Shown here in pieces: positions 1 through 64,000 of a stretch of 64,000 nt of DNA (position 1 is its first letter; each line of letters begins with the position of its first letter). The position numbers were made by a program, and so were the translations under genes. The notes beneath the pieces were generated by a model. The model was given only the letters and a program-made list of their open reading frames with translations, was not told where the DNA came from and did no database searches. Source of the stretch: Burkholderia contaminans (GTDB lineage: Bacteria > Pseudomonadota > Gammaproteobacteria > Burkholderiales > Burkholderiaceae); NCBI RefSeq assembly GCF_029633825.1, contig NZ_CP090642.1, positions 1,116,001-1,180,000 of the forward strand, given 5' to 3'.

Positions 1-228
1 TATCCAGCAATGCGCGTTCCTGAACACGGAGGCCTTCCGCCGGACGGCGTGCGGGAATTCGAAATGGGGTTCTCACGACTTTCCAGCCGCCGATCTTCGC
101 AGTAACGTTCCGGATCGACTGCTCCGCCTGCCGCGCGCTGCGGGAGGCAGCGGCAAGCCTGACGGGCGTGAGAAGCGCACGCCTGCTGCAGCGCACCCCG
201 TCTCCCGGGATGTCGATCGGGAGGACCA
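1..228. other. Left-edge region, no gene assigned
   Basis: A plus-strand frame open from base 1 ends at TAA 103-105 and could be the last 34 codons of a gene cut by the window edge. It resembles no family I know. The rest is the leader of the phosphatase gene, ending in a GGGAGG ribosome binding site a few bases before its ATG. Confidence 0.3.
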
Positions 229-2037
229 ATGGATCGTCGCCATTTCCTCAAGTCGTCGGCTTTTTTTACCATTGCGGCTGCCACCGTCGCCGCCGCACAT
301 GACGTTTCGCCGGCGGCCTTGCCGGCCAGCCCTGTGCGCGAGAACCTCCATCGATTCCCGCAAGGAGTCGCAAGCGGTGACCCGCGCGACCGCTCCATCG
401 TGTTCTGGACACGATGCGTTCCGGTATCCCGCAACGTGCAGCACGATGCAAAGGGCGCCGCGCACGCGGTATCGCTACGACTCGAAGTATCGACACTGCC
501 GGATTTCTCGACGCTCGTCGCCCGCGTCCCGTTGCGGGCGCTGGCCACCTACGACTTCACCGTGCGCGCGAAGGTGACGGCCTTCTCGCCCAAGACCACC
601 TACTACTACAGGTTCGTCGCCGGCGACGACGTCAGCATGACGGGTGTCGCGCGCACGGCGCCGGCGGCAAACGAGGCCAACGATCAGGTTCGCTTCGCGT
701 GGCTCACCTGCCAGGACTGGAGCGTCAACCACTGGCAAGCGATGACGCTGCTGGCCGACGAACGCGACCTCGATTTCGTCGTGCACGTGGGCGACTACAT
801 CTATGAAACGGTCGGGACCGCGCCCCCCGGCCGCGCCGAGCCGGCGCATCCTCCGCTGCACCTGCCCGGCGGCAAGCTGCTCGCGGACGGCCGCGCGTAT
901 GCCGAGACGCTCGAAGACTACCGGACGCTCTATCGCACCTATCGGACCGATCCGCGCCTGCAGACGCTGCACCAGCGCCTGCCGATGATTGCGATCTGGG
1001 ACGACCACGAATTTTCCGACGATTGCTGGCAGGACCATCAGGTCTACACCAACGAGGAGCGGCAGGAAACCCTGCGGCGCCGCAGCGCCAGTCGCGCGTG
1101 GGCGGAATACATGCCGGTGGATTGGGACGACGTGCGCTTCGAGCCGGACGATCCGTCGTACACGAACATTCGCATCTACCGCGATTTTCGTTTCGGCATG
1201 CTGATGCACCTGGTGATGACCGACGAGCGGCTGTATCGCGACGACCACGTCGTGAACGAGGCCGCTGTCGCACGCGCGCGAGGTCATGACCCGGTGCATG
1301 GGGACGATGCAGCCGGCTCGCGCTACTTCGTCAAGCAGGACGTGCTGCAACGTGACGAGGCACGCGTAACGCGGCAGCTCGGCCGCCCGCCGTCGATGCT
1401 CGGCCCCGAACAGACCCGATGGTGGAAAACCTTGATGAAGGGCTCGCCGGCAACCTGGAAGGTGTGGGGCAACGAAGTGATGTTGAACCGTCTGTGGTTC
1501 CTGATGCCGGGCGCCCCCGGCACGCCGGCGGCCCGCCTCGTGGTCGATTGCGACGCATGGGACGGCTATCCCGCGCACAAGCATGAACTGCTCGCCTACT
1601 TGAGGGAGCACGGGATCCATAACGTCGTCGCGATCAGCGGAGACCTGCATGCCTTTCAGGGGGCCGTGGTGCGCGACGATCCCGATCCCGCGACGGGGGT
1701 GCCGGTCATCGTCGATTTCGTCTGCGCCGGTATCAGCAGCATGTCCTTTTATGCCTACCTGAAAGCCGCATGGAACGGTACACCGCTCGCGTCGATCGCG
1801 GCGACCCCAGCCAGACTCGACCGCTTCCTGATGGCGAACAACCCCGATCTGTGCCACGCCGACCACGATGCGCAGGGTTATGCATCAGCCACCGTCACAT
1901 CGGAATACTTTTCCGTCACGTTCAACAAGGTGAAGCCGTTGAACCCGGACGGCACCGCGCCCGCGGATGCCCTGCTTGGCCGCACGCGATTGACGGTGCC
2001 CAGGGATTCGGTCGAGGTACGCGTCGAACCCATCTAG
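229..2037 (+). CDS. phoD: PhoD-like alkaline phosphatase/phosphodiesterase, Tat-exported
   Basis: This 602-residue protein is a predicted secreted metallophosphoesterase of the PhoD family, which hydrolyses phosphate mono- or diesters outside the cytoplasm. The N-terminus begins MDRRHFLKSS, a twin-arginine-type signal followed by an alanine-rich hydrophobic stretch. A PhoD N-terminal domain follows (FPQGVASGDP near residue 43). Metal-ligand motifs of the catalytic domain are visible: VHVGDYIYE near 185, IWDDHEFSDD near 256 and SGDLHAF near 470. Length is slightly above the usual 500-580. The start has a good GGGAGG site. It appears to be a single-gene unit facing the small DUF3096 gene. Phosphate regulation is plausible for the family, but I did not identify a Pho box. 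Confidence 0.85.
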   Translation: MDRRHFLKSSAFFTIAAATVAAAHDVSPAALPASPVRENLHRFPQGVASGDPRDRSIVFWTRCVPVSRNVQHDAKGAAHAVSLRLEVSTLPDFSTLVARVPLRALATYDFTVRAKVTAFSPKTTYYYRFVAGDDVSMTGVARTAPAANEANDQVRFAWLTCQDWSVNHWQAMTLLADERDLDFVVHVGDYIYETVGTAPPGRAEPAHPPLHLPGGKLLADGRAYAETLEDYRTLYRTYRTDPRLQTLHQRLPMIAIWDDHEFSDDCWQDHQVYTNEERQETLRRRSASRAWAEYMPVDWDDVRFEPDDPSYTNIRIYRDFRFGMLMHLVMTDERLYRDDHVVNEAAVARARGHDPVHGDDAAGSRYFVKQDVLQRDEARVTRQLGRPPSMLGPEQTRWWKTLMKGSPATWKVWGNEVMLNRLWFLMPGAPGTPAARLVVDCDAWDGYPAHKHELLAYLREHGIHNVVAISGDLHAFQGAVVRDDPDPATGVPVIVDFVCAGISSMSFYAYLKAAWNGTPLASIAATPARLDRFLMANNPDLCHADHDAQGYASATVTSEYFSVTFNKVKPLNPDGTAPADALLGRTRLTVPRDSVEVRVEPI

Positions 2038-2053
2038 ATTCCGGCGCGGCACA

Positions 2054-2200
2054 TCAGTGGAAGTGGCCGCCGAAAAGCCCGAGCAATCCTATGACGATCA
2101 GGTAGATTGCGACGATGTAGTTCAGCAGTCGCGGTACCACCAGAATGAGAATCCCGGCAATCAACGAGACCAGTGGGCTCCAGTTCGTGAATGTGTGCAT
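2054..2200 (-). CDS. DUF3096 small membrane protein
   Basis: A 48-residue protein preceded by an AGGAGG ribosome binding site six bases before the ATG. It consists almost entirely of two hydrophobic segments (about residues 9-24 and 27-44) joined by a short PRLLNY turn, ending GLFGGHFH. The pattern SLIAGILIL...PRLLNYIVAIYLI is the signature of DUF3096, a family of about 45-residue inner-membrane proteins of unknown function common in proteobacteria. It converges on the phosphatase gene with a 16-bp gap. The assignment rests on the motif and on coding quality. Confidence 0.85.
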   Translation of the reverse strand: MHTFTNWSPLVSLIAGILILVVPRLLNYIVAIYLIVIGLLGLFGGHFH

Positions 2201-2885
2201 GGCGTTGCCCTCCTGACAATAGATCGCGAAATCGATGGGTGAAGCGCCTCTCGTGAGACACCCGAATCGCCGTCGCTTAAAAAGCGCTTGGCGCCCATCG
2301 ACATCCGCGGGCCGGAGCGATTTCCGTGCCCGGCTCTGCGCGCGAGCCCCTTTGAAAATACCGGCATGCCTTCAAGCAATGGCGTTCGCGCATCTCATGG
2401 CGTTTCGTCGTGCAGAAGCCGGAACGCGCCGCGGCGTCGGGACAGAATTGACAAGCACTTGAAAAAGCGTCCGCGGGTCGTGCGCCGGTCGCGGTGCATC
2501 CGCGCGCCCCCGCCCGTCAGGATTCCTGTGACTGGCCGGCCCGCTTGAGATCGCGATCGCGATCGGCCCATATGTGGGCGCTTCCGACGAGCGAGCAGCT
2601 TGCATGCCCGGTCGCCCAGCTTGCGTCACACCTATTTTGAAGAGGATATCAAAGCAATAACGTGATCCGTCTCCGAGCATTTCTGCACAAAGCCGTAAGG
2701 ATCGCCGTCGCCGGCGTGGCCATTCGATCCCGGATCATGTCTCGCCATACCGCGCCACGCGTGGCCAAAACCTTCGCATCCACGCCGGAACGGCCGCTCT
2801 CCTTTCCTTGGCTACACCATTCGAAAGCGACGGGTTAACCATGATCGACCGTCAAAAAACGCCATGTTAACTTCCACGATCATAC

Positions 2886-2904
2886 GACTTGGTCACTTGA
2901 CCTT
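2886..2904 (+). promoter_or_regulatory. Island operator, distal site of dioxygenase promoter
   Basis: GACTTGGTCACTTGACCTT, a near-perfect copy of the repeated palindrome (core GGTCA-CT-TGACC at 2891-2902) with the flanking GACTT. It lies 190 bp upstream of the second copy. Binding by the TetR proteins of this island is inferred. Confidence 0.65.
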
Positions 2905-3080
2905 ATTCATCACGAATATGGCAATTCACCGGAAACCTCGATGAACGGCTCCATGTCTGTCGCCTCTGGCTCCGGAAACATGTATCGGACCATCCAGCAG
3001 TCGCGACAACGTCGGGAATAACGTACACGCTCCGTCAACTGGCGTGAAAGGAGCGTATGGCAGAAGGCGAAGGTATATGT

Positions 3081-3098
3081 AGTCACATGACTCAGTCA
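3081..3098 (+). promoter_or_regulatory. Island operator, proximal site of dioxygenase promoter
   Basis: AGTCACATGACTCAGTCA: a symmetrical core AGTCA-CA-TGACT followed directly by another CAGTCA half-site, 94 bp before the dioxygenase ATG. The same compound arrangement recurs before the aminotransferase at 5084. A GACTTGAT element follows at 3106. Confidence 0.65.
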
Positions 3099-3185
3099 GA
3101 TATTCGACTTGATGTCTGGATCACCACCTGAATCAGAACGTGACGCCGTGTCTGATTTACCCGTCCAAGCAACTTTGAGGCAAAC

Positions 3186-4061
3186 ATGAACGCAACTATT
3201 CAGAACATTCATGACGCGCTCCCCACCGTCTCCAAGCAGACCGGCGCATACGAGATCGTGTCGCTCATGAATCAATATGGTGGAGTCCGGATCAAGAACT
3301 ATCTGACCCAGGAGCAGGTCGCGAACATCAACCGCGAGGTCGATGCGCCGCTCGAGCGGCTTCGCGAGGGGTCGTCGCATGATAACGAACTGATCAAGGA
3401 ATTCCACGGCACCTATACGAAGCGCCTGACGAACATGGTCACGCACAGCAAGACTTTCGGAGACGTGCTGGACGACGACCTCTTTCATGAACTCGGCGAG
3501 GTGCTGTACCGCGAGGAGTCCGGCGACTGGTGGCTTTCGACCGCGCAGGTCATCGACATCGGCCCGGGCAACACGGCACAGATGCTGCATCGCGACGTCG
3601 GCAATTTTCCACCCCTGTGCGCGCTCGGCGTCAACGGGCCTACGGTATTCACCAACCTCATGATTGCGCTGACGCGCTTCACCGAGGAAAACGGTGCCAC
3701 CCGGATCATTCCGGGCAGCCAGAACTGGGACGAGGATTACTTCGACAGCAAGGGCACGCCCGACATGACCATTGCCGCCGAGATGGATGCCGGCGACGCA
3801 TTGCTGTTCAGCGGAAAGGTGATCCACGGTGGCGGCGCGAACGTCACGAAGAACGAGCGTCGACGCGGGCTCACGATTCCGATGCAGCCGTCCTACCTGA
3901 CTCCGGAGGAAGCGTATCCGTTCATCGTCGAGATGGACACCGTGCGACGCCTGTCGAAACGCGTTCAGCGAATCATCGGCTTCCGCTCGCAATATCCCGC
4001 CGGCACGCCGGGCCTGTGGCAAGTCGACTACGACGATATCGCGACGCATCTCGGCCTCTGA
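3186..4061 (+). CDS. Phytanoyl-CoA dioxygenase family Fe(II)/2-oxoglutarate oxygenase (first copy)
   Basis: This 291-residue cytoplasmic oxygenase belongs to the PhyH family, whose members hydroxylate, desaturate or endoperoxidise substrates using Fe(II) and 2-oxoglutarate. The facial triad is visible as LHRDV (His135, Asp137) and KVIHGGG (His214), with a 2-oxoglutarate-binding Arg near 227. The FTEENGATRIIPGS segment is typical of the branch containing fumitremorgin endoperoxygenase FtmOx1 and related secondary-metabolite oxygenases. The substrate cannot be read from sequence. It is a monocistronic unit preceded by two copies of the island operator and followed by a strong hairpin. A second, divergent member of the family lies at 9334-10212, so the pathway probably contains two such oxidations. 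Confidence 0.85.
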   Translation: MNATIQNIHDALPTVSKQTGAYEIVSLMNQYGGVRIKNYLTQEQVANINREVDAPLERLREGSSHDNELIKEFHGTYTKRLTNMVTHSKTFGDVLDDDLFHELGEVLYREESGDWWLSTAQVIDIGPGNTAQMLHRDVGNFPPLCALGVNGPTVFTNLMIALTRFTEENGATRIIPGSQNWDEDYFDSKGTPDMTIAAEMDAGDALLFSGKVIHGGGANVTKNERRRGLTIPMQPSYLTPEEAYPFIVEMDTVRRLSKRVQRIIGFRSQYPAGTPGLWQVDYDDIATHLGL

Positions 4062-4085
4062 GCCACGAACAGGCGCCTGTATGAG

Positions 4086-4112
4086 TCCGGGAGGGGCGCC
4101 CCCCTCCCCGGA
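4086..4112 (+). terminator. Hairpin downstream of dioxygenase gene
   Basis: TCCGGGAGGGG pairs with CCCCTCCCCGGA with one bulged C and a four-base loop, starting 24 bp after the stop codon. There is no T-run. It is probably the terminator of the single-gene unit. Confidence 0.55.
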
Positions 4113-4291
4113 TGCCGTCATGCACATGCGCGGGCCACGACGGAATCACTACCAGCGAGACACCCCATGAAGATCGGCCTGACGAATCGCGTTGCGATCT
4201 TGAGAACAATGCGGGGATTGCGCGCCTTGCCGGGAATGATCCCCCAGGAATCGACTTTCCAATTCACCTCAACCAACTCAGGAGCGCGATC

Positions 4292-4402
4292 ATGGTGAAG
4301 CGTTTATTCGTCGCAATCTCACTCGTTGCCGGGTTACTTCTTGTACTTAGCCCGGGATTCATGTTGCTCTACCATATCGAGCACTACGACTCGAGCCAAT
4401 AG
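4292..4402 (+). CDS. Possible small single-pass membrane protein (36 aa)
   Basis: A short reading frame starting MVKRLFVAIS with an AGGAG site seven bases before the ATG. It has a basic start, one hydrophobic segment (about residues 5-28) and a polar tail HIEHYDSSQ. I do not recognise a family. The good ribosome binding site and the membrane-protein composition are the only support. It lies beyond the dioxygenase terminator, and its 3' end overlaps the edge of a probable decayed insertion sequence on the other strand. Confidence 0.4.
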   Translation: MVKRLFVAISLVAGLLLVLSPGFMLLYHIEHYDSSQ

Positions 4403-4915
4403 GCTTCCTCTGGAAGATCGAATACGTCGGCCTTGCCTCGCGCGCGGCTCGTGTCGAACGCGATCCGCGTAGCGCATTGCTCGCGCGTCGGTCGGTGGCT
4501 TTCGGTCTTGAACCGACCCGACAGCATGTGAGGCCACGCGTCGAGGACACGCGTGCCCGCGCGCTTCGGATGCTTCCAGCTGCGTTGATCAGTCTGCCAC
4601 TGCCATGCGCGCACCGTGCGTTTGAACATGCACGTACGCACCGCGAGCTCCCGCGGCGAAATCTTCTGGCGGAAATACACCGTCGCCCCCATCCCGCATC
4701 CCCATCTTGATCGCCCCGCATCCCTGCTCCAAAGATTGAGCGGGGATTTCCATGGTGCGGATCAGATGTCGACGCCGCGCAGCGCACGCAGGCGAACTGC
4801 CGCCGCTCAACTCGCCTCCTCCCCAATCGACGTGGCGAGCCGAATGCGACGTCGATCCATTGCTGTGCGGGCCTAGTGGAAAACGCCAATTTCAGTCTGG
4901 TCGACATTTATGGAC
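4384..4915 (-). mobile_element. Possible decayed IS21-type element remnant
   Basis: The minus strand carries broken frames. One of them (4384-4692) contains KISPRELAVRT followed by KRTVRAW, which resembles the N-terminal helix-turn-helix of IstA-type transposases (consensus roughly MSIREIARRTGLSRNTIKKYL). It is followed by PKRAGTRVLDAW and SHRPTREQ. The edge at about 4870-4918 reads like an IS end (GACTGAAATTGGCGTTTTCC on the minus strand). No intact transposase or IstB is present. This would explain why the dioxygenase and aminotransferase genes are now about 1.1 kb apart. The assignment is tentative. Confidence 0.35.
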
Positions 4916-4919
4916 ACTG

Positions 4920-4937
4920 GACTTGGTCAATTGACCT
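4920..4937 (+). promoter_or_regulatory. Island operator, distal site of class III aminotransferase promoter
   Basis: GACTTGGTCAATTGACCT spans 4920-4937. The core GGTCAATTGACC (4925-4936) is a perfect 12-bp palindrome. It lies 159 bp upstream of the proximal site at 5084 and directly at the end of the putative IS remnant. Confidence 0.65.
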
Positions 4938-5083
4938 ACTCACATGAAGCGACGACAGACGCCCAGGCGCGGGGCGCAGCAAAACTGGATTCGCGACGCG
5001 CGGCTGGACGGCACGTCGATCCAACGGCGAGACGTGCGATTTCGGAAGCAGCATTCCCCAAAATTCCCGGGTTCCGAATGAAT

Positions 5084-5101
5084 AGTCAAATGACTCAGTC
5101 A
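5084..5101 (+). promoter_or_regulatory. Island operator, proximal site of class III aminotransferase promoter
   Basis: AGTCAAATGACTCAGTCA, almost identical to the site at 3081 including the appended CAGTCA half-site. It lies 64 bp before the aminotransferase ATG, and GACTTGAT follows at 5105. Confidence 0.65.
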
Positions 5102-5158
5102 AAAGACTTGATAGCGGGTCTGACGTTCCGGAAACGAATTTTTCACAAGGAGTCGAGC

Positions 5159-6427
5159 ATGGACAGGCTGGCAAGGAAGAACGAGTGGTTCGCAAGAGCC
5201 GAGAAGGTCATCCCGGGCGGGATGTACGGTCACCAGAGCGTCAAGTACCTGACGGAAGATTTCCCGCTGTACTTTGCGAAAGCGAAAGGTACCCATCTGT
5301 GGGACGTCGACGGCAACCAGTACATCGACTACGTGTGCGGCTACGGCACGAACCTGTTCGGCTACGGCAACGAACGGATCGAGCAGGCCGCGGCCCGCCA
5401 GTTGCAGAAGATCGATACGGCAACGGGCCCCAGCGAGGTGATGGTCCAGCTTGCCGAGGCGCTCACCCAACAGGTCAGCCACGCCGATTGGGCGATGTTC
5501 TGCAAGAACGGCTCGGACGCCACGTCGATGGCGATGGTGATCTCGCGAGCATATCGCGAGAAGCGGAAGATTCTCGTTGCGCGCGGCACGTACCATGGTG
5601 CGTCCCCTTGGAACGTGCCCTATACGACGGGGATTACCAAGGAGGATCGGGCCCACGTCGTCCACTTCGAGTACAACGATATCGAGAGCCTCAATGCCGC
5701 CGTCAAGAGCGTCGACGGTGACGTAGCGGCCATCTATGCAACGCCGTTCCGCCACGAAGTGCTCTACGATCAGTTTTTCCCGTCGATCGAGTACGCGAAG
5801 GAATGCCGTCGCCTCGCGGACGAGCAGGAAGCGCTTCTGGTCGTCGACGAGGTTCGTACGGGGCTGCGCCTGTCGCGTGATTGCTCGTGGTCGGACTGGG
5901 GCGTGCACCCTGACCTCAGCTGCTGGGGCAAGGCCATCGGCGGCGGCTACGCGATCGCGGCGGTGCTCGGCTCGGACAAGGCACGAGAGGCAGCGACGAA
6001 GATTTTCGTCACGGGCTCCTACTGGCTCTCGGCTGTGCCGATGGCCGCGGCCATCGAAACACTGCGCCTGGTACGTGAAACCGACTACCTCGAACACACC
6101 AGGCGCTTGGCGGACAAACTGCGCGCCGGGCTCGCCGAGCAAGCCGAGCGGCATGGCTTCGAACTCAAGCAGACCGGGCCGAGCGTCATGCCCCAGATGC
6201 TGTTCGCGGGTGACGACGAACTCGTGTCGCGCGGCCGGGCGTGGGCTTCGGAAGTCATCAAGAATGGCGCCTATCTCCACCCGTGGCACAACATGTTCTT
6301 CACGGCGAGCCATACCGACGAAGACATCGCGCGCACGCTCGAGGCGACCGAAGCGGCGTTTGGCGCGATCAAGCAGAAGGCGGTTGCAGTGAGCCGCCTG
6401 GATATTCTGGACACGGTGCAGCGTTAA
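5159..6427 (+). CDS. Class III (glutamate-1-semialdehyde-like) PLP aminotransferase
   Basis: This 422-residue protein has the fold type I, class III aminotransferase layout. The N-terminal block is VIPGGMYGHQS, then LWDVDGNQYIDYVCGYGTNLFGYG, a cofactor-phosphate motif CKNGSDATSMAM, VVDEVRTGLR (Asp binding the pyridine nitrogen), and the Schiff-base lysine in WGKAIGGGY (Lys258). The GSAM-like N-terminus suggests a transaminase or aminomutase acting on a small or cyclic amine rather than a housekeeping function. The chosen ATG has AAGGAG six bases upstream. An in-frame extension to 4910 crosses the operator and is not credible. It is transcribed alone, with two operators upstream and a hairpin downstream. 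Confidence 0.85.
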   Translation: MDRLARKNEWFARAEKVIPGGMYGHQSVKYLTEDFPLYFAKAKGTHLWDVDGNQYIDYVCGYGTNLFGYGNERIEQAAARQLQKIDTATGPSEVMVQLAEALTQQVSHADWAMFCKNGSDATSMAMVISRAYREKRKILVARGTYHGASPWNVPYTTGITKEDRAHVVHFEYNDIESLNAAVKSVDGDVAAIYATPFRHEVLYDQFFPSIEYAKECRRLADEQEALLVVDEVRTGLRLSRDCSWSDWGVHPDLSCWGKAIGGGYAIAAVLGSDKAREAATKIFVTGSYWLSAVPMAAAIETLRLVRETDYLEHTRRLADKLRAGLAEQAERHGFELKQTGPSVMPQMLFAGDDELVSRGRAWASEVIKNGAYLHPWHNMFFTASHTDEDIARTLEATEAAFGAIKQKAVAVSRLDILDTVQR

Positions 6428-6445
6428 TACCGGACGTTCCATCAG

Positions 6446-6466
6446 CCTTCGGCCCACGGCCGAAGG
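6446..6466 (+). terminator. Hairpin after class III aminotransferase
   Basis: CCTTCGGCC-CAC-GGCCGAAGG, a perfect 9-bp stem with a 3-base loop, 18 bp after the stop. No long T-run. The next gene converges from the other side, so it may serve both strands. Confidence 0.65.
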
Positions 6467-6719
6467 CCGTATTGCCCGGTGAATTCTCCCGGCGTCAAAG
6501 CCGTGATTGGCCGCGCGAGCAATCGATCGGCGTGGTTTCAGGCAACACGCGATTCACGCCTGAACCGCGTCGTGGTCAAATTGCCGTCGACCGTCCCGCC
6601 TGCTGCCGCCCTCTTCCTGAAACGTCACGCTCATTGCCCAACGGATACGTGACAACGCGTCGGAACGCCGCCCGGCGCAGGTCGCGCGCACTTCTGCGCA
6701 GCGCGTCACGTCGTGCCAA

Positions 6720-7016
6720 TCAGTCGCCTGCCCGGAAGATCGCCGGCTGGACCTGGGTGAAGTTCCGCACATCGCCGACCACCTCGGCTGTTCTGGCAGA
6801 CGACAGCGCGGCATCGATTCCAGTCTGATCGCTGAAACGCAACAGCGTGACGCAGGCAAAAGGTTGTGCGCCCGGGGCCGGAAACAGCGCCTCCACCGAC
6901 TGGAGGCCACATTCGCCCCACGCCGCCCTTACGAGCGAGATGTGGGTTGCAAGATAGTACTCGCGATCAAATCCCATACCCTCTGCAGCGGGATAACTCA
7001 CGATCAAGGTAGCCAT
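6720..7016 (-). CDS. EthD domain protein
   Basis: A 98-residue protein starting MATLIVSYPA, with the layout of an EthD-type ferredoxin-like alpha/beta barrel: FDREYYLATHISLVRAAWG (the conserved YYxxxHxPL-like segment), then AQPFACVTLLRFSD and the C-terminal DVRNFTQVQP. EthD-like proteins often act as small accessory or isomerase/decarboxylase-like subunits in catabolic clusters, with a proposed role in removing reactive ketone or enol intermediates. It is the last gene of the minus-strand unit that begins with the imine-reductase-like gene at 11091, 31 bp after the membrane protein. Confidence 0.75.
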   Translation of the reverse strand: MATLIVSYPAAEGMGFDREYYLATHISLVRAAWGECGLQSVEALFPAPGAQPFACVTLLRFSDQTGIDAALSSARTAEVVGDVRNFTQVQPAIFRAGD

Positions 7017-7047
7017 ATCCGTTCTCTCGTACGACGTTACAAATAAA

Positions 7048-7749
7048 TTACCGCGGATTTCGCTCCAGGCGGCCAAGGGTATAGCCTCGAATCAGATTCC
7101 CTTCCTTTTCCTGCACCCGCTCCAGCGCGCAATAGGCGTAATACAACGAAACTGACATATAAGACCAAGAAAGCAATGCAAATATATAGAAAATCATATG
7201 ATCGCTGTCGCCAGGGATAGGGTAGAAGTCGTAGACGCTTGCAATAATCTGCGTGGATACGAGTGTCAGGACCACACCCGCAGCGTTACGATACTCTCCG
7301 GCATTCGCCAGTTTCTTGACAACGTAAATGAGGTAAAACGAGAACAAAGACCACATCACCAGATAGAAATACGGCTTGGGTCCGACCATGAAATCCGCGG
7401 TCCACAAAATGACCGTCCCGGCCAGTGCACCCACCGCATACAACATGTCGCCGACAACCGATGGTTTATATCGATGCGTAACCGACATCATGCCCGCAAC
7501 GATGATGATCGGCACGCCGAAGCCTCTTGAAAACGCGTCGCAGAAAAGCGAGATACTGAAAAAGACCGCCTTGCCGGTAAAGGCATTGATCATTAAATTC
7601 GTTGCAGAGAATGTCACGACCAGCGACTCGAATCCGAGGAGGCCGTTGCGCTTCCGGAAGTACTTCACGCCGCATATGAACGAAGTCACGATCAACGCGA
7701 GATCAGCCAGGCAATAAAGATAGAATTTGAGTTCCATGCAGAAATCCAT
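7048..7749 (-). CDS. Unrecognised multi-pass membrane protein
   Basis: A 233-residue, very hydrophobic protein with about seven predicted membrane segments. Charged residues concentrate at CGVKYFRKRNG (loop 1), THRYKPS and the C-terminal tail ALERVQEKEGNLIRGYTLGRLERNPR. I do not recognise the family. The even spacing of seven helices and the lack of a signal peptide resemble sensory or integral-membrane enzyme folds more than a transporter. Base composition is noticeably less GC-rich than its neighbours, which suggests separate acquisition. It lies between the MFS transporter and the EthD gene, on the same strand. The first ATG (7749) is used. Met5 is an alternative, and neither has a strong ribosome binding site. 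Confidence 0.75.
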   Translation of the reverse strand: MDFCMELKFYLYCLADLALIVTSFICGVKYFRKRNGLLGFESLVVTFSATNLMINAFTGKAVFFSISLFCDAFSRGFGVPIIIVAGMMSVTHRYKPSVVGDMLYAVGALAGTVILWTADFMVGPKPYFYLVMWSLFSFYLIYVVKKLANAGEYRNAAGVVLTLVSTQIIASVYDFYPIPGDSDHMIFYIFALLSWSYMSVSLYYAYCALERVQEKEGNLIRGYTLGRLERNPR

Positions 7750-7940
7750 GATCGTCGAGATATTTGTCTGCCGCTGCGTTCGTCATCCACGTTCACGGCA
7801 GTTTTTTGCGCTGCCTGTCGACGCGAGCGGGCTCTTCCGAGCGATGTCTGCTCCGCAATGGCATGTCAGGCATGCTGGCGCCGCCCTGGTACCGGTGCGG
7901 TCAGTGCGGCCGCGCTCAGTTGATCGCTTCGCCGCGCACG

Positions 7941-9089
7941 TCAGGCGACAGCGGCTTCGGCATGTTTTGCCTTGAACTGCCGGATCGCCACGCTGGTCAG
8001 GAAGATCGGCACCACCAGCAACCCGACGGAGAGCCAGCCAACCGCACGCAAACCAGCCACGCTGAACACCGTGCCGGCAATCGCGGGGCCCACCGTCAGG
8101 CCAAGATTGATTGCCGACGCACAGGTCGCGGTGCTTCTTCCGCTGGCATCCATTTGCGAAAGTGCCGCCACCATATAAGGAGCCACCAGCGTGGCGCCGG
8201 CACTGACGAGCGCCGTCGACACGAGAAACGCCCACTTGCCGCCCACGCAATACATGCCCAGGCTGCATGCGATCAACAGCGCGAGTCCAAGGGCGATCGG
8301 CTTGAACAGCCCAAAACGATCGCCCAGCCAGTTGACCGCCACCCCCACCGGCAACTGGAGGGCCGCATTGAGCATGAACAGCATGCCGAGTTGCTCCGCT
8401 TCGACGCCCCGGGTTGCAGCGACCTCAGCGGCAAATCCCATCAGGGCCGTCTGCGAGACGTAGATGAAGAATGCGCTGATCAGAATCCCTCGGACGTCAC
8501 TGGATTTGATGGCGTCCTTCGCGACCGCTTCCTCGCTTGTGTTGACGGCAGGATGCATGAACGCGCCGAAAAACAGCGCCGCCACGACCACGGCAAGCTG
8601 GACGGCATCCACCCCGATATGCCCCATCTTCACATTCACGATCGGTACGACGTACATCGCACAGGAAAATATGATGGCCATCGCAACGGCTACTTGCGCC
8701 GCGACCTTCTCCGGGTGCTTGACGTGTGCAATCACCCCATACGCGCACACGCAACTGACGCCCAACGCGGCGCCGAGAATCAGCTTCGCGGCGACGAATA
8801 CATGGAAATTATGTGAAAACATCGCACACGTCGACAGAACGGCGAACGCTGCCGCAGCGAGCGCGCCCGTTCTCTTGTTCAACGTCGCCGTGTGACGACC
8901 GAAAACGATGATGGAAAGCGAAAGACAGAGCAGCACCGCGGATGCGAGCCAGCCAGCGGTGCTTTCGGACAGCCCGAACCGGGCCATCGATTCCTCGATG
9001 CTGAATGGGAGCAGGTAGGTTGGCGTCCAGACCACGGCCCCGGTATAAAGCAGCGCGATTTTTCGGATTCCCTTGATTTCGACACTCAC
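7941..9089 (-). CDS. MFS transporter
   Basis: A 382-residue major facilitator with about twelve hydrophobic segments. FGRHTATLNKRTGA near residue 63 corresponds to the loop 2-3 motif, and NWLGDRFGLFKP is the matching loop in the second half (the GDRFG type). The substrate is unknown; in this context it is probably the island substrate, an intermediate or an exported product. The GTG start (VSVEIKGIRK) has AAGGAG eight bases upstream and is better than the longer frame. It is part of the minus-strand unit starting at 11091, with 244 bp to the dioxygenase upstream and 191 bp to the membrane protein downstream. Confidence 0.8.
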   Translation of the reverse strand: MSVEIKGIRKIALLYTGAVVWTPTYLLPFSIEESMARFGLSESTAGWLASAVLLCLSLSIIVFGRHTATLNKRTGALAAAAFAVLSTCAMFSHNFHVFVAAKLILGAALGVSCVCAYGVIAHVKHPEKVAAQVAVAMAIIFSCAMYVVPIVNVKMGHIGVDAVQLAVVVAALFFGAFMHPAVNTSEEAVAKDAIKSSDVRGILISAFFIYVSQTALMGFAAEVAATRGVEAEQLGMLFMLNAALQLPVGVAVNWLGDRFGLFKPIALGLALLIACSLGMYCVGGKWAFLVSTALVSAGATLVAPYMVAALSQMDASGRSTATCASAINLGLTVGPAIAGTVFSVAGLRAVGWLSVGLLVVPIFLTSVAIRQFKAKHAEAAVA

Positions 9090-9333
9090 GATCGACTCCT
9101 TGTCGTTTGCACGAATACGAGATCGCGACGAGGCATCGAATCGCCCTCTTGCTCGCATTCATACCGGCACTGTTTCGAAGACTGCTTCATCCAACCGAAA
9201 AATCGCAATTTCAGAATGGCTCGCGCTGCAGCGACCCAAGCATCCCGTCGACCGACCACGATGCCTTCAGGTGATGGAATCGCCCGATCTCCGCGTGAAA
9301 ACCGGGCCGGGATTCCACCACCCATCCCGTCCG

Positions 9334-10212
9334 TTAATCGAAATGCCCGACCTCGAGGAAATCCTTCATTTTCAGCAGGTCATTCGGGTCCGACATTTGA
9401 CCGTTACGCTCGACGAACCCGGCGAAAGTCGTGCCGTACGTCCAGCCGAGCAGGCGCTGCAGTTCCTCCGGATAGCGCTTCACGCGCTCGATGGGCAGCG
9501 TCAGGTACTGGTTTTCTTCCTGCCGGAGGATCGCCAGGTCATATGACATGGTCAGGCCCGTGCGCGGTGCATCGCTGGTGTTCTTCCCGCCCCCGTGATA
9601 GGTGGAGCCGATGAAGAACAGCGCATCGCCGGCCGACATGGTCGCGGGAATGGCTTCCTCCTGCTTGGGCATGCGCTCGTCATCCCACTTGTGGCTGCCC
9701 GGGATGACGAGCGTGGCGCCGTTTTCCGCCGTAAAGTCCGATACGGCCACCATCACCTGGAACCGGGCCTCGCGCCCGTAGTTCGGGTGCCGCCAGAGCC
9801 ATACGGAATCGTCACGATGCAACGGCTGAAGGCCCTGCCCCGGCAGAATCTGGATGGCTTGCGTCACCCCCACCTGAATATCGGGAGCGACATCGACCTG
9901 GTTTTCGCCGCTCCAGATCTTGATCGGCGTCTGCAGGATGCTGCGCGCCGCACCCAGATAGAGCGGATGCAACGCCACCTCGGCCATCCAGTCGGTACGC
10001 GCGAAGAGGCGCGAGACGCGACGCGTCTGTGTACCGGCGAAGTAGTCGTCTACTCCGTTCGGAGCCGACTCGAGCGTGTCAAAGAGCGTGCGCTGGATTC
10101 GCGCAAGCAAATCGGCATCGAGAAAGTTCTTGACGATCGCTCCACCATCCTGCCTGACTGCATTAGCAAGATCTTCAGGAGTGCTACCACTTGAAAGGCG
10201 CTGCAACGACAT
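9334..10212 (-). CDS. Phytanoyl-CoA dioxygenase family Fe(II)/2-oxoglutarate oxygenase (second copy)
   Basis: A 292-residue member of the same family as 3186-4061 but clearly divergent. It keeps the iron triad in PLHRDDS (His132, Asp134) and STYHGGGKN (His206) and a 2-oxoglutarate-binding Arg near 217. The block FTAENGATLVIPGSHKW aligns with the first copy. It lies 21 bp downstream of the imine-reductase-like gene and is probably co-transcribed from the promoter at about 11100. Two non-identical oxygenases in one regulon suggest two successive hydroxylations or desaturations of one substrate. The substrate is unknown. Confidence 0.85.
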   Translation of the reverse strand: MSLQRLSSGSTPEDLANAVRQDGGAIVKNFLDADLLARIQRTLFDTLESAPNGVDDYFAGTQTRRVSRLFARTDWMAEVALHPLYLGAARSILQTPIKIWSGENQVDVAPDIQVGVTQAIQILPGQGLQPLHRDDSVWLWRHPNYGREARFQVMVAVSDFTAENGATLVIPGSHKWDDERMPKQEEAIPATMSAGDALFFIGSTYHGGGKNTSDAPRTGLTMSYDLAILRQEENQYLTLPIERVKRYPEELQRLLGWTYGTTFAGFVERNGQMSDPNDLLKMKDFLEVGHFD

Positions 10213-10233
10213 GATGATTCCTCCAACAAATTG

Positions 10234-11091
10234 TCAATGATTGAAGAGTGCGGCGTACCCCCGGTCTCCACTGCCTTCTGCAATGGCCGACAGGATTCGC
10301 TCGCGGAGCGCTGTCAGAATTCGCGGCGGCTGCCCGATATCTTCCTGCGCCTGTTGAAACAGTTCGGTCGCTCGTGCGTAGATGTCGAGGTCTGCTCCTC
10401 GGGGTTGATAGTCGGCAGCCGACACGGATTCGAACAGACCTTCGATGAAGTGGGTCTGACCGGCGATGTAGGTTGGGATCAGGTCGCGAATCTCGTCGAT
10501 CGAAATGCCGGAATTCACGACGAATCTGAGCCCTTCCAGGAAGGCTGCGCCGGCACCAAAAACGAAGGTGCCCGTCAACCCGGCGTCGAGCACGTTCGGC
10601 ACGTCGGGGCGCGCACTGACGTAGGTGGATTGCGGCGCAATCTTCCGAAGCAGAGGCTCCACTTCGCCCCAGATCTTCTCGTCGCCACCAAAAAGGATGA
10701 CGGCGCTCTCGCGGCCGATATCCGGCGGGAAGCACTGGATTGTTCCGCTGATGAATTTTGCGCCGGCGCCACGCACGATTTGATCCAGCTTCCGGACCTC
10801 GGACGGGCGCCCCGTTGCCAGATTGATCACCGTTTTCCCTTTCAAACGTTCGCCCAACGCCTCGAAATCTGCCGCGAGGTCAACCGGTGTGGCCGTCACG
10901 ACGACGATGACGTCCGCCTCGTCAAAGGCGGCGGTGGCACGCTCGGCAACCCGGGCTCCCAGTTCGCGCATACGCTGCGCCTTTTCCGCCTTCCTGTTCC
11001 AGACGACGACTTCCGCACCATCGTCAAGCAAGGTGGCGGCAACGGCGGACCCCATCACGCCCAGGCCCAAAACGGCAATCACATTGCTCAT
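10234..11091 (-). CDS. Imine-reductase-like / beta-hydroxyacid dehydrogenase family NADP oxidoreductase
   Basis: A 285-residue protein with an N-terminal Rossmann domain (GLGVMG at residues 9-14, then VVVWNRK, a pattern favouring NADP) and an all-helical C-terminal half. It belongs to the beta-hydroxyacid dehydrogenase/imine reductase superfamily. The stretch ISGTIQCFPPDIG near 125-137 matches the position of the imine-reductase block that ends P..IG. The catalytic Lys of true hydroxyisobutyrate dehydrogenases (GxxGxGxxxK) is not seen; instead there is DAGLTGTFVFGAG. An imine/iminium reductase or dehydrogenase role therefore fits better and agrees with the two transaminases nearby. It is the first gene of a five-gene minus-strand unit with operators at 11172 and 11335. 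Confidence 0.75.
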   Translation of the reverse strand: MSNVIAVLGLGVMGSAVAATLLDDGAEVVVWNRKAEKAQRMRELGARVAERATAAFDEADVIVVVTATPVDLAADFEALGERLKGKTVINLATGRPSEVRKLDQIVRGAGAKFISGTIQCFPPDIGRESAVILFGGDEKIWGEVEPLLRKIAPQSTYVSARPDVPNVLDAGLTGTFVFGAGAAFLEGLRFVVNSGISIDEIRDLIPTYIAGQTHFIEGLFESVSAADYQPRGADLDIYARATELFQQAQEDIGQPPRILTALRERILSAIAEGSGDRGYAALFNH

Positions 11092-11167
11092 TCGTATTCC
11101 CTATCGTTGTCGTTGACCACACTACCGAGAAATGCCATTCGTTCAAGTCAACCACTCGAATCATCCG

Positions 11168-11183
11168 ACTTGGTCATATGACT
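11168..11183 (+). promoter_or_regulatory. Island operator, proximal site of imine-reductase operon
   Basis: GACTTGGTCATATGACT, core GGTCA-TA-TGACT at 11172-11183, 81 bp upstream of the minus-strand start at 11091. Confidence 0.65.
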
Positions 11184-11330
11184 ATCAAGCAAGCCGTATG
11201 CCAATCGGATCCGGGTGTTCGCCCTTCGTGAAGGGCGGCTGACGCGCGCGGTGGTGACGCGCATGCCCCGGCGCGGGGAATTCGCCGCACCAGATGATGC
11301 TCAGCGTCACGACAGCGGTGCATACGGTTG

Positions 11331-11346
11331 ACTTGATCAAATGACC
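11331..11346 (+). promoter_or_regulatory. Island operator, distal site of imine-reductase operon
   Basis: ACTTGATCAAATGACC, core GATCA-AA-TGACC at 11335-11346, 163 bp beyond the proximal copy. Confidence 0.6.
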
Positions 11347-11869
11347 ACGAATCTACAGGCACGAGTCTTATGCTTCGACAGAACATTGGAAATACGGAGT
11401 TTCCATTAGCCTTGTCATGAAGGCGCCGTCCGAGCCAACGCAGCGGCGCCCCTTCCAGCGCACGCATGGCTGCTTCATCGTGCGCGCACGGCGGTCGCCG
11501 TACCTGCGCATCTCCGGGATAGCCTCATCGACGCAGGGATGCATGCTCCGTTAGACAGGCGGAGCACCGCTCGATGTGCCGGGCCGATGCGCGACAGACG
11601 AGCCCGCCTCCATGTTCACGAAGCATGCCGCCGAGCGATCTCGCCGTCGCGATGTCCGTCCGGCATCGCGACGCATCGGCAACATCATCATGCCCGGCAC
11701 GTCCCTGCGAGTGGTACTTCTCACACCGCCGTGACAGCACGACATCCGTGCAGGACAATGCCTTCCGTTGCTTGCGAAATGCCGCGCATCGTCATGCTAA
11801 TATCCGAGAATTCGACTACCCTGCACGGGTAGCGCCTTTGGACGAAGACATATAACGGAGCGCTGGCCT

Positions 11870-12499
11870 ATGCAGCGAGTACGGGCTGAAGTCCGCCGCC
11901 AGGACCTCGTAGCGGCGACTGTCGCGGTGATTGCAGAGCACGGTGTGAAGGGTGCCACGACCCGCCGCATCGCCGAGGCTGCAGGATGCCCACTGGCTTC
12001 CCTGCACTACGTGTTTCACTCAAAGGACGAGCTGTTGTTCGCCGTCTACGAGTCCCTGATCGACCTGATCCGCTCGGATAGCCCCGAGCCTCCGGAGCAC
12101 GGCACGCTGTCGGACCTGGCCGAGTTCAACCTGCGCTCCGTGATGGCCTGGTTCGAAGCCAACCCGACATACGCTAAAACCCAGTCCGAGTTGTATACCT
12201 GGGCGCTCCGGCACCAGCCCGACATGGCCATTGGCGCACTTCGCATCTCCCAGGAAGGCGCCCGCGCCAACCTGACCGCCGCCGAGCCGCGTGCAGATGC
12301 CAAGGCGCTGGACGCCATCGCGCGGTTGACCATCGTCCTGATCGACGGATTGCTCTTCTCGTGGTTTGCCCAGGAAGATTCGAAACGTCTGGCTGCCGAT
12401 GTCGACCACGCCAGCAAGATGCTGGCCGCCTACGCGGCAACGCTGTCGGAAGCTCGCCCTGCCGCCAAGACCCCTCGCAAGCCGGTACGGAAGCACTGA
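11870..12499 (+). CDS. TetR/AcrR family regulator (first paralogue)
   Basis: A 209-residue TetR-type repressor. The N-terminal DNA-binding domain (about residues 8-55) contains IAEHGVKGATTRRIAEA and the recognition helix segment CPLASLHYVFHSKDEL. The C-terminal ligand domain is unlike well-known sub-families. It is paralogous to 13085-13684, with nearly the same helix-turn-helix, so both should read the same operator. The likely targets are the palindromes found throughout this island. The nearest upstream operator is more than 500 bp away, so autoregulation is less obvious than for the second copy. A GGAGCG site precedes the ATG. Confidence 0.85.
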   Translation: MQRVRAEVRRQDLVAATVAVIAEHGVKGATTRRIAEAAGCPLASLHYVFHSKDELLFAVYESLIDLIRSDSPEPPEHGTLSDLAEFNLRSVMAWFEANPTYAKTQSELYTWALRHQPDMAIGALRISQEGARANLTAAEPRADAKALDAIARLTIVLIDGLLFSWFAQEDSKRLAADVDHASKMLAAYAATLSEARPAAKTPRKPVRKH

Positions 12500-12514
12500 A
12501 CGGCTGCCACCTGC

Positions 12515-12537
12515 CCGGAGGCACTGGCCCCCTCCGG
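12515..12537 (+). terminator. Hairpin after first TetR gene
   Basis: CCGGAGG pairs with CCTCCGG across a 9-base loop, beginning 16 bp after the TetR stop codon. No T-run. Confidence 0.4.
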
Positions 12538-12863
12538 CACCCTCACAGCGGTAGCGTCGTCACTTCAGAATGACCGCACGGCGCGCGGCGCATGACGTTT
12601 GCCATTTCGCCCATGCGCCGCCCCACGCACACACGCTGCTCGAAGGTGCGCTCGGAAACCGTCATGCGCGTTCGATCGCGACACGTGCGGCGTAAAGTAA
12701 CCGACACCTCAGAGAATCCACACCCGCCGCGGCCAAGCACCCTGCTTCCATTCGCCTGAAAACCCGACGCTCCCGGCAGGCATCCCTCGGTCTTACGCTG
12801 CAGTGCTCGCGCTCACGGGTTTACCTCCATCGACAGCGCCTCTTCGTCTGCTTAACGTTGACC

Positions 12864-12880
12864 GATCAACTGATCAAGTC
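12864..12880 (-). promoter_or_regulatory. Island operator, distal site of second TetR promoter
   Basis: On the minus strand GACTTGATCAGTTGATC: core GATCA-AC-TGATC at 12864-12875 with the flanking AAGTC on the plus strand. It lies 135 bp upstream of the 12999 site. Confidence 0.6.
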
Positions 12881-12997
12881 ACACGATCATATTTTCCGGA
12901 ATCAGCTGAAACAAGCGAACTGAATATTCAGGGCACCCGCGGCCTGCCCCATTCATGGACAAACTTTCAAGAAGCCGACATAATTCACGGGCGTTAT

Positions 12998-13011
12998 GGT
13001 CACTTGACCAT
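12998..13011 (+). promoter_or_regulatory. Island operator, proximal site of second TetR promoter
   Basis: TGGTCACTTGACCA, a palindrome apart from the two central bases, 73 bp before the TetR ATG. This suggests autoregulation of the second TetR gene. Confidence 0.65.
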
Positions 13012-13084
13012 GTATCACGGATAAACACTACACCGGTGTATGACGTGAACGGAAGAGGATTTTTTCGGGTACCGGAGTTTACCA

Positions 13085-13684
13085 ATGACAAGAGTTCGCG
13101 CTGCGTTGCGGCGACAAGATTTTGTTGACGCTGCCGTTGAAGTCATCGCCGCGCACGGCGTCGCCGGAGCCACCACGCGGCGAATCGCCGAAGCCGCAAG
13201 CTGCCCTCTGGCGTCGCTGCATTATGTATTCCATACTAAGGACGATCTGTTCGACGCGGTTTACGAATCCCTGTTCGACCTGCTCGCGGCGAATGCTCTC
13301 GCTGACAGGGAATTTCATTCTTTCGGCGAACTCGCCGGATGGCAGCTGCGCAAGAATGCCGAATGGCTCGTGCAGCATCCGTCGTACGCCCGGGCACAGT
13401 CTGAACTGATCCAGTGGGCAGAGCGTCATCGCCCCGATTTCGCGTTGAAAACTTATGTCGAGACCATCGAGCGAACGATCGCTTACCTCGGCAAGTGCGC
13501 GCCACAAGTCAACCGTGACGCGATTGAATCCGTCGCCAGAATGAGCATCATCCTGATCGATGGATTGCTGAACAGTTGGCAAGGCGACACGAATATCCGC
13601 GAGCTCAGGGCGAACCTGGATAGTGCAAGTTCAGCGTTGGAGGCGTTTGCCACCTCTCTCTCGAGCTCGACGGTACAGGCTTGA
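13085..13684 (+). CDS. TetR/AcrR family regulator (second paralogue)
   Basis: A 199-residue TetR-type regulator. Its first 65 residues closely match the first paralogue (MTRVRAALRRQDFVDAAVEV, then AHGVAGATTRRIAEA and SCPLASLHYVFHTKDDL), while the ligand-binding half diverges. This suggests one operator but two different inducers. It has GGAG eight bases before the ATG and two operators directly upstream, so autoregulation is likely. It converges on the aldehyde dehydrogenase gene. Confidence 0.85.
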   Translation: MTRVRAALRRQDFVDAAVEVIAAHGVAGATTRRIAEAASCPLASLHYVFHTKDDLFDAVYESLFDLLAANALADREFHSFGELAGWQLRKNAEWLVQHPSYARAQSELIQWAERHRPDFALKTYVETIERTIAYLGKCAPQVNRDAIESVARMSIILIDGLLNSWQGDTNIRELRANLDSASSALEAFATSLSSSTVQA

Positions 13685-13831
13685 ACGTCGCCGGGGCGTG
13701 TCATTGCGCCATGACCGGTAGCCCGACCAAGCCCGTCCGCACGATGCTTCATGGCAGGCTTCGCTCCTGCCACCTTTCCGTTTCCGTAGACGGACGTCCG
13801 CGGACCGCCGGGCGCCCGTCGTCGATTCCCG

Positions 13832-15292
13832 CTAGCTGACGGCGCCCGGCACCGCGCCGAACATCGACTTCGTCTCCAGGAATTCCTCGATGCCGGCGTA
13901 GCCCCACTCTCGTCCGTTGCCGGATTGCTTGTACCCACCGAACGGCGCCGCGATGTCGACGGACGCGCCGTTCAAATGCACCATCCCGGTCCGCAACTTT
14001 CTGGCGACGCGCTCCGCCTGTTCGATCGAATCTCCATAGACGTAGCCGGACAACCCGTACGGCGAGTCGTTGGCGATGGCAACCGCGTCCGATTCATCCC
14101 GATAGGGGATGATCACTAATACGGGGCCGAAAATCTCCTCGGTTGCAATCGTCATGCGATTGTTCACGCGGCTGAAGACCGTCGGCTTGACGTAGTAACC
14201 TCGTTCAAGCCCGGCGGGATTGCCGAGCCCACCCGACAGGAGCACCGCGCCCTCGTCGATGCCCGTCTGGATCATCTCCTGCACCTTTCGATGCTGGCGC
14301 TGGTTCGCCATCGGCCCCATGGTCGTACCGGGATCGTGCGGATCGCCGACGACGACCTGCGCGCACGCCGCGACTGCAATCTGCTCCGCCTCCTCGAGCC
14401 GATGCGCCGGCACCAGCATGCGCGAGGGCGCGGTGCAGGTCTGGCCGGAGTTGGCCATCATCTGGAGCACGCCATGCGTGACACCCTGCTGAAAGTTTTC
14501 GCTGTCCAGAATGATGTTCGCCGACTTTCCGCCCAGCTCCAGCGTCACCCGCTTGATCGTGGTCGCAGCGGCCTGAGCGACCTCCACGCCGGCGCTCGTC
14601 GAACCCGTCAGCGACACCATGTCGAAGAGCGGGCTGGACGCAATGGCCCTGCCCAGGCGCTGCCCGGCGCCCTGCACGAGATTGAATACGCCGGGAGGAA
14701 CGCCGGCCTTCTCGAGGATCTCGGCGAGAACAATCGCCGAGTACGGCGCATTCTGACTGGGCTTCAACACGATCGTGCAACCCGCCACCAGCGCCGGCGC
14801 CACCTTGCACATGACCTGGTTCATCGGCCAGTTCCACGGCGTGATCAAGCCGCACACCCCCACCGGCTCCTTGACGATCCGCGACGTGCCCTGGGTGCGT
14901 TCGAACGGATACTGCTTCGCTACTTCCAGCGTCGTATGGAGGTGCCAGAGCCCCAGCGCTGCCTGAAGCGGGCGAGAGATAGCGTCCATCGGTGCGCCCA
15001 TCTCGAGTGTGATGGCGTCGGCCATGTCCTGCAACCGCTCGGTGTAGGCACCAATCACGCGCTCGAGCAGCTTGAGCCGCTCGACGAGGGGCGTGTTCGA
15101 GAATGCTGCGAAGGCGTCGCGCGCCGCCTCCGCGGCCAGGTTCACATCGGCCTCATCAGAGAACAGCAACACGCCGGAGACTTCGCCCGTCGCCGGATTG
15201 ATGATGTCGTGCTCCACGCCACCGTTCACCGGCTCCACCCAACGGCCGCCTATGAACGCCTTGCGGAGATGGTCTGCTTCGAAAATCGGCAT
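13832..15292 (-). CDS. NAD(P)-dependent aldehyde dehydrogenase (first copy)
   Basis: A 486-residue aldehyde dehydrogenase oxidising an aldehyde to the acid. Visible are GLITPWNWP in the cofactor domain, SLTGSTSAG, the general-base Glu in TLELGGKSANII and the catalytic Cys in NSGQTCTAPSRM. The C-terminal APFGGYKQSGNGREWG is typical of the family. I chose the ATG of MPIFEADHL because GGAG lies seven bases upstream; a longer frame runs into the operator at 15377-15401. It converges with the second TetR gene and is divergent from the class IV transaminase. It is probably the enzyme oxidising an aldehyde produced within this pathway. Confidence 0.88.
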   Translation of the reverse strand: MPIFEADHLRKAFIGGRWVEPVNGGVEHDIINPATGEVSGVLLFSDEADVNLAAEAARDAFAAFSNTPLVERLKLLERVIGAYTERLQDMADAITLEMGAPMDAISRPLQAALGLWHLHTTLEVAKQYPFERTQGTSRIVKEPVGVCGLITPWNWPMNQVMCKVAPALVAGCTIVLKPSQNAPYSAIVLAEILEKAGVPPGVFNLVQGAGQRLGRAIASSPLFDMVSLTGSTSAGVEVAQAAATTIKRVTLELGGKSANIILDSENFQQGVTHGVLQMMANSGQTCTAPSRMLVPAHRLEEAEQIAVAACAQVVVGDPHDPGTTMGPMANQRQHRKVQEMIQTGIDEGAVLLSGGLGNPAGLERGYYVKPTVFSRVNNRMTIATEEIFGPVLVIIPYRDESDAVAIANDSPYGLSGYVYGDSIEQAERVARKLRTGMVHLNGASVDIAAPFGGYKQSGNGREWGYAGIEEFLETKSMFGAVPGAVS

Positions 15293-15376
15293 CTGCTCGC
15301 TCCATGTCATTTGGTATCGAGGGCGAAGCGTCAGCCTTCTGGATCGCCCGGGAAGATCCATACTAACGTCTTTTTT

Positions 15377-15401
15377 GATCATTTGGCCAAGTCACATGAC
15401 T
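15377..15401. promoter_or_regulatory. Overlapping island operators before aldehyde dehydrogenase
   Basis: Two fused copies. GATCA-TT-TGGCC-AAGTC (15377-15393) is the full operator on the minus strand with one mismatch. It shares its AGTC with AGTCA-CA-TGACT (15390-15401), the variant also seen at 3081. They lie 85-109 bp upstream of the aldehyde dehydrogenase start. Confidence 0.6.
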
Positions 15402-15679
15402 CGGTAATAATCAGTATTGCCACCGGCATACCAAAGTAAGACGCTTCATGGAACGAACGGTCATGCTGCTGCAAAGGACCTGCAGCGCGTGTGACCGGAT
15501 GCGCGCAACACGCCGAAACCTCTTTGCTCAGGCGGATCGGTTTGGTCTGCCGGAATGGACGTTCGACGATCACCGGCCGGCAAGCACGAGTCTGCTCGCC
15601 GCTCGCGTATCGAGGCACGCGTCACAGAGGGTTAACCTTCATCGACAAGGAATTTTTCGAGCAATACTTTCTACTACAC

Positions 15680-15696
15680 GGTCATTTGATCAAGTC
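15680..15696 (-). promoter_or_regulatory. Island operator before class IV transaminase
   Basis: GGTCATTTGATCAAGTC, i.e. GACTTGATCAAATGACC on the minus strand, 131 bp upstream of the transaminase ATG. CATATGG immediately follows. Confidence 0.6.
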
Positions 15697-15821
15697 ATAT
15701 GGCAGACTTCACGCCGGATAGCCAGGAAGCAAGCAATCCGCAAGGAAGCGCGCCGAGACCCGGTCGCTTTTGACGTCAATATCGAACGACAAATCTCCCT
15801 CGGGAGCGAAAGGTAACTACC

Positions 15822-16802
15822 ATGGCAATCATTCAAGTCCAGCAGATCATGCACGAGAATCCGCTGCATGCTCGCGCTCCGCATGAACCCCGCTATGAAG
15901 ATGGCAGCGCGTTCTGTGACGGCAAGTACGTTCCCATCAGCGAAGCGACCGTCCCGCTCGTCGACGCAGGATTCCTGCATGCCGACGCGGCCTACGACGT
16001 CGTCACCGTCTCGCGAGGCAACTTCTTCCGGCTCGACGATCACCTTGCGCGCATGGAAGAGTCGTCGGCGAAGTTCTTCCTCGAGAATCCGTTCAATCGT
16101 GACCAGGTCCGGGAAATTCTCCACAATCTCGTGCGCAACGCCGGCCTGAAGGACGCGTACGTCTGGTGGTGCGTCACCCGCGGCCCGCTGAGCGTCGACC
16201 GCCGCGACCGCAGCGCAATGAAGAACGCGATGTTCGCGTTTGCCGTGCCGTTCTTCTTCCAGGCCGACGACGAAGTCCGCACGCGTGGCTCGAACCTCCT
16301 GATCAGCAAGCGGTACAACCGCATTTCCGCGAAGGCGGTCGATCCCACGGCCAAGAACTTCCACTGGATGGACATGAAGCTCGCGCTCTTCGAAGCCATG
16401 ACGCAGGAGAAGGACTGGGCGGTTCTCGTCGACGAACACGACAACCTCACCGAAGCAGCCGGCGCGAACGTCTTTTTCGTCAAGAACGGGGAGCTCTACA
16501 CCCCCGCCGAAGGCTGCCTGTTGGGCATCACGCGCCAGAGCGTCTTCGACATCGCTGCCGAGCTCGGCATCAAGGTGAACATCGGCAAGTACACCGCGAC
16601 GCAGCTGCGCGAGGCTGACGAAGCATTCACGTCGTCATCGGCAGGCGGGATCATGCCCGTCAGCGCGGTAGACGACCAACCGCTCGGCAACCACAACGGC
16701 CCCGGCCCGATCTCCGAGAAGATTCACAACCTCTACTGGGAAAAGCGCTGGGCAGGATGGCACGCTCAGCCGGCTGAATACTTCTCGTCGATCCCGGCAT
16801 AA
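15822..16802 (+). CDS. Class IV PLP transaminase, (R)-amine transaminase-like
   Basis: A 326-residue fold type IV aminotransferase (branched-chain/D-amino acid aminotransferase superfamily). The architecture matches (R)-selective amine transaminases such as ATA-117: FLHADAAYDVV near residues 51-61 in place of the HSDVTYTVF segment, the Schiff-base lysine in DPTAKNFHWMD (Lys178), LTEAAGANVFFVKNG, GCLLGITRQSV, and a C-terminal GPGPISEKIHNLYWE that aligns with GPVTQSIIRRYWE. The likely role is deamination of a primary amine to a ketone (or the reverse) with pyruvate or another keto acid. This is inferred. It has its own promoter with an island operator and is followed by a hairpin. Confidence 0.85.
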   Translation: MAIIQVQQIMHENPLHARAPHEPRYEDGSAFCDGKYVPISEATVPLVDAGFLHADAAYDVVTVSRGNFFRLDDHLARMEESSAKFFLENPFNRDQVREILHNLVRNAGLKDAYVWWCVTRGPLSVDRRDRSAMKNAMFAFAVPFFFQADDEVRTRGSNLLISKRYNRISAKAVDPTAKNFHWMDMKLALFEAMTQEKDWAVLVDEHDNLTEAAGANVFFVKNGELYTPAEGCLLGITRQSVFDIAAELGIKVNIGKYTATQLREADEAFTSSSAGGIMPVSAVDDQPLGNHNGPGPISEKIHNLYWEKRWAGWHAQPAEYFSSIPA

Positions 16803-17123
16803 GCCGGAAACCGGAAGCCGTTCAAAAGTGGCGCGTACGAAGCCGATCTGGTCGAACATGCCACATCCGGCCCTGGTGGGCGCCCAATAGCCGCATGCAT
16901 CGACAAACCGTCCGGCGCCCGACCAGGCGCCGGTCGATACGAACTTCTACGTCATCGCGATGACCTGGAAGTTCGGTGATTCAGTAAAACAAAGCACGAA
17001 CACACCCCAATTCATTTCGCATAGCTAACAAACTGGCGAGGCTATCGGTACCTTCAGCCGTTTTCACCTATGCACAACCCTTTGGCGGGCGCACGTCAGC
17101 TGGTCAAGGTCAAGGAGATAGCC
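16803..17123. other. Intergenic region before envelope operon
   Basis: 321 bases containing the transaminase hairpin and, after 16970, an AT-richer stretch that probably carries the promoter of the DUF1329 operon. Unlike the other promoter regions of the island, no copy of the palindromic operator was found here. Confidence 0.5.
16912..16933 (+). terminator. Hairpin after class IV transaminase
   Basis: CCGGCGCC-CGACCA-GGCGCCGG, a perfect 8-bp GC stem, 110 bp after the stop codon, with no T-run. It separates the transaminase from the envelope operon. Confidence 0.5.
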
Positions 17124-18527
17124 GTGGTCAAGACTCATTCTTTCAAGAAATCTGCTTCGCTCATCCGATCGGCAGCGAAATTGTCCGTCATCGCTTCCGC
17201 CGTCGCGATGTCCTTGACCGGTGCGCTTGCGGAAGGGACGGATGCCTCTCATACGCCGTCGGGCGCCGAAATCGCCGGCACCGCGAGCGGCATTCCCGCC
17301 TGGACCCCCGTGGGCAACGTCGGCGCGGGCTGGAGCTACGGCAAGCGCCGCGCGGATTTCTTCAAATACAAATCCGACAAGCCGCTGTATACGATCGACG
17401 CCAGCAACGTCGACAAGTACGCGGACAAGCTCAACCCTGGCCAGATTGCACTGCTGAAGAACCTGAAGGGCTTCACGATGCCGGTCTATCCGTCCCGGCG
17501 CACGTGCGGCGTACCCGATTTCGTCGCGGAGAACACGAAGAACAACGCGGGCTTCGCCAAGATGTCGGCTGACGGATCGGAACTCGCCGATGCCCGCCTG
17601 CCGGGCTACCCGTTCCCTGCGCCCAAGACCGGCGCGGAAGTGATGTGGAACGCGAAGCTGCACTACCGCGGCGCCGGCGTCGAGATGCGCGACATCATCA
17701 CCGTCGTCTCCCCGCGCAAGGGCGCGTCCGACTGGATCAAGAACGTGTCCGACGCGTGGATCTACCAGCCGTGGGGCGACAAGGCCGGCACGACGTTCGC
17801 GAAGGTCAACCAGATCGAAGGCAACGCCTACTACGCGTACAAGTCCCCGGCGGCCATTGCCGGCCAGGCCGCGATCTTTACGAACTATGCCGACAAGCCG
17901 ACCGAAGTCTTCTACTACTTCCCGGGGCAGCGCCGCACCCGTCGCATGCCGTCGTATGCGTACGATGCGCCCCAGATCGGCTTCGACAACCAGTACAACA
18001 TCGATGAAGCGCTGGTCTTCTCCGGACAGACGGACCGATTCTCGTGGAAGCTGCTCGGCAAGAAGGAAATGATCGTCACCTATAACGACCTGGGCATGTA
18101 CGACTTCTCGGACAAATTTGAAGACGCGTACGGCCCCGACTTCGTGAACCCGGCGAAGCGTCGCTACGAACTCCATCGCGTGTGGGTCGTGGAAGCCACG
18201 GTCAAGCAGGGGATGCGCCATACCGCTCCGAAGCGCCTGTTCTACGTCGACGAAGACAGCTGGAGCTACCTCGGCGCGGTGGACTACGACGCGCAGGGCA
18301 ACATCTCGAAGGTCCGCGAGGGCTACATCATTCCGGTGTACGAAACGGGGAGCTGCGACACGCTCGCATTCGCTCAATACAACCTCGTCGACGGCCGGTA
18401 CCTCGTGGACGGTTCGATGCTCGCGGCCGGACGGGACGCGAAGTGGTCGGTCGACTCGTCGGCGGACCAACACTACAAGCCGAGCTTCTACAACGCCGAC
18501 AATCTCCGTGCGTTGAGCGAGCGTTAA
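17124..18527 (+). CDS. DUF1329 family exported protein
   Basis: A 467-residue protein with a signal peptide (MVKTHSFKKSASLIRSAAKL then a hydrophobic stretch ending near ALAEGTD). The rest matches DUF1329, a periplasmic or outer-membrane family with a LolB-like fold. Typical blocks are GTASGIPAWTP, YPSRRTCGVPDF, YPFPAPKTGAEVMWN, YYYFPGQRRTRRMPSYAYD and LFYVDEDSWSYLGAVDYDAQG. Genes of this family are regularly paired with DUF1302 and an MMPL-type RND protein next to hydrophobic-compound degradation genes. The GTG start has AAGGAG seven bases upstream. It is the first gene of a tight four-gene operon. Confidence 0.88.
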   Translation: MVKTHSFKKSASLIRSAAKLSVIASAVAMSLTGALAEGTDASHTPSGAEIAGTASGIPAWTPVGNVGAGWSYGKRRADFFKYKSDKPLYTIDASNVDKYADKLNPGQIALLKNLKGFTMPVYPSRRTCGVPDFVAENTKNNAGFAKMSADGSELADARLPGYPFPAPKTGAEVMWNAKLHYRGAGVEMRDIITVVSPRKGASDWIKNVSDAWIYQPWGDKAGTTFAKVNQIEGNAYYAYKSPAAIAGQAAIFTNYADKPTEVFYYFPGQRRTRRMPSYAYDAPQIGFDNQYNIDEALVFSGQTDRFSWKLLGKKEMIVTYNDLGMYDFSDKFEDAYGPDFVNPAKRRYELHRVWVVEATVKQGMRHTAPKRLFYVDEDSWSYLGAVDYDAQGNISKVREGYIIPVYETGSCDTLAFAQYNLVDGRYLVDGSMLAAGRDAKWSVDSSADQHYKPSFYNADNLRALSER

Positions 18528-18543
18528 CAGGGGCCGAGACAAA

Positions 18544-20250
18544 ATGGCTACCACCTCCTCATTACAGCCCCGCTCCAGCGTGGTGCTCGTGCGCGCGGCA
18601 ATCGCGGCGCTTGTCGCCGTCGGGTGCGGCAGCGCGCACGCGTTCACGTTCACGATCGGCAACGTCGAAGGCAGCTTCGATTCGACGATATCGGCGGGTG
18701 TCGGCATTCGCACGGCGTCGCCGAGCAGCAATCTCGTGTCGCCGACCTACAACGTGGCCACCGGTGCGCAGACAGGCGGCGGCCGACTCGGTCAGTTGAG
18801 CGGCCTCTCCGATCAGGGCGACATCAACTACGGCAAGGGAGATCCGTTCACGAGCTATCTCAAGGGCAACCACGAGCTGGTCCTGAAGATGCCGTCGCAA
18901 GGGCTCACGTTCATGGCACGGGGCACCTGGCAATACGACTACTCCGGTACCCGAACGACAGGCGCAACCAGCGGACAGGACCTGTTCTACAACCCGTCGC
19001 CCAATCTGAGCGGCGGCCTCCCGTCCGATGCCGAGAAGAACATCCGCTTCAAGCCGCGCCTGCTCGACCTGTGGGTCAGCAAGCAGTTCAACGTAGGCGA
19101 CCAGATTGCGCGCATCCGCGTGGGTAACCAGGTCGTCAGCTGGGGCGAAAGCATCTGGGAAACCGGCGGCGTCAATGCGACGAATGCGATCGACGTGAAT
19201 CGCGCGTCCCAGCCCGGCGCGCAGGTCAAGGAGATCATCCTGCCCGCGCCGATCGTGAGCGTCGCATCCGGCGTGGGTCACGGCGTGAACGTCGAAGGGT
19301 ACTACCAGAGCAACTGGAACCAGAACTACCTGCCGCCGGTTGGCAGCTATTGGTCGAACCAGATCGTCGGGCCCGGCAACAACACGTACGGCGCCGCGAC
19401 CATCCATCCGAAGAACGGCGGGCAGTACGGTTTTTCCATTCGCTATCAGCCGGCGGGAACGGACCTGAATCTCGGTTTCTACACGATCGCGTACCACGAC
19501 AAGTTCCCGCAACTCTCGCTGAGCTCGACGGGCGGGACGGTCTTCCGGTTTCCGGAAGACCGTCACATGATCGGTGTCAGCGCCAACTTCCCGGTGGGCG
19601 ACTGGGCGATCGGCACCGAACTCTCGTACCGTCCGCGAGACGCCGTTCCGCTGAATCCGGCCAGTGGCTGCGTCGCGCAAGGGGGAAACTGCTGGGTCGA
19701 CGAGAAGCGATTCCAGTGGCACCTGACGACCCTCTACTCGCTCCAGCCGGGCAATTCCGCGGCGTTCCTGAAGCTGCTCGGCGCCCAGACCGCCACGCTG
19801 ACGACCGAGACGGTGATCATCGCGTATCCGGGGCTTCACACGAGCTACGGCGGGTCGCCGATTTCGCCTGGCGCGCTTCTGTGGGGGAACGAATTCAACG
19901 ACTTGTTCGCGACCGGCGCACTCAACACGCCGGGTAGTGCCCAGGGAACGAAGTACTCCGGCGGAATCGACGTCGACTTCAACTGGGTTTACGACGGCAC
20001 CCTCATTCCCGGGTGGCAGGTCAATCCGGGGATATTCGTCCGATACGGCCTCTTCGGCAATACGCCGAACGTGAATGCCCAGTTCATGCGCGGCGTGACG
20101 GCCATGAACCTGTATGTGAACTTCATACAGAACCCGGCGAACTGGCAGGTCGGCTTGAACTACACCCGCTTCATGGGCCCGACCAACCCGCTGGCCAACC
20201 CGCTACGTGACAGGGACTTCGTGGCAATCGTCGCTTCTCGAAATTTCTGA
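18544..20250 (+). CDS. DUF1302 family outer-membrane protein
   Basis: A 568-residue DUF1302 protein with an N-terminal signal peptide ending near SAHAFTFTIG. It is rich in alternating aromatic and polar beta-strand patterns and ends in RDFVAIVASRNF, with a C-terminal Phe as in outer-membrane barrels. The motif INYGKGDPFTSYLKG and the ARGTWQYDY strand are characteristic. Proposed role: an outer-membrane channel or receptor for hydrophobic compounds working with the DUF1329 and RND partners. It starts 16 bp after the DUF1329 stop. Confidence 0.87.
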   Translation: MATTSSLQPRSSVVLVRAAIAALVAVGCGSAHAFTFTIGNVEGSFDSTISAGVGIRTASPSSNLVSPTYNVATGAQTGGGRLGQLSGLSDQGDINYGKGDPFTSYLKGNHELVLKMPSQGLTFMARGTWQYDYSGTRTTGATSGQDLFYNPSPNLSGGLPSDAEKNIRFKPRLLDLWVSKQFNVGDQIARIRVGNQVVSWGESIWETGGVNATNAIDVNRASQPGAQVKEIILPAPIVSVASGVGHGVNVEGYYQSNWNQNYLPPVGSYWSNQIVGPGNNTYGAATIHPKNGGQYGFSIRYQPAGTDLNLGFYTIAYHDKFPQLSLSSTGGTVFRFPEDRHMIGVSANFPVGDWAIGTELSYRPRDAVPLNPASGCVAQGGNCWVDEKRFQWHLTTLYSLQPGNSAAFLKLLGAQTATLTTETVIIAYPGLHTSYGGSPISPGALLWGNEFNDLFATGALNTPGSAQGTKYSGGIDVDFNWVYDGTLIPGWQVNPGIFVRYGLFGNTPNVNAQFMRGVTAMNLYVNFIQNPANWQVGLNYTRFMGPTNPLANPLRDRDFVAIVASRNF

Positions 20251-20257
20251 GGTCAAT

Positions 20258-22657
20258 ATGAATCAACCGCCTGTTTCCGACGCAGCCCGACCCGGCAAGC
20301 TGCTTGGAATGCTTCATTCGCTGGAAAATATGCTGTTCGGTCACAGGCGTCTCGTGCTGGGGCTTCTGGTTCTCTTCACGGTCGTCATGGGCTGCTTCGC
20401 CGTCAAGCTGCGCATGGATGCCGGGTTCGAGAAGCAGCTTCCGCTGGGCCACGAATATACGCAGACGTTCAACGAGTATCGCGGTGACCTGCTCGGCGCC
20501 AACCGCCTGATCGTCGTCGTCAAGGCGCGCAAGGGCAGCATCTGGACGCCGGCTGCGTTGAAGCGCCTGTATGAAGTCACCCAGGCGGTCACGTTCCTGC
20601 CGAACGTGTCTCGCAGCAGCGTTCAATCCCTCTGGACGCCGAATTCATTCGTCAACGAGATCACCGAAGACGGATTCCGTGCGGATCCGCTCATTCCCGG
20701 CACCGTGACGCCCGATCAGCTCGACGGCAACACGGTCGGCGCCATTTCGCGCTCGACCGCCCAGGGCGGCTTCGTCGGCAGCCTCGTGTCGCGCGACCAG
20801 AGCAGCGCAATGGTCACCGCCGATCTCAACGAGCTGGATGCGAAGGGTGAGCGAGTCGACTATGTAGCATTCGACAAGGCGCTCGAATCGCAATTGCGCG
20901 CCAAGTTCGAGGATTCGAACTATGAAATCCAGATCATCGGTTTCGCGAAACAGATTGGCGATATTGCAAACGGCGCGTCGTCCGTCCTGAAGTTCTGCGC
21001 GATCGCGCTGCTCCTGACCGCGTTGGCCGTCTACTGGTACTGCCGCTCCGTTCGCCTGACGATCCTGCCGCTGACCTGCTCGCTGGTCTCGCTCGTCTGG
21101 CAGTTCGGCACGCTGCACCTGCTCGGCTACGGGCTCGACCCGTTGGGCGTACTGGTTCCGTTCCTGGTGTTCGCGATCGGCGTGTCGCACGGCGTCCAGC
21201 AGATCAATTTCATCGTGCGTGAGATCTCCCACGGGAAGTCCGTGGAGCAAGCCGCCCGATCCAGCTTCAGCGGGCTGCTGATTCCCGGTACGCTCGCGCT
21301 GGTGACCGCGTTCGTGTCCTTCGTCACGCTGATCCTGATTCCGATCCCGATGGTGCGCGAGCTCGCGATCACCGCTTCGCTCGGCGTGGCGTACAAGATC
21401 GTCACGAACCTGGTGATGCTTCCGCTGGCCGCGTCGTTGCTCAAGGTCGACGGCAATTACGCAAAGAATGCCGAAGGGCATGCCGTTCGTCGTGGCCGCG
21501 TGCTCCGCGTGCTCGCGAAAGTCGCCATTCCGCGCAATGCGGCGATCGTCCTGCTGGCCGCCGTCGTGGTGTTCGCCGTGGCGGCCTGGGAAAGTCGGGA
21601 CCGCGTGGTCGGCACGCTGCAGGCCGGCGCGCCCGAGCTGCGTGCCGATGCCCGGTTCAACACGGATTCGGTTTCGATTGCGTCGAGCTACGACGTCGGG
21701 CTGGACTGGATTTCCATCGTCTTCGAAGCGCCGCCCCAGTCCTGCAACAACGTGGAGGTCGGCGCCTACCAGGATCGCTTCGTCTGGTCGATGCGTGCCG
21801 TCCCCGGCGTGTTGTCGGTCGTTTCGTTCTCGTCGTTGCTGCGGCAGTACAACGAGGGATACAACGAAGGCAATCCGAAGATGTCGGCGATTCCCATCGC
21901 CCCCGACAATTACTCGTCGCTGGCCGGCGAGGTGGCCCGCACGCCCGGCGTGATGCGCAAGGACTGCAGCATGACCGCGGTGAACATCTATCTGGCCGAC
22001 CACAAGGCGACCACGATCACCCAGGTGATCAATGCCGCGAAGCATTTCCGCGATACGAACAAGCTGCCGGGCGTGAAGATCCGGCTCGCCTCAGGCAACG
22101 CCGGCGTGCTGGCGGCGGTCAACGACGAAATCGAGCGCAGCGAATTGCCGATGATGCTTTACGTCTACACGACCATCGTCCTGCTCGTCCTCGTCACGTA
22201 CCGCGACCTGCGCGCGGTCCTCGCCTGCTGCCTGCCCCTGACGATCGGCACGTTCATCGGGTATTGGTTCATGAAGGAACTGCAGATCGGCCTGACCGTC
22301 GCCACGTTGCCCGTGATGGTGCTGGCGGTGGGCATCGGCGTCGACTATGCGTTCTATATCTACAACCGGCTGCAGCTGCATCTCGCCAACGGCGTCGGCA
22401 TCGTCAAGGCGCTCGAACAATCGATCCTCGAGATCGGGACGGCCACCATCTTCACGGCGATCACGCTCGCGATCGGCGTCGCCACCTGGTCGTTCTCCGA
22501 GCTCAAGTTCCAGGCCGACATGGGCAAGCTGCTGGCGTTCATGTTCATCGTCAACATGGTCATGGCGATGACGGTCCTGCCCGCCTTCGCCGTCTGGCTC
22601 GAGCGCATCTTCCCGCGGCGCAAGCCCGCCCGTGCCCCCGGCCTGCTCGCCCATTGA
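20258..22657 (+). CDS. MMPL/RND family transporter
   Basis: A 799-residue RND-superfamily (MMPL-like) inner-membrane protein with two repeats of one helix, a large periplasmic loop and five helices. The loops are about residues 55-250 and 440-640. The sterol-sensing-like cores are visible at GVLVPFLVFAIGVSHGVQQ and VLAVGIGVDYAFYIYN. At about 800 residues, without an MFP partner, it belongs to the HpnN/MmpL-like group that moves lipids or sterol-like molecules rather than the drug-efflux AcrB group. The start ATG follows GAGG by 5 bases and only 7 bp after the DUF1302 stop. Direction of transport cannot be told from the sequence. Confidence 0.88.
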   Translation: MNQPPVSDAARPGKLLGMLHSLENMLFGHRRLVLGLLVLFTVVMGCFAVKLRMDAGFEKQLPLGHEYTQTFNEYRGDLLGANRLIVVVKARKGSIWTPAALKRLYEVTQAVTFLPNVSRSSVQSLWTPNSFVNEITEDGFRADPLIPGTVTPDQLDGNTVGAISRSTAQGGFVGSLVSRDQSSAMVTADLNELDAKGERVDYVAFDKALESQLRAKFEDSNYEIQIIGFAKQIGDIANGASSVLKFCAIALLLTALAVYWYCRSVRLTILPLTCSLVSLVWQFGTLHLLGYGLDPLGVLVPFLVFAIGVSHGVQQINFIVREISHGKSVEQAARSSFSGLLIPGTLALVTAFVSFVTLILIPIPMVRELAITASLGVAYKIVTNLVMLPLAASLLKVDGNYAKNAEGHAVRRGRVLRVLAKVAIPRNAAIVLLAAVVVFAVAAWESRDRVVGTLQAGAPELRADARFNTDSVSIASSYDVGLDWISIVFEAPPQSCNNVEVGAYQDRFVWSMRAVPGVLSVVSFSSLLRQYNEGYNEGNPKMSAIPIAPDNYSSLAGEVARTPGVMRKDCSMTAVNIYLADHKATTITQVINAAKHFRDTNKLPGVKIRLASGNAGVLAAVNDEIERSELPMMLYVYTTIVLLVLVTYRDLRAVLACCLPLTIGTFIGYWFMKELQIGLTVATLPVMVLAVGIGVDYAFYIYNRLQLHLANGVGIVKALEQSILEIGTATIFTAITLAIGVATWSFSELKFQADMGKLLAFMFIVNMVMAMTVLPAFAVWLERIFPRRKPARAPGLLAH

Positions 22658-22673
22658 AGCAAAAGAGGATTCC

Positions 22674-23648
22674 ATGACCCTGTATCGCAAGGTTCTCTCC
22701 CTGTCGGCCGGTGCCGTCGTCGTCGGCGCGCTGCTGGGCAGCACGCCAGGCGCGGTATCCGCATCGGAACTCCGGCCCGTTCCGGCCGTCCAGTCCAGCA
22801 TCGCGACCCAGTCGGCCGTGCTGGATGCCACCTGGGCCGGCCAGCGGGTCGTGAGTGTCGGCGCGAACGGCATCGTCCTGCTGTCCGACAACCGCGGTGC
22901 GACGTACCGCCAGGCCAAGTCCGTGCCCGTGAGCTCGACGCTGACGTCCGTCAGTTTCATCGACGCCAGGACAGGGTGGGCAGTCGGCCACTGGGGCGCG
23001 ATCCTGAAGACGACCGACGGCGGCGAGACGTGGGAGGTTCAACGACTCGCGACGAACGAGGATCGCCCGCTGTTCGGCGTGCACTTCATCGACGCCGACC
23101 ACGGCGTGGCCGTCGGACTCTGGTCGCTCATCCTCGTCACCGATGACGGCGGCAAGACCTGGACCAAAAGAGAAGCCGTTCTCCCGAACGGCAAGAAGTC
23201 GGACCTGAACCTGTTCGGCCTCTTTTCGAACGGCAACGGCGAGATCTTCGCCACGGCCGAGAAGGGGCAACTCCTGATTTCCAGGGACAAGGGCAACACG
23301 TGGGAAAGCGTGGAGACCGGTTACAAGGGCTCGTTCTGGTGCGGCGTGGCGCTGCCCAACGGCGTACTGCTGGTCGGCGGGCTGCGCGGCACGTTGATGC
23401 GAAGCGAGGACAACGGCCATACCTGGACACGCGCGACGCTCGACACCAGGAATTCCATTACCGCGCTTGCGTCCCGAGGCTCCACGGTATTGGCGGTAGG
23501 GGTCGACGGGCTGCAGGCGCAAAGTACCGATGATGGAAAGACGTTCCAGCGCCTGCACACCCAGACCGGGACGACGTACACCGCGGCGCTCCCCTCCGCC
23601 GGCGACAAGTGGCTGATCTTTTCTCGCGACGGGGTCGTCACGCAGTAA
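22674..23648 (+). CDS. YCF48-like beta-propeller exported protein
   Basis: A 324-residue secreted protein. The signal peptide (MTLYRKVLSLSAG ... VSASE) is followed by BNR/Asp-box repeats TTDGGETWEV, TDDGGKTWTK, RDKGNTWES, EDNGHTWTR and TDDGKTFQR, the pattern of photosystem-II-assembly-like YCF48/Hcf136 propellers. In this gene order it is the periplasmic partner of the RND protein. It is the last gene of the operon and is followed by a long perfect hairpin. Confidence 0.85.
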   Translation: MTLYRKVLSLSAGAVVVGALLGSTPGAVSASELRPVPAVQSSIATQSAVLDATWAGQRVVSVGANGIVLLSDNRGATYRQAKSVPVSSTLTSVSFIDARTGWAVGHWGAILKTTDGGETWEVQRLATNEDRPLFGVHFIDADHGVAVGLWSLILVTDDGGKTWTKREAVLPNGKKSDLNLFGLFSNGNGEIFATAEKGQLLISRDKGNTWESVETGYKGSFWCGVALPNGVLLVGGLRGTLMRSEDNGHTWTRATLDTRNSITALASRGSTVLAVGVDGLQAQSTDDGKTFQRLHTQTGTTYTAALPSAGDKWLIFSRDGVVTQ

Positions 23649-23672
23649 CTTTCGGATGTCTGATGCGCACGG

Positions 23673-23699
23673 CGAGCCGCGATCGTGAATCGCGGCTCG
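23673..23699 (+). terminator. Terminator hairpin of envelope operon
   Basis: CGAGCCGCGAT-CGTGA-ATCGCGGCTCG: a perfect 11-bp stem with a 5-base loop, 24 bp after the stop codon of the YCF48-like gene. No T-run follows. Confidence 0.65.
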
Positions 23700-23865
23700 G
23701 CGTGTCGAAGCCAGGTCCTTACGGTCAGTGATCGGCGCAACGGCTGCACTGGCTCGGGCCCGACGATCTACCGGTGGTGCTGCACCCATCTCCGCTGCAT
23801 GCACGTCAGCGCCAATGCAGGCTCAACGAACCGCGGATTCCGCTAACGAGCGACGCCCTCCCCCG

Positions 23866-24555
23866 TCAACCGGATTTTCGAAGACGATAGCCGACGCCGT
23901 GCACGCTTTCCAGGATGCCCGACACCCCTGCGGCCGCCAGCTTTCTCCGCAGCCGGCTCATGTGGCCGTCGACGGTGCGTGTGGATGCGCTGATGTCTGC
24001 GATGCACGCATCGAGCAATTCGACGCGCGTAAATGCACGATTCGGCAGCCTGGCCATGTGCGCCAGCAGGCGGAATTCGACGAGTGTCACGGGAACCGGC
24101 GTTTCGCCTGAGGGCGTTCTCACGCACGCCACATAGCTGTCCGTATCGACTTCGAGCGCCCCCACCCGGAGACGACGTTCAGGCGCGAGCGCACCGGAGC
24201 GGCGCAGCATCGCGAGCAATCTCGCGACGACCACATCCGGGTTGAAGGGCCTGACGATGTAGTCGTCGGCGCCGGCGTGCAGTGCGCGCAGCCGCTCCCT
24301 GTCCAGATCACACGCCGACATGACGACGATGGGGGTATCGCTCTGTCGTCGAAGCCTGGCGAGCATGTCCAGGGCATCCGCATGCAGTTCACGGATGTCG
24401 AGAATGACCAGATCCGGCTTCAGGTTCAGTTGCGTGGCCAGCACGGCCTGGAAGGTGTTGGTCTGGAATGTTCGAAACCCGTTGCGAGTCAGGCAGGTAT
24501 CGAGCGTCGACGCCATTTCCGGCGCGTCATCCGCGATGAGTATGAGCGAGTGCAT
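23866..24555 (-). CDS. Orphan OmpR-family response regulator
   Basis: A 229-residue response regulator. The receiver domain (about 1-115) has the acidic pair in ADDAPEM, the phospho-acceptor Asp in LVILDIREL and Ser in VVMSACD. The conserved switch Lys is replaced by Arg in DDYIVRPFNP. The C-terminal winged helix (about 125-229) ends in TRTVDGHMSRLRRKL and VHGVGYRL, the OmpR/PhoB recognition elements. No histidine kinase is adjacent. It sits between the envelope operon and the GMC operon and could control either, but no target site is evident. Confidence 0.85.
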   Translation of the reverse strand: MHSLILIADDAPEMASTLDTCLTRNGFRTFQTNTFQAVLATQLNLKPDLVILDIRELHADALDMLARLRRQSDTPIVVMSACDLDRERLRALHAGADDYIVRPFNPDVVVARLLAMLRRSGALAPERRLRVGALEVDTDSYVACVRTPSGETPVPVTLVEFRLLAHMARLPNRAFTRVELLDACIADISASTRTVDGHMSRLRRKLAAAGVSGILESVHGVGYRLRKSG

Positions 24556-25001
24556 GTTCGAATTTCCGAGTCGTTGCCTTTCGCGCACGCGGACACCTTC
24601 CGGACAGCGTTCGGGCGCCGCAGAGGTTTCCCCGTTCACGGGCATCGCTCGTCGAATGGAAGACGGCGTTCGGCATGATGCACACCGAAGCCATCGGAAT
24701 AGAGATGCGTGAAGAACATTTCCCGCCCCGGCCCGGAGCGGGCCGGACGCCGAGCAAGGCCGATCGGTTGACGGGTTCGTTGGTTGGTGAGGCTCATCGC
24801 CGCGAAGCGGGCACCGGTCTTTCTCCGGTTGTTGACGTACGCAGGCCGGTGCGCGATGTCCGAGCAGCGTCCAGTCTGGCCTCAACCGGGCGGCGAGCCC
24901 ACGCCTTCAGGCGGCGGACGTCGCTGCACACATCGTGCTCACGACGCCCATGCCCGATCGAGGCCTTCGTGCCGACGAATGTCGGCACGAGAGCGGGCCA
25001 C
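24556..25001. other. Intergenic region between response regulator and GMC gene
   Basis: 446 bases without a supported gene. The right end holds a perfect hairpin (24969-24988) just after the GMC stop codon. The rest shows no operator and no recognisable coding sequence. Confidence 0.5.
24969..24988 (-). terminator. Hairpin at end of the GMC/esterase/BVMO operon
   Basis: GTGCCGAC-GAAT-GTCGGCAC, a perfect 8-bp stem with a 4-base loop, 14 bp past the GMC stop codon on the minus strand. No T-run. Confidence 0.5.
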
Positions 25002-26630
25002 TCAAACCGCGGTTTCCGGCATCGCGGACGGGAATCGGGAGATCCTCCGAATCAGGTCGGAGGCTTTCTCGCCGATCATGATCGTCGGCGCGTTCGTGTT
25101 TGCGCCCACGAGCGTCGGCATGATCGATGCGTCCACCACACGCAAGCCTTCCGTTCCCCGTACGCGCAACTGGGAATCGACGACGGCGAGCGCGTCGTTC
25201 CCCATGCGGCACGTTCCGACCGGGTGATACACGGTGTCGGTGCGCTCGCGCAGCAACGCACGAATGTCGTCGTCCGATCGCGACCGGGACGCGAACAGGT
25301 CCTCCGTCACGAACCGGGCCATCGCCGGTGCCGCCATCAACCGCCGGGTCAGCTTGTAGCCCTCGACCAGGACCTCGAGATCATCATCGTGTTCGAGGAA
25401 GGCCGGGTCGATCAACGGCGCATCGAGCGGATCGGCGCTTCGCAGCTTGACCGACCCACGGCTTTTCGGCCTCAGCAGGCACACGTGACAGGAAAGACCG
25501 TGGCCGAGCCGTACCTTCCTTCCGTGATCGCTGACGGGACCGACGACGAAGTGCATCTGGACGTCCGGTCGTTCCAGATCGGGACGCGTCTTCAGGAATG
25601 CGCCGCCTTCGGCAAAGTTGGTGGTCAGGGTACCGGTTCGCGAGTTCCGGTATTGCCGGATGTCGCCCAGCGTCTTGATCGCGCCGCGTACCGATACGCC
25701 GAGCGCATCCAGGCTGTTCGTCTTGTAGCTGAGAACGAAGTCCGGGTGATCCTGCAGGTTCTCTCCCACGCCCGGGAGATCGGCGACGACCTGGATTCCG
25801 TGACGAGCGAGTTCGTCCTTCGGCCCGACGCCGGACAACATCAGCAACTGAGGCGATTGAAACGCGCCGGCGGAAAGGATCACCTCCTTCTTCGCCCAGA
25901 CCGTCTCGACATTCCCGCCACGCGTGACTTCGACGCCAACGGCCCGCTTGCCGTCGAACACGATGCGCCTGACCTGCGCGCCCGTCTCCACCGTCAGGTT
26001 GCCGCGCGTCTGCATGTGCGGAAAAAGATACGCACGGGCCGCACTCCAGCGCTCGCCATTCTTCTGGGTCACCTGGTAAATGCCGACGCCTTCCTGCTCC
26101 GCACCGTTGAAATCGTCGGTGACGGGCAGGCCGCACTCGCGTGCGGCGTCCAGCCAACGCGCCTGGAATGGATTGTCCGTCCTCAGGTCGCTGACCCACA
26201 GCGGGCCGCCGCGCCCGTGCCATTCATTGCCCAGCCGCTCGTTATGCTCGCTTCGCTTGAAATACGGGAAGACGTCGTTCCAGCCCCAGCCTTCGTTGCC
26301 AAGCGCGGCCCAGTCGTCGTAGTCGGCATGATGGCCGCGCGTGTACACCATCGCATTGATCGCCGACGATCCGCCCAACGCCTTGCCACGCGGCTGGTAG
26401 CCGCGCCGCCCCTGCAGCCCCTTCTGCGGCACCGTCTCGAACGCCCAGTTGTTCAGCCGGGACGGGATCATCAGCACCAGCGCGGCCGGAACGTTGACCG
26501 GCCATCCGTCGCCCGTGCCGCCGGCTTCGAAGAGGCACAGCGTCACATCGGGATCTTCGGTCAAACGCGACGCCAGCACGCTGCCTGCGGAGCCGCCGCC
26601 TACAACAAGATAATCGAATGAGTTCTTCAC
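25002..26630 (-). CDS. GMC family FAD-dependent alcohol dehydrogenase/oxidase
   Basis: A 542-residue GMC oxidoreductase (choline/alcohol dehydrogenase-like). N-terminal FAD-binding GGGSAGSVLASRL is followed by ALGGSSAINAMVYTRGHHADYDDW (GMC signature 1) and SAGAFQSPQLLMLSGVG (signature 2). The C-terminal catalytic pair lies in YHPVGTCRMG and in the VGANTNAPTIMIGEKA segment. It oxidises an alcohol to aldehyde or ketone, passing electrons to the membrane chain or oxygen. I chose the GTG of VKNSFDYLVVGGG because GAGGA lies about nine bases upstream. It is the last gene of the unit starting with the Baeyer-Villiger monooxygenase at 29326. Confidence 0.87.
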   Translation of the reverse strand: MKNSFDYLVVGGGSAGSVLASRLTEDPDVTLCLFEAGGTGDGWPVNVPAALVLMIPSRLNNWAFETVPQKGLQGRRGYQPRGKALGGSSAINAMVYTRGHHADYDDWAALGNEGWGWNDVFPYFKRSEHNERLGNEWHGRGGPLWVSDLRTDNPFQARWLDAARECGLPVTDDFNGAEQEGVGIYQVTQKNGERWSAARAYLFPHMQTRGNLTVETGAQVRRIVFDGKRAVGVEVTRGGNVETVWAKKEVILSAGAFQSPQLLMLSGVGPKDELARHGIQVVADLPGVGENLQDHPDFVLSYKTNSLDALGVSVRGAIKTLGDIRQYRNSRTGTLTTNFAEGGAFLKTRPDLERPDVQMHFVVGPVSDHGRKVRLGHGLSCHVCLLRPKSRGSVKLRSADPLDAPLIDPAFLEHDDDLEVLVEGYKLTRRLMAAPAMARFVTEDLFASRSRSDDDIRALLRERTDTVYHPVGTCRMGNDALAVVDSQLRVRGTEGLRVVDASIMPTLVGANTNAPTIMIGEKASDLIRRISRFPSAMPETAV

Positions 26631-26852
26631 GGGTCTGTGTCCTCGATAGATGCTTGAACGCTTCGCAAGCAACTACCTGATGCATCGATTCCGCCACTCG
26701 CGCCGCGGCCTCGGCGAGCCGTCGCGCGACCGGCTTCATTCCGTCATGCATCAGCACTGCGTGGCCGCATCGGCAGCGTTGGAGGTCATCCATCGAACCG
26801 CCTGCGGCCACGAAATGGCGAAAAGCGAAATCAGGTCGCTTCCGCCAACGTA

Positions 26853-27803
26853 TCAATGGTGCCGCGCGCCGCCGAGTACCTTTCGAAAACTCGCGATGCC
26901 CTTCTCGATCCACGCCTGGGCGCCCGGGGAGATCGCCCCCATGTCGAAGAACCCGTGAATCATGCCGTCGCACCGGATCGTGTCGACCTTGACGCCGCTC
27001 GCGTGGAGCAAGCGACCATAGGCTTCGCCCTCGTCGCGCAGCGGATCGAATTCGGCGGTCAGGATGACGGCAGGCGGCAACCCGGCGAGGTCCTTCGCGC
27101 GGATCGGCGCCAGCCGCGGCTCCTCCCTGTCGGTACCGTCGAGCACGTAATGTCGCTCGAACCAGGCGATCGTCTCGAGGTCGAGAAAGTAGCCTTCGCC
27201 GTTTTCCTTGAAGGAAGGAAAGCCGGAGCGATCCTGCGCTACCGCGGGGTAGATCAGGAACTGGGCGGACAGCGAAATGCCGTCGGCATGCAGTTGCTGG
27301 GTCACGACCGCGGCGAGATTGCCGCCGGCGCTATCGCCGGCCACCGCCACGACGTCGCTTCCGCCCAGCTCACCCGCGTTCGCGATCACCCATCGGGTCG
27401 CGGCAATCGCGTCGTCCGCCGCGGCCGGATACGGATGCTCGGGCGCCAGCCGGTAATCCACCGAGACGACGACCGCGTTCGCGCCGCGCGCCAGCTCCCG
27501 GCAAATGTTGTCGTGCGTATCCAGGTCGCCGATGACGAACCCGCCGCCATGGAGATAGACGACCGTCGGCAGATCGCGCTCCTGCGTCGGACGATACAGC
27601 CGCGCCCGCAGCGATCCGGCCGCGCCGGGAACGGTCAGGTCTTCCACGCCGTGAATGTCGACCACGGCCTCCGGTGCGCGAACGGCGCGAGCCAGATGCT
27701 GCATCAATCCGCGCGCCTCTGCCGGGGTCGACTGTGGCAGCGGTTTCGCGCCGGACCCGGCGAGGGATTCGAGAAAACCAGCGAGGTGCAAATCGAGTGC
27801 CAT
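26853..27803 (-). CDS. HSL-type alpha/beta hydrolase (first esterase/lactonase)
   Basis: A 316-residue hormone-sensitive-lipase family hydrolase. It has the oxyanion-hole motif YLHGGGFVIG (near residue 80), VDYRLAPEHPYPA, the nucleophile elbow GDSAGGNLA, the acid in EFDPLRDEG and the catalytic His in MIHGFFDM. The expected reaction is hydrolysis of an ester or lactone, which fits its position 32 bp behind a Baeyer-Villiger monooxygenase. The ATG of MALDLHLAGF has AAGGTGAAG just upstream. A second homologue is at 29663-30646. Confidence 0.87.
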   Translation of the reverse strand: MALDLHLAGFLESLAGSGAKPLPQSTPAEARGLMQHLARAVRAPEAVVDIHGVEDLTVPGAAGSLRARLYRPTQERDLPTVVYLHGGGFVIGDLDTHDNICRELARGANAVVVSVDYRLAPEHPYPAAADDAIAATRWVIANAGELGGSDVVAVAGDSAGGNLAAVVTQQLHADGISLSAQFLIYPAVAQDRSGFPSFKENGEGYFLDLETIAWFERHYVLDGTDREEPRLAPIRAKDLAGLPPAVILTAEFDPLRDEGEAYGRLLHASGVKVDTIRCDGMIHGFFDMGAISPGAQAWIEKGIASFRKVLGGARHH

Positions 27804-27835
27804 AACTTCACCTTTGTTCGAACGTTGCTCGGAGA

Positions 27836-29326
27836 TCAGCGATACACGAGGACTTCGGCATCCGGGCTCAATTCCGGAATGGTCTGGCGCTCCTCCTCGT
27901 ACTCGAAGTGGTGCTGCCACGGCATGCGATCGCCACGCAGGTGCATCTGGTGTTGCGAGCGCATCACGTATCCGGCATTGAAGTTGTTCGGGTCGGTCCA
28001 GGGCAGCCGCTGCATGTCGGCGTCTTCGGCGCGCAGGCGCGGCTCCACCGTCTTCGCGCCCACCTTGTCCATATGCGCCAGGACGCGGCAGGTGAATTCG
28101 CAGACGAGATCGGCGCGCAGCGTCCAGCTCGACCGGTAGTAGCCGTAGATGAACGCCATGTTCGGGATACCCTCGACCATCATTCCCCGATACGAGACCC
28201 GCTTGGTCATGTCGACCGGTTCGCCGTCGAGGTGGAACGCGATCTGGCCGAAAGCGCTCATGTCGAAGCCCGTCGCCGTCACGACGATGTCCGCCTGGAG
28301 ATGCTCTCCCGACGCCAACACGATGCCGCGTTCATCGAACGATTCGATGGTGTCCGTCACGACGGACGCTTTGCCGTCCCGGATGGCCGCGAAGAGGTCG
28401 CCCTCCGGCACCGCCGCCACGCGCTGCTGCCACGGGCGATAGCTGGGGTTGAAGTGCTTGTCGACGTCGAACCCTTCCGGCAGCTGCTGGCGGGTCTCGT
28501 TGATCAGCCAGTCGCGAACGGCGTCCGGGTTCGCGGCCGACAGGTTGATCAGGTCGAACGTCTGCTTCAGGTGCGCCCGCCGCAGAATCTCGGAGCGCCA
28601 TTCTTCCGGGAGGCTCAGTTCGCGAAGCGTCGTGTCCAGCTGGTGGGTCCAGGGAACCGCCGTGAAGAACGTCGGCGAACGTTGGAGCATCGTCACATGC
28701 GCCGCGGTGCCGGCCATCGCCGGAATCAGCGTCGCGGCGGTCGCGCCCGAGCCGATCACGACCACCCGCTTGCCGGCATAGTCGAGGTCGTCCGGCCAGT
28801 GCTGCGGATGAACGACCGTTCCCTTGTAGCGATCGAACCCGTTCCACTTCGGCGTAAAGCCCTTGCGATGGTCGTAGTACCCCGCCCCCAGCCACAGGAA
28901 GTCGGTGGTGATCGAGAAGTGTTCGCCCGTATCCTTGCGCGACACCTCGACCGTCCAGCGCTTGTGCTCGCTCGACCAGCTCACCGTTTGAACACGATGC
29001 CCGTAGTGGATCTTCGAACCGAGGTCATATTCCTTGATGACGTCGCCCAGATAGCTGTGGATCTCCTCCGCCGTGGCGATCGAGCGGCCCTGCCACGGGC
29101 GGAATCCGAATGCATACGTGTACAGGTCGCTGTCGGAACGCGCGCCGGGGTAGCGATGGGTCCACCACGTACCGCCGAATCCATCCATGGCTTCCAGGAT
29201 CGCGAACGAGCGGTCCGGCAAGTTCATGCGAAGATGACAGGCGGCATCGATCCCCGAGATCCCCGCCCCGATGATTAGTACCTCTACGTGCTCAGGCAAA
29301 CCCGAATCTGCTTGATTCCTAGTCAT
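27836..29326 (-). CDS. Flavin-containing Baeyer-Villiger monooxygenase (EthA-like)
   Basis: A 496-residue class B flavoprotein monooxygenase. The first Rossmann motif GAGISG is at residues 20-25 and the second in VVVIGSGATAATL. The Baeyer-Villiger fingerprint is present as YKGTVVHPQHW-P, with Tyr in place of the usual leading Phe. GFGGTWWTHRYPGARSDSDLYTY and the FTAVPWTHQLD segment resemble EthA/MymA-type enzymes, which accept hydrophobic ketones. It inserts oxygen next to a carbonyl to give an ester or lactone, using NADPH. The ATG of MTRNQADSG has GGAGGG five bases upstream. It is the first gene of the operon, with operators at 29391 and 29540. Confidence 0.87.
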   Translation of the reverse strand: MTRNQADSGLPEHVEVLIIGAGISGIDAACHLRMNLPDRSFAILEAMDGFGGTWWTHRYPGARSDSDLYTYAFGFRPWQGRSIATAEEIHSYLGDVIKEYDLGSKIHYGHRVQTVSWSSEHKRWTVEVSRKDTGEHFSITTDFLWLGAGYYDHRKGFTPKWNGFDRYKGTVVHPQHWPDDLDYAGKRVVVIGSGATAATLIPAMAGTAAHVTMLQRSPTFFTAVPWTHQLDTTLRELSLPEEWRSEILRRAHLKQTFDLINLSAANPDAVRDWLINETRQQLPEGFDVDKHFNPSYRPWQQRVAAVPEGDLFAAIRDGKASVVTDTIESFDERGIVLASGEHLQADIVVTATGFDMSAFGQIAFHLDGEPVDMTKRVSYRGMMVEGIPNMAFIYGYYRSSWTLRADLVCEFTCRVLAHMDKVGAKTVEPRLRAEDADMQRLPWTDPNNFNAGYVMRSQHQMHLRGDRMPWQHHFEYEEERQTIPELSPDAEVLVYR

Positions 29327-29386
29327 GAGATCCCTCCGATGACCCGTTATTGACAATATCCGTAACGCCGCACGACTAGATCACTA

Positions 29387-29403
29387 GACTTGGTCATGTG
29401 ACT
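29387..29403 (+). promoter_or_regulatory. Island operator, proximal site of BVMO operon
   Basis: GACTTGGTCATGTGACT, core GGTCA-TG-TGACT at 29392-29403, 66 bp upstream of the BVMO start. A degenerate extra copy (GATCACTAGAC) immediately precedes it. Confidence 0.65.
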
Positions 29404-29539
29404 ACGAAGGAAAAGGACGCTCGTACGTGCGTGCCAGCGACAACACTTCAAACCAGCATGAGACAACCCCCGTGCACCCGAGCGGACATGCACGCGTCAT
29501 TGACGTGCATGCCCCGGTTTGACCGGCCACCTCGAACAT

Positions 29540-29556
29540 GATCAATTGACCAAGTT
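29540..29556 (-). promoter_or_regulatory. Island operator, distal site of BVMO operon
   Basis: GATCAATTGACCAAGTT, i.e. AACTTGGTCAATTGATC on the minus strand, 148 bp beyond the proximal copy. Confidence 0.6.
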
Positions 29557-29662
29557 CAACGGTTCCCAGTCTATGCAGTCGAGAGGCAATTTGAATCAGG
29601 AGTTTCCATTACACGGCCGATCGCGAAGGTGGCCCGCGTCGGCCCGCGCGACGGCCCAGGCG

Positions 29663-30646
29663 TCAAACGTCGAAATCTTCTTTTTCGGCAAGCCGCCGGA
29701 CAAACGAAGCGGCGCGATCCAGCAGACGGGTTGCTGCCGGGATAGTACGGGCGGCGGTGATGATGCCGTGATGATGCCCGGGCAGATGGTGATGCTCGAC
29801 CGTGCTCCCCGCGCGGGCCGCGCATGACGCGTAGGCAATGCCTTCGTCACACAGCGGATCCAGCCCCACCGTGGCAATGAACATTGGCGGCTGCCGCCGG
29901 CCTTCCGCATGCAGCAGCGGTGACAGGCGCGGAAGATCAAACGGCGTACCGGCCGGCACGTAGTGTTCCCGGAACCACAGCATCGACTCGGCGACCAGCG
30001 GAAATCCGCCTTGAATGCGCTGGTATGACGGAAGCGACGCCGTCAGGTCCGTCACGGGATAGAACAGGATCTGCCCGATGATCGCGGGTCCCGCGGCCGA
30101 TGCCGCATTGGCGATGAGGGTCGCCATATTGCCGCCGGCGCTGTCGCCCGCCAGGATCACCCGAGACGCATCGATGGCGAGCGCTGACGCGTTGGCCGCC
30201 AGGTAGTCCAATGCCTGCTCGCAGTCTTCGAGCGGGACCGGCCACCGGTGCTCCGGCGCTAGCCGGTACTCCACCGAAGCGACGGCACACCCGCCATGCC
30301 GTGCGAGATGACGGCAGATGCCGTCATGCGTGTCCACGCTGCCGATCACCCACCCGCCGCCGTGAATGAAGACGACCAGCGGGGCGCCGTCGGCACGCGC
30401 CCCGGCGGGCGGACGATAGAGCCGCACGCGAATGCGGCCGCCCGCGACGGGAACGTCGATGTCCTCATGGACAACGGCCGCGTCACCCGTAAGGCCGTTC
30501 AATTCGCAGGCCCGCACGAAGTTCACGCGCGACTGGTCGACGGAAAAGCTGCCGTAGTGTCGCCCGCCCAGTTCGCGGAACGCCCGAACGGCGTCCCGGG
30601 CATCGTCAGCCACCTCGGTCAGCGGCAACCAGTGCACGAATGTCAT
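29663..30646 (-). CDS. HSL-type alpha/beta hydrolase (second esterase/lactonase)
   Basis: A 327-residue hormone-sensitive-lipase family enzyme with FIHGGGWVIG (oxyanion hole), EYRLAPEHRWPV, the nucleophile motif AGDSAGGNMA, VGLDPLCDEG and a late His in HHLPGHHHG. It is paralogous to the hydrolase at 26853-27803. It starts 12 bp after the second BVMO, so the pair is translated together; the product of that monooxygenase is its likely substrate. It is the last gene of the four-gene unit beginning with the aldehyde dehydrogenase at 34880. Confidence 0.87.
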   Translation of the reverse strand: MTFVHWLPLTEVADDARDAVRAFRELGGRHYGSFSVDQSRVNFVRACELNGLTGDAAVVHEDIDVPVAGGRIRVRLYRPPAGARADGAPLVVFIHGGGWVIGSVDTHDGICRHLARHGGCAVASVEYRLAPEHRWPVPLEDCEQALDYLAANASALAIDASRVILAGDSAGGNMATLIANAASAAGPAIIGQILFYPVTDLTASLPSYQRIQGGFPLVAESMLWFREHYVPAGTPFDLPRLSPLLHAEGRRQPPMFIATVGLDPLCDEGIAYASCAARAGSTVEHHHLPGHHHGIITAARTIPAATRLLDRAASFVRRLAEKEDFDV

Positions 30647-30658
30647 GTGCGTCCCCGC

Positions 30659-32122
30659 TCAGATCGCAGCGAACGCGCTTTGATCCCATTGCGTCACGGC
30701 GCGGTATTCGTCCACCGTGCCCGGCCAGTTGTTGATCACCTTGCCTTGCGCGTTCTTGTACCAGCTCGAGCAGCCTGCCGAAAACGCCGACCCGGCCATC
30801 GCCGACTGCAGCTTGCCGTTGTATTCGTCGAACACGGCCCGATCGACGTCGACGGCCTTCACGCCAGCCGAAGCCATGCCGCCGATCGCGTCGATGATGT
30901 AGTTCTGCTGGATTTCGAGCATCGACACGATGGAGTTGTGGTTCAGGTTCGTATTCGGCCCATACAACATGAACATGTTCGGAAAGCCCGGCACGGTCAT
31001 GCCGAGATAGGCTTCCGGGCCGTCTTGCCATGCCTGGGCCAGCGTGCGGTCCGTTCCACGCACCTGCAGGCTGCCCTGGAAAGCCTGACTCTCGAATCCG
31101 GTTCCGAACACCACGACGTCGAACGGAAGCAGGCGGCCGTCCCGGGTCACGATGCCTTCGTCGACGAACGATTCCACGCCCGCCGTCTCCAGCGCGACGT
31201 TGTCGCGCATGAGCGCCGGATAGTAGTCGTCCGATCGCAGAATCCGTTTGCACGCGTATTCATAGTCCGGCGTCAGCTTCTCGCGCAATACCGGGTCGGG
31301 CACCTGGCGATGCAGGTGCGCCAGCGCGAGACTCTTGCCTTCCTGCTGCGCGCTGGACCCCATCCGCGTACGCTCGAACCCGGACTCGCGGAAGGCGTGC
31401 AGCGATTTCCGGCTTTCTTCGAAGAGATGGGGCTCGCGCTCGTAGGTATCGAGCTGCTCCGTCGAGAAGACGATCTGGTTGCGCGGCATGATCCAGTTCG
31501 CGCTTCGCTGGAATACCGTCAGGTGATCGACCTTCGGCGCAATGAGCGGCACATACTGCACGGCGCTGGCGGCGTTTCCGATGCTGGCCACCCGCTTGCC
31601 GGTCAGGTCCACGTCGTGCCGCCACTCGGCGGAGTGGAAATAGTCTCCGTTGAAATCCGCCAGGCCGCGAACCGCGGGGATCATCGGGCGGTTCAGCTGC
31701 CCCCAGGCCGGCACGAAGAATCGGGAGGTCAGCCGGGATCCGTCACTCAGCGAGAACCGCCAGAGGCTGGCGCCGGCATCCCATTCGGCACTGAGAATCT
31801 CGGTGTCGAATCGCAGGTGATCCGTCAGGTCGAACCGCGTGGCAAGCGATTTCAGATAGTGCAGCAGCTCGTTGCGGCCGGCATACATCGCGCTCACGCG
31901 CAAATGCGGATGGAAGCTGTAGCAGTACAGGTGCGATTCGGTATCGCATGCCGCGCCGGGATACGAATTGTCCAGCCAGACGCCGCCGAGATCGGGACGC
32001 TTCTCCAGCACGACGAAATCGTCGATGCCCGCGATTTTCATGCGAGCGGCCATGCCGAGGCCTCCGAAGCCTGAACCCAGGATAACGATCTCGTGGTGCT
32101 CAATCCTTTCTACATTGTTCAC
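30659..32122 (-). CDS. Flavin-containing Baeyer-Villiger monooxygenase (HAPMO/CHMO-like)
   Basis: A 487-residue class B flavoprotein monooxygenase, distinct from the copy at 27836. FAD motif GSGFGG at residues 16-21, LGGVWLDNSYPGAACDTESHLY, the Baeyer-Villiger fingerprint FNGDYFHSAEW, and the second Rossmann motif VASIGNAASAVQYV. The C-terminal YGPNTNLNHNSIV block is typical of the 4-hydroxyacetophenone/cyclohexanone monooxygenase branch. The GTG start (VNNVERIEHHE) follows a GAGAGAG stretch; longer frames are overlapped by the upstream gene and are not credible. It lies between the iron alcohol dehydrogenase and an esterase. Confidence 0.87.
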   Translation of the reverse strand: MNNVERIEHHEIVILGSGFGGLGMAARMKIAGIDDFVVLEKRPDLGGVWLDNSYPGAACDTESHLYCYSFHPHLRVSAMYAGRNELLHYLKSLATRFDLTDHLRFDTEILSAEWDAGASLWRFSLSDGSRLTSRFFVPAWGQLNRPMIPAVRGLADFNGDYFHSAEWRHDVDLTGKRVASIGNAASAVQYVPLIAPKVDHLTVFQRSANWIMPRNQIVFSTEQLDTYEREPHLFEESRKSLHAFRESGFERTRMGSSAQQEGKSLALAHLHRQVPDPVLREKLTPDYEYACKRILRSDDYYPALMRDNVALETAGVESFVDEGIVTRDGRLLPFDVVVFGTGFESQAFQGSLQVRGTDRTLAQAWQDGPEAYLGMTVPGFPNMFMLYGPNTNLNHNSIVSMLEIQQNYIIDAIGGMASAGVKAVDVDRAVFDEYNGKLQSAMAGSAFSAGCSSWYKNAQGKVINNWPGTVDEYRAVTQWDQSAFAAI

Positions 32123-32181
32123 GGTGCACTCTCTCTGCTCTCTGTTTACATGACGGCGACTGCGGATCTGCCGGCGTCGGT

Positions 32182-33348
32182 TCAATAAGCCTGTTCGTAC
32201 AGGCGCAATGCATCCGACTCCGTGACGACGACCGGATTGTTCAACAGCAAGCGCTGCTGCTTCATCGCATCGGCCGCGAGGGTCGGCAGGCTCGATTGCG
32301 TGACACCCACGTCGCGCAGACGACGCGGCGCGCCGGATCGGTCCATCAGGTCTTCCAGGAATGCGATGAACGCCGCCGTGCGCGCCGTGGCGTCGCCCTG
32401 TCCACCCGCGCCGACGACGGCTGCCAGTTCCGAATAGTGCGAAGCCGCCGCTTCGGCGTTGAAACGCAGCACGGGCGCCAGCATCAATGCGTTGGACAAG
32501 CCGTGCGGGATATGGAAATGGCCGCCCAACGGATACGCCAGTGCATGGACCGCCGCCACCGGAGCGTTGGCGAAGGCCTGCCCCGCCAGCGTGGCGCCGA
32601 GCAGCATGGCCTCGCGCGCGCGCCGGTCCTCGCCGTTTTCGCAAGCGGGGATCAGGTTGCCCACCAGCAGTCGCAGCGCCTCACGCGCGAGCGCATCGGA
32701 AATGGCATTCTTCTTGTGCTTGCTGGTATAGGCCTCGATGGCATGAACCATCGCGTCGATGCCCGTCGCAGCGGTATGGCTGCATGGCAAACCGACCGTC
32801 AGCTCGGCGTCCAGGATCACTTTGTCGGCATACAGCTGACGTGCGACGATGCCCATCTTGGTTGTTTCGTCAACCGAAACGATGGAAATGTTGGTGACTT
32901 CCGACCCGGTACCCGCCGTTGTCGGGATCTGCACCAACGGCAGGCGCGCACCCTGAACGTTGCCGATTCCGTACATTTGCGCGAGCGATTGCCGCGACAC
33001 GGTGAGCACCGCGGCCAGTTTTGCGATGTCCATCGACGAGCCGCCGCCCAGGCCAATGACGACGTCCGCCTCGGCGCTGCGCGCGAACGCCACGCAGCGC
33101 AAGACCACGTCCTCCGGCGGGTCGGCCACGACCTCGTCAAACACCGCCACGCGGAATCCCTCGGCCGCCAACGACGCTTTCGCCGGTTCCAGCACACCGG
33201 CCTTGTGCAGCCCTGCATCGGTCACGATCAGGACATGGCGGCGCTCCGTCCATGCCGCCATCACCTGACCCAGGCGGCGCGCACAACCCCATTCCTGGAG
33301 AATGGACGGAACAGTTTCGAAGAGCATCGACTGCGGGAGCATTTCCAT
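32182..33348 (-). CDS. Iron-containing (group III) alcohol dehydrogenase
   Basis: A 388-residue group III alcohol dehydrogenase. NAD-binding GLGGGSSMDIAKLAAVL is near residue 100 and IPTTAGTGSEVTN near 140. The metal-binding segment is HAIEAYTSKHKKNAISDALA and HALAYPLGGHFHIPHGLSNALM. It interconverts an alcohol and an aldehyde with NAD. Placed between an aldehyde dehydrogenase and BVMO plus esterase, it would oxidise the hydroxyl group released by ester or lactone hydrolysis. AAGGA lies seven bases before the ATG. Confidence 0.9.
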   Translation of the reverse strand: MEMLPQSMLFETVPSILQEWGCARRLGQVMAAWTERRHVLIVTDAGLHKAGVLEPAKASLAAEGFRVAVFDEVVADPPEDVVLRCVAFARSAEADVVIGLGGGSSMDIAKLAAVLTVSRQSLAQMYGIGNVQGARLPLVQIPTTAGTGSEVTNISIVSVDETTKMGIVARQLYADKVILDAELTVGLPCSHTAATGIDAMVHAIEAYTSKHKKNAISDALAREALRLLVGNLIPACENGEDRRAREAMLLGATLAGQAFANAPVAAVHALAYPLGGHFHIPHGLSNALMLAPVLRFNAEAAASHYSELAAVVGAGGQGDATARTAAFIAFLEDLMDRSGAPRRLRDVGVTQSSLPTLAADAMKQQRLLLNNPVVVTESDALRLYEQAY

Positions 33349-33377
33349 TGACGTTTCCTTGATGCGGACGTTGGCCG

Positions 33378-34880
33378 TCAGACCTGGCTGCACATGTACT
33401 TGATTTCCAGGTATTCCTCGATGCCGTAACGGGAACCCTCACGGCCCAGGCCCGACTGCTTGACCCCGCCGAACGGCGCGACCTCGTTGGAAATCACGCC
33501 GGTATTCAGGCCGACCATGCCGTACTCGAGTGCCTCGCCCACACGCCAGATGCGGCCGTGGTCGCGTGTATAGAGATAGGCAGCGAGCCCGTACTCGGTG
33601 TCGTTGGCCATCGCGATCGCTTCTGCTTCATCCTCGAAGCGGAACACCGGGCCGACGGGCCCGAAGAGCTCCTCGCGCGCGAGACGCATCGCCGGCGTCG
33701 CATCGGCAATGACGGTCGGCTCGAAAAACGTGCCGCCGAGCGGGTGGCCTTTCCCGCCGGTGACGATTCGCGCGCCCTTGCTGACGGCGTCGTCGATCAG
33801 CTGATTCAGGTGGTCGCACGCGGACTTCTGGATCAGCGGCCCCTGCTGCACCCCCGCCTCGATGCCGTTTCCTACCTTGAGTGCCTGGACTCGCCGGGCG
33901 AGCGTGTCGACGAAACGGTCATGAATGCCTGCCTGGACGAGAAAGCGATTCGCGCACACGCAGGTCTGGCCGCTATTGCGGTACTTCGACGCCATCGCAC
34001 CTTCAATCGCCGCGTCGAGATCCGCGTCGTCGAACACGATGAACGGTGCGTTGCCGCCGAGCTCGAGAGACAGTCGCTTGATCGTCCCGGACGACTGGCT
34101 CATGAGCACGCGGCCGACTTCGGTCGAACCGGTGAACGAAAGCTTGCGCACGACCGGGCTGGCCGTGAGCACCGCGCCGATCTCGCGTGACGGGCCGCAC
34201 ACCACTTGCAGGACGCCCGCCGGAATGCCCGCTCGCTCGGCCAGGACGGCGAGCGCAAGCGCCGTGAGCGGCGTCAGGTCCGCGGGGCGCACGATGATGG
34301 AGCAGCCTGCGGCCAGGGCCGGCGCGACCTTGCGCGTAATCATCGCGGCAGGGAAATTCCACGGCGTGATCGCGGCACACACGCCGATCGGCTGGCGGAT
34401 GACGAGGATGCGCTTGTCGCCTTGCGGATGAGGAATGACGTCGCCGTAGACACGCTTCGCTTCTTCGGCGAACCATTCCACGAAGGAAGCCGCATACATG
34501 ATTTCGCCGCGGGCCTCCGCCAGCGGCTTGCCCTGCTCCGATGTCATGATCAGTGCGAGATCGTCGGTGTTCGCCACGATCAGGTCGTACCAGGCGCGCA
34601 GTAGCTTGGCGCGCTCGTGGCTGGTCCGCTTCTGCCAGCCTTGCTGTGCCAGCGCCGACGACGCAATGGCCTGTTCGACGTCCGCGGCGCCGAGGCTGGC
34701 CACGCGGGCCAGGATGTCACCCGTGGCCGGATTCGTTACGGGAAACGAACGGCCATCCGCGCCCTCCTCCCATCCCGACGCCAGCCAGGCACGCGTCTCC
34801 AGCAAGGAGCCGTCCCGAAGTTGGGCGCGTAGCGCCGAAGGGTCAATCGCTTGGTTCGTCCTGCTGTGCATTTCATTCAC
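33378..34880 (-). CDS. Succinate-semialdehyde-type aldehyde dehydrogenase (second copy)
   Basis: A 500-residue aldehyde dehydrogenase of the GabD/SSADH branch. It shows AAITPWNFPAAMITRK, SFTGSTEVGR, the general base Glu in SLELGGNAPFIVFDDAD and the nucleophile in NSGQTCVCANRF, where the second Cys is typical of SSADH. The C-terminal EVAPFGGVKQSGLGREGS also fits. It probably makes the terminal carboxylate of a dicarboxylic or hydroxy acid. The start is uncertain: GTG at 34880 has GGAGA at eight bases, GTG at 34886 and ATG at 34871 are alternatives. It is the first gene of the ALDH-ADH-BVMO-esterase unit. Confidence 0.87.
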   Translation of the reverse strand: MNEMHSRTNQAIDPSALRAQLRDGSLLETRAWLASGWEEGADGRSFPVTNPATGDILARVASLGAADVEQAIASSALAQQGWQKRTSHERAKLLRAWYDLIVANTDDLALIMTSEQGKPLAEARGEIMYAASFVEWFAEEAKRVYGDVIPHPQGDKRILVIRQPIGVCAAITPWNFPAAMITRKVAPALAAGCSIIVRPADLTPLTALALAVLAERAGIPAGVLQVVCGPSREIGAVLTASPVVRKLSFTGSTEVGRVLMSQSSGTIKRLSLELGGNAPFIVFDDADLDAAIEGAMASKYRNSGQTCVCANRFLVQAGIHDRFVDTLARRVQALKVGNGIEAGVQQGPLIQKSACDHLNQLIDDAVSKGARIVTGGKGHPLGGTFFEPTVIADATPAMRLAREELFGPVGPVFRFEDEAEAIAMANDTEYGLAAYLYTRDHGRIWRVGEALEYGMVGLNTGVISNEVAPFGGVKQSGLGREGSRYGIEEYLEIKYMCSQV

Positions 34881-35474
34881 GAGCACCGTCTCCAGAAATT
34901 CTTGTTTTTCAACCTGACGCTTTCAGCCGACGGGCGAAAGCTGCCCAGGCGTCAACACGCGGACGCCTGCTTCATCTCCCGGGATTTCGCCAAACTTCCG
35001 GTGGCCGATGCGCGCCAATCTCCGCGCCGCCCCGAAGCTTTCGCAAAACGTTGTCCGCCCTGGGGCAGTCCGTGCTGCGCGGCGACGTCCAATTGGGGAT
35101 GAAACAAACGTGTAGATCATTTGACATGGTCATTTGACCATAAACCATTTTTTGCGGCAACTCAGTAGTTGCACGGGCTGTCGGTGACTCGTTGGGAGAT
35201 GATCACGCCAGGCTGTGACGGTCAGACAAGGGGATTGCGCGGGACCTGCGCTGGCAACGCGAACCCGACGGATGTTCCTGGCGGCGTAAGGCGCGAAGGC
35301 GAAGCCGCCAGTGTCGGGCAAACAACGGGCATGGTGCAGCGGCTGAAGTAGCCGTTCCCGGCCTCCGCCGCCGGGTCTCATCCGACTTCAGTCGTTCAAT
35401 GCGATCGCGAAATGCGACGCCCGATCCTGGCGGACGATCTGCACCGATGCGCGCGCAGATCGCCTCTCACGCAC
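34881..35474. other. Intergenic region at right border of the island
   Basis: 594 bases with a tandem operator at 35114-35138 and otherwise no recognisable content. The operator is 234 bp from the nearest start codon, farther than at other promoters, so a long untranslated leader or an unusual promoter position is implied. Confidence 0.5.
35114..35139 (+). promoter_or_regulatory. Tandem island operators before ALDH operon
   Basis: Two abutting copies: GATCA-TT-TGACA at 35114-35125 and TGGTCA-TT-TGACCA centred in 35126-35139. They are the rightmost copies found in the window. Confidence 0.6.
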
Positions 35475-36089
35475 TCAGTACAGCCCGGCGACCGTGCGCG
35501 CCGGAAGATCGCGATCATACGATTCGCCGTCGAACGTGCCGCCGCTCAGCCGCCGATGCATCGCACCCGCGCTCGGCAGCTGGTCACGTTCGATCTGCGT
35601 GTCCGAATCCCAGAGCCGCGAACGCACGATCGCCTTCGAGCAATGGAAATATGCCGCGTCGATGTGGATCAGCACCACCGTGCGCGGCGCCTTCCCGTCG
35701 ACGGCAAAGCGCGCGAGCAGGCCGGGCTCGGCGCTGATCGTCGCGCGGCCGTTCACGCGCAACGTCTCGCCGACGCCGGGAATCAGGAATAGCAGCGACA
35801 CGCGCGGATCGGCCACGATGTTGCGCAGCGTATCGATCCGGTTGTTGCCCGGCCGATCCGGCAGCGCGAGCGTTTTCGGATCGACGATCGACACGAATCC
35901 GGCCACATCGCCGCGCGGTGAAACATCGGTGCCGTGCGGCCCGACCGACGACAGCGCAACGAACGGCGACGCGCGCACGAACGCCTGGTAGTCGTCGTTC
36001 AGGTGGTCGATTTCCTTCCACAGTGCACGTTCGTGCGGCGTCCCGTAGATGGCCTCGAGTTGCGCGACAGTCGTGATCTCGTGAGTCAC
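35475..36089 (-). CDS. PNPOx-like FMN-binding protein (MSMEG_1061 type)
   Basis: A 204-residue split-barrel flavin-binding protein of the pyridoxamine-phosphate-oxidase-like superfamily. FVALSSVGPHGTDVSPRGDVAGFV, the loop LPDRPGNNRIDTLRNIV and VSLLFLIPGVGETLRVNGRA are the blocks shared by the MSMEG_1061-type group. Proposed activities in this group are FMN- or F420-dependent reductions. The exact reaction is unknown. The GTG start has AAGGA seven bases upstream. It is followed on the plus strand by nothing related; the nearest same-strand gene is the monooxygenase ending at 36183. Confidence 0.8.
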   Translation of the reverse strand: MTHEITTVAQLEAIYGTPHERALWKEIDHLNDDYQAFVRASPFVALSSVGPHGTDVSPRGDVAGFVSIVDPKTLALPDRPGNNRIDTLRNIVADPRVSLLFLIPGVGETLRVNGRATISAEPGLLARFAVDGKAPRTVVLIHIDAAYFHCSKAIVRSRLWDSDTQIERDQLPSAGAMHRRLSGGTFDGESYDRDLPARTVAGLY

Positions 36090-36182
36090 ATCAGCATCCT
36101 TGCGTCGATGTTGCGGCGCGGGGATGAACCGGAAGCGCCGTCCCGCCATCGTACACGCGCCGCCCGCTCGCCGTCTGGCCGT

Positions 36183-37490
36183 TCAGGCCGTCGCGGTCTC
36201 GCGCTGCAAGGCCGGCAACGCCAGGTTCGTGCGGAAATCGTCGCCGCGGTAATCGGTATCGAGCAGGTCGCGCCGGCGCAATTCGGGCAGCAGCCCGTTG
36301 AGCAGCAGGTCCTCCTGGTCGGGCTGCCCGAGCCCGTGCAGCGACAGCACGTCGACGAGCCCCGCGCGATAGCGCGTTTCGATCGCATCGGCGAGCTGTT
36401 CGGGTGTGCCGGCGACGAACCAGTGGCCGGTTTCCTGTGCGCGGATGATCAGTTCGCGCAACGTCAGGCGCTGCCGCGCATAGCCGACGAAGATCGCGAC
36501 GCGGCCGCGCCGGCGATGCACGCTGTCGATCGCCGGCAGCAGCGATCCCGGCAACGGCTGGTCGAGCGGCAGGTCGCGCAGGTCGACACCGCCGCCGAGC
36601 ATGTCGGCGAGCTTCAGCCGGCCTTGCTCGTAGTCGATGCGTTCATGCTTGTCGCGCAGCCGTCGCGCGACGTCGGCGTCGGATTCGCCGATCACCGAGT
36701 GGAACGAGTTCATCACGAGCGGCAGCCGCCCTGCCCGGCCGAATGCGGCCGCCTGCCGGTGCAGTTCGCCGACGAACGTGCGCGCATCCTCGAGCGTCGG
36801 CTGCGACGTGTAGACGACTTCCGCAAACCGCGCGCCGAGCGTCACGCCGCTCGCCGACTGCCCCGCCTGAAACAGCACGGGGCGCCGTTGCGGCGAAGGC
36901 GGCACGTTCAACGGCCCCTGCACCTGGAAGTGCGCGCCACGGTAATCGATCGGCCCGAGCTTGAGCGGATCGACCGACACGCCGCCGCTCGGCGTGCGTC
37001 GCACCGCGTCGGGATCGTTCGCGTCGAACAGCGCGTTGACGACTTCGACGAATTCGGCGGCGCGCGCATAGCGCTGCTCCGGGTCGGGCAACGCGGCGTC
37101 GCCGAAATTCTCCTCGCCGACCGACGACGTCACCGCGTTCCACGCGGCGCGGCCGCCGCTCACGTGATCGAGCGTGCCGATCAGCCGCGCAAGGTTGTAC
37201 GGATGGTGATACGTGGTCGACACCGTCGCGACGAGCCCGATGGCCGACGTCGCCTGGCTCAGCGCGGCCAGCGCGACGATCGGCTCCTGGCTGCCGGTGC
37301 TGCCGGCGAGCCCGGCCGGATCGGCCTGCAACAGGTCGGCCGTGAAGAGGCCGGTGATCTTTTCGGCTTCCGCCTTGCGCGCGAGCGCCGCCGCGCGACG
37401 CATGCCTTGCGCAGGATCCGCATCGCCCGGCGCAGCCAGCACGCTCGCGGCGCCGACGAGCGTCTTCAGCCGTCTGCGTGTATCGCTCAT
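36183..37490 (-). CDS. NtaA/SnaA/DszA-family FMN-dependent monooxygenase (first copy)
   Basis: A 435-residue class C flavoprotein monooxygenase. Family blocks are GLVATVSTTYHHPYNLARLIGTLDHVSGGRAAWNAVTS, FQVQGPLNVPPSPQRRPVLFQAG and the C-terminal FVAGTPEQLADAIETR. Such enzymes use FMNH2 from a separate reductase and oxidise nitrilotriacetate, dibenzothiophene sulfone, pristinamycin or S-alkyl-cysteine-like compounds. The N-terminus starting MSDTRRRLK differs from the usual one (an HLGAF-like strand is missing), so the first strand may be atypical or the gene may be 5'-eroded. GGAG lies seven bases before the chosen ATG. It is divergent from the MsnO8-type gene. Confidence 0.8.
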   Translation of the reverse strand: MSDTRRRLKTLVGAASVLAAPGDADPAQGMRRAAALARKAEAEKITGLFTADLLQADPAGLAGSTGSQEPIVALAALSQATSAIGLVATVSTTYHHPYNLARLIGTLDHVSGGRAAWNAVTSSVGEENFGDAALPDPEQRYARAAEFVEVVNALFDANDPDAVRRTPSGGVSVDPLKLGPIDYRGAHFQVQGPLNVPPSPQRRPVLFQAGQSASGVTLGARFAEVVYTSQPTLEDARTFVGELHRQAAAFGRAGRLPLVMNSFHSVIGESDADVARRLRDKHERIDYEQGRLKLADMLGGGVDLRDLPLDQPLPGSLLPAIDSVHRRRGRVAIFVGYARQRLTLRELIIRAQETGHWFVAGTPEQLADAIETRYRAGLVDVLSLHGLGQPDQEDLLLNGLLPELRRRDLLDTDYRGDDFRTNLALPALQRETATA

Positions 37491-37816
37491 GATGCGGCTC
37501 CGGCATGCGCCGCAGGTCGGCCGGTTGACATGATTCGCTCGTTCATCGGTATTCCCCACGATTGCGTTCGATCGGCGGACCCGAGCCGGCACCATGCTGC
37601 CGGCGATCACGCGCCGGGGCATCCGGCAGGGTCCATGCGTGCGCCGCAAGGCGCGTAGCCATCGACCATAACGCAGGCCACCCGGTGAGCCGGAACGAAT
37701 ATTTTCGGCTTTCGATATTCTTCTTGATTGTTTGACCGTGCAAACGGCGTCGAAAAATAATCCGGCATGCCTAACCAGTTGATCGTGCCGCTTCGAACCG
37801 CGCCGGTCGCACCCTC
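37491..37816. other. Divergent promoter region of flavoenzyme cassette
   Basis: 326 bases between divergently transcribed monooxygenases. The stretch 37690-37780 is distinctly AT-rich and probably holds the promoters. No gene and no copy of the island operator were seen. Confidence 0.5.
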
Positions 37817-38968
37817 ATGACGTCCGACGCCCCTCATTCCGCCGCAGCGCTACCCGCCCTCCCGTTTCGCCTGAGCGTGCTCGACAAGAGCCCCGTCGCA
37901 CCGGGCGAAACCGCCGTGGAGGCACTCGCGCGCAGCGTGTCGCTCGCGCGCTTCGCCGACGATGCGGGCTATCACCGCTACTGGCTCGCCGAGCATCACA
38001 ACACGGCCGCGCTCGCATGCCCGTCGCCGGAAATCCTGATCGCGCATGTGCTCGCACACACGCGGCGAATTCGTGTCGGATCGGGCGGCGTGATGCTGCA
38101 GCACTACAGCCCGTACAAGATCGCGGAGAACTTCAACCTGCTCGCGTCACTTGCGCCCGATCGCGTCGATCTCGGCATCGGCAAGGCGCCGGGCGGGCTG
38201 CCGTTGTCGACGCGCGCGCTGCAGGCCGGCTACGACCCGGCGCAACGCGCGTCGTTCGCCGAACTCGCAGCCGAGCTGAAGCGCCATCTCGACGGCAGCG
38301 GCACGCCGCCGGACGACGCGGGGCACACGGACGCCACGCTGCACGCGACACCGTTTCCGCCCGTGGCCGCCCAACCGTTCCTGCTCGGCGCGAGCGCCGA
38401 AAGCGCCGCGCTGGCCGCCCAGCTCGGCTGGGCGTTCGTCTATGCGTCGCACCTCAACGCATCCACCGCCGATCTGGAACGGAGCTTCGACGCATACCGC
38501 CACGCATCGGGCGGCCGCACGCCGCTGCTCGCCGTATCCGTGATCGTCGCAGCCACGCGCGAAGCGGCCGCGCGACTCGCGAGCGGGCATCAGGGCTTTC
38601 GCGTGCAAGTGGGCGACACGCCGGCGGTCAACGTCGGCAGTCTCGAACAGGCACACGCGTACATCCGCCAGGCGGGGGACGGGCCGCATCGGATCGACGC
38701 GCGCGAGACGCGGATCGTGCACGGCACGCGCGACGACGTGCTGCGCGAACTCGACACGCTGCATCGCCGCCACGGGATCGCGGAATTCGTCGTCGACACA
38801 CCGCTTGCCGATGCAGCGCCGAGGATTGCGTCGCTGCGGCTTCTGGCCGGTGCGTCGGCGGACAGCGGCGACCCCGCGGCGTCACGACGCGCGACCGAAG
38901 AAACGCCACGGACACCGCACACCGCCGCCGTCACCCGTCAACCCGACCTCGAAGGCGCCGCACGATGA
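37817..38968 (+). CDS. MsnO8-type LLM flavin-dependent oxidoreductase
   Basis: A 383-residue luciferase-like monooxygenase of the MsnO8 subgroup: LSVLDKSPVAPGETA, YHRYWLAEHHNTAALACPSPEILIAH, RIRVGSGGVMLQHYSPYKIAENF and DRVDLGIGKAPGGLP. It lies at the head of a plus-strand operon of acetyltransferase, ABC importer and a second NtaA-type enzyme. Its stop codon overlaps the acetyltransferase start (ATGA), indicating translational coupling. The C-terminal 40 residues are low-complexity, beyond the family core. Confidence 0.87.
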   Translation: MTSDAPHSAAALPALPFRLSVLDKSPVAPGETAVEALARSVSLARFADDAGYHRYWLAEHHNTAALACPSPEILIAHVLAHTRRIRVGSGGVMLQHYSPYKIAENFNLLASLAPDRVDLGIGKAPGGLPLSTRALQAGYDPAQRASFAELAAELKRHLDGSGTPPDDAGHTDATLHATPFPPVAAQPFLLGASAESAALAAQLGWAFVYASHLNASTADLERSFDAYRHASGGRTPLLAVSVIVAATREAAARLASGHQGFRVQVGDTPAVNVGSLEQAHAYIRQAGDGPHRIDARETRIVHGTRDDVLRELDTLHRRHGIAEFVVDTPLADAAPRIASLRLLAGASADSGDPAASRRATEETPRTPHTAAVTRQPDLEGAAR

Positions 38969-39540
38969 CCGATACGATCCGCATTGCCGGCGCCGACGAC
39001 GTGCCGGCCCTTTATGCGTTGCTGCAGGACGCGTATGCGCCGCTCGTGCCGCAGGGCGTGCTCTTCAACATCGTTCGCTCGCCGATCGAGCACGTCGCGC
39101 AGACCGTTGCGCGCGAAACGACCTTCGTGCTCGAACGCGCCGGCGCCGACGGCCGCCGCGCGCCTGCCGCGACGCTGACCGTGCGGTTCCCGTGGGTGTC
39201 CGGCGAGCGCCACCGCACGCCGTATCCGTTCCTGCACTGGTTCGCGGTGGCGCCCGCGTTCAAGCGGCAGGGACTCGGCCTCGCACTGCTCGACCACGTC
39301 GAAGCACAATTCCTGACCGAACAGGTCAAGGCGCCCGCGACCTATCTCGCGACCGCCACCAATCATCCGTGGCTGCAGCCGTACTACGAGCGGCAAGGCT
39401 ATGTCGCGTTCGACCATTCGACGAACACGCTCGGCACGCCGCTCGTCTGGCTGAGAAAGATCCTGATCCCGGATCTCTACCGGGAACCGCCGGCGGCGGA
39501 TGCCGCCCAGGGCGCCGGGCGTGTTCGCGCGAGCGCATGA
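38965..39540 (+). CDS. GNAT family N-acetyltransferase
   Basis: A 191-residue GNAT acetyltransferase. The acetyl-CoA-binding motif is AVAPAFKRQGLGLALLDHVE near residues 90-110, followed by ATNHPWLQPYYERQGYVAF. In clusters combining a GNAT enzyme with NtaA-type monooxygenases, the acetyltransferase can protect the amino group of S-alkyl-cysteines before oxidative C-S cleavage (Bacillus ytm/Sna-type pathway). Applying that here is an inference. It overlaps the preceding gene by four bases. Confidence 0.85.
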   Translation: MTDTIRIAGADDVPALYALLQDAYAPLVPQGVLFNIVRSPIEHVAQTVARETTFVLERAGADGRRAPAATLTVRFPWVSGERHRTPYPFLHWFAVAPAFKRQGLGLALLDHVEAQFLTEQVKAPATYLATATNHPWLQPYYERQGYVAFDHSTNTLGTPLVWLRKILIPDLYREPPAADAAQGAGRVRASA

Positions 39541-39632
39541 CGTTCCACGCGCTCCGTTTCGACACGCCTCTCGCACCGCGCTTCGTCGTGCCCCGTTCCA
39601 CCCGCCATGCCACTTGTAAAGGATTGCCCCGC

Positions 39633-41273
39633 ATGACCTTCGCTTTTCCGGATTTCACGCTCCGCGCGTCGCGCCGCACGGCATCGGCCGCGCTGCTGTT
39701 CGCCCTCGCCTTGCCGCCCGCGGCGTTCGCCCAGGGCACGCCCGTCACGGGCGGCACGCTGACCTGGGGCGTCGAATCCGAGCCGCGCACGCTGAATCCG
39801 CAATTGAACGGCCAGGACAAGGTCGAGCTGCTGCTGCGCAACGTGTATGAGAGCCTGCTCGCGCGCAAGCCGGACGGCAGCTTCGTGCCGTGGCTCGCGA
39901 CCGGCTACAAGGTGTCGCCCGACGGCAAGACCTACACGTTCACGCTGCGCGACGGCGTGAAGTTCAGCGACGGCGCGCCGCTCGACGCGCAGGCCGTCGC
40001 GCGCAACTTCCTGAACGCACGCAATCCGGCGTATTCGGGCGGCAGCCAGCTCGCGGCGCAGATCCTGCACGTCGCGGACGTGAAGACGCCGGACGCGCGC
40101 ACGGTCGTGATCACGCTCGACGCGCCGTATGCGCCATTCCTGACCTTCGCCGGCCGGTTCGCGCTGCTGTCGCCGAACGCGTTCGACCGGCCGAGCGTGA
40201 AAGCGGGCGGCACCGACGTCGCCGGCACCGGCCCGTTCATCCTGCGCCGCTACGTGAAGGGGCAGGAAATCGAATTCGCGAAGAATCCCGACTATCGCTG
40301 GGCGCCGCCGACGGCGGGCCATCAAGGCCCGGCCTACCTCGACCGGATCGTCTACCGGTTCCTGCCGGAATCGTCGGTGCGCACCGGCGCGCTGCTGTCC
40401 GGCCAGGTCGACGTGATCGAGGGCGTATCCGGCAACGACGCGGCATTGATCCGCAAGAACCCGGACTTCACCTACCAGCACGCGCTGAACACCGGCACGC
40501 CGTACTCGCTGTTCCTGAACGTCGGCTACGGCCCCACGCAGGACGTGAAGGTGCGCCGCGCGCTGCTCGAAGGGCTCGACACGACCGGCATCGTGCAGTC
40601 GATCTATCGCGGCGAGCGGACGCGCGCATGGGGCATCACGTCGCCGATCGACCCGCTCTACGACGCACGCATCGAGAAGACCTACGGCAACAATCCGAAG
40701 CTTGCCAACCAGTTGCTCGACGAGGCCGGCTGGAGCGCACGCGACAGCGGCGGCTACCGCACGAAGAACGGCGAACGGCTGACGATCGCGGTGATCCAGG
40801 CGCAGGCGACCGTGCGCGACCAGCGCGACGTGCTGCTGCAGGCGCTGCAGGCGCAGGCGCGGCAGCGGCTCGGCGTCGACCTGAAGATCCAGTACGTCGA
40901 CGACGGCACGTACGTCGAGGCGCGCAAGACCGGCAAGTTCGGCTCGATCGCGAACTCGAACACGCCGCCGGACGGCATCGACATCGAAGGCCATTACCTG
41001 CCCGTCGATCGCGGCGGCGCGCTGAACTACAGCCGCGCGGCGGCGCCGGAACTGACGCGCTGGCTGCAGGCGGCCGCGCGCACGCAGAACGTCGCGGAGC
41101 GCAAGACGCTGTACGGCGAGCTGCAGCGCTTCGCGATCAACGAGCAGGCGTACGCGGTGCCGCTGTACGAACCGGAGGACCAGATCGCCGCCGCGAAGGC
41201 CGTCCAGGGCCTGCGCTTCCGCCCGTTCGCGCAGATGCCCGAGAACCCGTACGACGTGTGGGTGAAAAAGTAA
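39633..41273 (+). CDS. ABC importer substrate-binding protein (DppA/OppA type)
   Basis: A 546-residue family 5 extracellular solute-binding protein with a signal peptide (basic start, hydrophobic core, cleavage near AAFAQGTP). Typical blocks are LTWGVESEPRTLNPQLNG, VYESLLARKPDGSFVPWLATGYKVSPDGKTYTF and AGTGPFILRRYVKGQEIEFAKNPDYR. It delivers a peptide-like, nickel-chelate or glutathione-like ligand to the permeases encoded next. It lies 92 bp after the acetyltransferase gene. Confidence 0.9.
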   Translation: MTFAFPDFTLRASRRTASAALLFALALPPAAFAQGTPVTGGTLTWGVESEPRTLNPQLNGQDKVELLLRNVYESLLARKPDGSFVPWLATGYKVSPDGKTYTFTLRDGVKFSDGAPLDAQAVARNFLNARNPAYSGGSQLAAQILHVADVKTPDARTVVITLDAPYAPFLTFAGRFALLSPNAFDRPSVKAGGTDVAGTGPFILRRYVKGQEIEFAKNPDYRWAPPTAGHQGPAYLDRIVYRFLPESSVRTGALLSGQVDVIEGVSGNDAALIRKNPDFTYQHALNTGTPYSLFLNVGYGPTQDVKVRRALLEGLDTTGIVQSIYRGERTRAWGITSPIDPLYDARIEKTYGNNPKLANQLLDEAGWSARDSGGYRTKNGERLTIAVIQAQATVRDQRDVLLQALQAQARQRLGVDLKIQYVDDGTYVEARKTGKFGSIANSNTPPDGIDIEGHYLPVDRGGALNYSRAAAPELTRWLQAAARTQNVAERKTLYGELQRFAINEQAYAVPLYEPEDQIAAAKAVQGLRFRPFAQMPENPYDVWVKK

Positions 41274-41326
41274 GCGAGCAAGCTACACCGGTCCGTCGCA
41301 CGCGGCACCGGCAGGAGAAGCCGAGC

Positions 41327-42355
41327 ATGAACCATCCGAGCGCCGTACCTGTTTCCGCTCATGACGCCGCGGCGCCCACGCCCGCCGCGCCGCCCGCATC
41401 GCCACCGGCCGCGTGGCGCCGCGTGCTGCGCTCGCCGGTGGCGACGCGGCTCGCCACCGGCGTACTGGTGCTGTGGGCCGCGATCACGCTGTCGTTCGCG
41501 GCCGTGCACGTCGCGCCCGGCGACATCGTCAGCATCCTGATCGGCGAGCAGCTGAGCACACCGCAGATCGAAGCCGCGATCCGCCGGGAATGGGGGCTCG
41601 ACGAGCCGCTGCCGCTGCAATACCTGCACTACCTGTGGCGGGTGCTGCACGGCGACTTCGGCCGCTCCTACATCCTGAACACCGACGTCGCGCCGCTCGT
41701 GATCGGCCAGCTGTGGCCGACGCTGAAACTCACGGGCGCGGCGCTCGTCGTGACGCTCGTGTTCGCGGTCGGCCTCGCGGTGCTGACGGCCGGCCGCCGC
41801 TGGGCCGGGCGGGCGGCGTCCGGCGTCGAGCTGCTGCTCGCGTCGACGCCGTCGTTCTGGCTCGGGATCATGCTGCTGTTCGTGTTCAGCTTCACGCTGA
41901 AGCTGTTCCCGGTCGCCGGCGATCGGGGCTTCGCGTCGCTCGTGCTGCCGGCGCTGTCGCTCGGGCTCGCGCAGGGCGCGGTGATCGGCCGCGTGCTGCG
42001 CCAGGGCATCGAGCGCGCGCTCGACGAGCCGTATGCGCTGACCGTGCGCTCGTGGGGCATCGGCGAGCTCGCGCTGCGCGTGCGGCATGCGCTGCGCCAC
42101 GCGGCGCTGCCGGCCGTCACGCTCGCCGGCTGGCTCGTCGGCGGGCTGCTGAGCGGCGCGGTGATCACCGAGCAGGTGTTCGGCCGGCCCGGCCTCGGCA
42201 AGATCACCGTCGACGCGGTGCTGTCGAAGGACATGCCGGTGATCCTCGCGATCGCGATCCTGTCGGCGGCGATCTATGTCGCGCTCAGCACCGCCGTCGA
42301 CCTGCTTTATCTGCTGATCGACCCCCGCCTGCGCGACCGCCGCGCGCGGCATTGA
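41327..42355 (+). CDS. ABC importer permease (DppB type)
   Basis: A 342-residue inner-membrane permease with about six helices and a proline/alanine-rich cytoplasmic N-terminus (about residues 1-30). Family blocks are LWRVLHGDFGRSYI, the GxxxA-type coupling region ALRHAALPAVTLAGW and GAVITEQVFGRPGLGKI, as in DppB/OppB. AGGAGAAG lies shortly before the ATG. It is the first of two permeases. Confidence 0.9.
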   Translation: MNHPSAVPVSAHDAAAPTPAAPPASPPAAWRRVLRSPVATRLATGVLVLWAAITLSFAAVHVAPGDIVSILIGEQLSTPQIEAAIRREWGLDEPLPLQYLHYLWRVLHGDFGRSYILNTDVAPLVIGQLWPTLKLTGAALVVTLVFAVGLAVLTAGRRWAGRAASGVELLLASTPSFWLGIMLLFVFSFTLKLFPVAGDRGFASLVLPALSLGLAQGAVIGRVLRQGIERALDEPYALTVRSWGIGELALRVRHALRHAALPAVTLAGWLVGGLLSGAVITEQVFGRPGLGKITVDAVLSKDMPVILAIAILSAAIYVALSTAVDLLYLLIDPRLRDRRARH

Positions 42356-42368
42356 ACCGGAGATACCG

Positions 42369-43234
42369 ATGTCCACGCCCCTCGACCTGCCGTGGCGCCC
42401 GCGCGCGCCGCTCGGCGCGGCCGGCTGGCTGCGCCGCCATCCGGGCCTCGCGCTTGCGGCCGTCTACCTGCTGCTGAACGCAGTCGCGGTGATCGCCCCC
42501 GGCTGGCTCACTCGCTACGACCCGCTGGCCGCCGATCCACTGGCCGCGCAGCTCGGCAGCAGTGCCGAACACTGGCTCGGCACCGACCAGCTCGGCCGCG
42601 ACATCTTCTCGCGGGTCGTCTACGGCGCCCGCTACTCGCTGTCGATCAGCGCGGCGTCGATCGCGGTCGCGACGCTGTTCGGCACCGCGCTCGGGCTGTT
42701 CGCGGGGCTCGCGCGCGGCTGGCTCGACGAACTGATCTCGCGCTTTCTCGATGTGGTGTCGGCGTTCCCCGACCTGCTGCTCGCGCTGATGCTGATCTCG
42801 TTTACCGGCCCGGGCGCCACGAACCTCGTATTCGCGCTCGGTGTCGCGTCGGTGCCGCGTTTCGCGCGCGTGGTGCGCGCGCAGACCTTCGTCGTCGCCG
42901 GCTCCGGCTACGTCGAGCAGGCGCGCACGCTCGGCCTCGCGCCGGCGGTGCTGGTGTGGCGCCACGTGCTGCCGCACGCGATCGCGCAGGTGCCGGTGCT
43001 CGCGACCGTCGGGCTCGGCACCGCGATCATCGGCGCGTCGGGTCTGAGCTTCCTCGGCATGGGGCCGCAGCCGCCCGCCGCCGAGTGGGGGCTGATGCTC
43101 GCCGAGGGCCGCAACTACCTGTACAACGCGTGGTGGATCGCGGTCTGGCCCGGCCTCGCGATCACCGCGGCCGTCGTCGCCGTGAACGCGCTCGGCGGCT
43201 ACTGGCAGGCTCGCTTCGAACGCCGGGAGACGAC

Positions 43235-43238
<4 letters not shown>
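42369..43238 (+). CDS. ABC importer permease (DppC type)
   Basis: A 289-residue permease of the DppC/OppC group. The N-terminal helix is followed by [24 protein letters not shown] (the diagnostic GTDxxGRDxxSR block). The coupling region [20 protein letters not shown] and [20 protein letters not shown] follow. It is 13 bp behind DppB and overlaps the ATPase start by four bases. Confidence 0.92.
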
Positions 43239-44958
<1,720 letters not shown>

Positions 44959-44962
<4 letters not shown>

Positions 44963-46326
44963 CATCCGCCCCTCTTTCGTTCCTTCCCGTCATGAGCCAA
45001 CCGACTTCCGCTTCATCCCGCCCGATCCATCTCGGCGCCATCATCCAGGGCGCATCCGGCAACATGTCCGCGTGGCGGCATCCGGATGCGGTCGCCGACG
45101 CGAGCATCAACGTGACCTTCGTGCGCGAGCTCGCGCGGCAGGCCGAAGCCGCGAAGTTCGACCTGCTGTTCGTCGCCGACGGCCTGCACATCAACGCGAA
45201 ATCGATCCCGCACTTCCTGAACCGCTTCGAGCCGCTCACGCTGCTGTCGGCACTCGCGCTCGTCACCGAGCGGATCGGGCTGGTCGGCACGCTGTCGACG
45301 TCGTACAGCGATCCGTTCACCGTCGCGCGGCAGTTCTCGAGCCTCGACCACCTGAGCGACGGCCGCGCCGGCTGGAACGTCGTCACGTCGCCGCTCGAAG
45401 GCTCGGCGAAGAATTTCTCGCGCGACAAACATCCGGAGCACGCGCTGCGCTACCGGATCGCATCGGAATTCCTCACCGTGACGAAGGGGCTGTGGGACTC
45501 GTGGGAAGACGACGCGTTCGTGCGCGACAAGGCGAGCGGCGTGTTCTTCGATCCGGACAAGCTGCACACGCTGAATCACGCCGGCGAATTCTTCTCGGTC
45601 GCCGGGCCGCTGAACATCGGCCGCTCGCGACAGGGGCGCCCGATCCTGTTCCAGGCCGGCGCGTCGGACGACGGCAAGGGGGTCGCGGTCGAGCATGCCG
45701 ATGCGATCTACACGCGCCAGGAGACGATCCCGCTCGCGCAGGCGTTCTATGCGGACGTGCAGAAGCGGCTCGCGGCGCGCGGTCGCGCACCCGACAGCCT
45801 GAAGGTGTTCCAGGGCACGAGCGTGATCGTCGCGGCATCGGCCGCCGACGCGGAGGCGCAGTATCAGGACACGGCGCGGCTCGTGACGATCGACAACGCG
45901 CTCGACTATCTCGGCCGCTACTTCGATCACCACGACTTCACGCAATACGCGCTCGACGCGCCGTTCCCGGATCTCGGCGAGCTCGGCGGCAACCAGTTCC
46001 GCAGCACCACCGACACGATCAAGCGCGACGCGGCCGAGCGCGGCCTGACGCTGCGCGAGGTCGCGCTCGAGGCAGCCACGCCGCGCCCCGCGTTCGCCGG
46101 CACGCCCGAGCAGGTTGCGGACGGGTTGCAGGCGTGGGTCGATGCGCGCGCCACCGACGGCTTCATCGTGCGCGGCGGCACGCCGACGGCGTTCACCGAG
46201 TTCGCGACGAAGGTCGTGCCGATCCTGCAGGAACGTGGCGTCTACCGGCGCGATTACGAAGGCGCGACGCTACGCGAGCATCTCGGGCTCGCGTACCCGG
46301 TCAATCGCCACGCGCAAGCGGCCTGA
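44959..46326 (+). CDS. NtaA/SnaA/DszA-family FMN-dependent monooxygenase (second copy)
   Basis: A 455-residue class C flavin monooxygenase with the full family N-terminus [21 protein letters not shown] and then [46 protein letters not shown] and [24 protein letters not shown]. It keeps the N-terminal strand lacking in the copy at 36183. It is likely to oxidise the imported compound. The start overlaps the ATPase stop (ATGA); an internal ATG at 44992 is an alternative. It is the last gene of the importer operon. Confidence 0.9.
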
Positions 46327-46338
46327 ATGCCGGCCGCA

Positions 46339-46380
46339 CGGGGCGGGCGCATCGGGCAGCCGCCTGCCCGACCCGCCCCG
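46339..46380. terminator. Bidirectional terminator hairpin
   Basis: An interrupted stem: CGGGGCGGG pairs with CCCGCCCCG, then a bulge CGCA, then TCGGGCAG pairs with CTGCCCGA around a CCGC loop. It begins 13 bp after the monooxygenase stop and lies between convergent genes. Confidence 0.65.
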
Positions 46381-46428
46381 GCGATCGGCTTCGGGCAACG
46401 ACGTCGAATGGCAGCAGCAGCCCCCTGC

Positions 46429-47184
46429 CTACACCCTCCCCGCCAGATGAAACCGTGACGCCGGATGCCACAGCTGCACCGACGTCGCGACCTGCCCGCC
46501 GACCCACGTGCGCCGCCGCAGCAGCAGGCACGGTTCGCCGATTTCCATCACGAGGTGCCGGCGCACCTGCGCATCGGGCTTCTGCGCGTAGATGCGGAAT
46601 TCCGCACGCTGGATCGGCGCGAGCCGCACCATGTAGTGGTTCGGCGTCTCGACCGTGAAATCCTGCTCGAGATACGCGGGAAACAGCGCCGGATTGACGT
46701 AGCGATCCTCGAACTGGATCGGCTCGCCCTCCTCGCAATGCACGATGCGCGAATGAAACACCGGCCCCGTGCGCAGCCCGAGCGCTTCGATCGCTTCGGG
46801 ATCGTCGCTGCTTTCGAGCGTCATCACGCGCGCACTGTGCCGATGGCCGCGCTCGGCGATCTCGTCCGCGATGTTGCGGATCTCGAGCACCGTCGATTCG
46901 TAATGACGGCGCTCGACAAAGGTGCCTGCGCCCTGGATGCGGGTCAGCACGCGCTCGGCAGTCAGCTCGCGCAGCGCGCGCGACACGGTCATCCGCGCCA
47001 CGCCGAACTCCTTGACCAGTTCGGCCTCGGTCGGAATCGCGCCGCCGGGCTTCCAGTCGCCGTTGGCGATCCGCTCGACCACGTAGCGCTTGATCTGCTG
47101 GTAGGCCGGCAGCGCGCGCGCCGGCACGTCGTCGCCCGGTACGGCCTCCGGCCGGGCCGCCGTGTATCGTTCCGCTTCGTTCAT
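46429..47184 (-). CDS. GntR family (HutC/UTRA) transcriptional regulator
   Basis: A 251-residue GntR-type regulator. The winged helix (about 25-95) contains IPTEAELVKEFGVARMTVSRALREL and IQGAGTFV. The UTRA ligand domain shows FHSRIVHCEEGEPIQFEDRYVNP and HYMVRLAPIQRAEFRI, which are close to HutC. HutC represses histidine-use genes and responds to urocanate, so here it probably responds to the lyase product or the transported amino acid. It is the last gene of the minus-strand operon that begins with the binding protein at 51993. Candidate operators lie upstream of that first gene. Confidence 0.88.
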   Translation of the reverse strand: MNEAERYTAARPEAVPGDDVPARALPAYQQIKRYVVERIANGDWKPGGAIPTEAELVKEFGVARMTVSRALRELTAERVLTRIQGAGTFVERRHYESTVLEIRNIADEIAERGHRHSARVMTLESSDDPEAIEALGLRTGPVFHSRIVHCEEGEPIQFEDRYVNPALFPAYLEQDFTVETPNHYMVRLAPIQRAEFRIYAQKPDAQVRRHLVMEIGEPCLLLRRRTWVGGQVATSVQLWHPASRFHLAGRV

Positions 47185-47240
47185 GCGCCCTCGATCGAAT
47201 GAAGATGGGATGACCTGCCGGCCGCCGCAGCGCCGCTGCG

Positions 47241-48734
47241 TCACACCAGCGACGGCGGTACGCCCGCGACGATGGCGGCCGCGCTCGCGATGTCGTCGGC
47301 GAGCGGCCGGTCGTCGTGGTACGCCGGCACGCGTTCGCGCACGTAACGCCGCAGCGCGTCGGTCGGCGCCGCCCGCGATGCTTCGTTTTCCTGCAGATCG
47401 TACGCCTGCGCGGCGGCCAGCAACTCGATCGCGAGCACACGCGTGGTGTTCTCGATGATGTCGAGTGCCTTCAGCGCAGCCGGCGTCGCGTGGCACAGGT
47501 GATCCTCCTGCAGGCCCGACGTGATGCCGCCGTCGAGGCTCGCGGGCGCGGCGAGCCGCTGGTTCTGCGCCACCAGCGCGACCGCCGTGTACTGCGCGAT
47601 CATGAACCCGGAACACGTGCCGCCCGGCGCCGCGAGAAAGGCCGGCAGCCCGCTCACGAGCGGATTGACGAGCCGGTCGAGCCGCCGCTCGGCAATCGCC
47701 GCGACCTGCGCCATCGCGGCCGCGAGGCTGTCCATCGCGAGCGCGATGCCCGCGCCGACCGCATGCGCCTGCGAATGCACGGTCGGCGCGTCGCGCGTGC
47801 CCGCGACGATCGGATTGTCGGTCACGGACGCGAGCTCGCGGTCGACGACTTCCGCCGTGACCGCCAGCACGTCGCGCGCCGCGCCGTGCACGTGCGGAAT
47901 CGTGCGCAGGCTGAGCGGATCCTGCGTATGCCGCCCGTTCGCCGCGGCGAGCATCGCGCTGTCGGCGAGCATCGCGCGCAGGCGCGCGCCGACGTGCCCG
48001 ATGCCGGGCGAAATGCGCAACGCCAGCGAGGCCGGATCGAACGCGGCGAGCTGGCCGCCGAGATTCTCGAAACTCGTCGCCGCGATCCAGTCGGCCCAGT
48101 CGAGCAGCCGCTCCGCGCGGGCGAGCGCGAGCGCGGCGAGCCCCGTCACGCACGGCGTGCCGTTGACCAGGCTCAGCCCCTCCTTCGCACCGAGCGCCAG
48201 CGGCTCGCGGCCGATGCGGCGCAGCGCTTCGTCACCGCGCACGCGTTCGCCGCGATGACGCGCGTGGCCGTGCCCGATGCAGACGAGCGCGACGTGCGCC
48301 ATGTGGGTCAGGTAGCCGACCGACCCGTGCGCCGGCACTTCCGGCAGGCAATCGTGTTCGAGCAGCGCGACCAGCTGGTCGACGATGTCGGCCCGCACGC
48401 CGGAATGCCCGTGCGCGTAGTTGTTGATCGCGGCCGCGATGATCGCGCGCGTTTCCGCCGCGCCGAGCGGCGCGCCCACGCCGACCGCGTGGCTCATCAG
48501 GATGTTGCGCGACAGCGTACCCTGCTGCGCGGGCGAGACGATCACGTCGCACAGCGCACCGACGCCCGTGTTGACGCCATACGCGCGAATGCCGCGCGCG
48601 ACGATCGCGTCGACGAGTTCGCGCGCCGCGACGACACGCCCGCGCGACTCGTCGGTCAACGCGAGCGGCGCGCCGGCCGCCACCGCCGCAATCTGCCGCC
48701 AGTCGAGCGGCCGGGCCGAACGGAATACCGTCAT
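47241..48734 (-). CDS. Histidine/aromatic ammonia-lyase homologue lacking the MIO tripeptide
   Basis: A 497-residue protein of the HAL/PAL/TAL fold, the usual HutH length. It keeps the catalytic Tyr in YGVNTGVG (Tyr52), LVNGTPC, SVTDNPIV and GLQEDHLCH. The block that normally reads GSVG-ASG-DLAPLAH is GSVG-YLTHMAH (from residue 137): the Ala-Ser-Gly forming the electrophilic MIO prosthetic group is cleanly deleted. Without MIO the classical ammonia-lyase mechanism is not available, so the protein is either a different catalyst or a binding/regulatory protein. It lies 8 bp behind the ATPase gene of an amino acid importer and before the HutC-type regulator. Confidence 0.85.
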   Translation of the reverse strand: MTVFRSARPLDWRQIAAVAAGAPLALTDESRGRVVAARELVDAIVARGIRAYGVNTGVGALCDVIVSPAQQGTLSRNILMSHAVGVGAPLGAAETRAIIAAAINNYAHGHSGVRADIVDQLVALLEHDCLPEVPAHGSVGYLTHMAHVALVCIGHGHARHRGERVRGDEALRRIGREPLALGAKEGLSLVNGTPCVTGLAALALARAERLLDWADWIAATSFENLGGQLAAFDPASLALRISPGIGHVGARLRAMLADSAMLAAANGRHTQDPLSLRTIPHVHGAARDVLAVTAEVVDRELASVTDNPIVAGTRDAPTVHSQAHAVGAGIALAMDSLAAAMAQVAAIAERRLDRLVNPLVSGLPAFLAAPGGTCSGFMIAQYTAVALVAQNQRLAAPASLDGGITSGLQEDHLCHATPAALKALDIIENTTRVLAIELLAAAQAYDLQENEASRAAPTDALRRYVRERVPAYHDDRPLADDIASAAAIVAGVPPSLV

Positions 48735-48741
48735 GGCAGCC

Positions 48742-49533
48742 TCAGTTCGCGGCGCGGTCATGATGGCTCGACACGAACTGGCGGAAGCGTTCGGAGCACT
48801 GGCCGCCGAACAGTTCGCCGGGCGTGCCGTCCGCATCGACCTCGCCCTGATGCAGGAACATCACGCGGTTCGACACGTGCCGCGCGAAGCCCATTTCGTG
48901 CGTGACGACCAGCATCGTGCGCCCTTCCTCCGCGAGCGAACGCATCACGCGCAGCACCTCGCCGACCAGCTCGGGGTCGAGCGCCGACGTCGGTTCGTCG
49001 AACAGCATCACCTTCGGATGCATCGCGAGCGCCCGCGCGATCGCGACCCGCTGCTGCTGGCCGCCCGACAGATGGGCCGGATAGTAGCCGCGCTTGTCCG
49101 CGAGGCCGACGCGCGCGAGCAGCGCCTCGGCCTCCTCGACCGCCTCCGCGCGACTGCGCTTCTGCACGCGCAGCGGCCCTTCGACGAGATTGTCGAGCAC
49201 GGTCATGTGCGACCACAGGTTGAAGTTCTGGAACACCATCCCGAGCTGCGAGCGGATGCGGTCGACCTGGCGCCGGTCGCCCGGATGCAGCTTGCCGTCG
49301 CGCGCGCGCTTCATCTTCAGTTCCTCGCCGGCGAGCGCAACCGAGCCGTCGTCGGGCGTTTCGAGCAGGTTCAGGCAGCGCAGGAAGGTACTCTTGCCCG
49401 ATCCGCTCGCACCGAGGATCGAGATGACGTCGCCTTCGTGCGCATCGAGCGAAATGCCCTTCAGCACGTGGTGATCGCCGAACGACTTGTGGATGTTCCT
49501 GACCGACAGGGCGACGGGAGCAGCGGTGTTCAT
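48742..49533 (-). CDS. Polar amino acid ABC transporter ATPase (HisP/GlnQ type)
   Basis: A 263-residue ATPase with Walker A GASGSGKS near residue 41, [15 protein letters not shown], signature LSGGQQQRV and Walker [21 protein letters not shown]. The HisP-type insertion [10 protein letters not shown](H) after strand 3 and the [18 protein letters not shown] block place it in the histidine/lysine-arginine-ornithine group. It powers the permease pair at 49561 and 50318 and is encoded immediately upstream of the lyase homologue. Confidence 0.92.
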
Positions 49534-49560
49534 CGATTTCTCCGGGAAGGAAGGACGCGG

Positions 49561-50307
49561 TCAGGATGCGACACGTCGCGCATTGCGGGCGTCGGCCGCG
49601 GGTGCGCCGGACGGCTTCGGCGCGCGCAGGTGGCCCGACAGCCGCCATTCGAGCGCGCCGAGCAGGCGGACGACGATGAAGTTCAGGCCCAGGTAGATGA
49701 GGGCCGCACACACAAACACCTCGGTCGTCCGGTAGGTTTGCTGAATGATCTGCTGCGCGACGCCCGTCACCTCCCACACGGTCACGAGGCTGGCGAGCGC
49801 GGTGGACTTCACCAGCAGCACGGCTTCGGTCGAATACGCGGGCAGGCACTGGCGCAGCGCGATCGGGCCGATCACGCGGCGCAGCAGCGCGAAGCCCGAC
49901 AGGCCGATCGAATAGCCGGCCTCGATCTGCCCGACCGGCACGGCCATCAGCCCGCCGCGCAGGATCTCGGCCGTGTAGCCGGCCGTACAGAGCGCGAGCG
50001 ACAGCACCGCGCACACGTACGGCTCGCGCAGCAGCGGCCACATGAAGCTCTCGCGGATCACGCCGAACTGGCCGAGCCCGTAGTACACGAGAAACATCTG
50101 GATCAGCAGCGGCGAGCCGCGAAACACGAGGATGTAGGCACGCGCGAAGCGGTTCGGCAGCCAGCGCGGCGACACGCGCATCGTGACGATCACGAGCGAC
50201 AGCAGGCCGCCGAGCACGAGCGACGCGAAGAACAGCCCGAGCGTGGTCGGTACCGCCGCGAGCAGCTGGCGCAGCGTGTCGAACAGGAAGTCGAAATCGA
50301 GTGACAT
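49561..50307 (-). CDS. Polar amino acid ABC permease (HisM type)
   Basis: A 248-residue permease with five helices. The HisMQ family signature is visible in FRGSPLLIQMFLVYYGLGQFG and in GYTAEILRGGLMAVPVGQIEAGYSIGLSG, where EAA-loop Gly residues contact the ATPase. It is 10 bp behind the other permease and 27 bp before the ATPase gene. Confidence 0.9.
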   Translation of the reverse strand: MSLDFDFLFDTLRQLLAAVPTTLGLFFASLVLGGLLSLVIVTMRVSPRWLPNRFARAYILVFRGSPLLIQMFLVYYGLGQFGVIRESFMWPLLREPYVCAVLSLALCTAGYTAEILRGGLMAVPVGQIEAGYSIGLSGFALLRRVIGPIALRQCLPAYSTEAVLLVKSTALASLVTVWEVTGVAQQIIQQTYRTTEVFVCAALIYLGLNFIVVRLLGALEWRLSGHLRAPKPSGAPAADARNARRVAS

Positions 50308-50317
50308 GTGCGCTCCG

Positions 50318-51040
50318 TCAGTTGCGTGCGAAGTTGCGGCGGAACGACCGGCCGACGATTGCTTCGGCCCGGTTGAACACGCGGTTCGACAGCCCCGTCA
50401 TGACCAGGTAGAGCGCGCCGCCCGCGACGAAGAACACGAAATACTGGTGGGTCGAATTCGCCGCGATCTGGCTCGTGCGCAGCAGCTCGGCAAGCCCGGT
50501 GACCGAGATCAGCGCCGAATCCTTCAGGCTCAGCTGCCACACGTTGCCGATGCCCGGCAACGCGAAGCGCAGCACCTGCGGAATCAGGATGCGGCGCAGG
50601 ACCATGCTGCGCGGCATGCCGATCGAGCGCGCCGCTTCGAGCTCGCCCTTCGACACCGCGAGCACGGCCGCGCGATACACCTCGGCCTGGTACGCGCCGG
50701 AAATCATCCCCACCGCGAGCGCGCCGATCACGAACGGCGGCACGCCGATGAAGCCTTCCGCGCCAAACCACTGGCCCACGGCCGTGACGAGCGTCGAGCC
50801 GCCGAAATAGAACAGGTAGATGACGAGCAGTTCGGGCACGCCGCGAAACACCGTCGTATACAGGTCGCCGAGCAGGCGGGCGCTGCGATAGCGCGACAGC
50901 TTCGCGGCCGCGATGCCCGCGCCGATCACGGCGCCGACCGCGAGCGCGGCAAGCGTCAGCGCAACCGTCATCAGCGCGGCGAGCAGCAGCACGCCGCCCC
51001 AGCCTTCGGTTCCGAAGCCCAGCATTTCAAGGATCGCCAT
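50318..51040 (-). CDS. Polar amino acid ABC permease (HisQ type)
   Basis: A 240-residue permease. VFRGVPELLVIYLFYFGGS and GAYQAEVYRAAVLAVSKGELEAARSIGMPR (the EAA loop) are characteristic of the HisQ/ArtQ group. It partners with the permease at 49561 and lies 92 bp behind the binding-protein gene. Confidence 0.9.
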   Translation of the reverse strand: MAILEMLGFGTEGWGGVLLLAALMTVALTLAALAVGAVIGAGIAAAKLSRYRSARLLGDLYTTVFRGVPELLVIYLFYFGGSTLVTAVGQWFGAEGFIGVPPFVIGALAVGMISGAYQAEVYRAAVLAVSKGELEAARSIGMPRSMVLRRILIPQVLRFALPGIGNVWQLSLKDSALISVTGLAELLRTSQIAANSTHQYFVFFVAGGALYLVMTGLSNRVFNRAEAIVGRSFRRNFARN

Positions 51041-51132
51041 GCGTGCCTCCCGGCAAGCGTTGATAGGATCGGCGGGATGCGCGCCGCCGCGCGCGGCTCA
51101 TGCCGCTTGCGCGGCGGCGGCCGGACGTGCGC

Positions 51133-51993
51133 TTACGGCGTGACGTCGGTCTTGAACCACTTGTCGGCGAGCTTCTTCACGGTGCCGTCCGCGAGCGCGG
51201 CGCCGATCGCCGTATCGAACTTCGTCTTCAGGTCGGCATCCTGCTTGCGGAACGCGAGCCCTTCACCCGGCCCCCAGATCGGGCCGCCGAGCTTCGGGCC
51301 CGCGAGCACGATCGATGCGGTGTCCTTCTTCGTGTTGTTCGCCGCGTAGTACGTGACATCGTCGAACGACGCGTCGATGCGGCCGGCGACGAGGTCGAGA
51401 TCGCGCTCGGGCGAGGTCTTGTACACGCGGATCGACGCGATGTCCTTGAAGCTGTCGTTGATGAACTTCGTGTAGACGGTGCCCGACTGGATGCCGATCG
51501 TCTTGCCCTTCAGCTGCTTGCGCAGCGCGTCGACGGTCGATTTGTCGGCATTCGCGTCGCCCGACAGCTTGACGATCGGCGCGCCCGGCGCCGCCTTCGG
51601 CAGGATCTTCGTATCGGTGACGGCGAAGGTCGCGGGCGTCGCAGCATACGGACGCGAGAAAAGCAGGATCTTCTCGCGCTCCGGCGTGATCGAGATCGCA
51701 TCCATCAGGACATCGAACTTGCCGGCCTGAAGCCCCGGAATCATCCCATCCCAGTCCTGCGCGACCATGTTGCACTGCACCTTGATACGCTCGCACACGT
51801 TGGCGAGCAGCTCGGGCTCGAAACCGCCGAGCTTGCCGCCCGGCAGCGTGAGGTTCCACGGCGCGTAGCCGCCTTCGAGCGCCACCGTCACCGTCTTCCA
51901 TTCCTTCGCCTGCACCGGCGCGGAAAGCGTGGCCGCTGCCGCTGCGATGATGCCGATCGTCCTGACTGCCCACTTGATGCGCTTGCCGTTCAC
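51133..51993 (-). CDS. Amino acid ABC transporter substrate-binding protein
   Basis: A 286-residue family 3 solute-binding protein with a signal peptide ending near APVQAKEW. Ligand-domain blocks are TVALEGGYAPWNLTLPGGKLGGFEPELLANVCER, VAQDWDGMIPGLQAGKFDVLMDAISITPEREK and GIQSGTVYTKFIND. The sequence resembles lysine/arginine/ornithine/histidine-binding proteins. The GTG start has AAGGAG eight bases upstream. It is the first gene of a six-gene unit (binding protein, two permeases, ATPase, lyase homologue, HutC-like regulator). Confidence 0.9.
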   Translation of the reverse strand: MNGKRIKWAVRTIGIIAAAAATLSAPVQAKEWKTVTVALEGGYAPWNLTLPGGKLGGFEPELLANVCERIKVQCNMVAQDWDGMIPGLQAGKFDVLMDAISITPEREKILLFSRPYAATPATFAVTDTKILPKAAPGAPIVKLSGDANADKSTVDALRKQLKGKTIGIQSGTVYTKFINDSFKDIASIRVYKTSPERDLDLVAGRIDASFDDVTYYAANNTKKDTASIVLAGPKLGGPIWGPGEGLAFRKQDADLKTKFDTAIGAALADGTVKKLADKWFKTDVTP

Positions 51994-52053
51994 GAGATTT
52001 CTCCTTGTGTTGAAGATCGTCATCCCTTCGGTCATGCAAGCGGCCTCAGGAAT

Positions 52054-52065
52054 TTGTCTATACAA
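52054..52065. promoter_or_regulatory. Candidate HutC/GntR operator, proximal
   Basis: TTGTCTATACAA, near-palindromic and close to the TTGTCTAGACAA-like sites of HutC-family regulators, 60 bp upstream of the binding-protein start. The adjacent bases AA on the left and GC on the right extend it partly. Confidence 0.45.
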
Positions 52066-52215
52066 GCATGCAAGAAGAAAAACCGACCGACAAGCGTTGA
52101 TCAAAAAAAACCGGGTAAACGCGGGAAATCCCCTAATTCAGGGGCTCTGGCGCGCCTCGCGGTGGTGATCGGCGGCACGAACATGGTGCATTTCATCCGA
52201 TCTTTCGGTCAGGAT

Positions 52216-52225
52216 GACTAGACAA
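52216..52225. promoter_or_regulatory. Candidate HutC/GntR operator, distal
   Basis: GACTAGACAA, i.e. TTGTCTAGTC on the other strand. It shares ATTTGTCTA with the proximal copy in the opposite orientation, 222 bp upstream of the start codon. Confidence 0.4.
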
Positions 52226-52354
52226 ATTCTTGATTCGCCCGTTCCGCTAAACACACTAAAACCGCCGATCGAATCCCGCGGTCATGCCGGCACGCGTATC
52301 GCTCGCGTGCGTCCCGCGATGCCTGGCGACTGCGTGACGCGCATGCCCCCCACC

Positions 52355-53488
52355 TCACCACGCAGCAAACACGTCCTGCGCGATCCCGAATCCCGTGCTC
52401 ATCCCGGCGCCGCTCGTCACGACGACGACGCGCGTGCCGTCGTCCGGCGCCTCGATCACGCAATCGGCATCGGCTGCCGACGGATAGCTGCCGGTCCAGC
52501 GCTCGACGATGTCCAGCTCCGGTACGTCGAGCGTCTCGTGCAGCAGGCGCAGGATCTGCGCATCGATCTCCTGCGTCGCGAACGGCAGCGGTGCGGCGCC
52601 GTATTCGTGCGAATCGCCCACCACGAGGCTACCGTCGGCGCTCTGCACCGCGATCAGGTGGATGCCGTAGCCGAGGCACTCGGGCTCCTCCGCCCGCAGG
52701 CGCGTGCGCAATGCGTCGGCGGCGGGCAGCGCCGCGAAACCCCCGTAACGCAGCAGGCTCAGGTCGCTCATGACGGCGGCGCGCAGCGCCAGCGCGCGGC
52801 GCGGCCGTACGCGCAGCATCTGCAACTGGCACAGCCGCACCGCGTGCCGCGCGAACCAGTCGCCGTAAAGGTGACGGCTGTCCGCATTGCCGCAGACGAT
52901 CACGCGCTCCGCGTGCAACACGCCGCGCGACGTACGCACGGTCGGCGTGCGCACCTCGTGCACCATCTCGCCGTAACGAAACGCCACGCCGAAGCGTTCC
53001 GCCAGCCAGGACGCAAGCAACCCGATCGCGGTACGCGGCTCGATGCGCAGTTCATGCGGGCTGTGCAGCACGCCTTGCGCACCGTCGAGCCGCAACTCGG
53101 GCGCCGCGGCTGCCGCTTCACCGGGTGTCATGACCCGGCAGCCGTCGGCCATGCCGGTCTGCATGAACGCATCGATCAGGCGCATCGCCTCGGGGCGGCG
53201 CGCAATCAGGTGGAGGCCCTTGTGAAGCACGTCGATGCCGGCTTGCGGCGCGACGTCCGCCCAGACCTCGCGGCTCGCCCGCGCACGCCGCCAGCTGTGT
53301 TCGGCGTGCTGCCCGGTGACGGTGACGAAGCCGAAATTGCGGATCGACGCGCCCACGCATGCGGCATCGCGTTCGATCACGCAGACGCGCAGCCCCTTGC
53401 GTGCCGCCGTATAGGCATGAGCGAGGCCGACGATGCCGGCGCCGACGATGATCACGTCATGGGAGTCTGCCGCTGCGATGGCGTTCAC
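52355..53488 (-). CDS. DadA-like FAD-dependent amino acid oxidoreductase (TIGR03364-like)
   Basis: A 377-residue DAO-fold flavoprotein. The Rossmann motif is VIIVGAGIVGLAHAYTAARKGLRVCVIER, then GASIRNFGFVTVTGQ and a C-terminal block VVTSGAGMSTGFGIAQ. ASIRNFGFV resembles the group of FAD oxidoreductases often encoded with phosphonate or amino-acid transport genes. It probably oxidises an amine or amino acid. The GTG start VNAIAAADS has AAGGA about ten bases upstream. It is the first gene of its own minus-strand unit, upstream of the importer operon, and may act on the imported compound. Confidence 0.82.
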   Translation of the reverse strand: MNAIAAADSHDVIIVGAGIVGLAHAYTAARKGLRVCVIERDAACVGASIRNFGFVTVTGQHAEHSWRRARASREVWADVAPQAGIDVLHKGLHLIARRPEAMRLIDAFMQTGMADGCRVMTPGEAAAAAPELRLDGAQGVLHSPHELRIEPRTAIGLLASWLAERFGVAFRYGEMVHEVRTPTVRTSRGVLHAERVIVCGNADSRHLYGDWFARHAVRLCQLQMLRVRPRRALALRAAVMSDLSLLRYGGFAALPAADALRTRLRAEEPECLGYGIHLIAVQSADGSLVVGDSHEYGAAPLPFATQEIDAQILRLLHETLDVPELDIVERWTGSYPSAADADCVIEAPDDGTRVVVVTSGAGMSTGFGIAQDVFAAW

Positions 53489-53692
53489 GATTGCACGTTC
53501 CTTCTGTCGAGATGACACGCGCCGCCTTCAGGGCGGGCGTATCGGTTGCTGTTTGCCGCGTCCCATGGACGGTTTCCCGGGTGCGAGGCGAACGGGCCGG
53601 CTCGCGTCGTTCGCTCCAGGGACTGGCGCACGATCCCGCACTATCTCGACGCGAGATGACATTCGAATGAAAAGCCACAAAACAGCATGATT

Positions 53693-53707
53693 TGGCATAT
53701 TTTGCCA
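53693..53707. promoter_or_regulatory. Inverted repeat between oxidase and hydrolase genes
   Basis: TGGCA-TATTT-TGCCA, a short palindrome in an AT-rich stretch about 205 bp upstream of the oxidase start. It does not fit the sigma-54 spacing. Its function is unknown. Confidence 0.3.
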
Positions 53708-53738
53708 TTTCGGCACGTGGCCCATCCCGCTTCGCCGG

Positions 53739-54980
53739 TCAGCGCGGCAGCGCAGCGGGATCGTAGCGATTGCGCGGATTCCACAGCATCCATCCGTCCG
53801 TGCCGGCCGCGTCGGCGGCGTCCGCCTGCGCACGGATGTCCGCCGCGTCGAATGCGCGCCGGTCGAACGCATAGTCGCGAAATGCCTGCAGCCAGGGCCG
53901 GAAGCGCACGCCGGCGAGCCCGGTGCGGCGCATTGCCTCCGCGAGCGAGCGCCCGACGATCTCGCCAGGGTGATCGGTCGGCTTGCGGCAGCCCGGCAGG
54001 CCCCACGTGAAGCCCGACGGATAGAGCATCGGCGAAATGTAGTCGACCAGCCCGCCCAGTGCGCCGAGCCGCTGCCCGATCTGCGTGTCGTCGGCATTCC
54101 AGCACACGTAGCCGAAGATGTCGGCCGACAGGTAGAGGTTGTAGGGCCGCAGCCGTGCGCGCGCGCCTTCCAGGAACCCGGTGATCGCGGCCACGCGGTT
54201 CGCCTCGGTGTTGGGCTCGCCGAACCGCAGGCCGCTCGCGTCGGGAAAGCGCAGGTAGTCGAACTGGATCTCGTCGAAACCCATCCGCGCGGCCTCCTCG
54301 GCCACGTCGAAGTTGTGTTCCCACGCGGCGCGCACGGTCGGGTCGATCCAGCGCAGGTGTTCGCGATCGCGCCAGATTCCGCCGGCCGCATCGCGCACGG
54401 CCCAGTCGGGATGCGCGGCCGCAAGCGGATCGTCCTTGAATACGACGAGGCGCGCGATCAGGTACAGCCCGCGCGCGTGGAATGCGCGGATCAGCGCCGG
54501 CAAGTCCGCGACGCGCGGCCCCGCCTCGCCGCCCCCTGCGCCGATCGCTTCGCGCGCGGCGCTGCGATACGGCGTCATGCCGCGATCGCCCTTCACGTCG
54601 ATCACGAACGCGTTGACCGCCGTGCGGCCCGGCAACGCAAGCGCCGCGTCGCGCAGCGTGCGGTCGGCGATACCGTACGCCGACAGGTAGACGGCCTTGG
54701 GACGAAACGGAACGAGCCGCACCGTGCGCGCCGACTCGCGAGCGGCGAGCGCAACCTCCGCGCGTGCATAGCCGGGGGCGGTCACGCTGAGCGTCGCGTC
54801 CGACGGCGCGGCAAACGTGCCGGTCGCCGACGCAATCAGGCTGCTGCCCGATGCATACCCGAGCGCGCCCGCCACCGGCCGGCCGCTGTCAGCATCGACG
54901 ACCGTCACCGAAACAGTTCCGGCGCGGCCGGTAACGCACGTGAGCACCAGCAGCATGCTTGCGAGCACGCGGCCAAGCAT
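53739..54980 (-). CDS. Secreted putative glycoside hydrolase (DUF4015-like TIM barrel)
   Basis: A 413-residue exported protein. A signal peptide (MLGRVLASMLLVLTCVTG) is followed by a small beta-rich domain (about 22-105) with VTVVDADSGRPVAGALGY, typical of carboxypeptidase-regulatory-like folds. The rest is a TIM-barrel with VNAFVIDVKGDRG, FHARGLYLIARLVVFKD, GFDEIQFDYLRFP (acidic pair) and YLSADIFGYVCW, resembling putative glycoside hydrolases (DUF4015). Substrate unknown. The start is set at the signal peptide; longer frames lack a signal. Confidence 0.75.
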   Translation of the reverse strand: MLGRVLASMLLVLTCVTGRAGTVSVTVVDADSGRPVAGALGYASGSSLIASATGTFAAPSDATLSVTAPGYARAEVALAARESARTVRLVPFRPKAVYLSAYGIADRTLRDAALALPGRTAVNAFVIDVKGDRGMTPYRSAAREAIGAGGGEAGPRVADLPALIRAFHARGLYLIARLVVFKDDPLAAAHPDWAVRDAAGGIWRDREHLRWIDPTVRAAWEHNFDVAEEAARMGFDEIQFDYLRFPDASGLRFGEPNTEANRVAAITGFLEGARARLRPYNLYLSADIFGYVCWNADDTQIGQRLGALGGLVDYISPMLYPSGFTWGLPGCRKPTDHPGEIVGRSLAEAMRRTGLAGVRFRPWLQAFRDYAFDRRAFDAADIRAQADAADAAGTDGWMLWNPRNRYDPAALPR

Positions 54981-55184
54981 CGCCACGCGCTGCCGCCCGC
55001 CTCGACACGACTCATGCGCCTGCCGCCCGGCACGCGACCCACCAACGTTTGCCCGAATCTCCAACGCACACCTCGCGACGCGAATTCCCGTGGACATTGT
55101 TGCGACTCCGGCGCAACGCCACGTGAGGCAGATCAACGGTACGCCACGCGCCACCGCGCGCTCCGCGTCGATCGAAGCGTGCAT

Positions 55185-55661
55185 CTAGGGCCCTGCACGC
55201 GTACCGGTGTCCTGACAACCGCCGCAAAGCCGGATCACGCCGCGGCGCTCCGGGTTCTGCCAGTAGAACCGCACATCGACACCGCCGTGCGCCGGCACGA
55301 CGACGTGCCGGACTTCCTGGACGCCCCGGTCGCGCGCCGACACCGTGTAACGCCCCGGCGGCACGCGTGCGAACAGGAACGGGCCGGCCGTGTGTGCGTC
55401 GACGACCGTCGATTTGCCGGAAGTCAACGTGACGTCGACATCGGACAGGTAATGCCCGCCCTTCGTCGCGAACATGATTCGCAGGTTGTAGCGCGGCGCG
55501 GCGGCACGAAACGCAGCGACCTCCTCCGCCCCGATGCCGCCCGTGATGTACACGGCGCCGTTCTGCTCAACGGGCTCGGGCAGCGCTTGAGCCGGCGCGT
55601 TCGGCGCAGCGGCCAGCAAACAGGCCGACAGCAGCAGCGCCCCGGCGATTCCAGTCCGCAT
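55185..55661 (-). CDS. Secreted carboxypeptidase-regulatory-like domain protein
   Basis: A 158-residue exported protein: signal peptide MRTGIAGALLLSACLLAAAP ending near APAQALP, then a beta-sandwich-like region with DVDVTLTSGKSTVVDAHTAGPFLFARVPPGRYTVSARDRG, the layout of carboxypeptidase regulatory-like (transthyretin-type) domains, and a C-terminal RLCGGCQ. Close homologues are hypothetical secreted proteins. GGGAGA lies before the ATG. It is on the same strand as the putative glycoside hydrolase, 204 bp apart. Confidence 0.72.
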   Translation of the reverse strand: MRTGIAGALLLSACLLAAAPNAPAQALPEPVEQNGAVYITGGIGAEEVAAFRAAAPRYNLRIMFATKGGHYLSDVDVTLTSGKSTVVDAHTAGPFLFARVPPGRYTVSARDRGVQEVRHVVVPAHGGVDVRFYWQNPERRGVIRLCGGCQDTGTRAGP

Positions 55662-56111
55662 TTCATTCTCCCGGTTCAGGCACGCGGGTGGCGATGCGGC
55701 TCGTTCGTTCGGGCGCGTCACGGCCGGCGTGCCGCGACGTGACGCATGCGCATCGTTGACGAAGCCAGCGTCGCGCGGAACGCCGATTTCCCGTTGATGC
55801 ATGTCAAGCCCACCGGACAGGCCAGCGGCGCGGCACGACGGTGCGAGACCGTCGGTCGGACGGTACGGCGGGCCCACAAGGCCTGAAGCGGCGGCAGGCA
55901 GGCGCCGTTGTCCGTTCCGGCTGTCAGCCGATATTGCACGGCGCGTCGGAAATTTCCGACACGACGCCCCGACATCGGACAGCAAGCTCGGACCGCGCTG
56001 ATTGTCGGGCCCCGGTCCGCCGCCAATACTGGAGACGTGACGGGACGCAACGCGTTCCGCGGCAGGCAAGGCGGTTTTCCAGCCGGCTGCCGCGAGATCC
56101 AGGAGCTGGCC
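55662..56111. other. Divergent intergenic region with an FNR-like box
   Basis: 450 bases between the secreted-protein gene (minus) and the LRAT-like gene (plus). It contains TTGATGCATGTCAA at 55794-55807. No coding frame is convincing. Confidence 0.45.
55794..55807. promoter_or_regulatory. FNR/ANR-like box
   Basis: TTGAT-GCAT-GTCAA, one mismatch from the TTGAT-N4-ATCAA consensus of FNR-family activators. It lies 133 bp upstream of the minus-strand gene and 305 bp upstream of the plus-strand gene. No clear -10 element at the class II distance was found, so support is weaker than for the other boxes. Confidence 0.4.
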
Positions 56112-56624
56112 ATGACTCACCCGACCGCAGCACAAGCCGACGACGCCATGCCGGATCGCGACCTTCCGGTCGGCGCCCACCTCGTGACGCGGCGCCACGG
56201 TTACGTGCATCACGGGATCTATATCGGCGACGGCAACGTGATCCATTACGCGGGCCTGGCGCACAGCCTGAGCGGCGGCCCGGTTGAAATCGTCTCCATC
56301 GACGGCTTCTGCGCCGGTTTCGAACTCGCGATCGTCCGGCACACGCGGCCCCTGTACGACGGCACGGAAGCGGCGCGGCGCGCGGCCTCGCGCCTCGGCG
56401 AATGCCGCTACCGGCTGCTCACCAACAACTGCGAGCACTTCTGCCTGTGGTGCCTGTTCGGCGTTGCAAGGAGCGACCAGGTTGCGTCGTGCCTGCGCAA
56501 CCCGGTTCACGGCATCGCGGTGGGCGTCATGCTGCTTGCCTGCGTGCTGGCCGCGCGGCTGCATGCGGCAGCCTTCGAACGCACGCCGGACGCCGGCACC
56601 TGCCCGGTTCAGTGCGGGGCCTAG
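56112..56624 (+). CDS. LRAT-like (NlpC/P60-superfamily) domain membrane protein
   Basis: A 170-residue protein with an LRAT-type domain. The His motif is in GYVHHGIYIGDGNVIHYAG, and the catalytic-Cys block is NNCEHFCLWCLFG, as in lecithin-retinol acyltransferase-like proteins of bacteria. A membrane segment (about 137-156) follows. Such proteins are thiol acyltransferases or hydrolases of the NlpC/P60 superfamily; the substrate is unknown. AGGAG lies six bases before the ATG. The 3' end overlaps the convergent 66-residue gene by four bases. Confidence 0.8.
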   Translation: MTHPTAAQADDAMPDRDLPVGAHLVTRRHGYVHHGIYIGDGNVIHYAGLAHSLSGGPVEIVSIDGFCAGFELAIVRHTRPLYDGTEAARRAASRLGECRYRLLTNNCEHFCLWCLFGVARSDQVASCLRNPVHGIAVGVMLLACVLAARLHAAAFERTPDAGTCPVQCGA

Positions 56625-56821
56625 CGCCGCCGCTCGACAGCGTCGGCGGATGCCGCATGCACCCGCCCCCAGCGCTTCGCCTGCGCGATCGCGATACGGA
56701 TCGCGCTGCCTTCGGCACGCCCTCGTCGCAGCAACGCGTTGGCGATCTCGATCGCCTTGCCGCGCACCGGCGGCGGCAGGTTCCGCATCGACGGCGGATA
56801 GCGTTCGTCATCCCACGGCAC
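56621..56821 (-). CDS. Small conserved hypothetical protein (66 aa)
   Basis: Starts with GTG (MPWDDERYPPSMRNLPPPVR) preceded by a GAGAGGGGG ribosome binding site. GKAIEIANALLRRGRAEGSAIRIAIAQAKRWG is a helix-turn-helix-like amphipathic stretch seen in short stress-associated hypothetical proteins of Burkholderia. I do not know its function. A longer frame upstream lacks the family-like start. Confidence 0.65.
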   Translation of the reverse strand: MPWDDERYPPSMRNLPPPVRGKAIEIANALLRRGRAEGSAIRIAIAQAKRWGRVHAASADAVERRR

Positions 56822-56986
56822 GGTGGCCCCCTCTCGTACCCGCGTGCCGATCCCGACATCCCTGTCCGTGGCTCGCGCAGCAGGATCCCAGCCATTGTGC
56901 GACCCCCATGACGTTCTGCCGGGCGTGACCCCAAATGGAAACGGCATCCGCGAACGACGCTGGCGAACCCGCGATCGGGCATTCGA

Positions 56987-57424
56987 TCACGGTCGCTCCC
57001 GCGCGGTTTGCAGCAATCCGTTCATGCAGCGGGTATCACACGCATCCGTCATCAGGTAGCGCGGCAGCGCCATGACCGGTACCGGATGCGCGGCCAGCAA
57101 CGGGCGCAGCACGTCGTAGACCGAGCGGTGACCGTCGTCCACCGTGATCGCGACCGCCCGCGCCGGCAGCGCGTTCGCCTGCCCCGCGTGCCAGCGCACG
57201 ATGTCGGCAAGCGGCACGATGCGGTAGCCGTTCGCCTCGATCGCACGCAATTGATCGTGGAAGGTCCCGGTGCGCACCGTCATCGAATCCAGGCGTTGCG
57301 CGGCAAACCGGTGATAGACGAGGATCAGCACGCGCTGCGGCACCGGCTCGCCCGTCACCGTGCCGGCGAAAGACACCAGCGGCCAGCACGACAGCAGCAG
57401 GCAGACGATCGCGCGCACGCTCAT
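56987..57424 (-). pseudogene. Truncated polysaccharide deacetylase
   Basis: A 145-residue remnant. A signal peptide (MSVRAIVCLLLSCWPLVSFAG) and the start of a NodB-type polysaccharide deacetylase domain are visible: VLILVYHRFAAQRLDSMTV, ANGYRIVPLADIVRW and AVAITVDDGHRSVYDVL with the catalytic Asp pair. After VPVMAL the sequence no longer matches the family, and the later HxxxH metal motif is absent, so only about half the domain remains. It overlaps the end of the sugar kinase gene (ATGA), so it was or is co-transcribed with it. It is likely non-functional. Confidence 0.6.
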
Positions 57425-58383
57425 GCCGCACCACGCGCAATGGCCGCGCCACTTGCCTGCGCAACCAGTTCCGCATGAATCCGTTCGACGTCGGCGCGCG
57501 TGCCCAGCGCGGTGCCGGGATGCTCGACCGAAGCCGCCGACGCCGCCAGCGCATAGCGGCAAGCATCGTCGAACGGCGCGCCGCGTGCGAGCGCCCAGAC
57601 CATCCCGCCGACGAAGCTGTCGCCGGCACCCACCGTGCTGCACACCGTCGCGGGCCTGCCCGGCAGGCGCAGCGCGCGCTCGCGCGTGACGACCCACGCG
57701 CCGCGCGCGCCGAGTGTCAATGCAACGATGTCCGCCCGCCCTTGCGCGACGAGTTCGGCCGCCTTGCCGCATGCCGACGCTTCCTCGAGCGGTTCGCCGG
57801 CCAGCGCGCTCAGTTCGTCGAGGCTGGGCTTCACGAGATGCACCCCGGCGTCGAGGGCCGCGCGCAGCGCCGGGCCCGCCGCATCGACGACCACGCGGGT
57901 GCCGTTGGCGGCGGCCGTCCGCGCGAGCGTCGCATACAGGTCGTCGGGCGCGCCCGGCGGCAGGCTGCCGCTCAGCACCAGATAGCGCGGCGCAGGCTGC
58001 AGCGCCGCGATGCGCGCCGCGCAGTCGCGCCACTCGGCCGCCGTGACCAACGGCCCCGGCATCAGGAACCGGTACTCGCGCCCCGTCGCCGTTTCGGTCA
58101 CGCAGACGTTCTCGCGCGTCTCGCCGGCGATCCGCATGCGCACGGCCGGCACCTGTTCGGCGTCGAGCAGCAGCGTCAGCACATCGCCGGTCGGCCCGCC
58201 CGCCAGGTACAGCGCGACGCAGTCGCCGCCGAGCCGGTGAACGGTCCGCGCGACGTTGATCCCGCCGCCGCCGGGGTCCCGCCGTGGCCGCGCGCAGCGC
58301 AGCTTGTGCGTATCGACGATGTGCTCGACCGACGTCGAGACATCGACGGCCGGATTCAACGTAACGGTAACGATCTCGGTCAT
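57421..58383 (-). CDS. pfkB: PfkB-family sugar kinase (1-phosphofructokinase-like)
   Basis: A 320-residue ribokinase-fold kinase. N-terminal VTLNPAVDVSTSVEHI, GGGGINVARTVHRLGG (sugar-binding), and the catalytic C-terminal block STVGAGDSFVGGMVWALA with the Asp base. It phosphorylates fructose-6-phosphate or a related hexose phosphate, as in E. coli PfkB/LacC-type enzymes. An FNR-like box lies 155 bp upstream, with a TAAGGT element at the distance expected of a class II activated promoter. It is divergent from the ribonucleotide reductase gene, supporting shared anoxic control. Confidence 0.85.
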   Translation of the reverse strand: MTEIVTVTLNPAVDVSTSVEHIVDTHKLRCARPRRDPGGGGINVARTVHRLGGDCVALYLAGGPTGDVLTLLLDAEQVPAVRMRIAGETRENVCVTETATGREYRFLMPGPLVTAAEWRDCAARIAALQPAPRYLVLSGSLPPGAPDDLYATLARTAAANGTRVVVDAAGPALRAALDAGVHLVKPSLDELSALAGEPLEEASACGKAAELVAQGRADIVALTLGARGAWVVTRERALRLPGRPATVCSTVGAGDSFVGGMVWALARGAPFDDACRYALAASAASVEHPGTALGTRADVERIHAELVAQASGAAIARGAA

Positions 58384-58448
58384 GGCGCGTAGTCGGTAAA
58401 GGGCGTGATGCGCGGGCTTGCCCGCCGCGCGCGTGCGGCCGCGGCGGG

Positions 58449-58475
58449 TGCCTGATGCCTGATGCCTGATGCCTG
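58449..58475. repeat. TGCCTGA tandem repeat
   Basis: Almost four copies of the 7-mer TGCCTGA in a row (the last ends in G), in the shared promoter region of pfkB and the ribonucleotide reductase. Copy number could change spacing between the FNR-like box and the pfkB start. Confidence 0.7.
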
Positions 58476-58537
58476 GCGCCGGCCACCAGCGCCGGCCGGT
58501 CCTGGCACCACCTTACGTGCGCGCCTTCTCCCGGCAT

Positions 58538-58551
58538 TGACGACCGTCAAG
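58538..58551. promoter_or_regulatory. FNR/ANR-like box between pfkB and nrdJ
   Basis: TTGAC-GACC-GTCAA, a perfect inverted repeat with the FNR-family half-site and spacing. Its centre is about 31 bp upstream of the TAAGGT at 58511-58516 on the minus strand, placing it near -41 of pfkB. It is 90 bp from the nrdJ start. Confidence 0.55.
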
Positions 58552-58641
58552 CGATGCCGCAACAGCACCGGATTGCGCTCGATCAACGACGCGGGCGGGC
58601 AGGCCCTTACATTAGGTCATCCGTCGTCGCCGAGCCCCGCC

Positions 58642-60435
58642 ATGGACGAGCAACCGCTTTGCACCACCGTGTTCGCCGAACGCTATGCGCAGCCCGGCGA
58701 AACGTCGCGCGCGGCCGTCTTCCAGCGTGTCGCCCGTGCACTGTCGCTCGCCGAGCCGCCCGCGCTGCGCGCCCGGGCCGAGCGCACGTTCTTCCAGAAC
58801 CTGCAGCGCGGCGCGATCGGCGCCGGCCGCATCATGGCGAATGCCGGCGCGACGACGGGCGGCACGATGGTCAACTGCTTCGTCCACCCGCTCGCGGTTC
58901 CGGACGACACGCCGCTGCAGGGCGTCGATGCGGCGCTCGCGCAGGCGCTCGACGACGCGCGGCTCACGCTGCTGATGGGCGGCGGAATCGGCTACGACTT
59001 CTCGCCGGTGCCGCCCGCCGGCGCGTACGAACGCCGCCTGTCGCCCGAGCGCGGCGTATGCGCGGCGATCGACCGCTTCGATGCGATGTGCCGCGCGTTG
59101 CCGTTCACCGGCCCGCGCCGCGGCGCGCAGATGGGCGTGCTGCGCTGCGATCATCCGGACCTGCTCGCGTTCGTCACGGCCAAGCACGGGCGGGCGCGCT
59201 GGCCGACCTTCAACCTGTCCGTCGGCATCACGGACGCGTTCATGGAAGCAGTCGCGCACGACCTGCCCTGGGCGCTCGTCCATCACGCACCGCGCCATGC
59301 AGCCGCCATCGCGTCGCCCCGGCGGCCGGACGGGCGCTACCTTCATGCGACGGTGCCCGCCCGCAAGGTGTGGCAGGCGATCGTCAACGCCGCACGCGAC
59401 AGTGCCGAACCCGGACTGCTGTTCCTCGACACGATCCGCGACGCGAATCCGCTGCGCGAGCACGAACGGATCGACGCGACGAACCCGTGCGGCGAGCAGC
59501 CGCTGCCGCCCTACGGCAGCTGCGTGCTGGGGCCGGTCGACCTGCCGCGGTTCGTGCACCATCCGTTCGGCATCGACGGCGAGCCGCGCTTCGATTTCGC
59601 GGCGCTGGCCGACGCGGTGCACATCCAGGTTCGCCTGCTCGACGATGTGCTCGACCTGACCGCGTGGCCGCTCGCCGCCCATGCACGCGAAGCGCATCGG
59701 ACGCGGCGCATCGGGGTGGGCGTGACGGGCCTGGGCGACGCGCTGACGATGCTGCGGCTGCGCTACGACAGCGTCGAGGCGCGCGCATGTGCGCGCAGCA
59801 TCGCGCTGACGATGCGCGAGCATGCGTTTGCCGCATCGGCCGCGCTGGCCGCCGAGCGCGGCGCGTTTCCCGCGTACGATCCGGCCGCTTACCTGACCGG
59901 CCCCGCCTACCGCATGCGGCTGCCGCTGAAGGTGCATCACGCGATCCAGCGGCACGGGCTGCGCAACAGCCATCTGTTGTCGTTCGCGCCGGCCGGCAGC
60001 GTGAGTCTCGCGTTCTGCGACAACTGTTCGAACGGCATCGAACCGGCCGTCGGCTGGACCCAGCGCCGGATGGTTCGAACGGCAGACGGCCAGGCGCGCG
60101 CGTTCCGGGTGCAGAACCATGCGTACCGGCTGTTTCGCGCACTGCATGGCGACCGCGTCGCGCTGCCGGACTATTTCGCCACCGCGGCCGAGATCGCACC
60201 GATCGATCACGTCGCGATGCTCGCGGTGCTTCAGCCCTGCGTCGACGCCGGCATCTCGAAGACCGTGACGATGGACAGCCAGTGTTCGCTCGCGCAGGTC
60301 GACGCGCTGTTCTTCGCGGCATGGCGCGACCGGCTCAAGGGCATCACGGTGTTCCGGCCCGATCCGCGGCTCGCGTCGGTCGTCACCGACGATACGGCGC
60401 AACGACGCGACGGCGCGGTCTGCATCGGCTGTTGA
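58642..60435 (+). CDS. nrdJ: Adenosylcobalamin-dependent (class II) ribonucleotide reductase
   Basis: A 597-residue NrdJ-type ribonucleotide reductase that makes deoxyribonucleotides independent of oxygen using coenzyme B12. Visible are MVNCFVHPL (N-terminal redox Cys), MGGGIGYDFSPVPP (phosphate-binding glycine loop), the radical/active-site block DATNPCGEQPLPPYGSC, and the C-terminal redox pair CIGC. It is shorter than many NrdJ proteins and lacks an ATP-cone. Location next to pfkB and an FNR-like box fits use under low oxygen. The start follows a GC-rich leader without a strong ribosome binding site. Confidence 0.9.
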   Translation: MDEQPLCTTVFAERYAQPGETSRAAVFQRVARALSLAEPPALRARAERTFFQNLQRGAIGAGRIMANAGATTGGTMVNCFVHPLAVPDDTPLQGVDAALAQALDDARLTLLMGGGIGYDFSPVPPAGAYERRLSPERGVCAAIDRFDAMCRALPFTGPRRGAQMGVLRCDHPDLLAFVTAKHGRARWPTFNLSVGITDAFMEAVAHDLPWALVHHAPRHAAAIASPRRPDGRYLHATVPARKVWQAIVNAARDSAEPGLLFLDTIRDANPLREHERIDATNPCGEQPLPPYGSCVLGPVDLPRFVHHPFGIDGEPRFDFAALADAVHIQVRLLDDVLDLTAWPLAAHAREAHRTRRIGVGVTGLGDALTMLRLRYDSVEARACARSIALTMREHAFAASAALAAERGAFPAYDPAAYLTGPAYRMRLPLKVHHAIQRHGLRNSHLLSFAPAGSVSLAFCDNCSNGIEPAVGWTQRRMVRTADGQARAFRVQNHAYRLFRALHGDRVALPDYFATAAEIAPIDHVAMLAVLQPCVDAGISKTVTMDSQCSLAQVDALFFAAWRDRLKGITVFRPDPRLASVVTDDTAQRRDGAVCIGC

Positions 60436-60465
60436 GCGGACTGACCGACGGTGGCCGCCAGCCGG

Positions 60466-62379
60466 TCAGGCCGACGTGTCGGTGGCCGTGGCAGGCTCCG
60501 CATCGGCGTGCGCCGGCCCGGGCAGGCCGATGCCGTCGTCCGGCGGTGTAATGAGCGCCACCAGTGTGTCGTGATCGATCGTTTCATGCTGCAGCAGGCA
60601 CCGCGCGATCCGTTCGAGCGCGTCGCGATGCTCGCCGAGCGTCGCCGTGACCCGCACGTGCGCGTCTTCGAGCAGCGCGCGCACCTCCTCGTCGATCAAC
60701 TGCGCGGTGTGTTCGCTGCACCGGCCGTCGCCCGGCGTCCACACGCCGGGCGAACCGCCCTGCGGGGTCGCGTCGTCGAGCGTCGCGAGCCCGAGCTTCT
60801 CGCTCATCCCGTACTGCATGACCATGTGGCGCGCCAGCGCGGTCGCACGTTCCAGATCGTTCTGCGCGCCGGTCGACACGTCGCCGAACGCGATCTCCTC
60901 GGCTACCCGGCCGCCGAGCAGCACGTCGAGCCGGTCGAGCAGCTCGCTCTTGCGCAGCACGTAGCGATCCTCGGTCGGCACCTGCTGCGTGTAGCCGAGC
61001 GCCGCGATGCCGCGCGGGATGATCGACACCTTCTTCACCGGATCGCAATGCACGCGGCTTTGCGCGACGAGCGCGTGCCCGGCTTCGTGGTACGCGATGG
61101 TCCGCTTTTCCTCGTCGTTCATCACGCGGCTCTTGCGCTCCATGCCCGTCATCGCGCGGTCGATCGCTTCGTCGAAATCGGCCATGCCGATCGCCGGCTT
61201 GCCGAGTTCGGCCGCGTGCAGCGCGGCCTCGTTGACGACGTTCGCGAGATCCGCGCCGACGAAGCCCGGCGTGCGCTGCGCCAGCTCGGCCAGGTCGACT
61301 TCCGGGGCCAGCTTCACGCGCTTCGTCTGCACGGCCAGGATCTGCTTGCGGCCGGTCAGGTCGGGCCGGTCGATCGCGATGTGGCGGTCGAAGCGCCCGG
61401 GCCGCAGCAGCGCGGGATCGAGGATCTCGGGCCGGTTCGTCGCGGCCATGATGATCACGCCCGAATTGGCCTGGAAGCCGTCCATCTCGACGAGCAGCTG
61501 GTTGAGCGTCTGCTCGCGCTCGTCGTTGCCGGACATCAGGCCGACGCCGCGCGCCTTGCCGAGCGCATCGAGTTCGTCGATGAACACGATGCAGGGCGCC
61601 TTCTGCTTTGCCTGCTCGAACAGGTCACGCACGCGTGCCGCGCCGACGCCGACGAACATCTCGACGAACGCGGAGCCGCTGATCGTGAAGAACGGCACGG
61701 CCGCCTCGCCGGCCACCGCGCGCGCGAGCAGCGTCTTGCCGGTGCCGGGTGCGCCGACGATCAGCACGCCCTTCGGGATCTTGCCGCCGAGCCGCTGGTA
61801 GCGTTCAGGATTGCGCAGGAACGCGACGATCTGCTGCAGCTCGGCTTTCGCCTCGTCGATGCCGGCGATGTCGTCGAACGTGATGCCGGTTTCCTGCTGC
61901 ACGTACACGCGTGCCTGGCTCTTGCCCATGCCGCTCAGGTCACGGACCCCGCCCGGCCGGCGCATCATGAAGCTCCAGAACGTGACGAGGACGATCACCG
62001 GCAATATCCATCCGGCAAGCGTTTCGAGCCAGCCCGAATCCGGCGCGCCGCGATAGCGGATGCCGGCGGCCGTGAGTTCGGCGACGAGACGATCGTCAGC
62101 GACCCGGTTGGTCGTGAAGCGCCACGGCGCCCCCGCCTTCTTCACGGCGGCCGCGTCGGAGGCCGGCAGGTTCGCACCGGCCTGCGGCATGCGCAGCACG
62201 CCCGAAATCGACGACGGGCCGATGTCGAGATCGTCGACGAGCCGCGCGTCGACCAGGCGGTGAAAGTCGCTGTACGAGATCGACGTCGTGGCCGGCTGGG
62301 CCATCAGCAGCTGATACGCCACCAGCACGGCAAATACGAACGGGATCAGCAGTCCGGAGTAATCGAGTGTCTTTTTCAT
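60466..62379 (-). CDS. ftsH: FtsH-like membrane AAA metalloprotease (accessory copy)
   Basis: A 637-residue membrane-anchored AAA+ zinc protease. Two N-terminal membrane segments (about 9-27 and 122-142) flank a periplasmic domain. The AAA module has Walker A GAPGTGKT, Walker [12 protein letters not shown], the pore loop [10 protein letters not shown] and the second region of homology [17 protein letters not shown]. The zinc site HEAGH is near residue 436. It degrades membrane and misfolded proteins. The low-oxygen context and difference from the housekeeping gene suggest a stress-specific duplicate. ATG of MKKTLDYSG is used; an in-frame GTG 27 bases upstream is possible. Confidence 0.9.
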
Positions 62380-62412
62380 CGCATCGGGCCCGTTTGCCGG
62401 ACACACCGCCGT

Positions 62413-62922
62413 TCATGCATCGTCGCGCGTCCATTGCGCGCGCAGCATGTCCTCGCCATCGCGATAGTTGAGCGCGAGATCGCCGTGATGCGCATGCAGC
62501 AATGCTTCCCCCAGCCTTCGCACCATGTGCACGCCCGTCGTGCGGACGACGAGCGTATCGCCGGATTGCTCGATTTCCATGATGCGTTCGAGCGCGTGCT
62601 CGCTCGTCTCCAGATCGGCCTGGCGCTCGAGCAGGTCGAGAATCGTCGCCCGGTGCGCGCGCAGGTACGCGCCGTGCAACGCCAGCTCGCCCGCCGGCAG
62701 GTTTTCTCGCATGCGCCTGCAGGCCGGGCATTCGAGCTGGCGCCGGTCGAGCGGTGTCGCGTACCACGTCCAGCGGCCCGCGTCGCAGACGGCGCCGCAG
62801 CCTTCGCAGATCCGGTCGCCCTTCGGCCGCTTCGGATCGCGGTAACTGTCCTTCGTATGCGGTTGCATGCGCTGGTCGCGGCGCAGAGGGGTTCGGCCGG
62901 GGCCTGAATTCGAACGGTTCAT
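62413..62922 (-). CDS. Zinc-ribbon-containing hypothetical protein
   Basis: A 169-residue protein of unknown function. It has a four-cysteine metal site (CEGCGAVCDAG near residue 39, then CPACRRM near 67). The C-terminal half is predicted alpha/beta (IMEIEQSGDTLVVRTTGVHMVRRLGEALLHAHHGDLALNY). AGGAG precedes the ATG. It lies between the BON gene and ftsH in the same minus-strand unit and is probably co-expressed. Similar proteins are encoded in low-oxygen-type loci of Burkholderia, but I cannot name their function. Confidence 0.7.
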   Translation of the reverse strand: MNRSNSGPGRTPLRRDQRMQPHTKDSYRDPKRPKGDRICEGCGAVCDAGRWTWYATPLDRRQLECPACRRMRENLPAGELALHGAYLRAHRATILDLLERQADLETSEHALERIMEIEQSGDTLVVRTTGVHMVRRLGEALLHAHHGDLALNYRDGEDMLRAQWTRDDA

Positions 62923-62960
62923 GGCTGCTTCTCCTTGCAGTAGACAGCATGGGCCGGCCG

Positions 62961-63608
62961 TCAGCCGACGGTGAGCCGGTCGACGACCTCGCGCACGCCC
63001 CTCACCGACCCGGCCGCGCCGCACGCGGCGCGCCTTTCGGCAAGCGACGCGACCTTGCCCGTCAGCGTGATGACGCCGTCGACCGCATCGATCGCAATGC
63101 CCGCGGATTCGCGCTGCGCGCGACGCGCCAGCGCTTCGGCGATCCGCATGCCGACGTCCGGCACCGTGTGGTCCGTGCGCACCCGGATCCGGTTCGCGAC
63201 GCCGACGACGCCGATCATCCGGCTGACCATCTTTTCCGCCGCGCGACTCTGGTATGCATGATCGACTTCGCCGTCGAGCGTCACGCAACCGTGGTCGACC
63301 TCGACGCGAATCTTGTGATCGCGCAGCGCCTCCTGCCAGCCGAGCGCGAACGTGATGGCGATTGCCAGCTCCTGATCCGCGCACGCGTTCTCCGGCGGTG
63401 TGACGTTCAGTTCGAGCACGAGCGCACGCGCATCCTCGACGTGCAGCGCCGTTTTCTGCGCCTCGAGCTTCTGGGCCCAGCTGTCGACCGAGCCGCGCAA
63501 CGTGACGATCCGGTCGCGTACGTCGACGTCGATCCGCCGCGCGTCGATCGCCGGATTCCAGAACAGCGCCTGCTCGACATCCTGCTTGAGTGCTGCATCG
63601 GACTTCAT
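62961..63608 (-). CDS. Triple BON-domain protein
   Basis: A 215-residue protein with three BON domains (about residues 2-68, 75-140 and 147-215), each with the TLRGSVDSWAQK / TLDGEVDHAYQSRAAE / TLTGKVASLAERRAA pattern. BON domains bind phospholipids; OsmY-like proteins of this type are stress-induced. No signal peptide is visible, so it may act in the cytoplasm. Start with GGGAGACGG before the ATG. An FNR-like box lies 94 bp upstream (63702-63715). Confidence 0.85.
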   Translation of the reverse strand: MKSDAALKQDVEQALFWNPAIDARRIDVDVRDRIVTLRGSVDSWAQKLEAQKTALHVEDARALVLELNVTPPENACADQELAIAITFALGWQEALRDHKIRVEVDHGCVTLDGEVDHAYQSRAAEKMVSRMIGVVGVANRIRVRTDHTVPDVGMRIAEALARRAQRESAGIAIDAVDGVITLTGKVASLAERRAACGAAGSVRGVREVVDRLTVG

Positions 63609-63701
63609 TTCCGTCTCCCGTTGGGCCGCACCGGTCGTGACATTCGCGACCGGCGATCGGGCCGCACCGGATTCAGCATCGCGCACGCCGGTGCCGGCGG
63701 G

Positions 63702-63715
63702 TTGACGAGGATCAA
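63702..63715. promoter_or_regulatory. FNR/ANR-like box upstream of BON gene
   Basis: TTGAC-GAGG-ATCAA, one base from the FNR consensus. On the minus strand a CTGAAT element at 63671-63676 lies at roughly the class II distance. Confidence 0.55.
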
Positions 63716-63770
63716 TCAACGGCGTGCCGGCGGCCGTGGCCGCCGGGTGCGCGAATGCCGGATTCGTCCG

Positions 63771-63784
63771 TTGATACAGATCAA
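63771..63784. promoter_or_regulatory. FNR/ANR box (perfect consensus)
   Basis: TTGAT-ACAG-ATCAA, an exact match to TTGAT-N4-ATCAA, 103 bp upstream of the start at 63888. A GATCAT hexamer at 63806-63811 sits where the -10 of a class II FNR promoter would be. Confidence 0.65.
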
Positions 63785-63887
63785 CCGTGCGGCAAAGCGC
63801 CACGCGATCATGACGCCAGACACCGCGAAACCCGCGCCGACCCGCGCGTTTCGCATCCGCACGACAGCCACGCCGCAGGAGACCGTC

Positions 63888-64000
63888 ATGAACCGCAGGC
63901 AATACCGCATCGCGCTCGCGACGCTCAGCGTGTTCATCGCGCTCGCATCTCTGGCCGGCATCATTCACGGGATGCTGTTCGACGAGCGGGTTTTCAGATA
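63888..64000 (+). CDS. Partial gene at right edge, predicted membrane protein
   Basis: Starts with ATG (MNRRQYRIALATLSVFIALA) after a GCAGGAGACC ribosome binding site, and remains open to the window edge (37 codons). A single membrane segment (about 9-28) follows a basic start. The product is unknown. The perfect FNR box upstream suggests oxygen-dependent expression. Confidence 0.6.
   Translation, partial: MNRRQYRIALATLSVFIALASLAGIIHGMLFDERVFR

Follow-up and report, generated by a model that had tools for sequence, protein, structure and literature searches.

Background

Dimer-of-dimers operators of TetR-type regulators have been described with lengths of 28 bp for QacR, 32 bp for CgmR, 31 bp for Ms6564 and 22 bp for CprB (PMC4150764). 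The operators of the Burkholderia contaminans island studied here resemble this class in that their 21-bp palindrome pair, 27-30 bp if flanks are counted, could accommodate two dimers, but they show two recognisable palindromes 13 bp apart rather than one long, poorly palindromic site; the proximal site of the regulator gene TetR2 is single, and two-dimer occupancy is predicted here. RutR of E. coli reads an approximately 16-bp palindrome (PMC10891134). The island regulators TetR1 and TetR2 show a weak likeness to the NCBIfam RutR model (E-values of 3.7e-8 and 2.7e-7), scoring 33.5 and 30.6 bits against the equivalog cut-off of 368 (TIGR03613). They are not orthologous with RutR, and pyrimidine genes are uninvolved in their island. 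The RutR box, which we take to be TTGACCANNTGGTCAA, has the same 2-bp centre as the island operator and differs by one base per half, and we know of no tandem unit for RutR. PA3973 of Pseudomonas aeruginosa, also of TetR type, carries at its own promoter two (pseudo)palindromes lying near each other (PMC9736018); its motif SAAGRNMTGAACG differs in sequence from that of the island, and its regulon, unlike the island, is scattered.

In a full-text literature search, 28 papers contained an operator string and the 25 of these that were listed deal with subjects other than bacterial regulators, judging by title and opening of the abstract, which is compatible with the original prediction that the operator is not a described one but does not prove it. 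Literature on TetR regulons with a BVMO in Burkholderia, on TetR/RutR motifs and on paralogues sharing an operator yielded no matching system, nor did that on BVMO/methyl-ketone pathways and fum clusters with a BVMO.

The operator and its concentration in one island

The window is a stretch of 64,000 nucleotides, for which about fifteen intergenic copies of one palindromic operator, all in a metabolic island, had been predicted. The motif is real and far above chance: with up to three mismatches, the pattern GACTTGRTCANNTGAYC has 24 matches in the window, against a mean of 3.39 and a largest count of 8 in 100 dinucleotide shuffles. All 15 predicted copies are present within a few bases, 14 with an exact TCANNTGA core and the one at 15377 reading TCATTTGG; the number of operators is smaller, since 15377/15390 and 35114/35127 form one operator each. 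Most often an operator consists of two TCANNTGA palindromes set 13 bp apart. At this offset, 13 pairs have at least 10 of the 12 core letters (control mean 1.05, largest 3, 20 controls) and 9 have at least 11 (control 0.10), while other offsets within 8-30 give 0-5 and 0-3 pairs, respectively. Offsets 8 and 9 are somewhat raised at the 10-letter cut-off (5 and 4 versus controls of 1.10 and 0.65), and at the 9-letter cut-off offset 13 (23 pairs) stands barely above 9 (22), 8 (21) and 27 (20). The spacing counts rejected one simple palindrome as the general form: the motif is palindromic as predicted, but in most cases the operator is a double palindrome of 21 bp.

A matrix was trained on 94 distinct sites from 11 other islands, own genome left out; these were chosen by the originally predicted consensus with at most one mismatch, so that anything new lies in the flanking columns alone; G043, among the training genomes, is a close relative. 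It gave 17 hits of at least 10 bits in C3:1096001-1180000 (20 kb upstream plus the window), against 0.1 hits per 84 kb in 10 Markov simulations. The hits correspond to 14 operators, three of them hit in two registers, and span C3:1113262 to window position 35137; as predicted, none reaches 10 bits in the last 29 kb of the window. Other loci were scanned with the matrix at 48 places, L004-L011 and L013 being left out and some of these examined with a simpler count instead. Motif refinement with a low cut-off was abandoned at 462 hits, against 25 in the control.

Genome-wide pattern scans placed all exact copies (5/5) and 10 of the 11 places with at most one mismatch inside the island; weaker matches lie mainly elsewhere, only 5 of the 34 two-mismatch places being in the island. 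The double form falls in the island in 10 of 12 cases, compared with 0/3 for an N6 control form. Within the window there are 13 operators for eight transcription units, five of which have two operators each, 133-190 bp apart; nearly all promoters of the gene group carry one. A 14th operator, 2.7 kb left of the window, serves an acyl-CoA ligase, and the regulon thus reaches beyond the window. Operators and genes are as follows (window coordinates, strand, description).

2880..2900, +, distal operator before PhyH1, TCATACGA-cttgg-TCACTTGA; kept before PhyH1 in the islands compared
3083..3103, unstranded, proximal operator before PhyH1, at a distance of 190 bp to the distal operator; absent from G059 and G029
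3186..4061, +, PhyH1, phytanoyl-CoA dioxygenase-like (PF05721)
4914..4947, +, distal operator before class III transaminase, three units 13 bp apart
5086..5106, unstranded, proximal operator before class III transaminase (pair spacing, matrix, island comparison)
5159..6427, +, class III transaminase, with aminopentol aminotransferase 6hbs as its closest solved chain
7048..11091, -, probable operon from NAD-binding dehydrogenase to Pfam-less protein, limits suggested by strand and spacing
10234-11091, -, NAD-binding dehydrogenase of this operon
9334-10212, -, PhyH2 of this operon
7941-9158, -, MFS transporter of this operon
7048-7749, -, protein of this operon without Pfam match
11161..11181, +, proximal operator before NAD-binding/PhyH2 operon (pair spacing, matrix, island comparison)
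11324..11344, +, distal operator before NAD-binding/PhyH2 operon, one palindrome and a half
11870..12499, +, TetR1 (PF00440, 41.1 bits, cut-off 24)
12866..12886, -, distal operator before TetR2; lost in G387
12956..12984, +, sigma70-like promoter TGGACA-17-CATAAT before TetR2, conserved; 10/12, best match in 2500-17100
12996..13011, unstranded, proximal operator before TetR2, single perfect palindrome ATGGTCACTTGACCAT
13085..13684, +, TetR2 (PF00440, 38.9 bits, cut-off 24)
13832..15382, -, ALDH1, aldehyde dehydrogenase, probably starting further inside the ORF than 15382
15379..15399, -, operator before ALDH1 (pair spacing, matrix, island comparison)
15682..15702, -, operator before class IV transaminase (pair spacing, matrix, island comparison)
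15822..16802, +, class IV transaminase, resembles fold-IV amine transaminases
17070..23648, +, DUF1329, DUF1302, MMPL and YCF48-like genes behind class IV transaminase, putatively co-transcribed
23866-24885, OmpR-type response regulator
25002..29356, -, flavin monooxygenase unit
27836-29356, -, flavin monooxygenase
about 26877-27644, -, Abhydrolase_3 esterase of flavin monooxygenase unit
25002-26672, -, GMC oxidoreductase
29381..29401, +, proximal operator before flavin monooxygenase (pair spacing, matrix, island comparison)
29542..29562, -, distal operator before flavin monooxygenase, one palindrome and a half
29663..34886, -, putative ALDH2 operon
33378-34886, -, ALDH2
32182-33393, -, Fe-ADH
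30659-32644, -, BVMO, ORF over-long
29663-30646, -, Abhydrolase_3 esterase of ALDH2 operon
35117..35137, +, operator before ALDH2 operon, two exact palindromes

The ORF of the class III transaminase is listed from 4910, but a conserved AAGGAG and ATG make 5159 the most likely start, and with this start the sites at 4914-5106 are intergenic, as all copies had been predicted to be; a two-mismatch match at 18785, on the other hand, falls within the DUF1302 gene.

Conservation of the operators and of the TetR pair

Most of the operator layout is retained in 11 other islands, one of them rearranged, and the 12 islands together hold 179 sites with pair spacings kept promoter by promoter. Among retained sites, 49 of 54 core columns are invariant versus 535 of 1357 flanking columns, in a count that leaves out G029 (all five regions), G059 (PhyH1) and G387 (TetR2) and omits the class III transaminase, ALDH1 and ALDH2 regions. 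G059 and G387 have lost a site in the very regions dropped from the count, and the losses in single islands comprise the proximal PhyH1 site (G059, G029) and the distal TetR2 and distal class III transaminase sites (G387). Many near-identical copies within one 38-kb stretch could suggest a dispersed repeat devoid of regulatory role; however, the copies hold fixed places before the same genes while flanks change, and different promoters are alike mostly just at the operator, so that we give this explanation almost no credence. Where the acyl-CoA ligase gene lies apart (3 islands) it has its own double operator, and where it lies within the operon (6 islands) it has none of its own. DNA looping in strict helical register was rejected, as the spacing at the flavin monooxygenase unit varies from 144 to 163 bp among the 12 islands.

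The TetR pair is present in 11 of 65 Burkholderia genomes, always both together. Genomes with the pair have 6-15 sites (median 10) and the 54 without it 1-7 (median 2), three TetR-less genomes having 6 or 7 and two TetR-bearing ones only 6 and 7; these are raw counts ignoring relatedness, in which the TetR genes are not separable from other island genes. Genome-wide pattern scans, conservation in 11 other islands and this co-occurrence all speak for a single local regulon. One short DNA word marks out a catabolic regulon with about nine transcription units, among them a displaced ligase gene, which could not be linked by position alone. A widespread operator family was rejected, since a search with TetR2 in 369 genomes sampled from the class found its own genome only; in 398 genomes sampled from the family there were 11 matches, ten in the own genus and one in another.

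Two TetR paralogues as candidate binders

TetR1 and TetR2 both carry an N-terminal TetR_N helix-turn-helix domain (PF00440, both passing the cut-off of 24). The predicted structure of TetR2 has nine helices in an all-helical two-domain fold (mean pLDDT 84.1, pTM 0.78), and most of its best 50 PDB matches carry the name of a TetR-type regulator (TM to query 0.45-0.66). Across 12 islands the two proteins are 94% identical in residues 38-50, the recognition segment, 77% in residues 1-62 and 37% in the rest, the ligand domain. Because the recognition segments are nearly identical, TetR1 and TetR2 should read the same DNA. We consider it probable, judging from sequence, that two TetR repressors with different inducers share the operator set of one local catabolic regulon. 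A TetR-type dimer would read about TGRTCANNTGAYCA, and the second TCANNTGA unit, 13 bp off at most sites, would leave room for two dimers side by side over roughly 21-30 bp. TetR1 and TetR2, the paralogues of the island, are the most likely binders, and their unlike ligand domains may respond to different pathway molecules. The two proteins had been proposed as binders before and are the best candidates, though binding itself is predicted from sequence. That the DNA alone defines a pathway, as originally predicted, is too strong, since we infer what binds, in which sense it regulates and what the substrate is; binding by one or both TetR proteins, repression, two inducers and the operon limits have the same standing. 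If both read the operator, two sensors would act on one site in a natural and conserved system, which would be useful for understanding how duplicated repressors divide work, and possibly as a two-input switch.

In 11 of 12 islands TetR2 is preceded by operators spaced 133-134 bp, whereas in the same comparison TetR1 has none within 500 bp of its start and is preceded by an inverted repeat, CTACCC-N5-GGGTAG, at 11816-11832. These observations would suit a single reader, most likely TetR2, with TetR1 having drifted, for example to the inverted repeat; we hold this to be unlikely, given recognition segments that stay nearly identical while the ligand domains diverge, and given that neither gene occurs alone in the 11 genomes.

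Upstream of TetR2, the proximal operator (12996-13011) follows the promoter-like sequence at 12956-12984, as expected from sequence for a TetR autorepressor, and would be the place for autorepression. A promoter scan of 2500-17100 found 8 promoter-like matches versus 4.0 expected, mildly above chance overall; no clear promoter turned up at units other than TetR2. Activation by the pair, or by one of them, could be argued from conserved blocks about 50-60 bp from several operators, which leave room for another promoter geometry outside TetR2; but the TetR2 operator sits behind a -10-like box and most described TetR proteins repress (PMC3511530), which makes activation improbable.

Another binder, either the OmpR-type response regulator (23866-24885) or a protein encoded outside the island, seems highly improbable. 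Direct repeats can suit OmpR-type response regulators, and this one is present in ten other Burkholderia islands; however, it was rejected as binder because it was not found in 46 kb examined of a 50-kb contig of G387 that carries 13 sites, and TetR-less genomes show background site counts, arguing against a core-genome regulator.

Returning to shared reading by both repressors, we put forward a more tentative version, which we rate as rather doubtful: TetR1 and TetR2 kept one specificity but sense two molecules, and jointly occupy the tandem palindromes island-wide (one dimer each or mixed), so that the pathway would open only on two signals, as a two-input gate arisen from gene duplication whose operator travels with a departing gene.

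Enzymes and putative substrate

The enzymes, also by their closest solved relatives, point to the breakdown of a hydrophobic long-chain 2-amino compound (2-amine) via a methyl ketone. A transaminase would give the methyl ketone, the BVMO an acetate ester and an esterase the alcohol, which Fe-ADH and ALDH would convert to the acid and the ligase to the CoA ester. FumI-like transaminases are found in quite different neighbourhoods, which counts against fixing the substrate; the guess names a testable substrate class, long-chain 2-amines. FumI, the aminotransferase for hydrolysed fumonisin B1 of Sphingopyxis sp. MTA144, makes 2-keto-HFB1 (PMC2933618). The likeness of the island to the FumI system is its class III transaminase; by contrast, the island combines a BVMO with esterase, ADH and ALDH genes, and its esterases are Abhydrolase_3. 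The class III transaminase belongs to the FumI-like aminotransferase subfamily, a statement of subfamily membership only, and matches 6hbs, presumably FumI, with 535 bits over residues 6-407, the next best solved chain reaching 166 bits.

Operator abundance and form

The original prediction placed a palindromic operator, with consensus GACTTGRTCA-NN-TGAYC, at about 15 places, all of which are present in the window sequence (C3:1116001-1180000 in contig coordinates), and 24 matches with at most three mismatches were found there against a shuffled mean of 3.39. The enrichment of the motif in the island was borne out by a scan of the whole 9.44-Mb genome, in which 5/5 exact matches and 5/6 one-mismatch matches fell inside the island, against only 5 of the 34 two-mismatch matches. 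The palindrome stands, but it mostly forms part of a double operator, in which TCANNTGA pairs lie 13 bp apart, and a single palindromic form does not describe most sites. Over offsets 8 to 30, the 13-bp offset gave 13 TCANNTGA pairs with at least 10/12 letters (control mean 1.05, with 3 the largest of 20) and 9 pairs with at least 11/12 letters (control 0.10); offsets 8 and 9 were also slightly raised, and at a 9-letter cut-off the 13-bp peak was not distinct. Genome-wide, TCANNTGA-N5-TCANNTGA with at most one mismatch occurred at 12 places, 10 of them within C3:1113262-1151137, and the N6 control spacing at 3 places, none in the island.

A matrix derived from 94 distinct sites in the 11 other islands corresponds roughly to RRTCAYNTGACTTGRTCAWWTGAYCA. 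The middle of this string is fixed by site selection; TCAYNTGA on its left and the flank on its right are not. When 84 kb of the own genome was scanned with this matrix at 10 bits or more, 17 matches representing 14 operators were obtained (control 0.1). The operators at 11324 and 29542 consist of the palindrome plus a half, short of the full double, and that at 12996-13011 is a single perfect palindrome. The operator had not been recognised as a described one, in line with a full-text literature search for the motif strings, mostly without subscription journals, in which none of the matches listed (25 of 28 papers) concerned a bacterial regulator.

Transcription units and conservation

Twelve islands were compared, namely the own island, ten from the same genus and one from Paraburkholderia (G387); close orthologues of the class IV transaminase (93-98%) come from Burkholderia and Paraburkholderia.

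Units served by the operator, with operator pair spacing (operon limits of multi-gene units are putative)
PhyH1; 183-190 bp, 10/12 islands
Class III transaminase; 157-159 bp, 9/10 islands having the gene
NAD-binding dehydrogenase, PhyH2, MFS transporter, unknown protein; 161-169 bp, 12/12 islands
TetR2; 133-134 bp, 11/12 islands
ALDH1
Class IV transaminase, then DUF1329, DUF1302, MMPL and YCF48 genes
Flavin monooxygenase, esterase, GMC oxidoreductase; 144-163 bp, 12/12 islands
ALDH2, Fe-ADH, BVMO, esterase
Ninth unit, AMP-binding acyl-CoA ligase, C3:1111304-1112980, outside the window; double operator 286-299 bp before the gene

Across the 12 islands the matrix, at a cut-off of 12 bits, found 179 sites. 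BLAST gene limits made 21 of them intragenic: 20 fall in the excess 5' part of the class III transaminase ORF, and one within the gene for the unknown protein in another genome (G006). In five aligned regions, invariant columns made up 49/54 of the core versus 535/1357 of the others, counted on retained sites with islands that had lost a site left out. The G387 island is rearranged, yet its operators are kept at the same units. Its uptake part may have been exchanged, because the DUF1329/DUF1302/MMPL/YCF48 genes (L096-L098, the G387 loci) are only 38-68% identical to the own genes and their neighbours mostly 77-97%.

In six islands the acyl-CoA ligase sits within the ALDH2 operon and has no separate operator; in three it stands elsewhere and has a double operator to itself, and in the stretches examined of the other three it was not found. 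We read it as a regulon member that keeps an operator when standing alone. A P450-reductase fusion gene (p450, flavodoxin, FAD and NAD domains; L001:11876-15067 in the own locus, C3:1107876-1111067) adjoins the displaced ligase, and in several other islands it likewise lies close to the left end; in the own genome the matrix scan found no operator preceding it. The window's operator-free part holds an aromatic amino acid lyase gene (PF00221, 47241-48836, minus strand).

Promoter geometry

The best promoter-like match in 2500-17100, TGGACA-17-CATAAT, is conserved and lies directly before the TetR2 palindrome, the scan of this stretch giving 8 matches versus 4.0 expected. Conserved blocks adjoin distal operators at units other than TetR2. 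GGGTTWACC, followed by ATCGAC, was found at window 2832-2840, 12817-12825 and 15629-15637, where it lies 48-53 bp ahead of three operators; GGAGTTTCCATTA occurs at 11396-11408 and 29599-29611, some 50-60 bp past two of the distal operators. If the conserved blocks belong to promoters, the proximal operators would lie in transcribed leaders. The two operators of a unit might act additively or might stop an elongating polymerase; a loop in strict helical register between them is unlikely. TetR proteins are known that occupy 22-32 bp with two dimers (PMC4150764).

The putative pathway

Among solved chains, the class III transaminase is closest to the aminopentol aminotransferase 6hbs (535 bits, next 166 bits), which we take to be FumI. 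FumI converts hydrolysed fumonisin B1 to a methyl ketone (PMC2933618). The class IV enzyme is similar to amine transaminases of fold IV, several of which are named (R)-selective, and the BVMO is closest to putative flavin monooxygenases, then to steroid, phenylacetone and cyclohexanone monooxygenases. A coherent order would run from amine through methyl ketone, acetate ester, alcohol and acid to CoA ester, but two plasmid-borne FumI-like relatives sit among other genes. We give such a pathway roughly an even chance; a link to fumonisin itself is more doubtful.

Candidate regulators

We class the operator-bearing units as a TetR regulon that is new and well bounded; what could amount to more is the two-sensor reading. 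TetR2 homologues (E 1e-20) occur in 11 of 65 genus genomes, with two matches in each, and these 11 carry 6-15 sites versus 1-7 in the other 54 (AUC 0.996, p 6e-8, kinship ignored). Eleven of 398 genomes sampled from the family matched TetR2, and among 369 sampled from the class the own genome alone. Over the 12 islands, TetR1 and TetR2 agree by 94% at residues 38-50, 77% at residues 1-62 and 37% beyond. At E 1e-6 no relative of either was found in the examined DNA of 44 loci whose class IV transaminases are less closely related, and in 48 loci including those 44 the matrix gave a match of at least 9 bits in three (best 12.5). This points to the TetR pair as candidate binder but does not set it apart from other island genes.

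In Acinetobacter lactucae, one locus (L012) brings together relatives of PhyH, the flavin monooxygenase, the class IV transaminase (64%), ALDH and the ligase, with neither the TetR pair nor the operator present; we read this as a pathway of the same kind that is controlled differently. Before TetR1 lies an inverted repeat, CTACCC-N5-GGGTAG (window 11816-11832), conserved in the lines seen, which is possibly a separate site or a hairpin.
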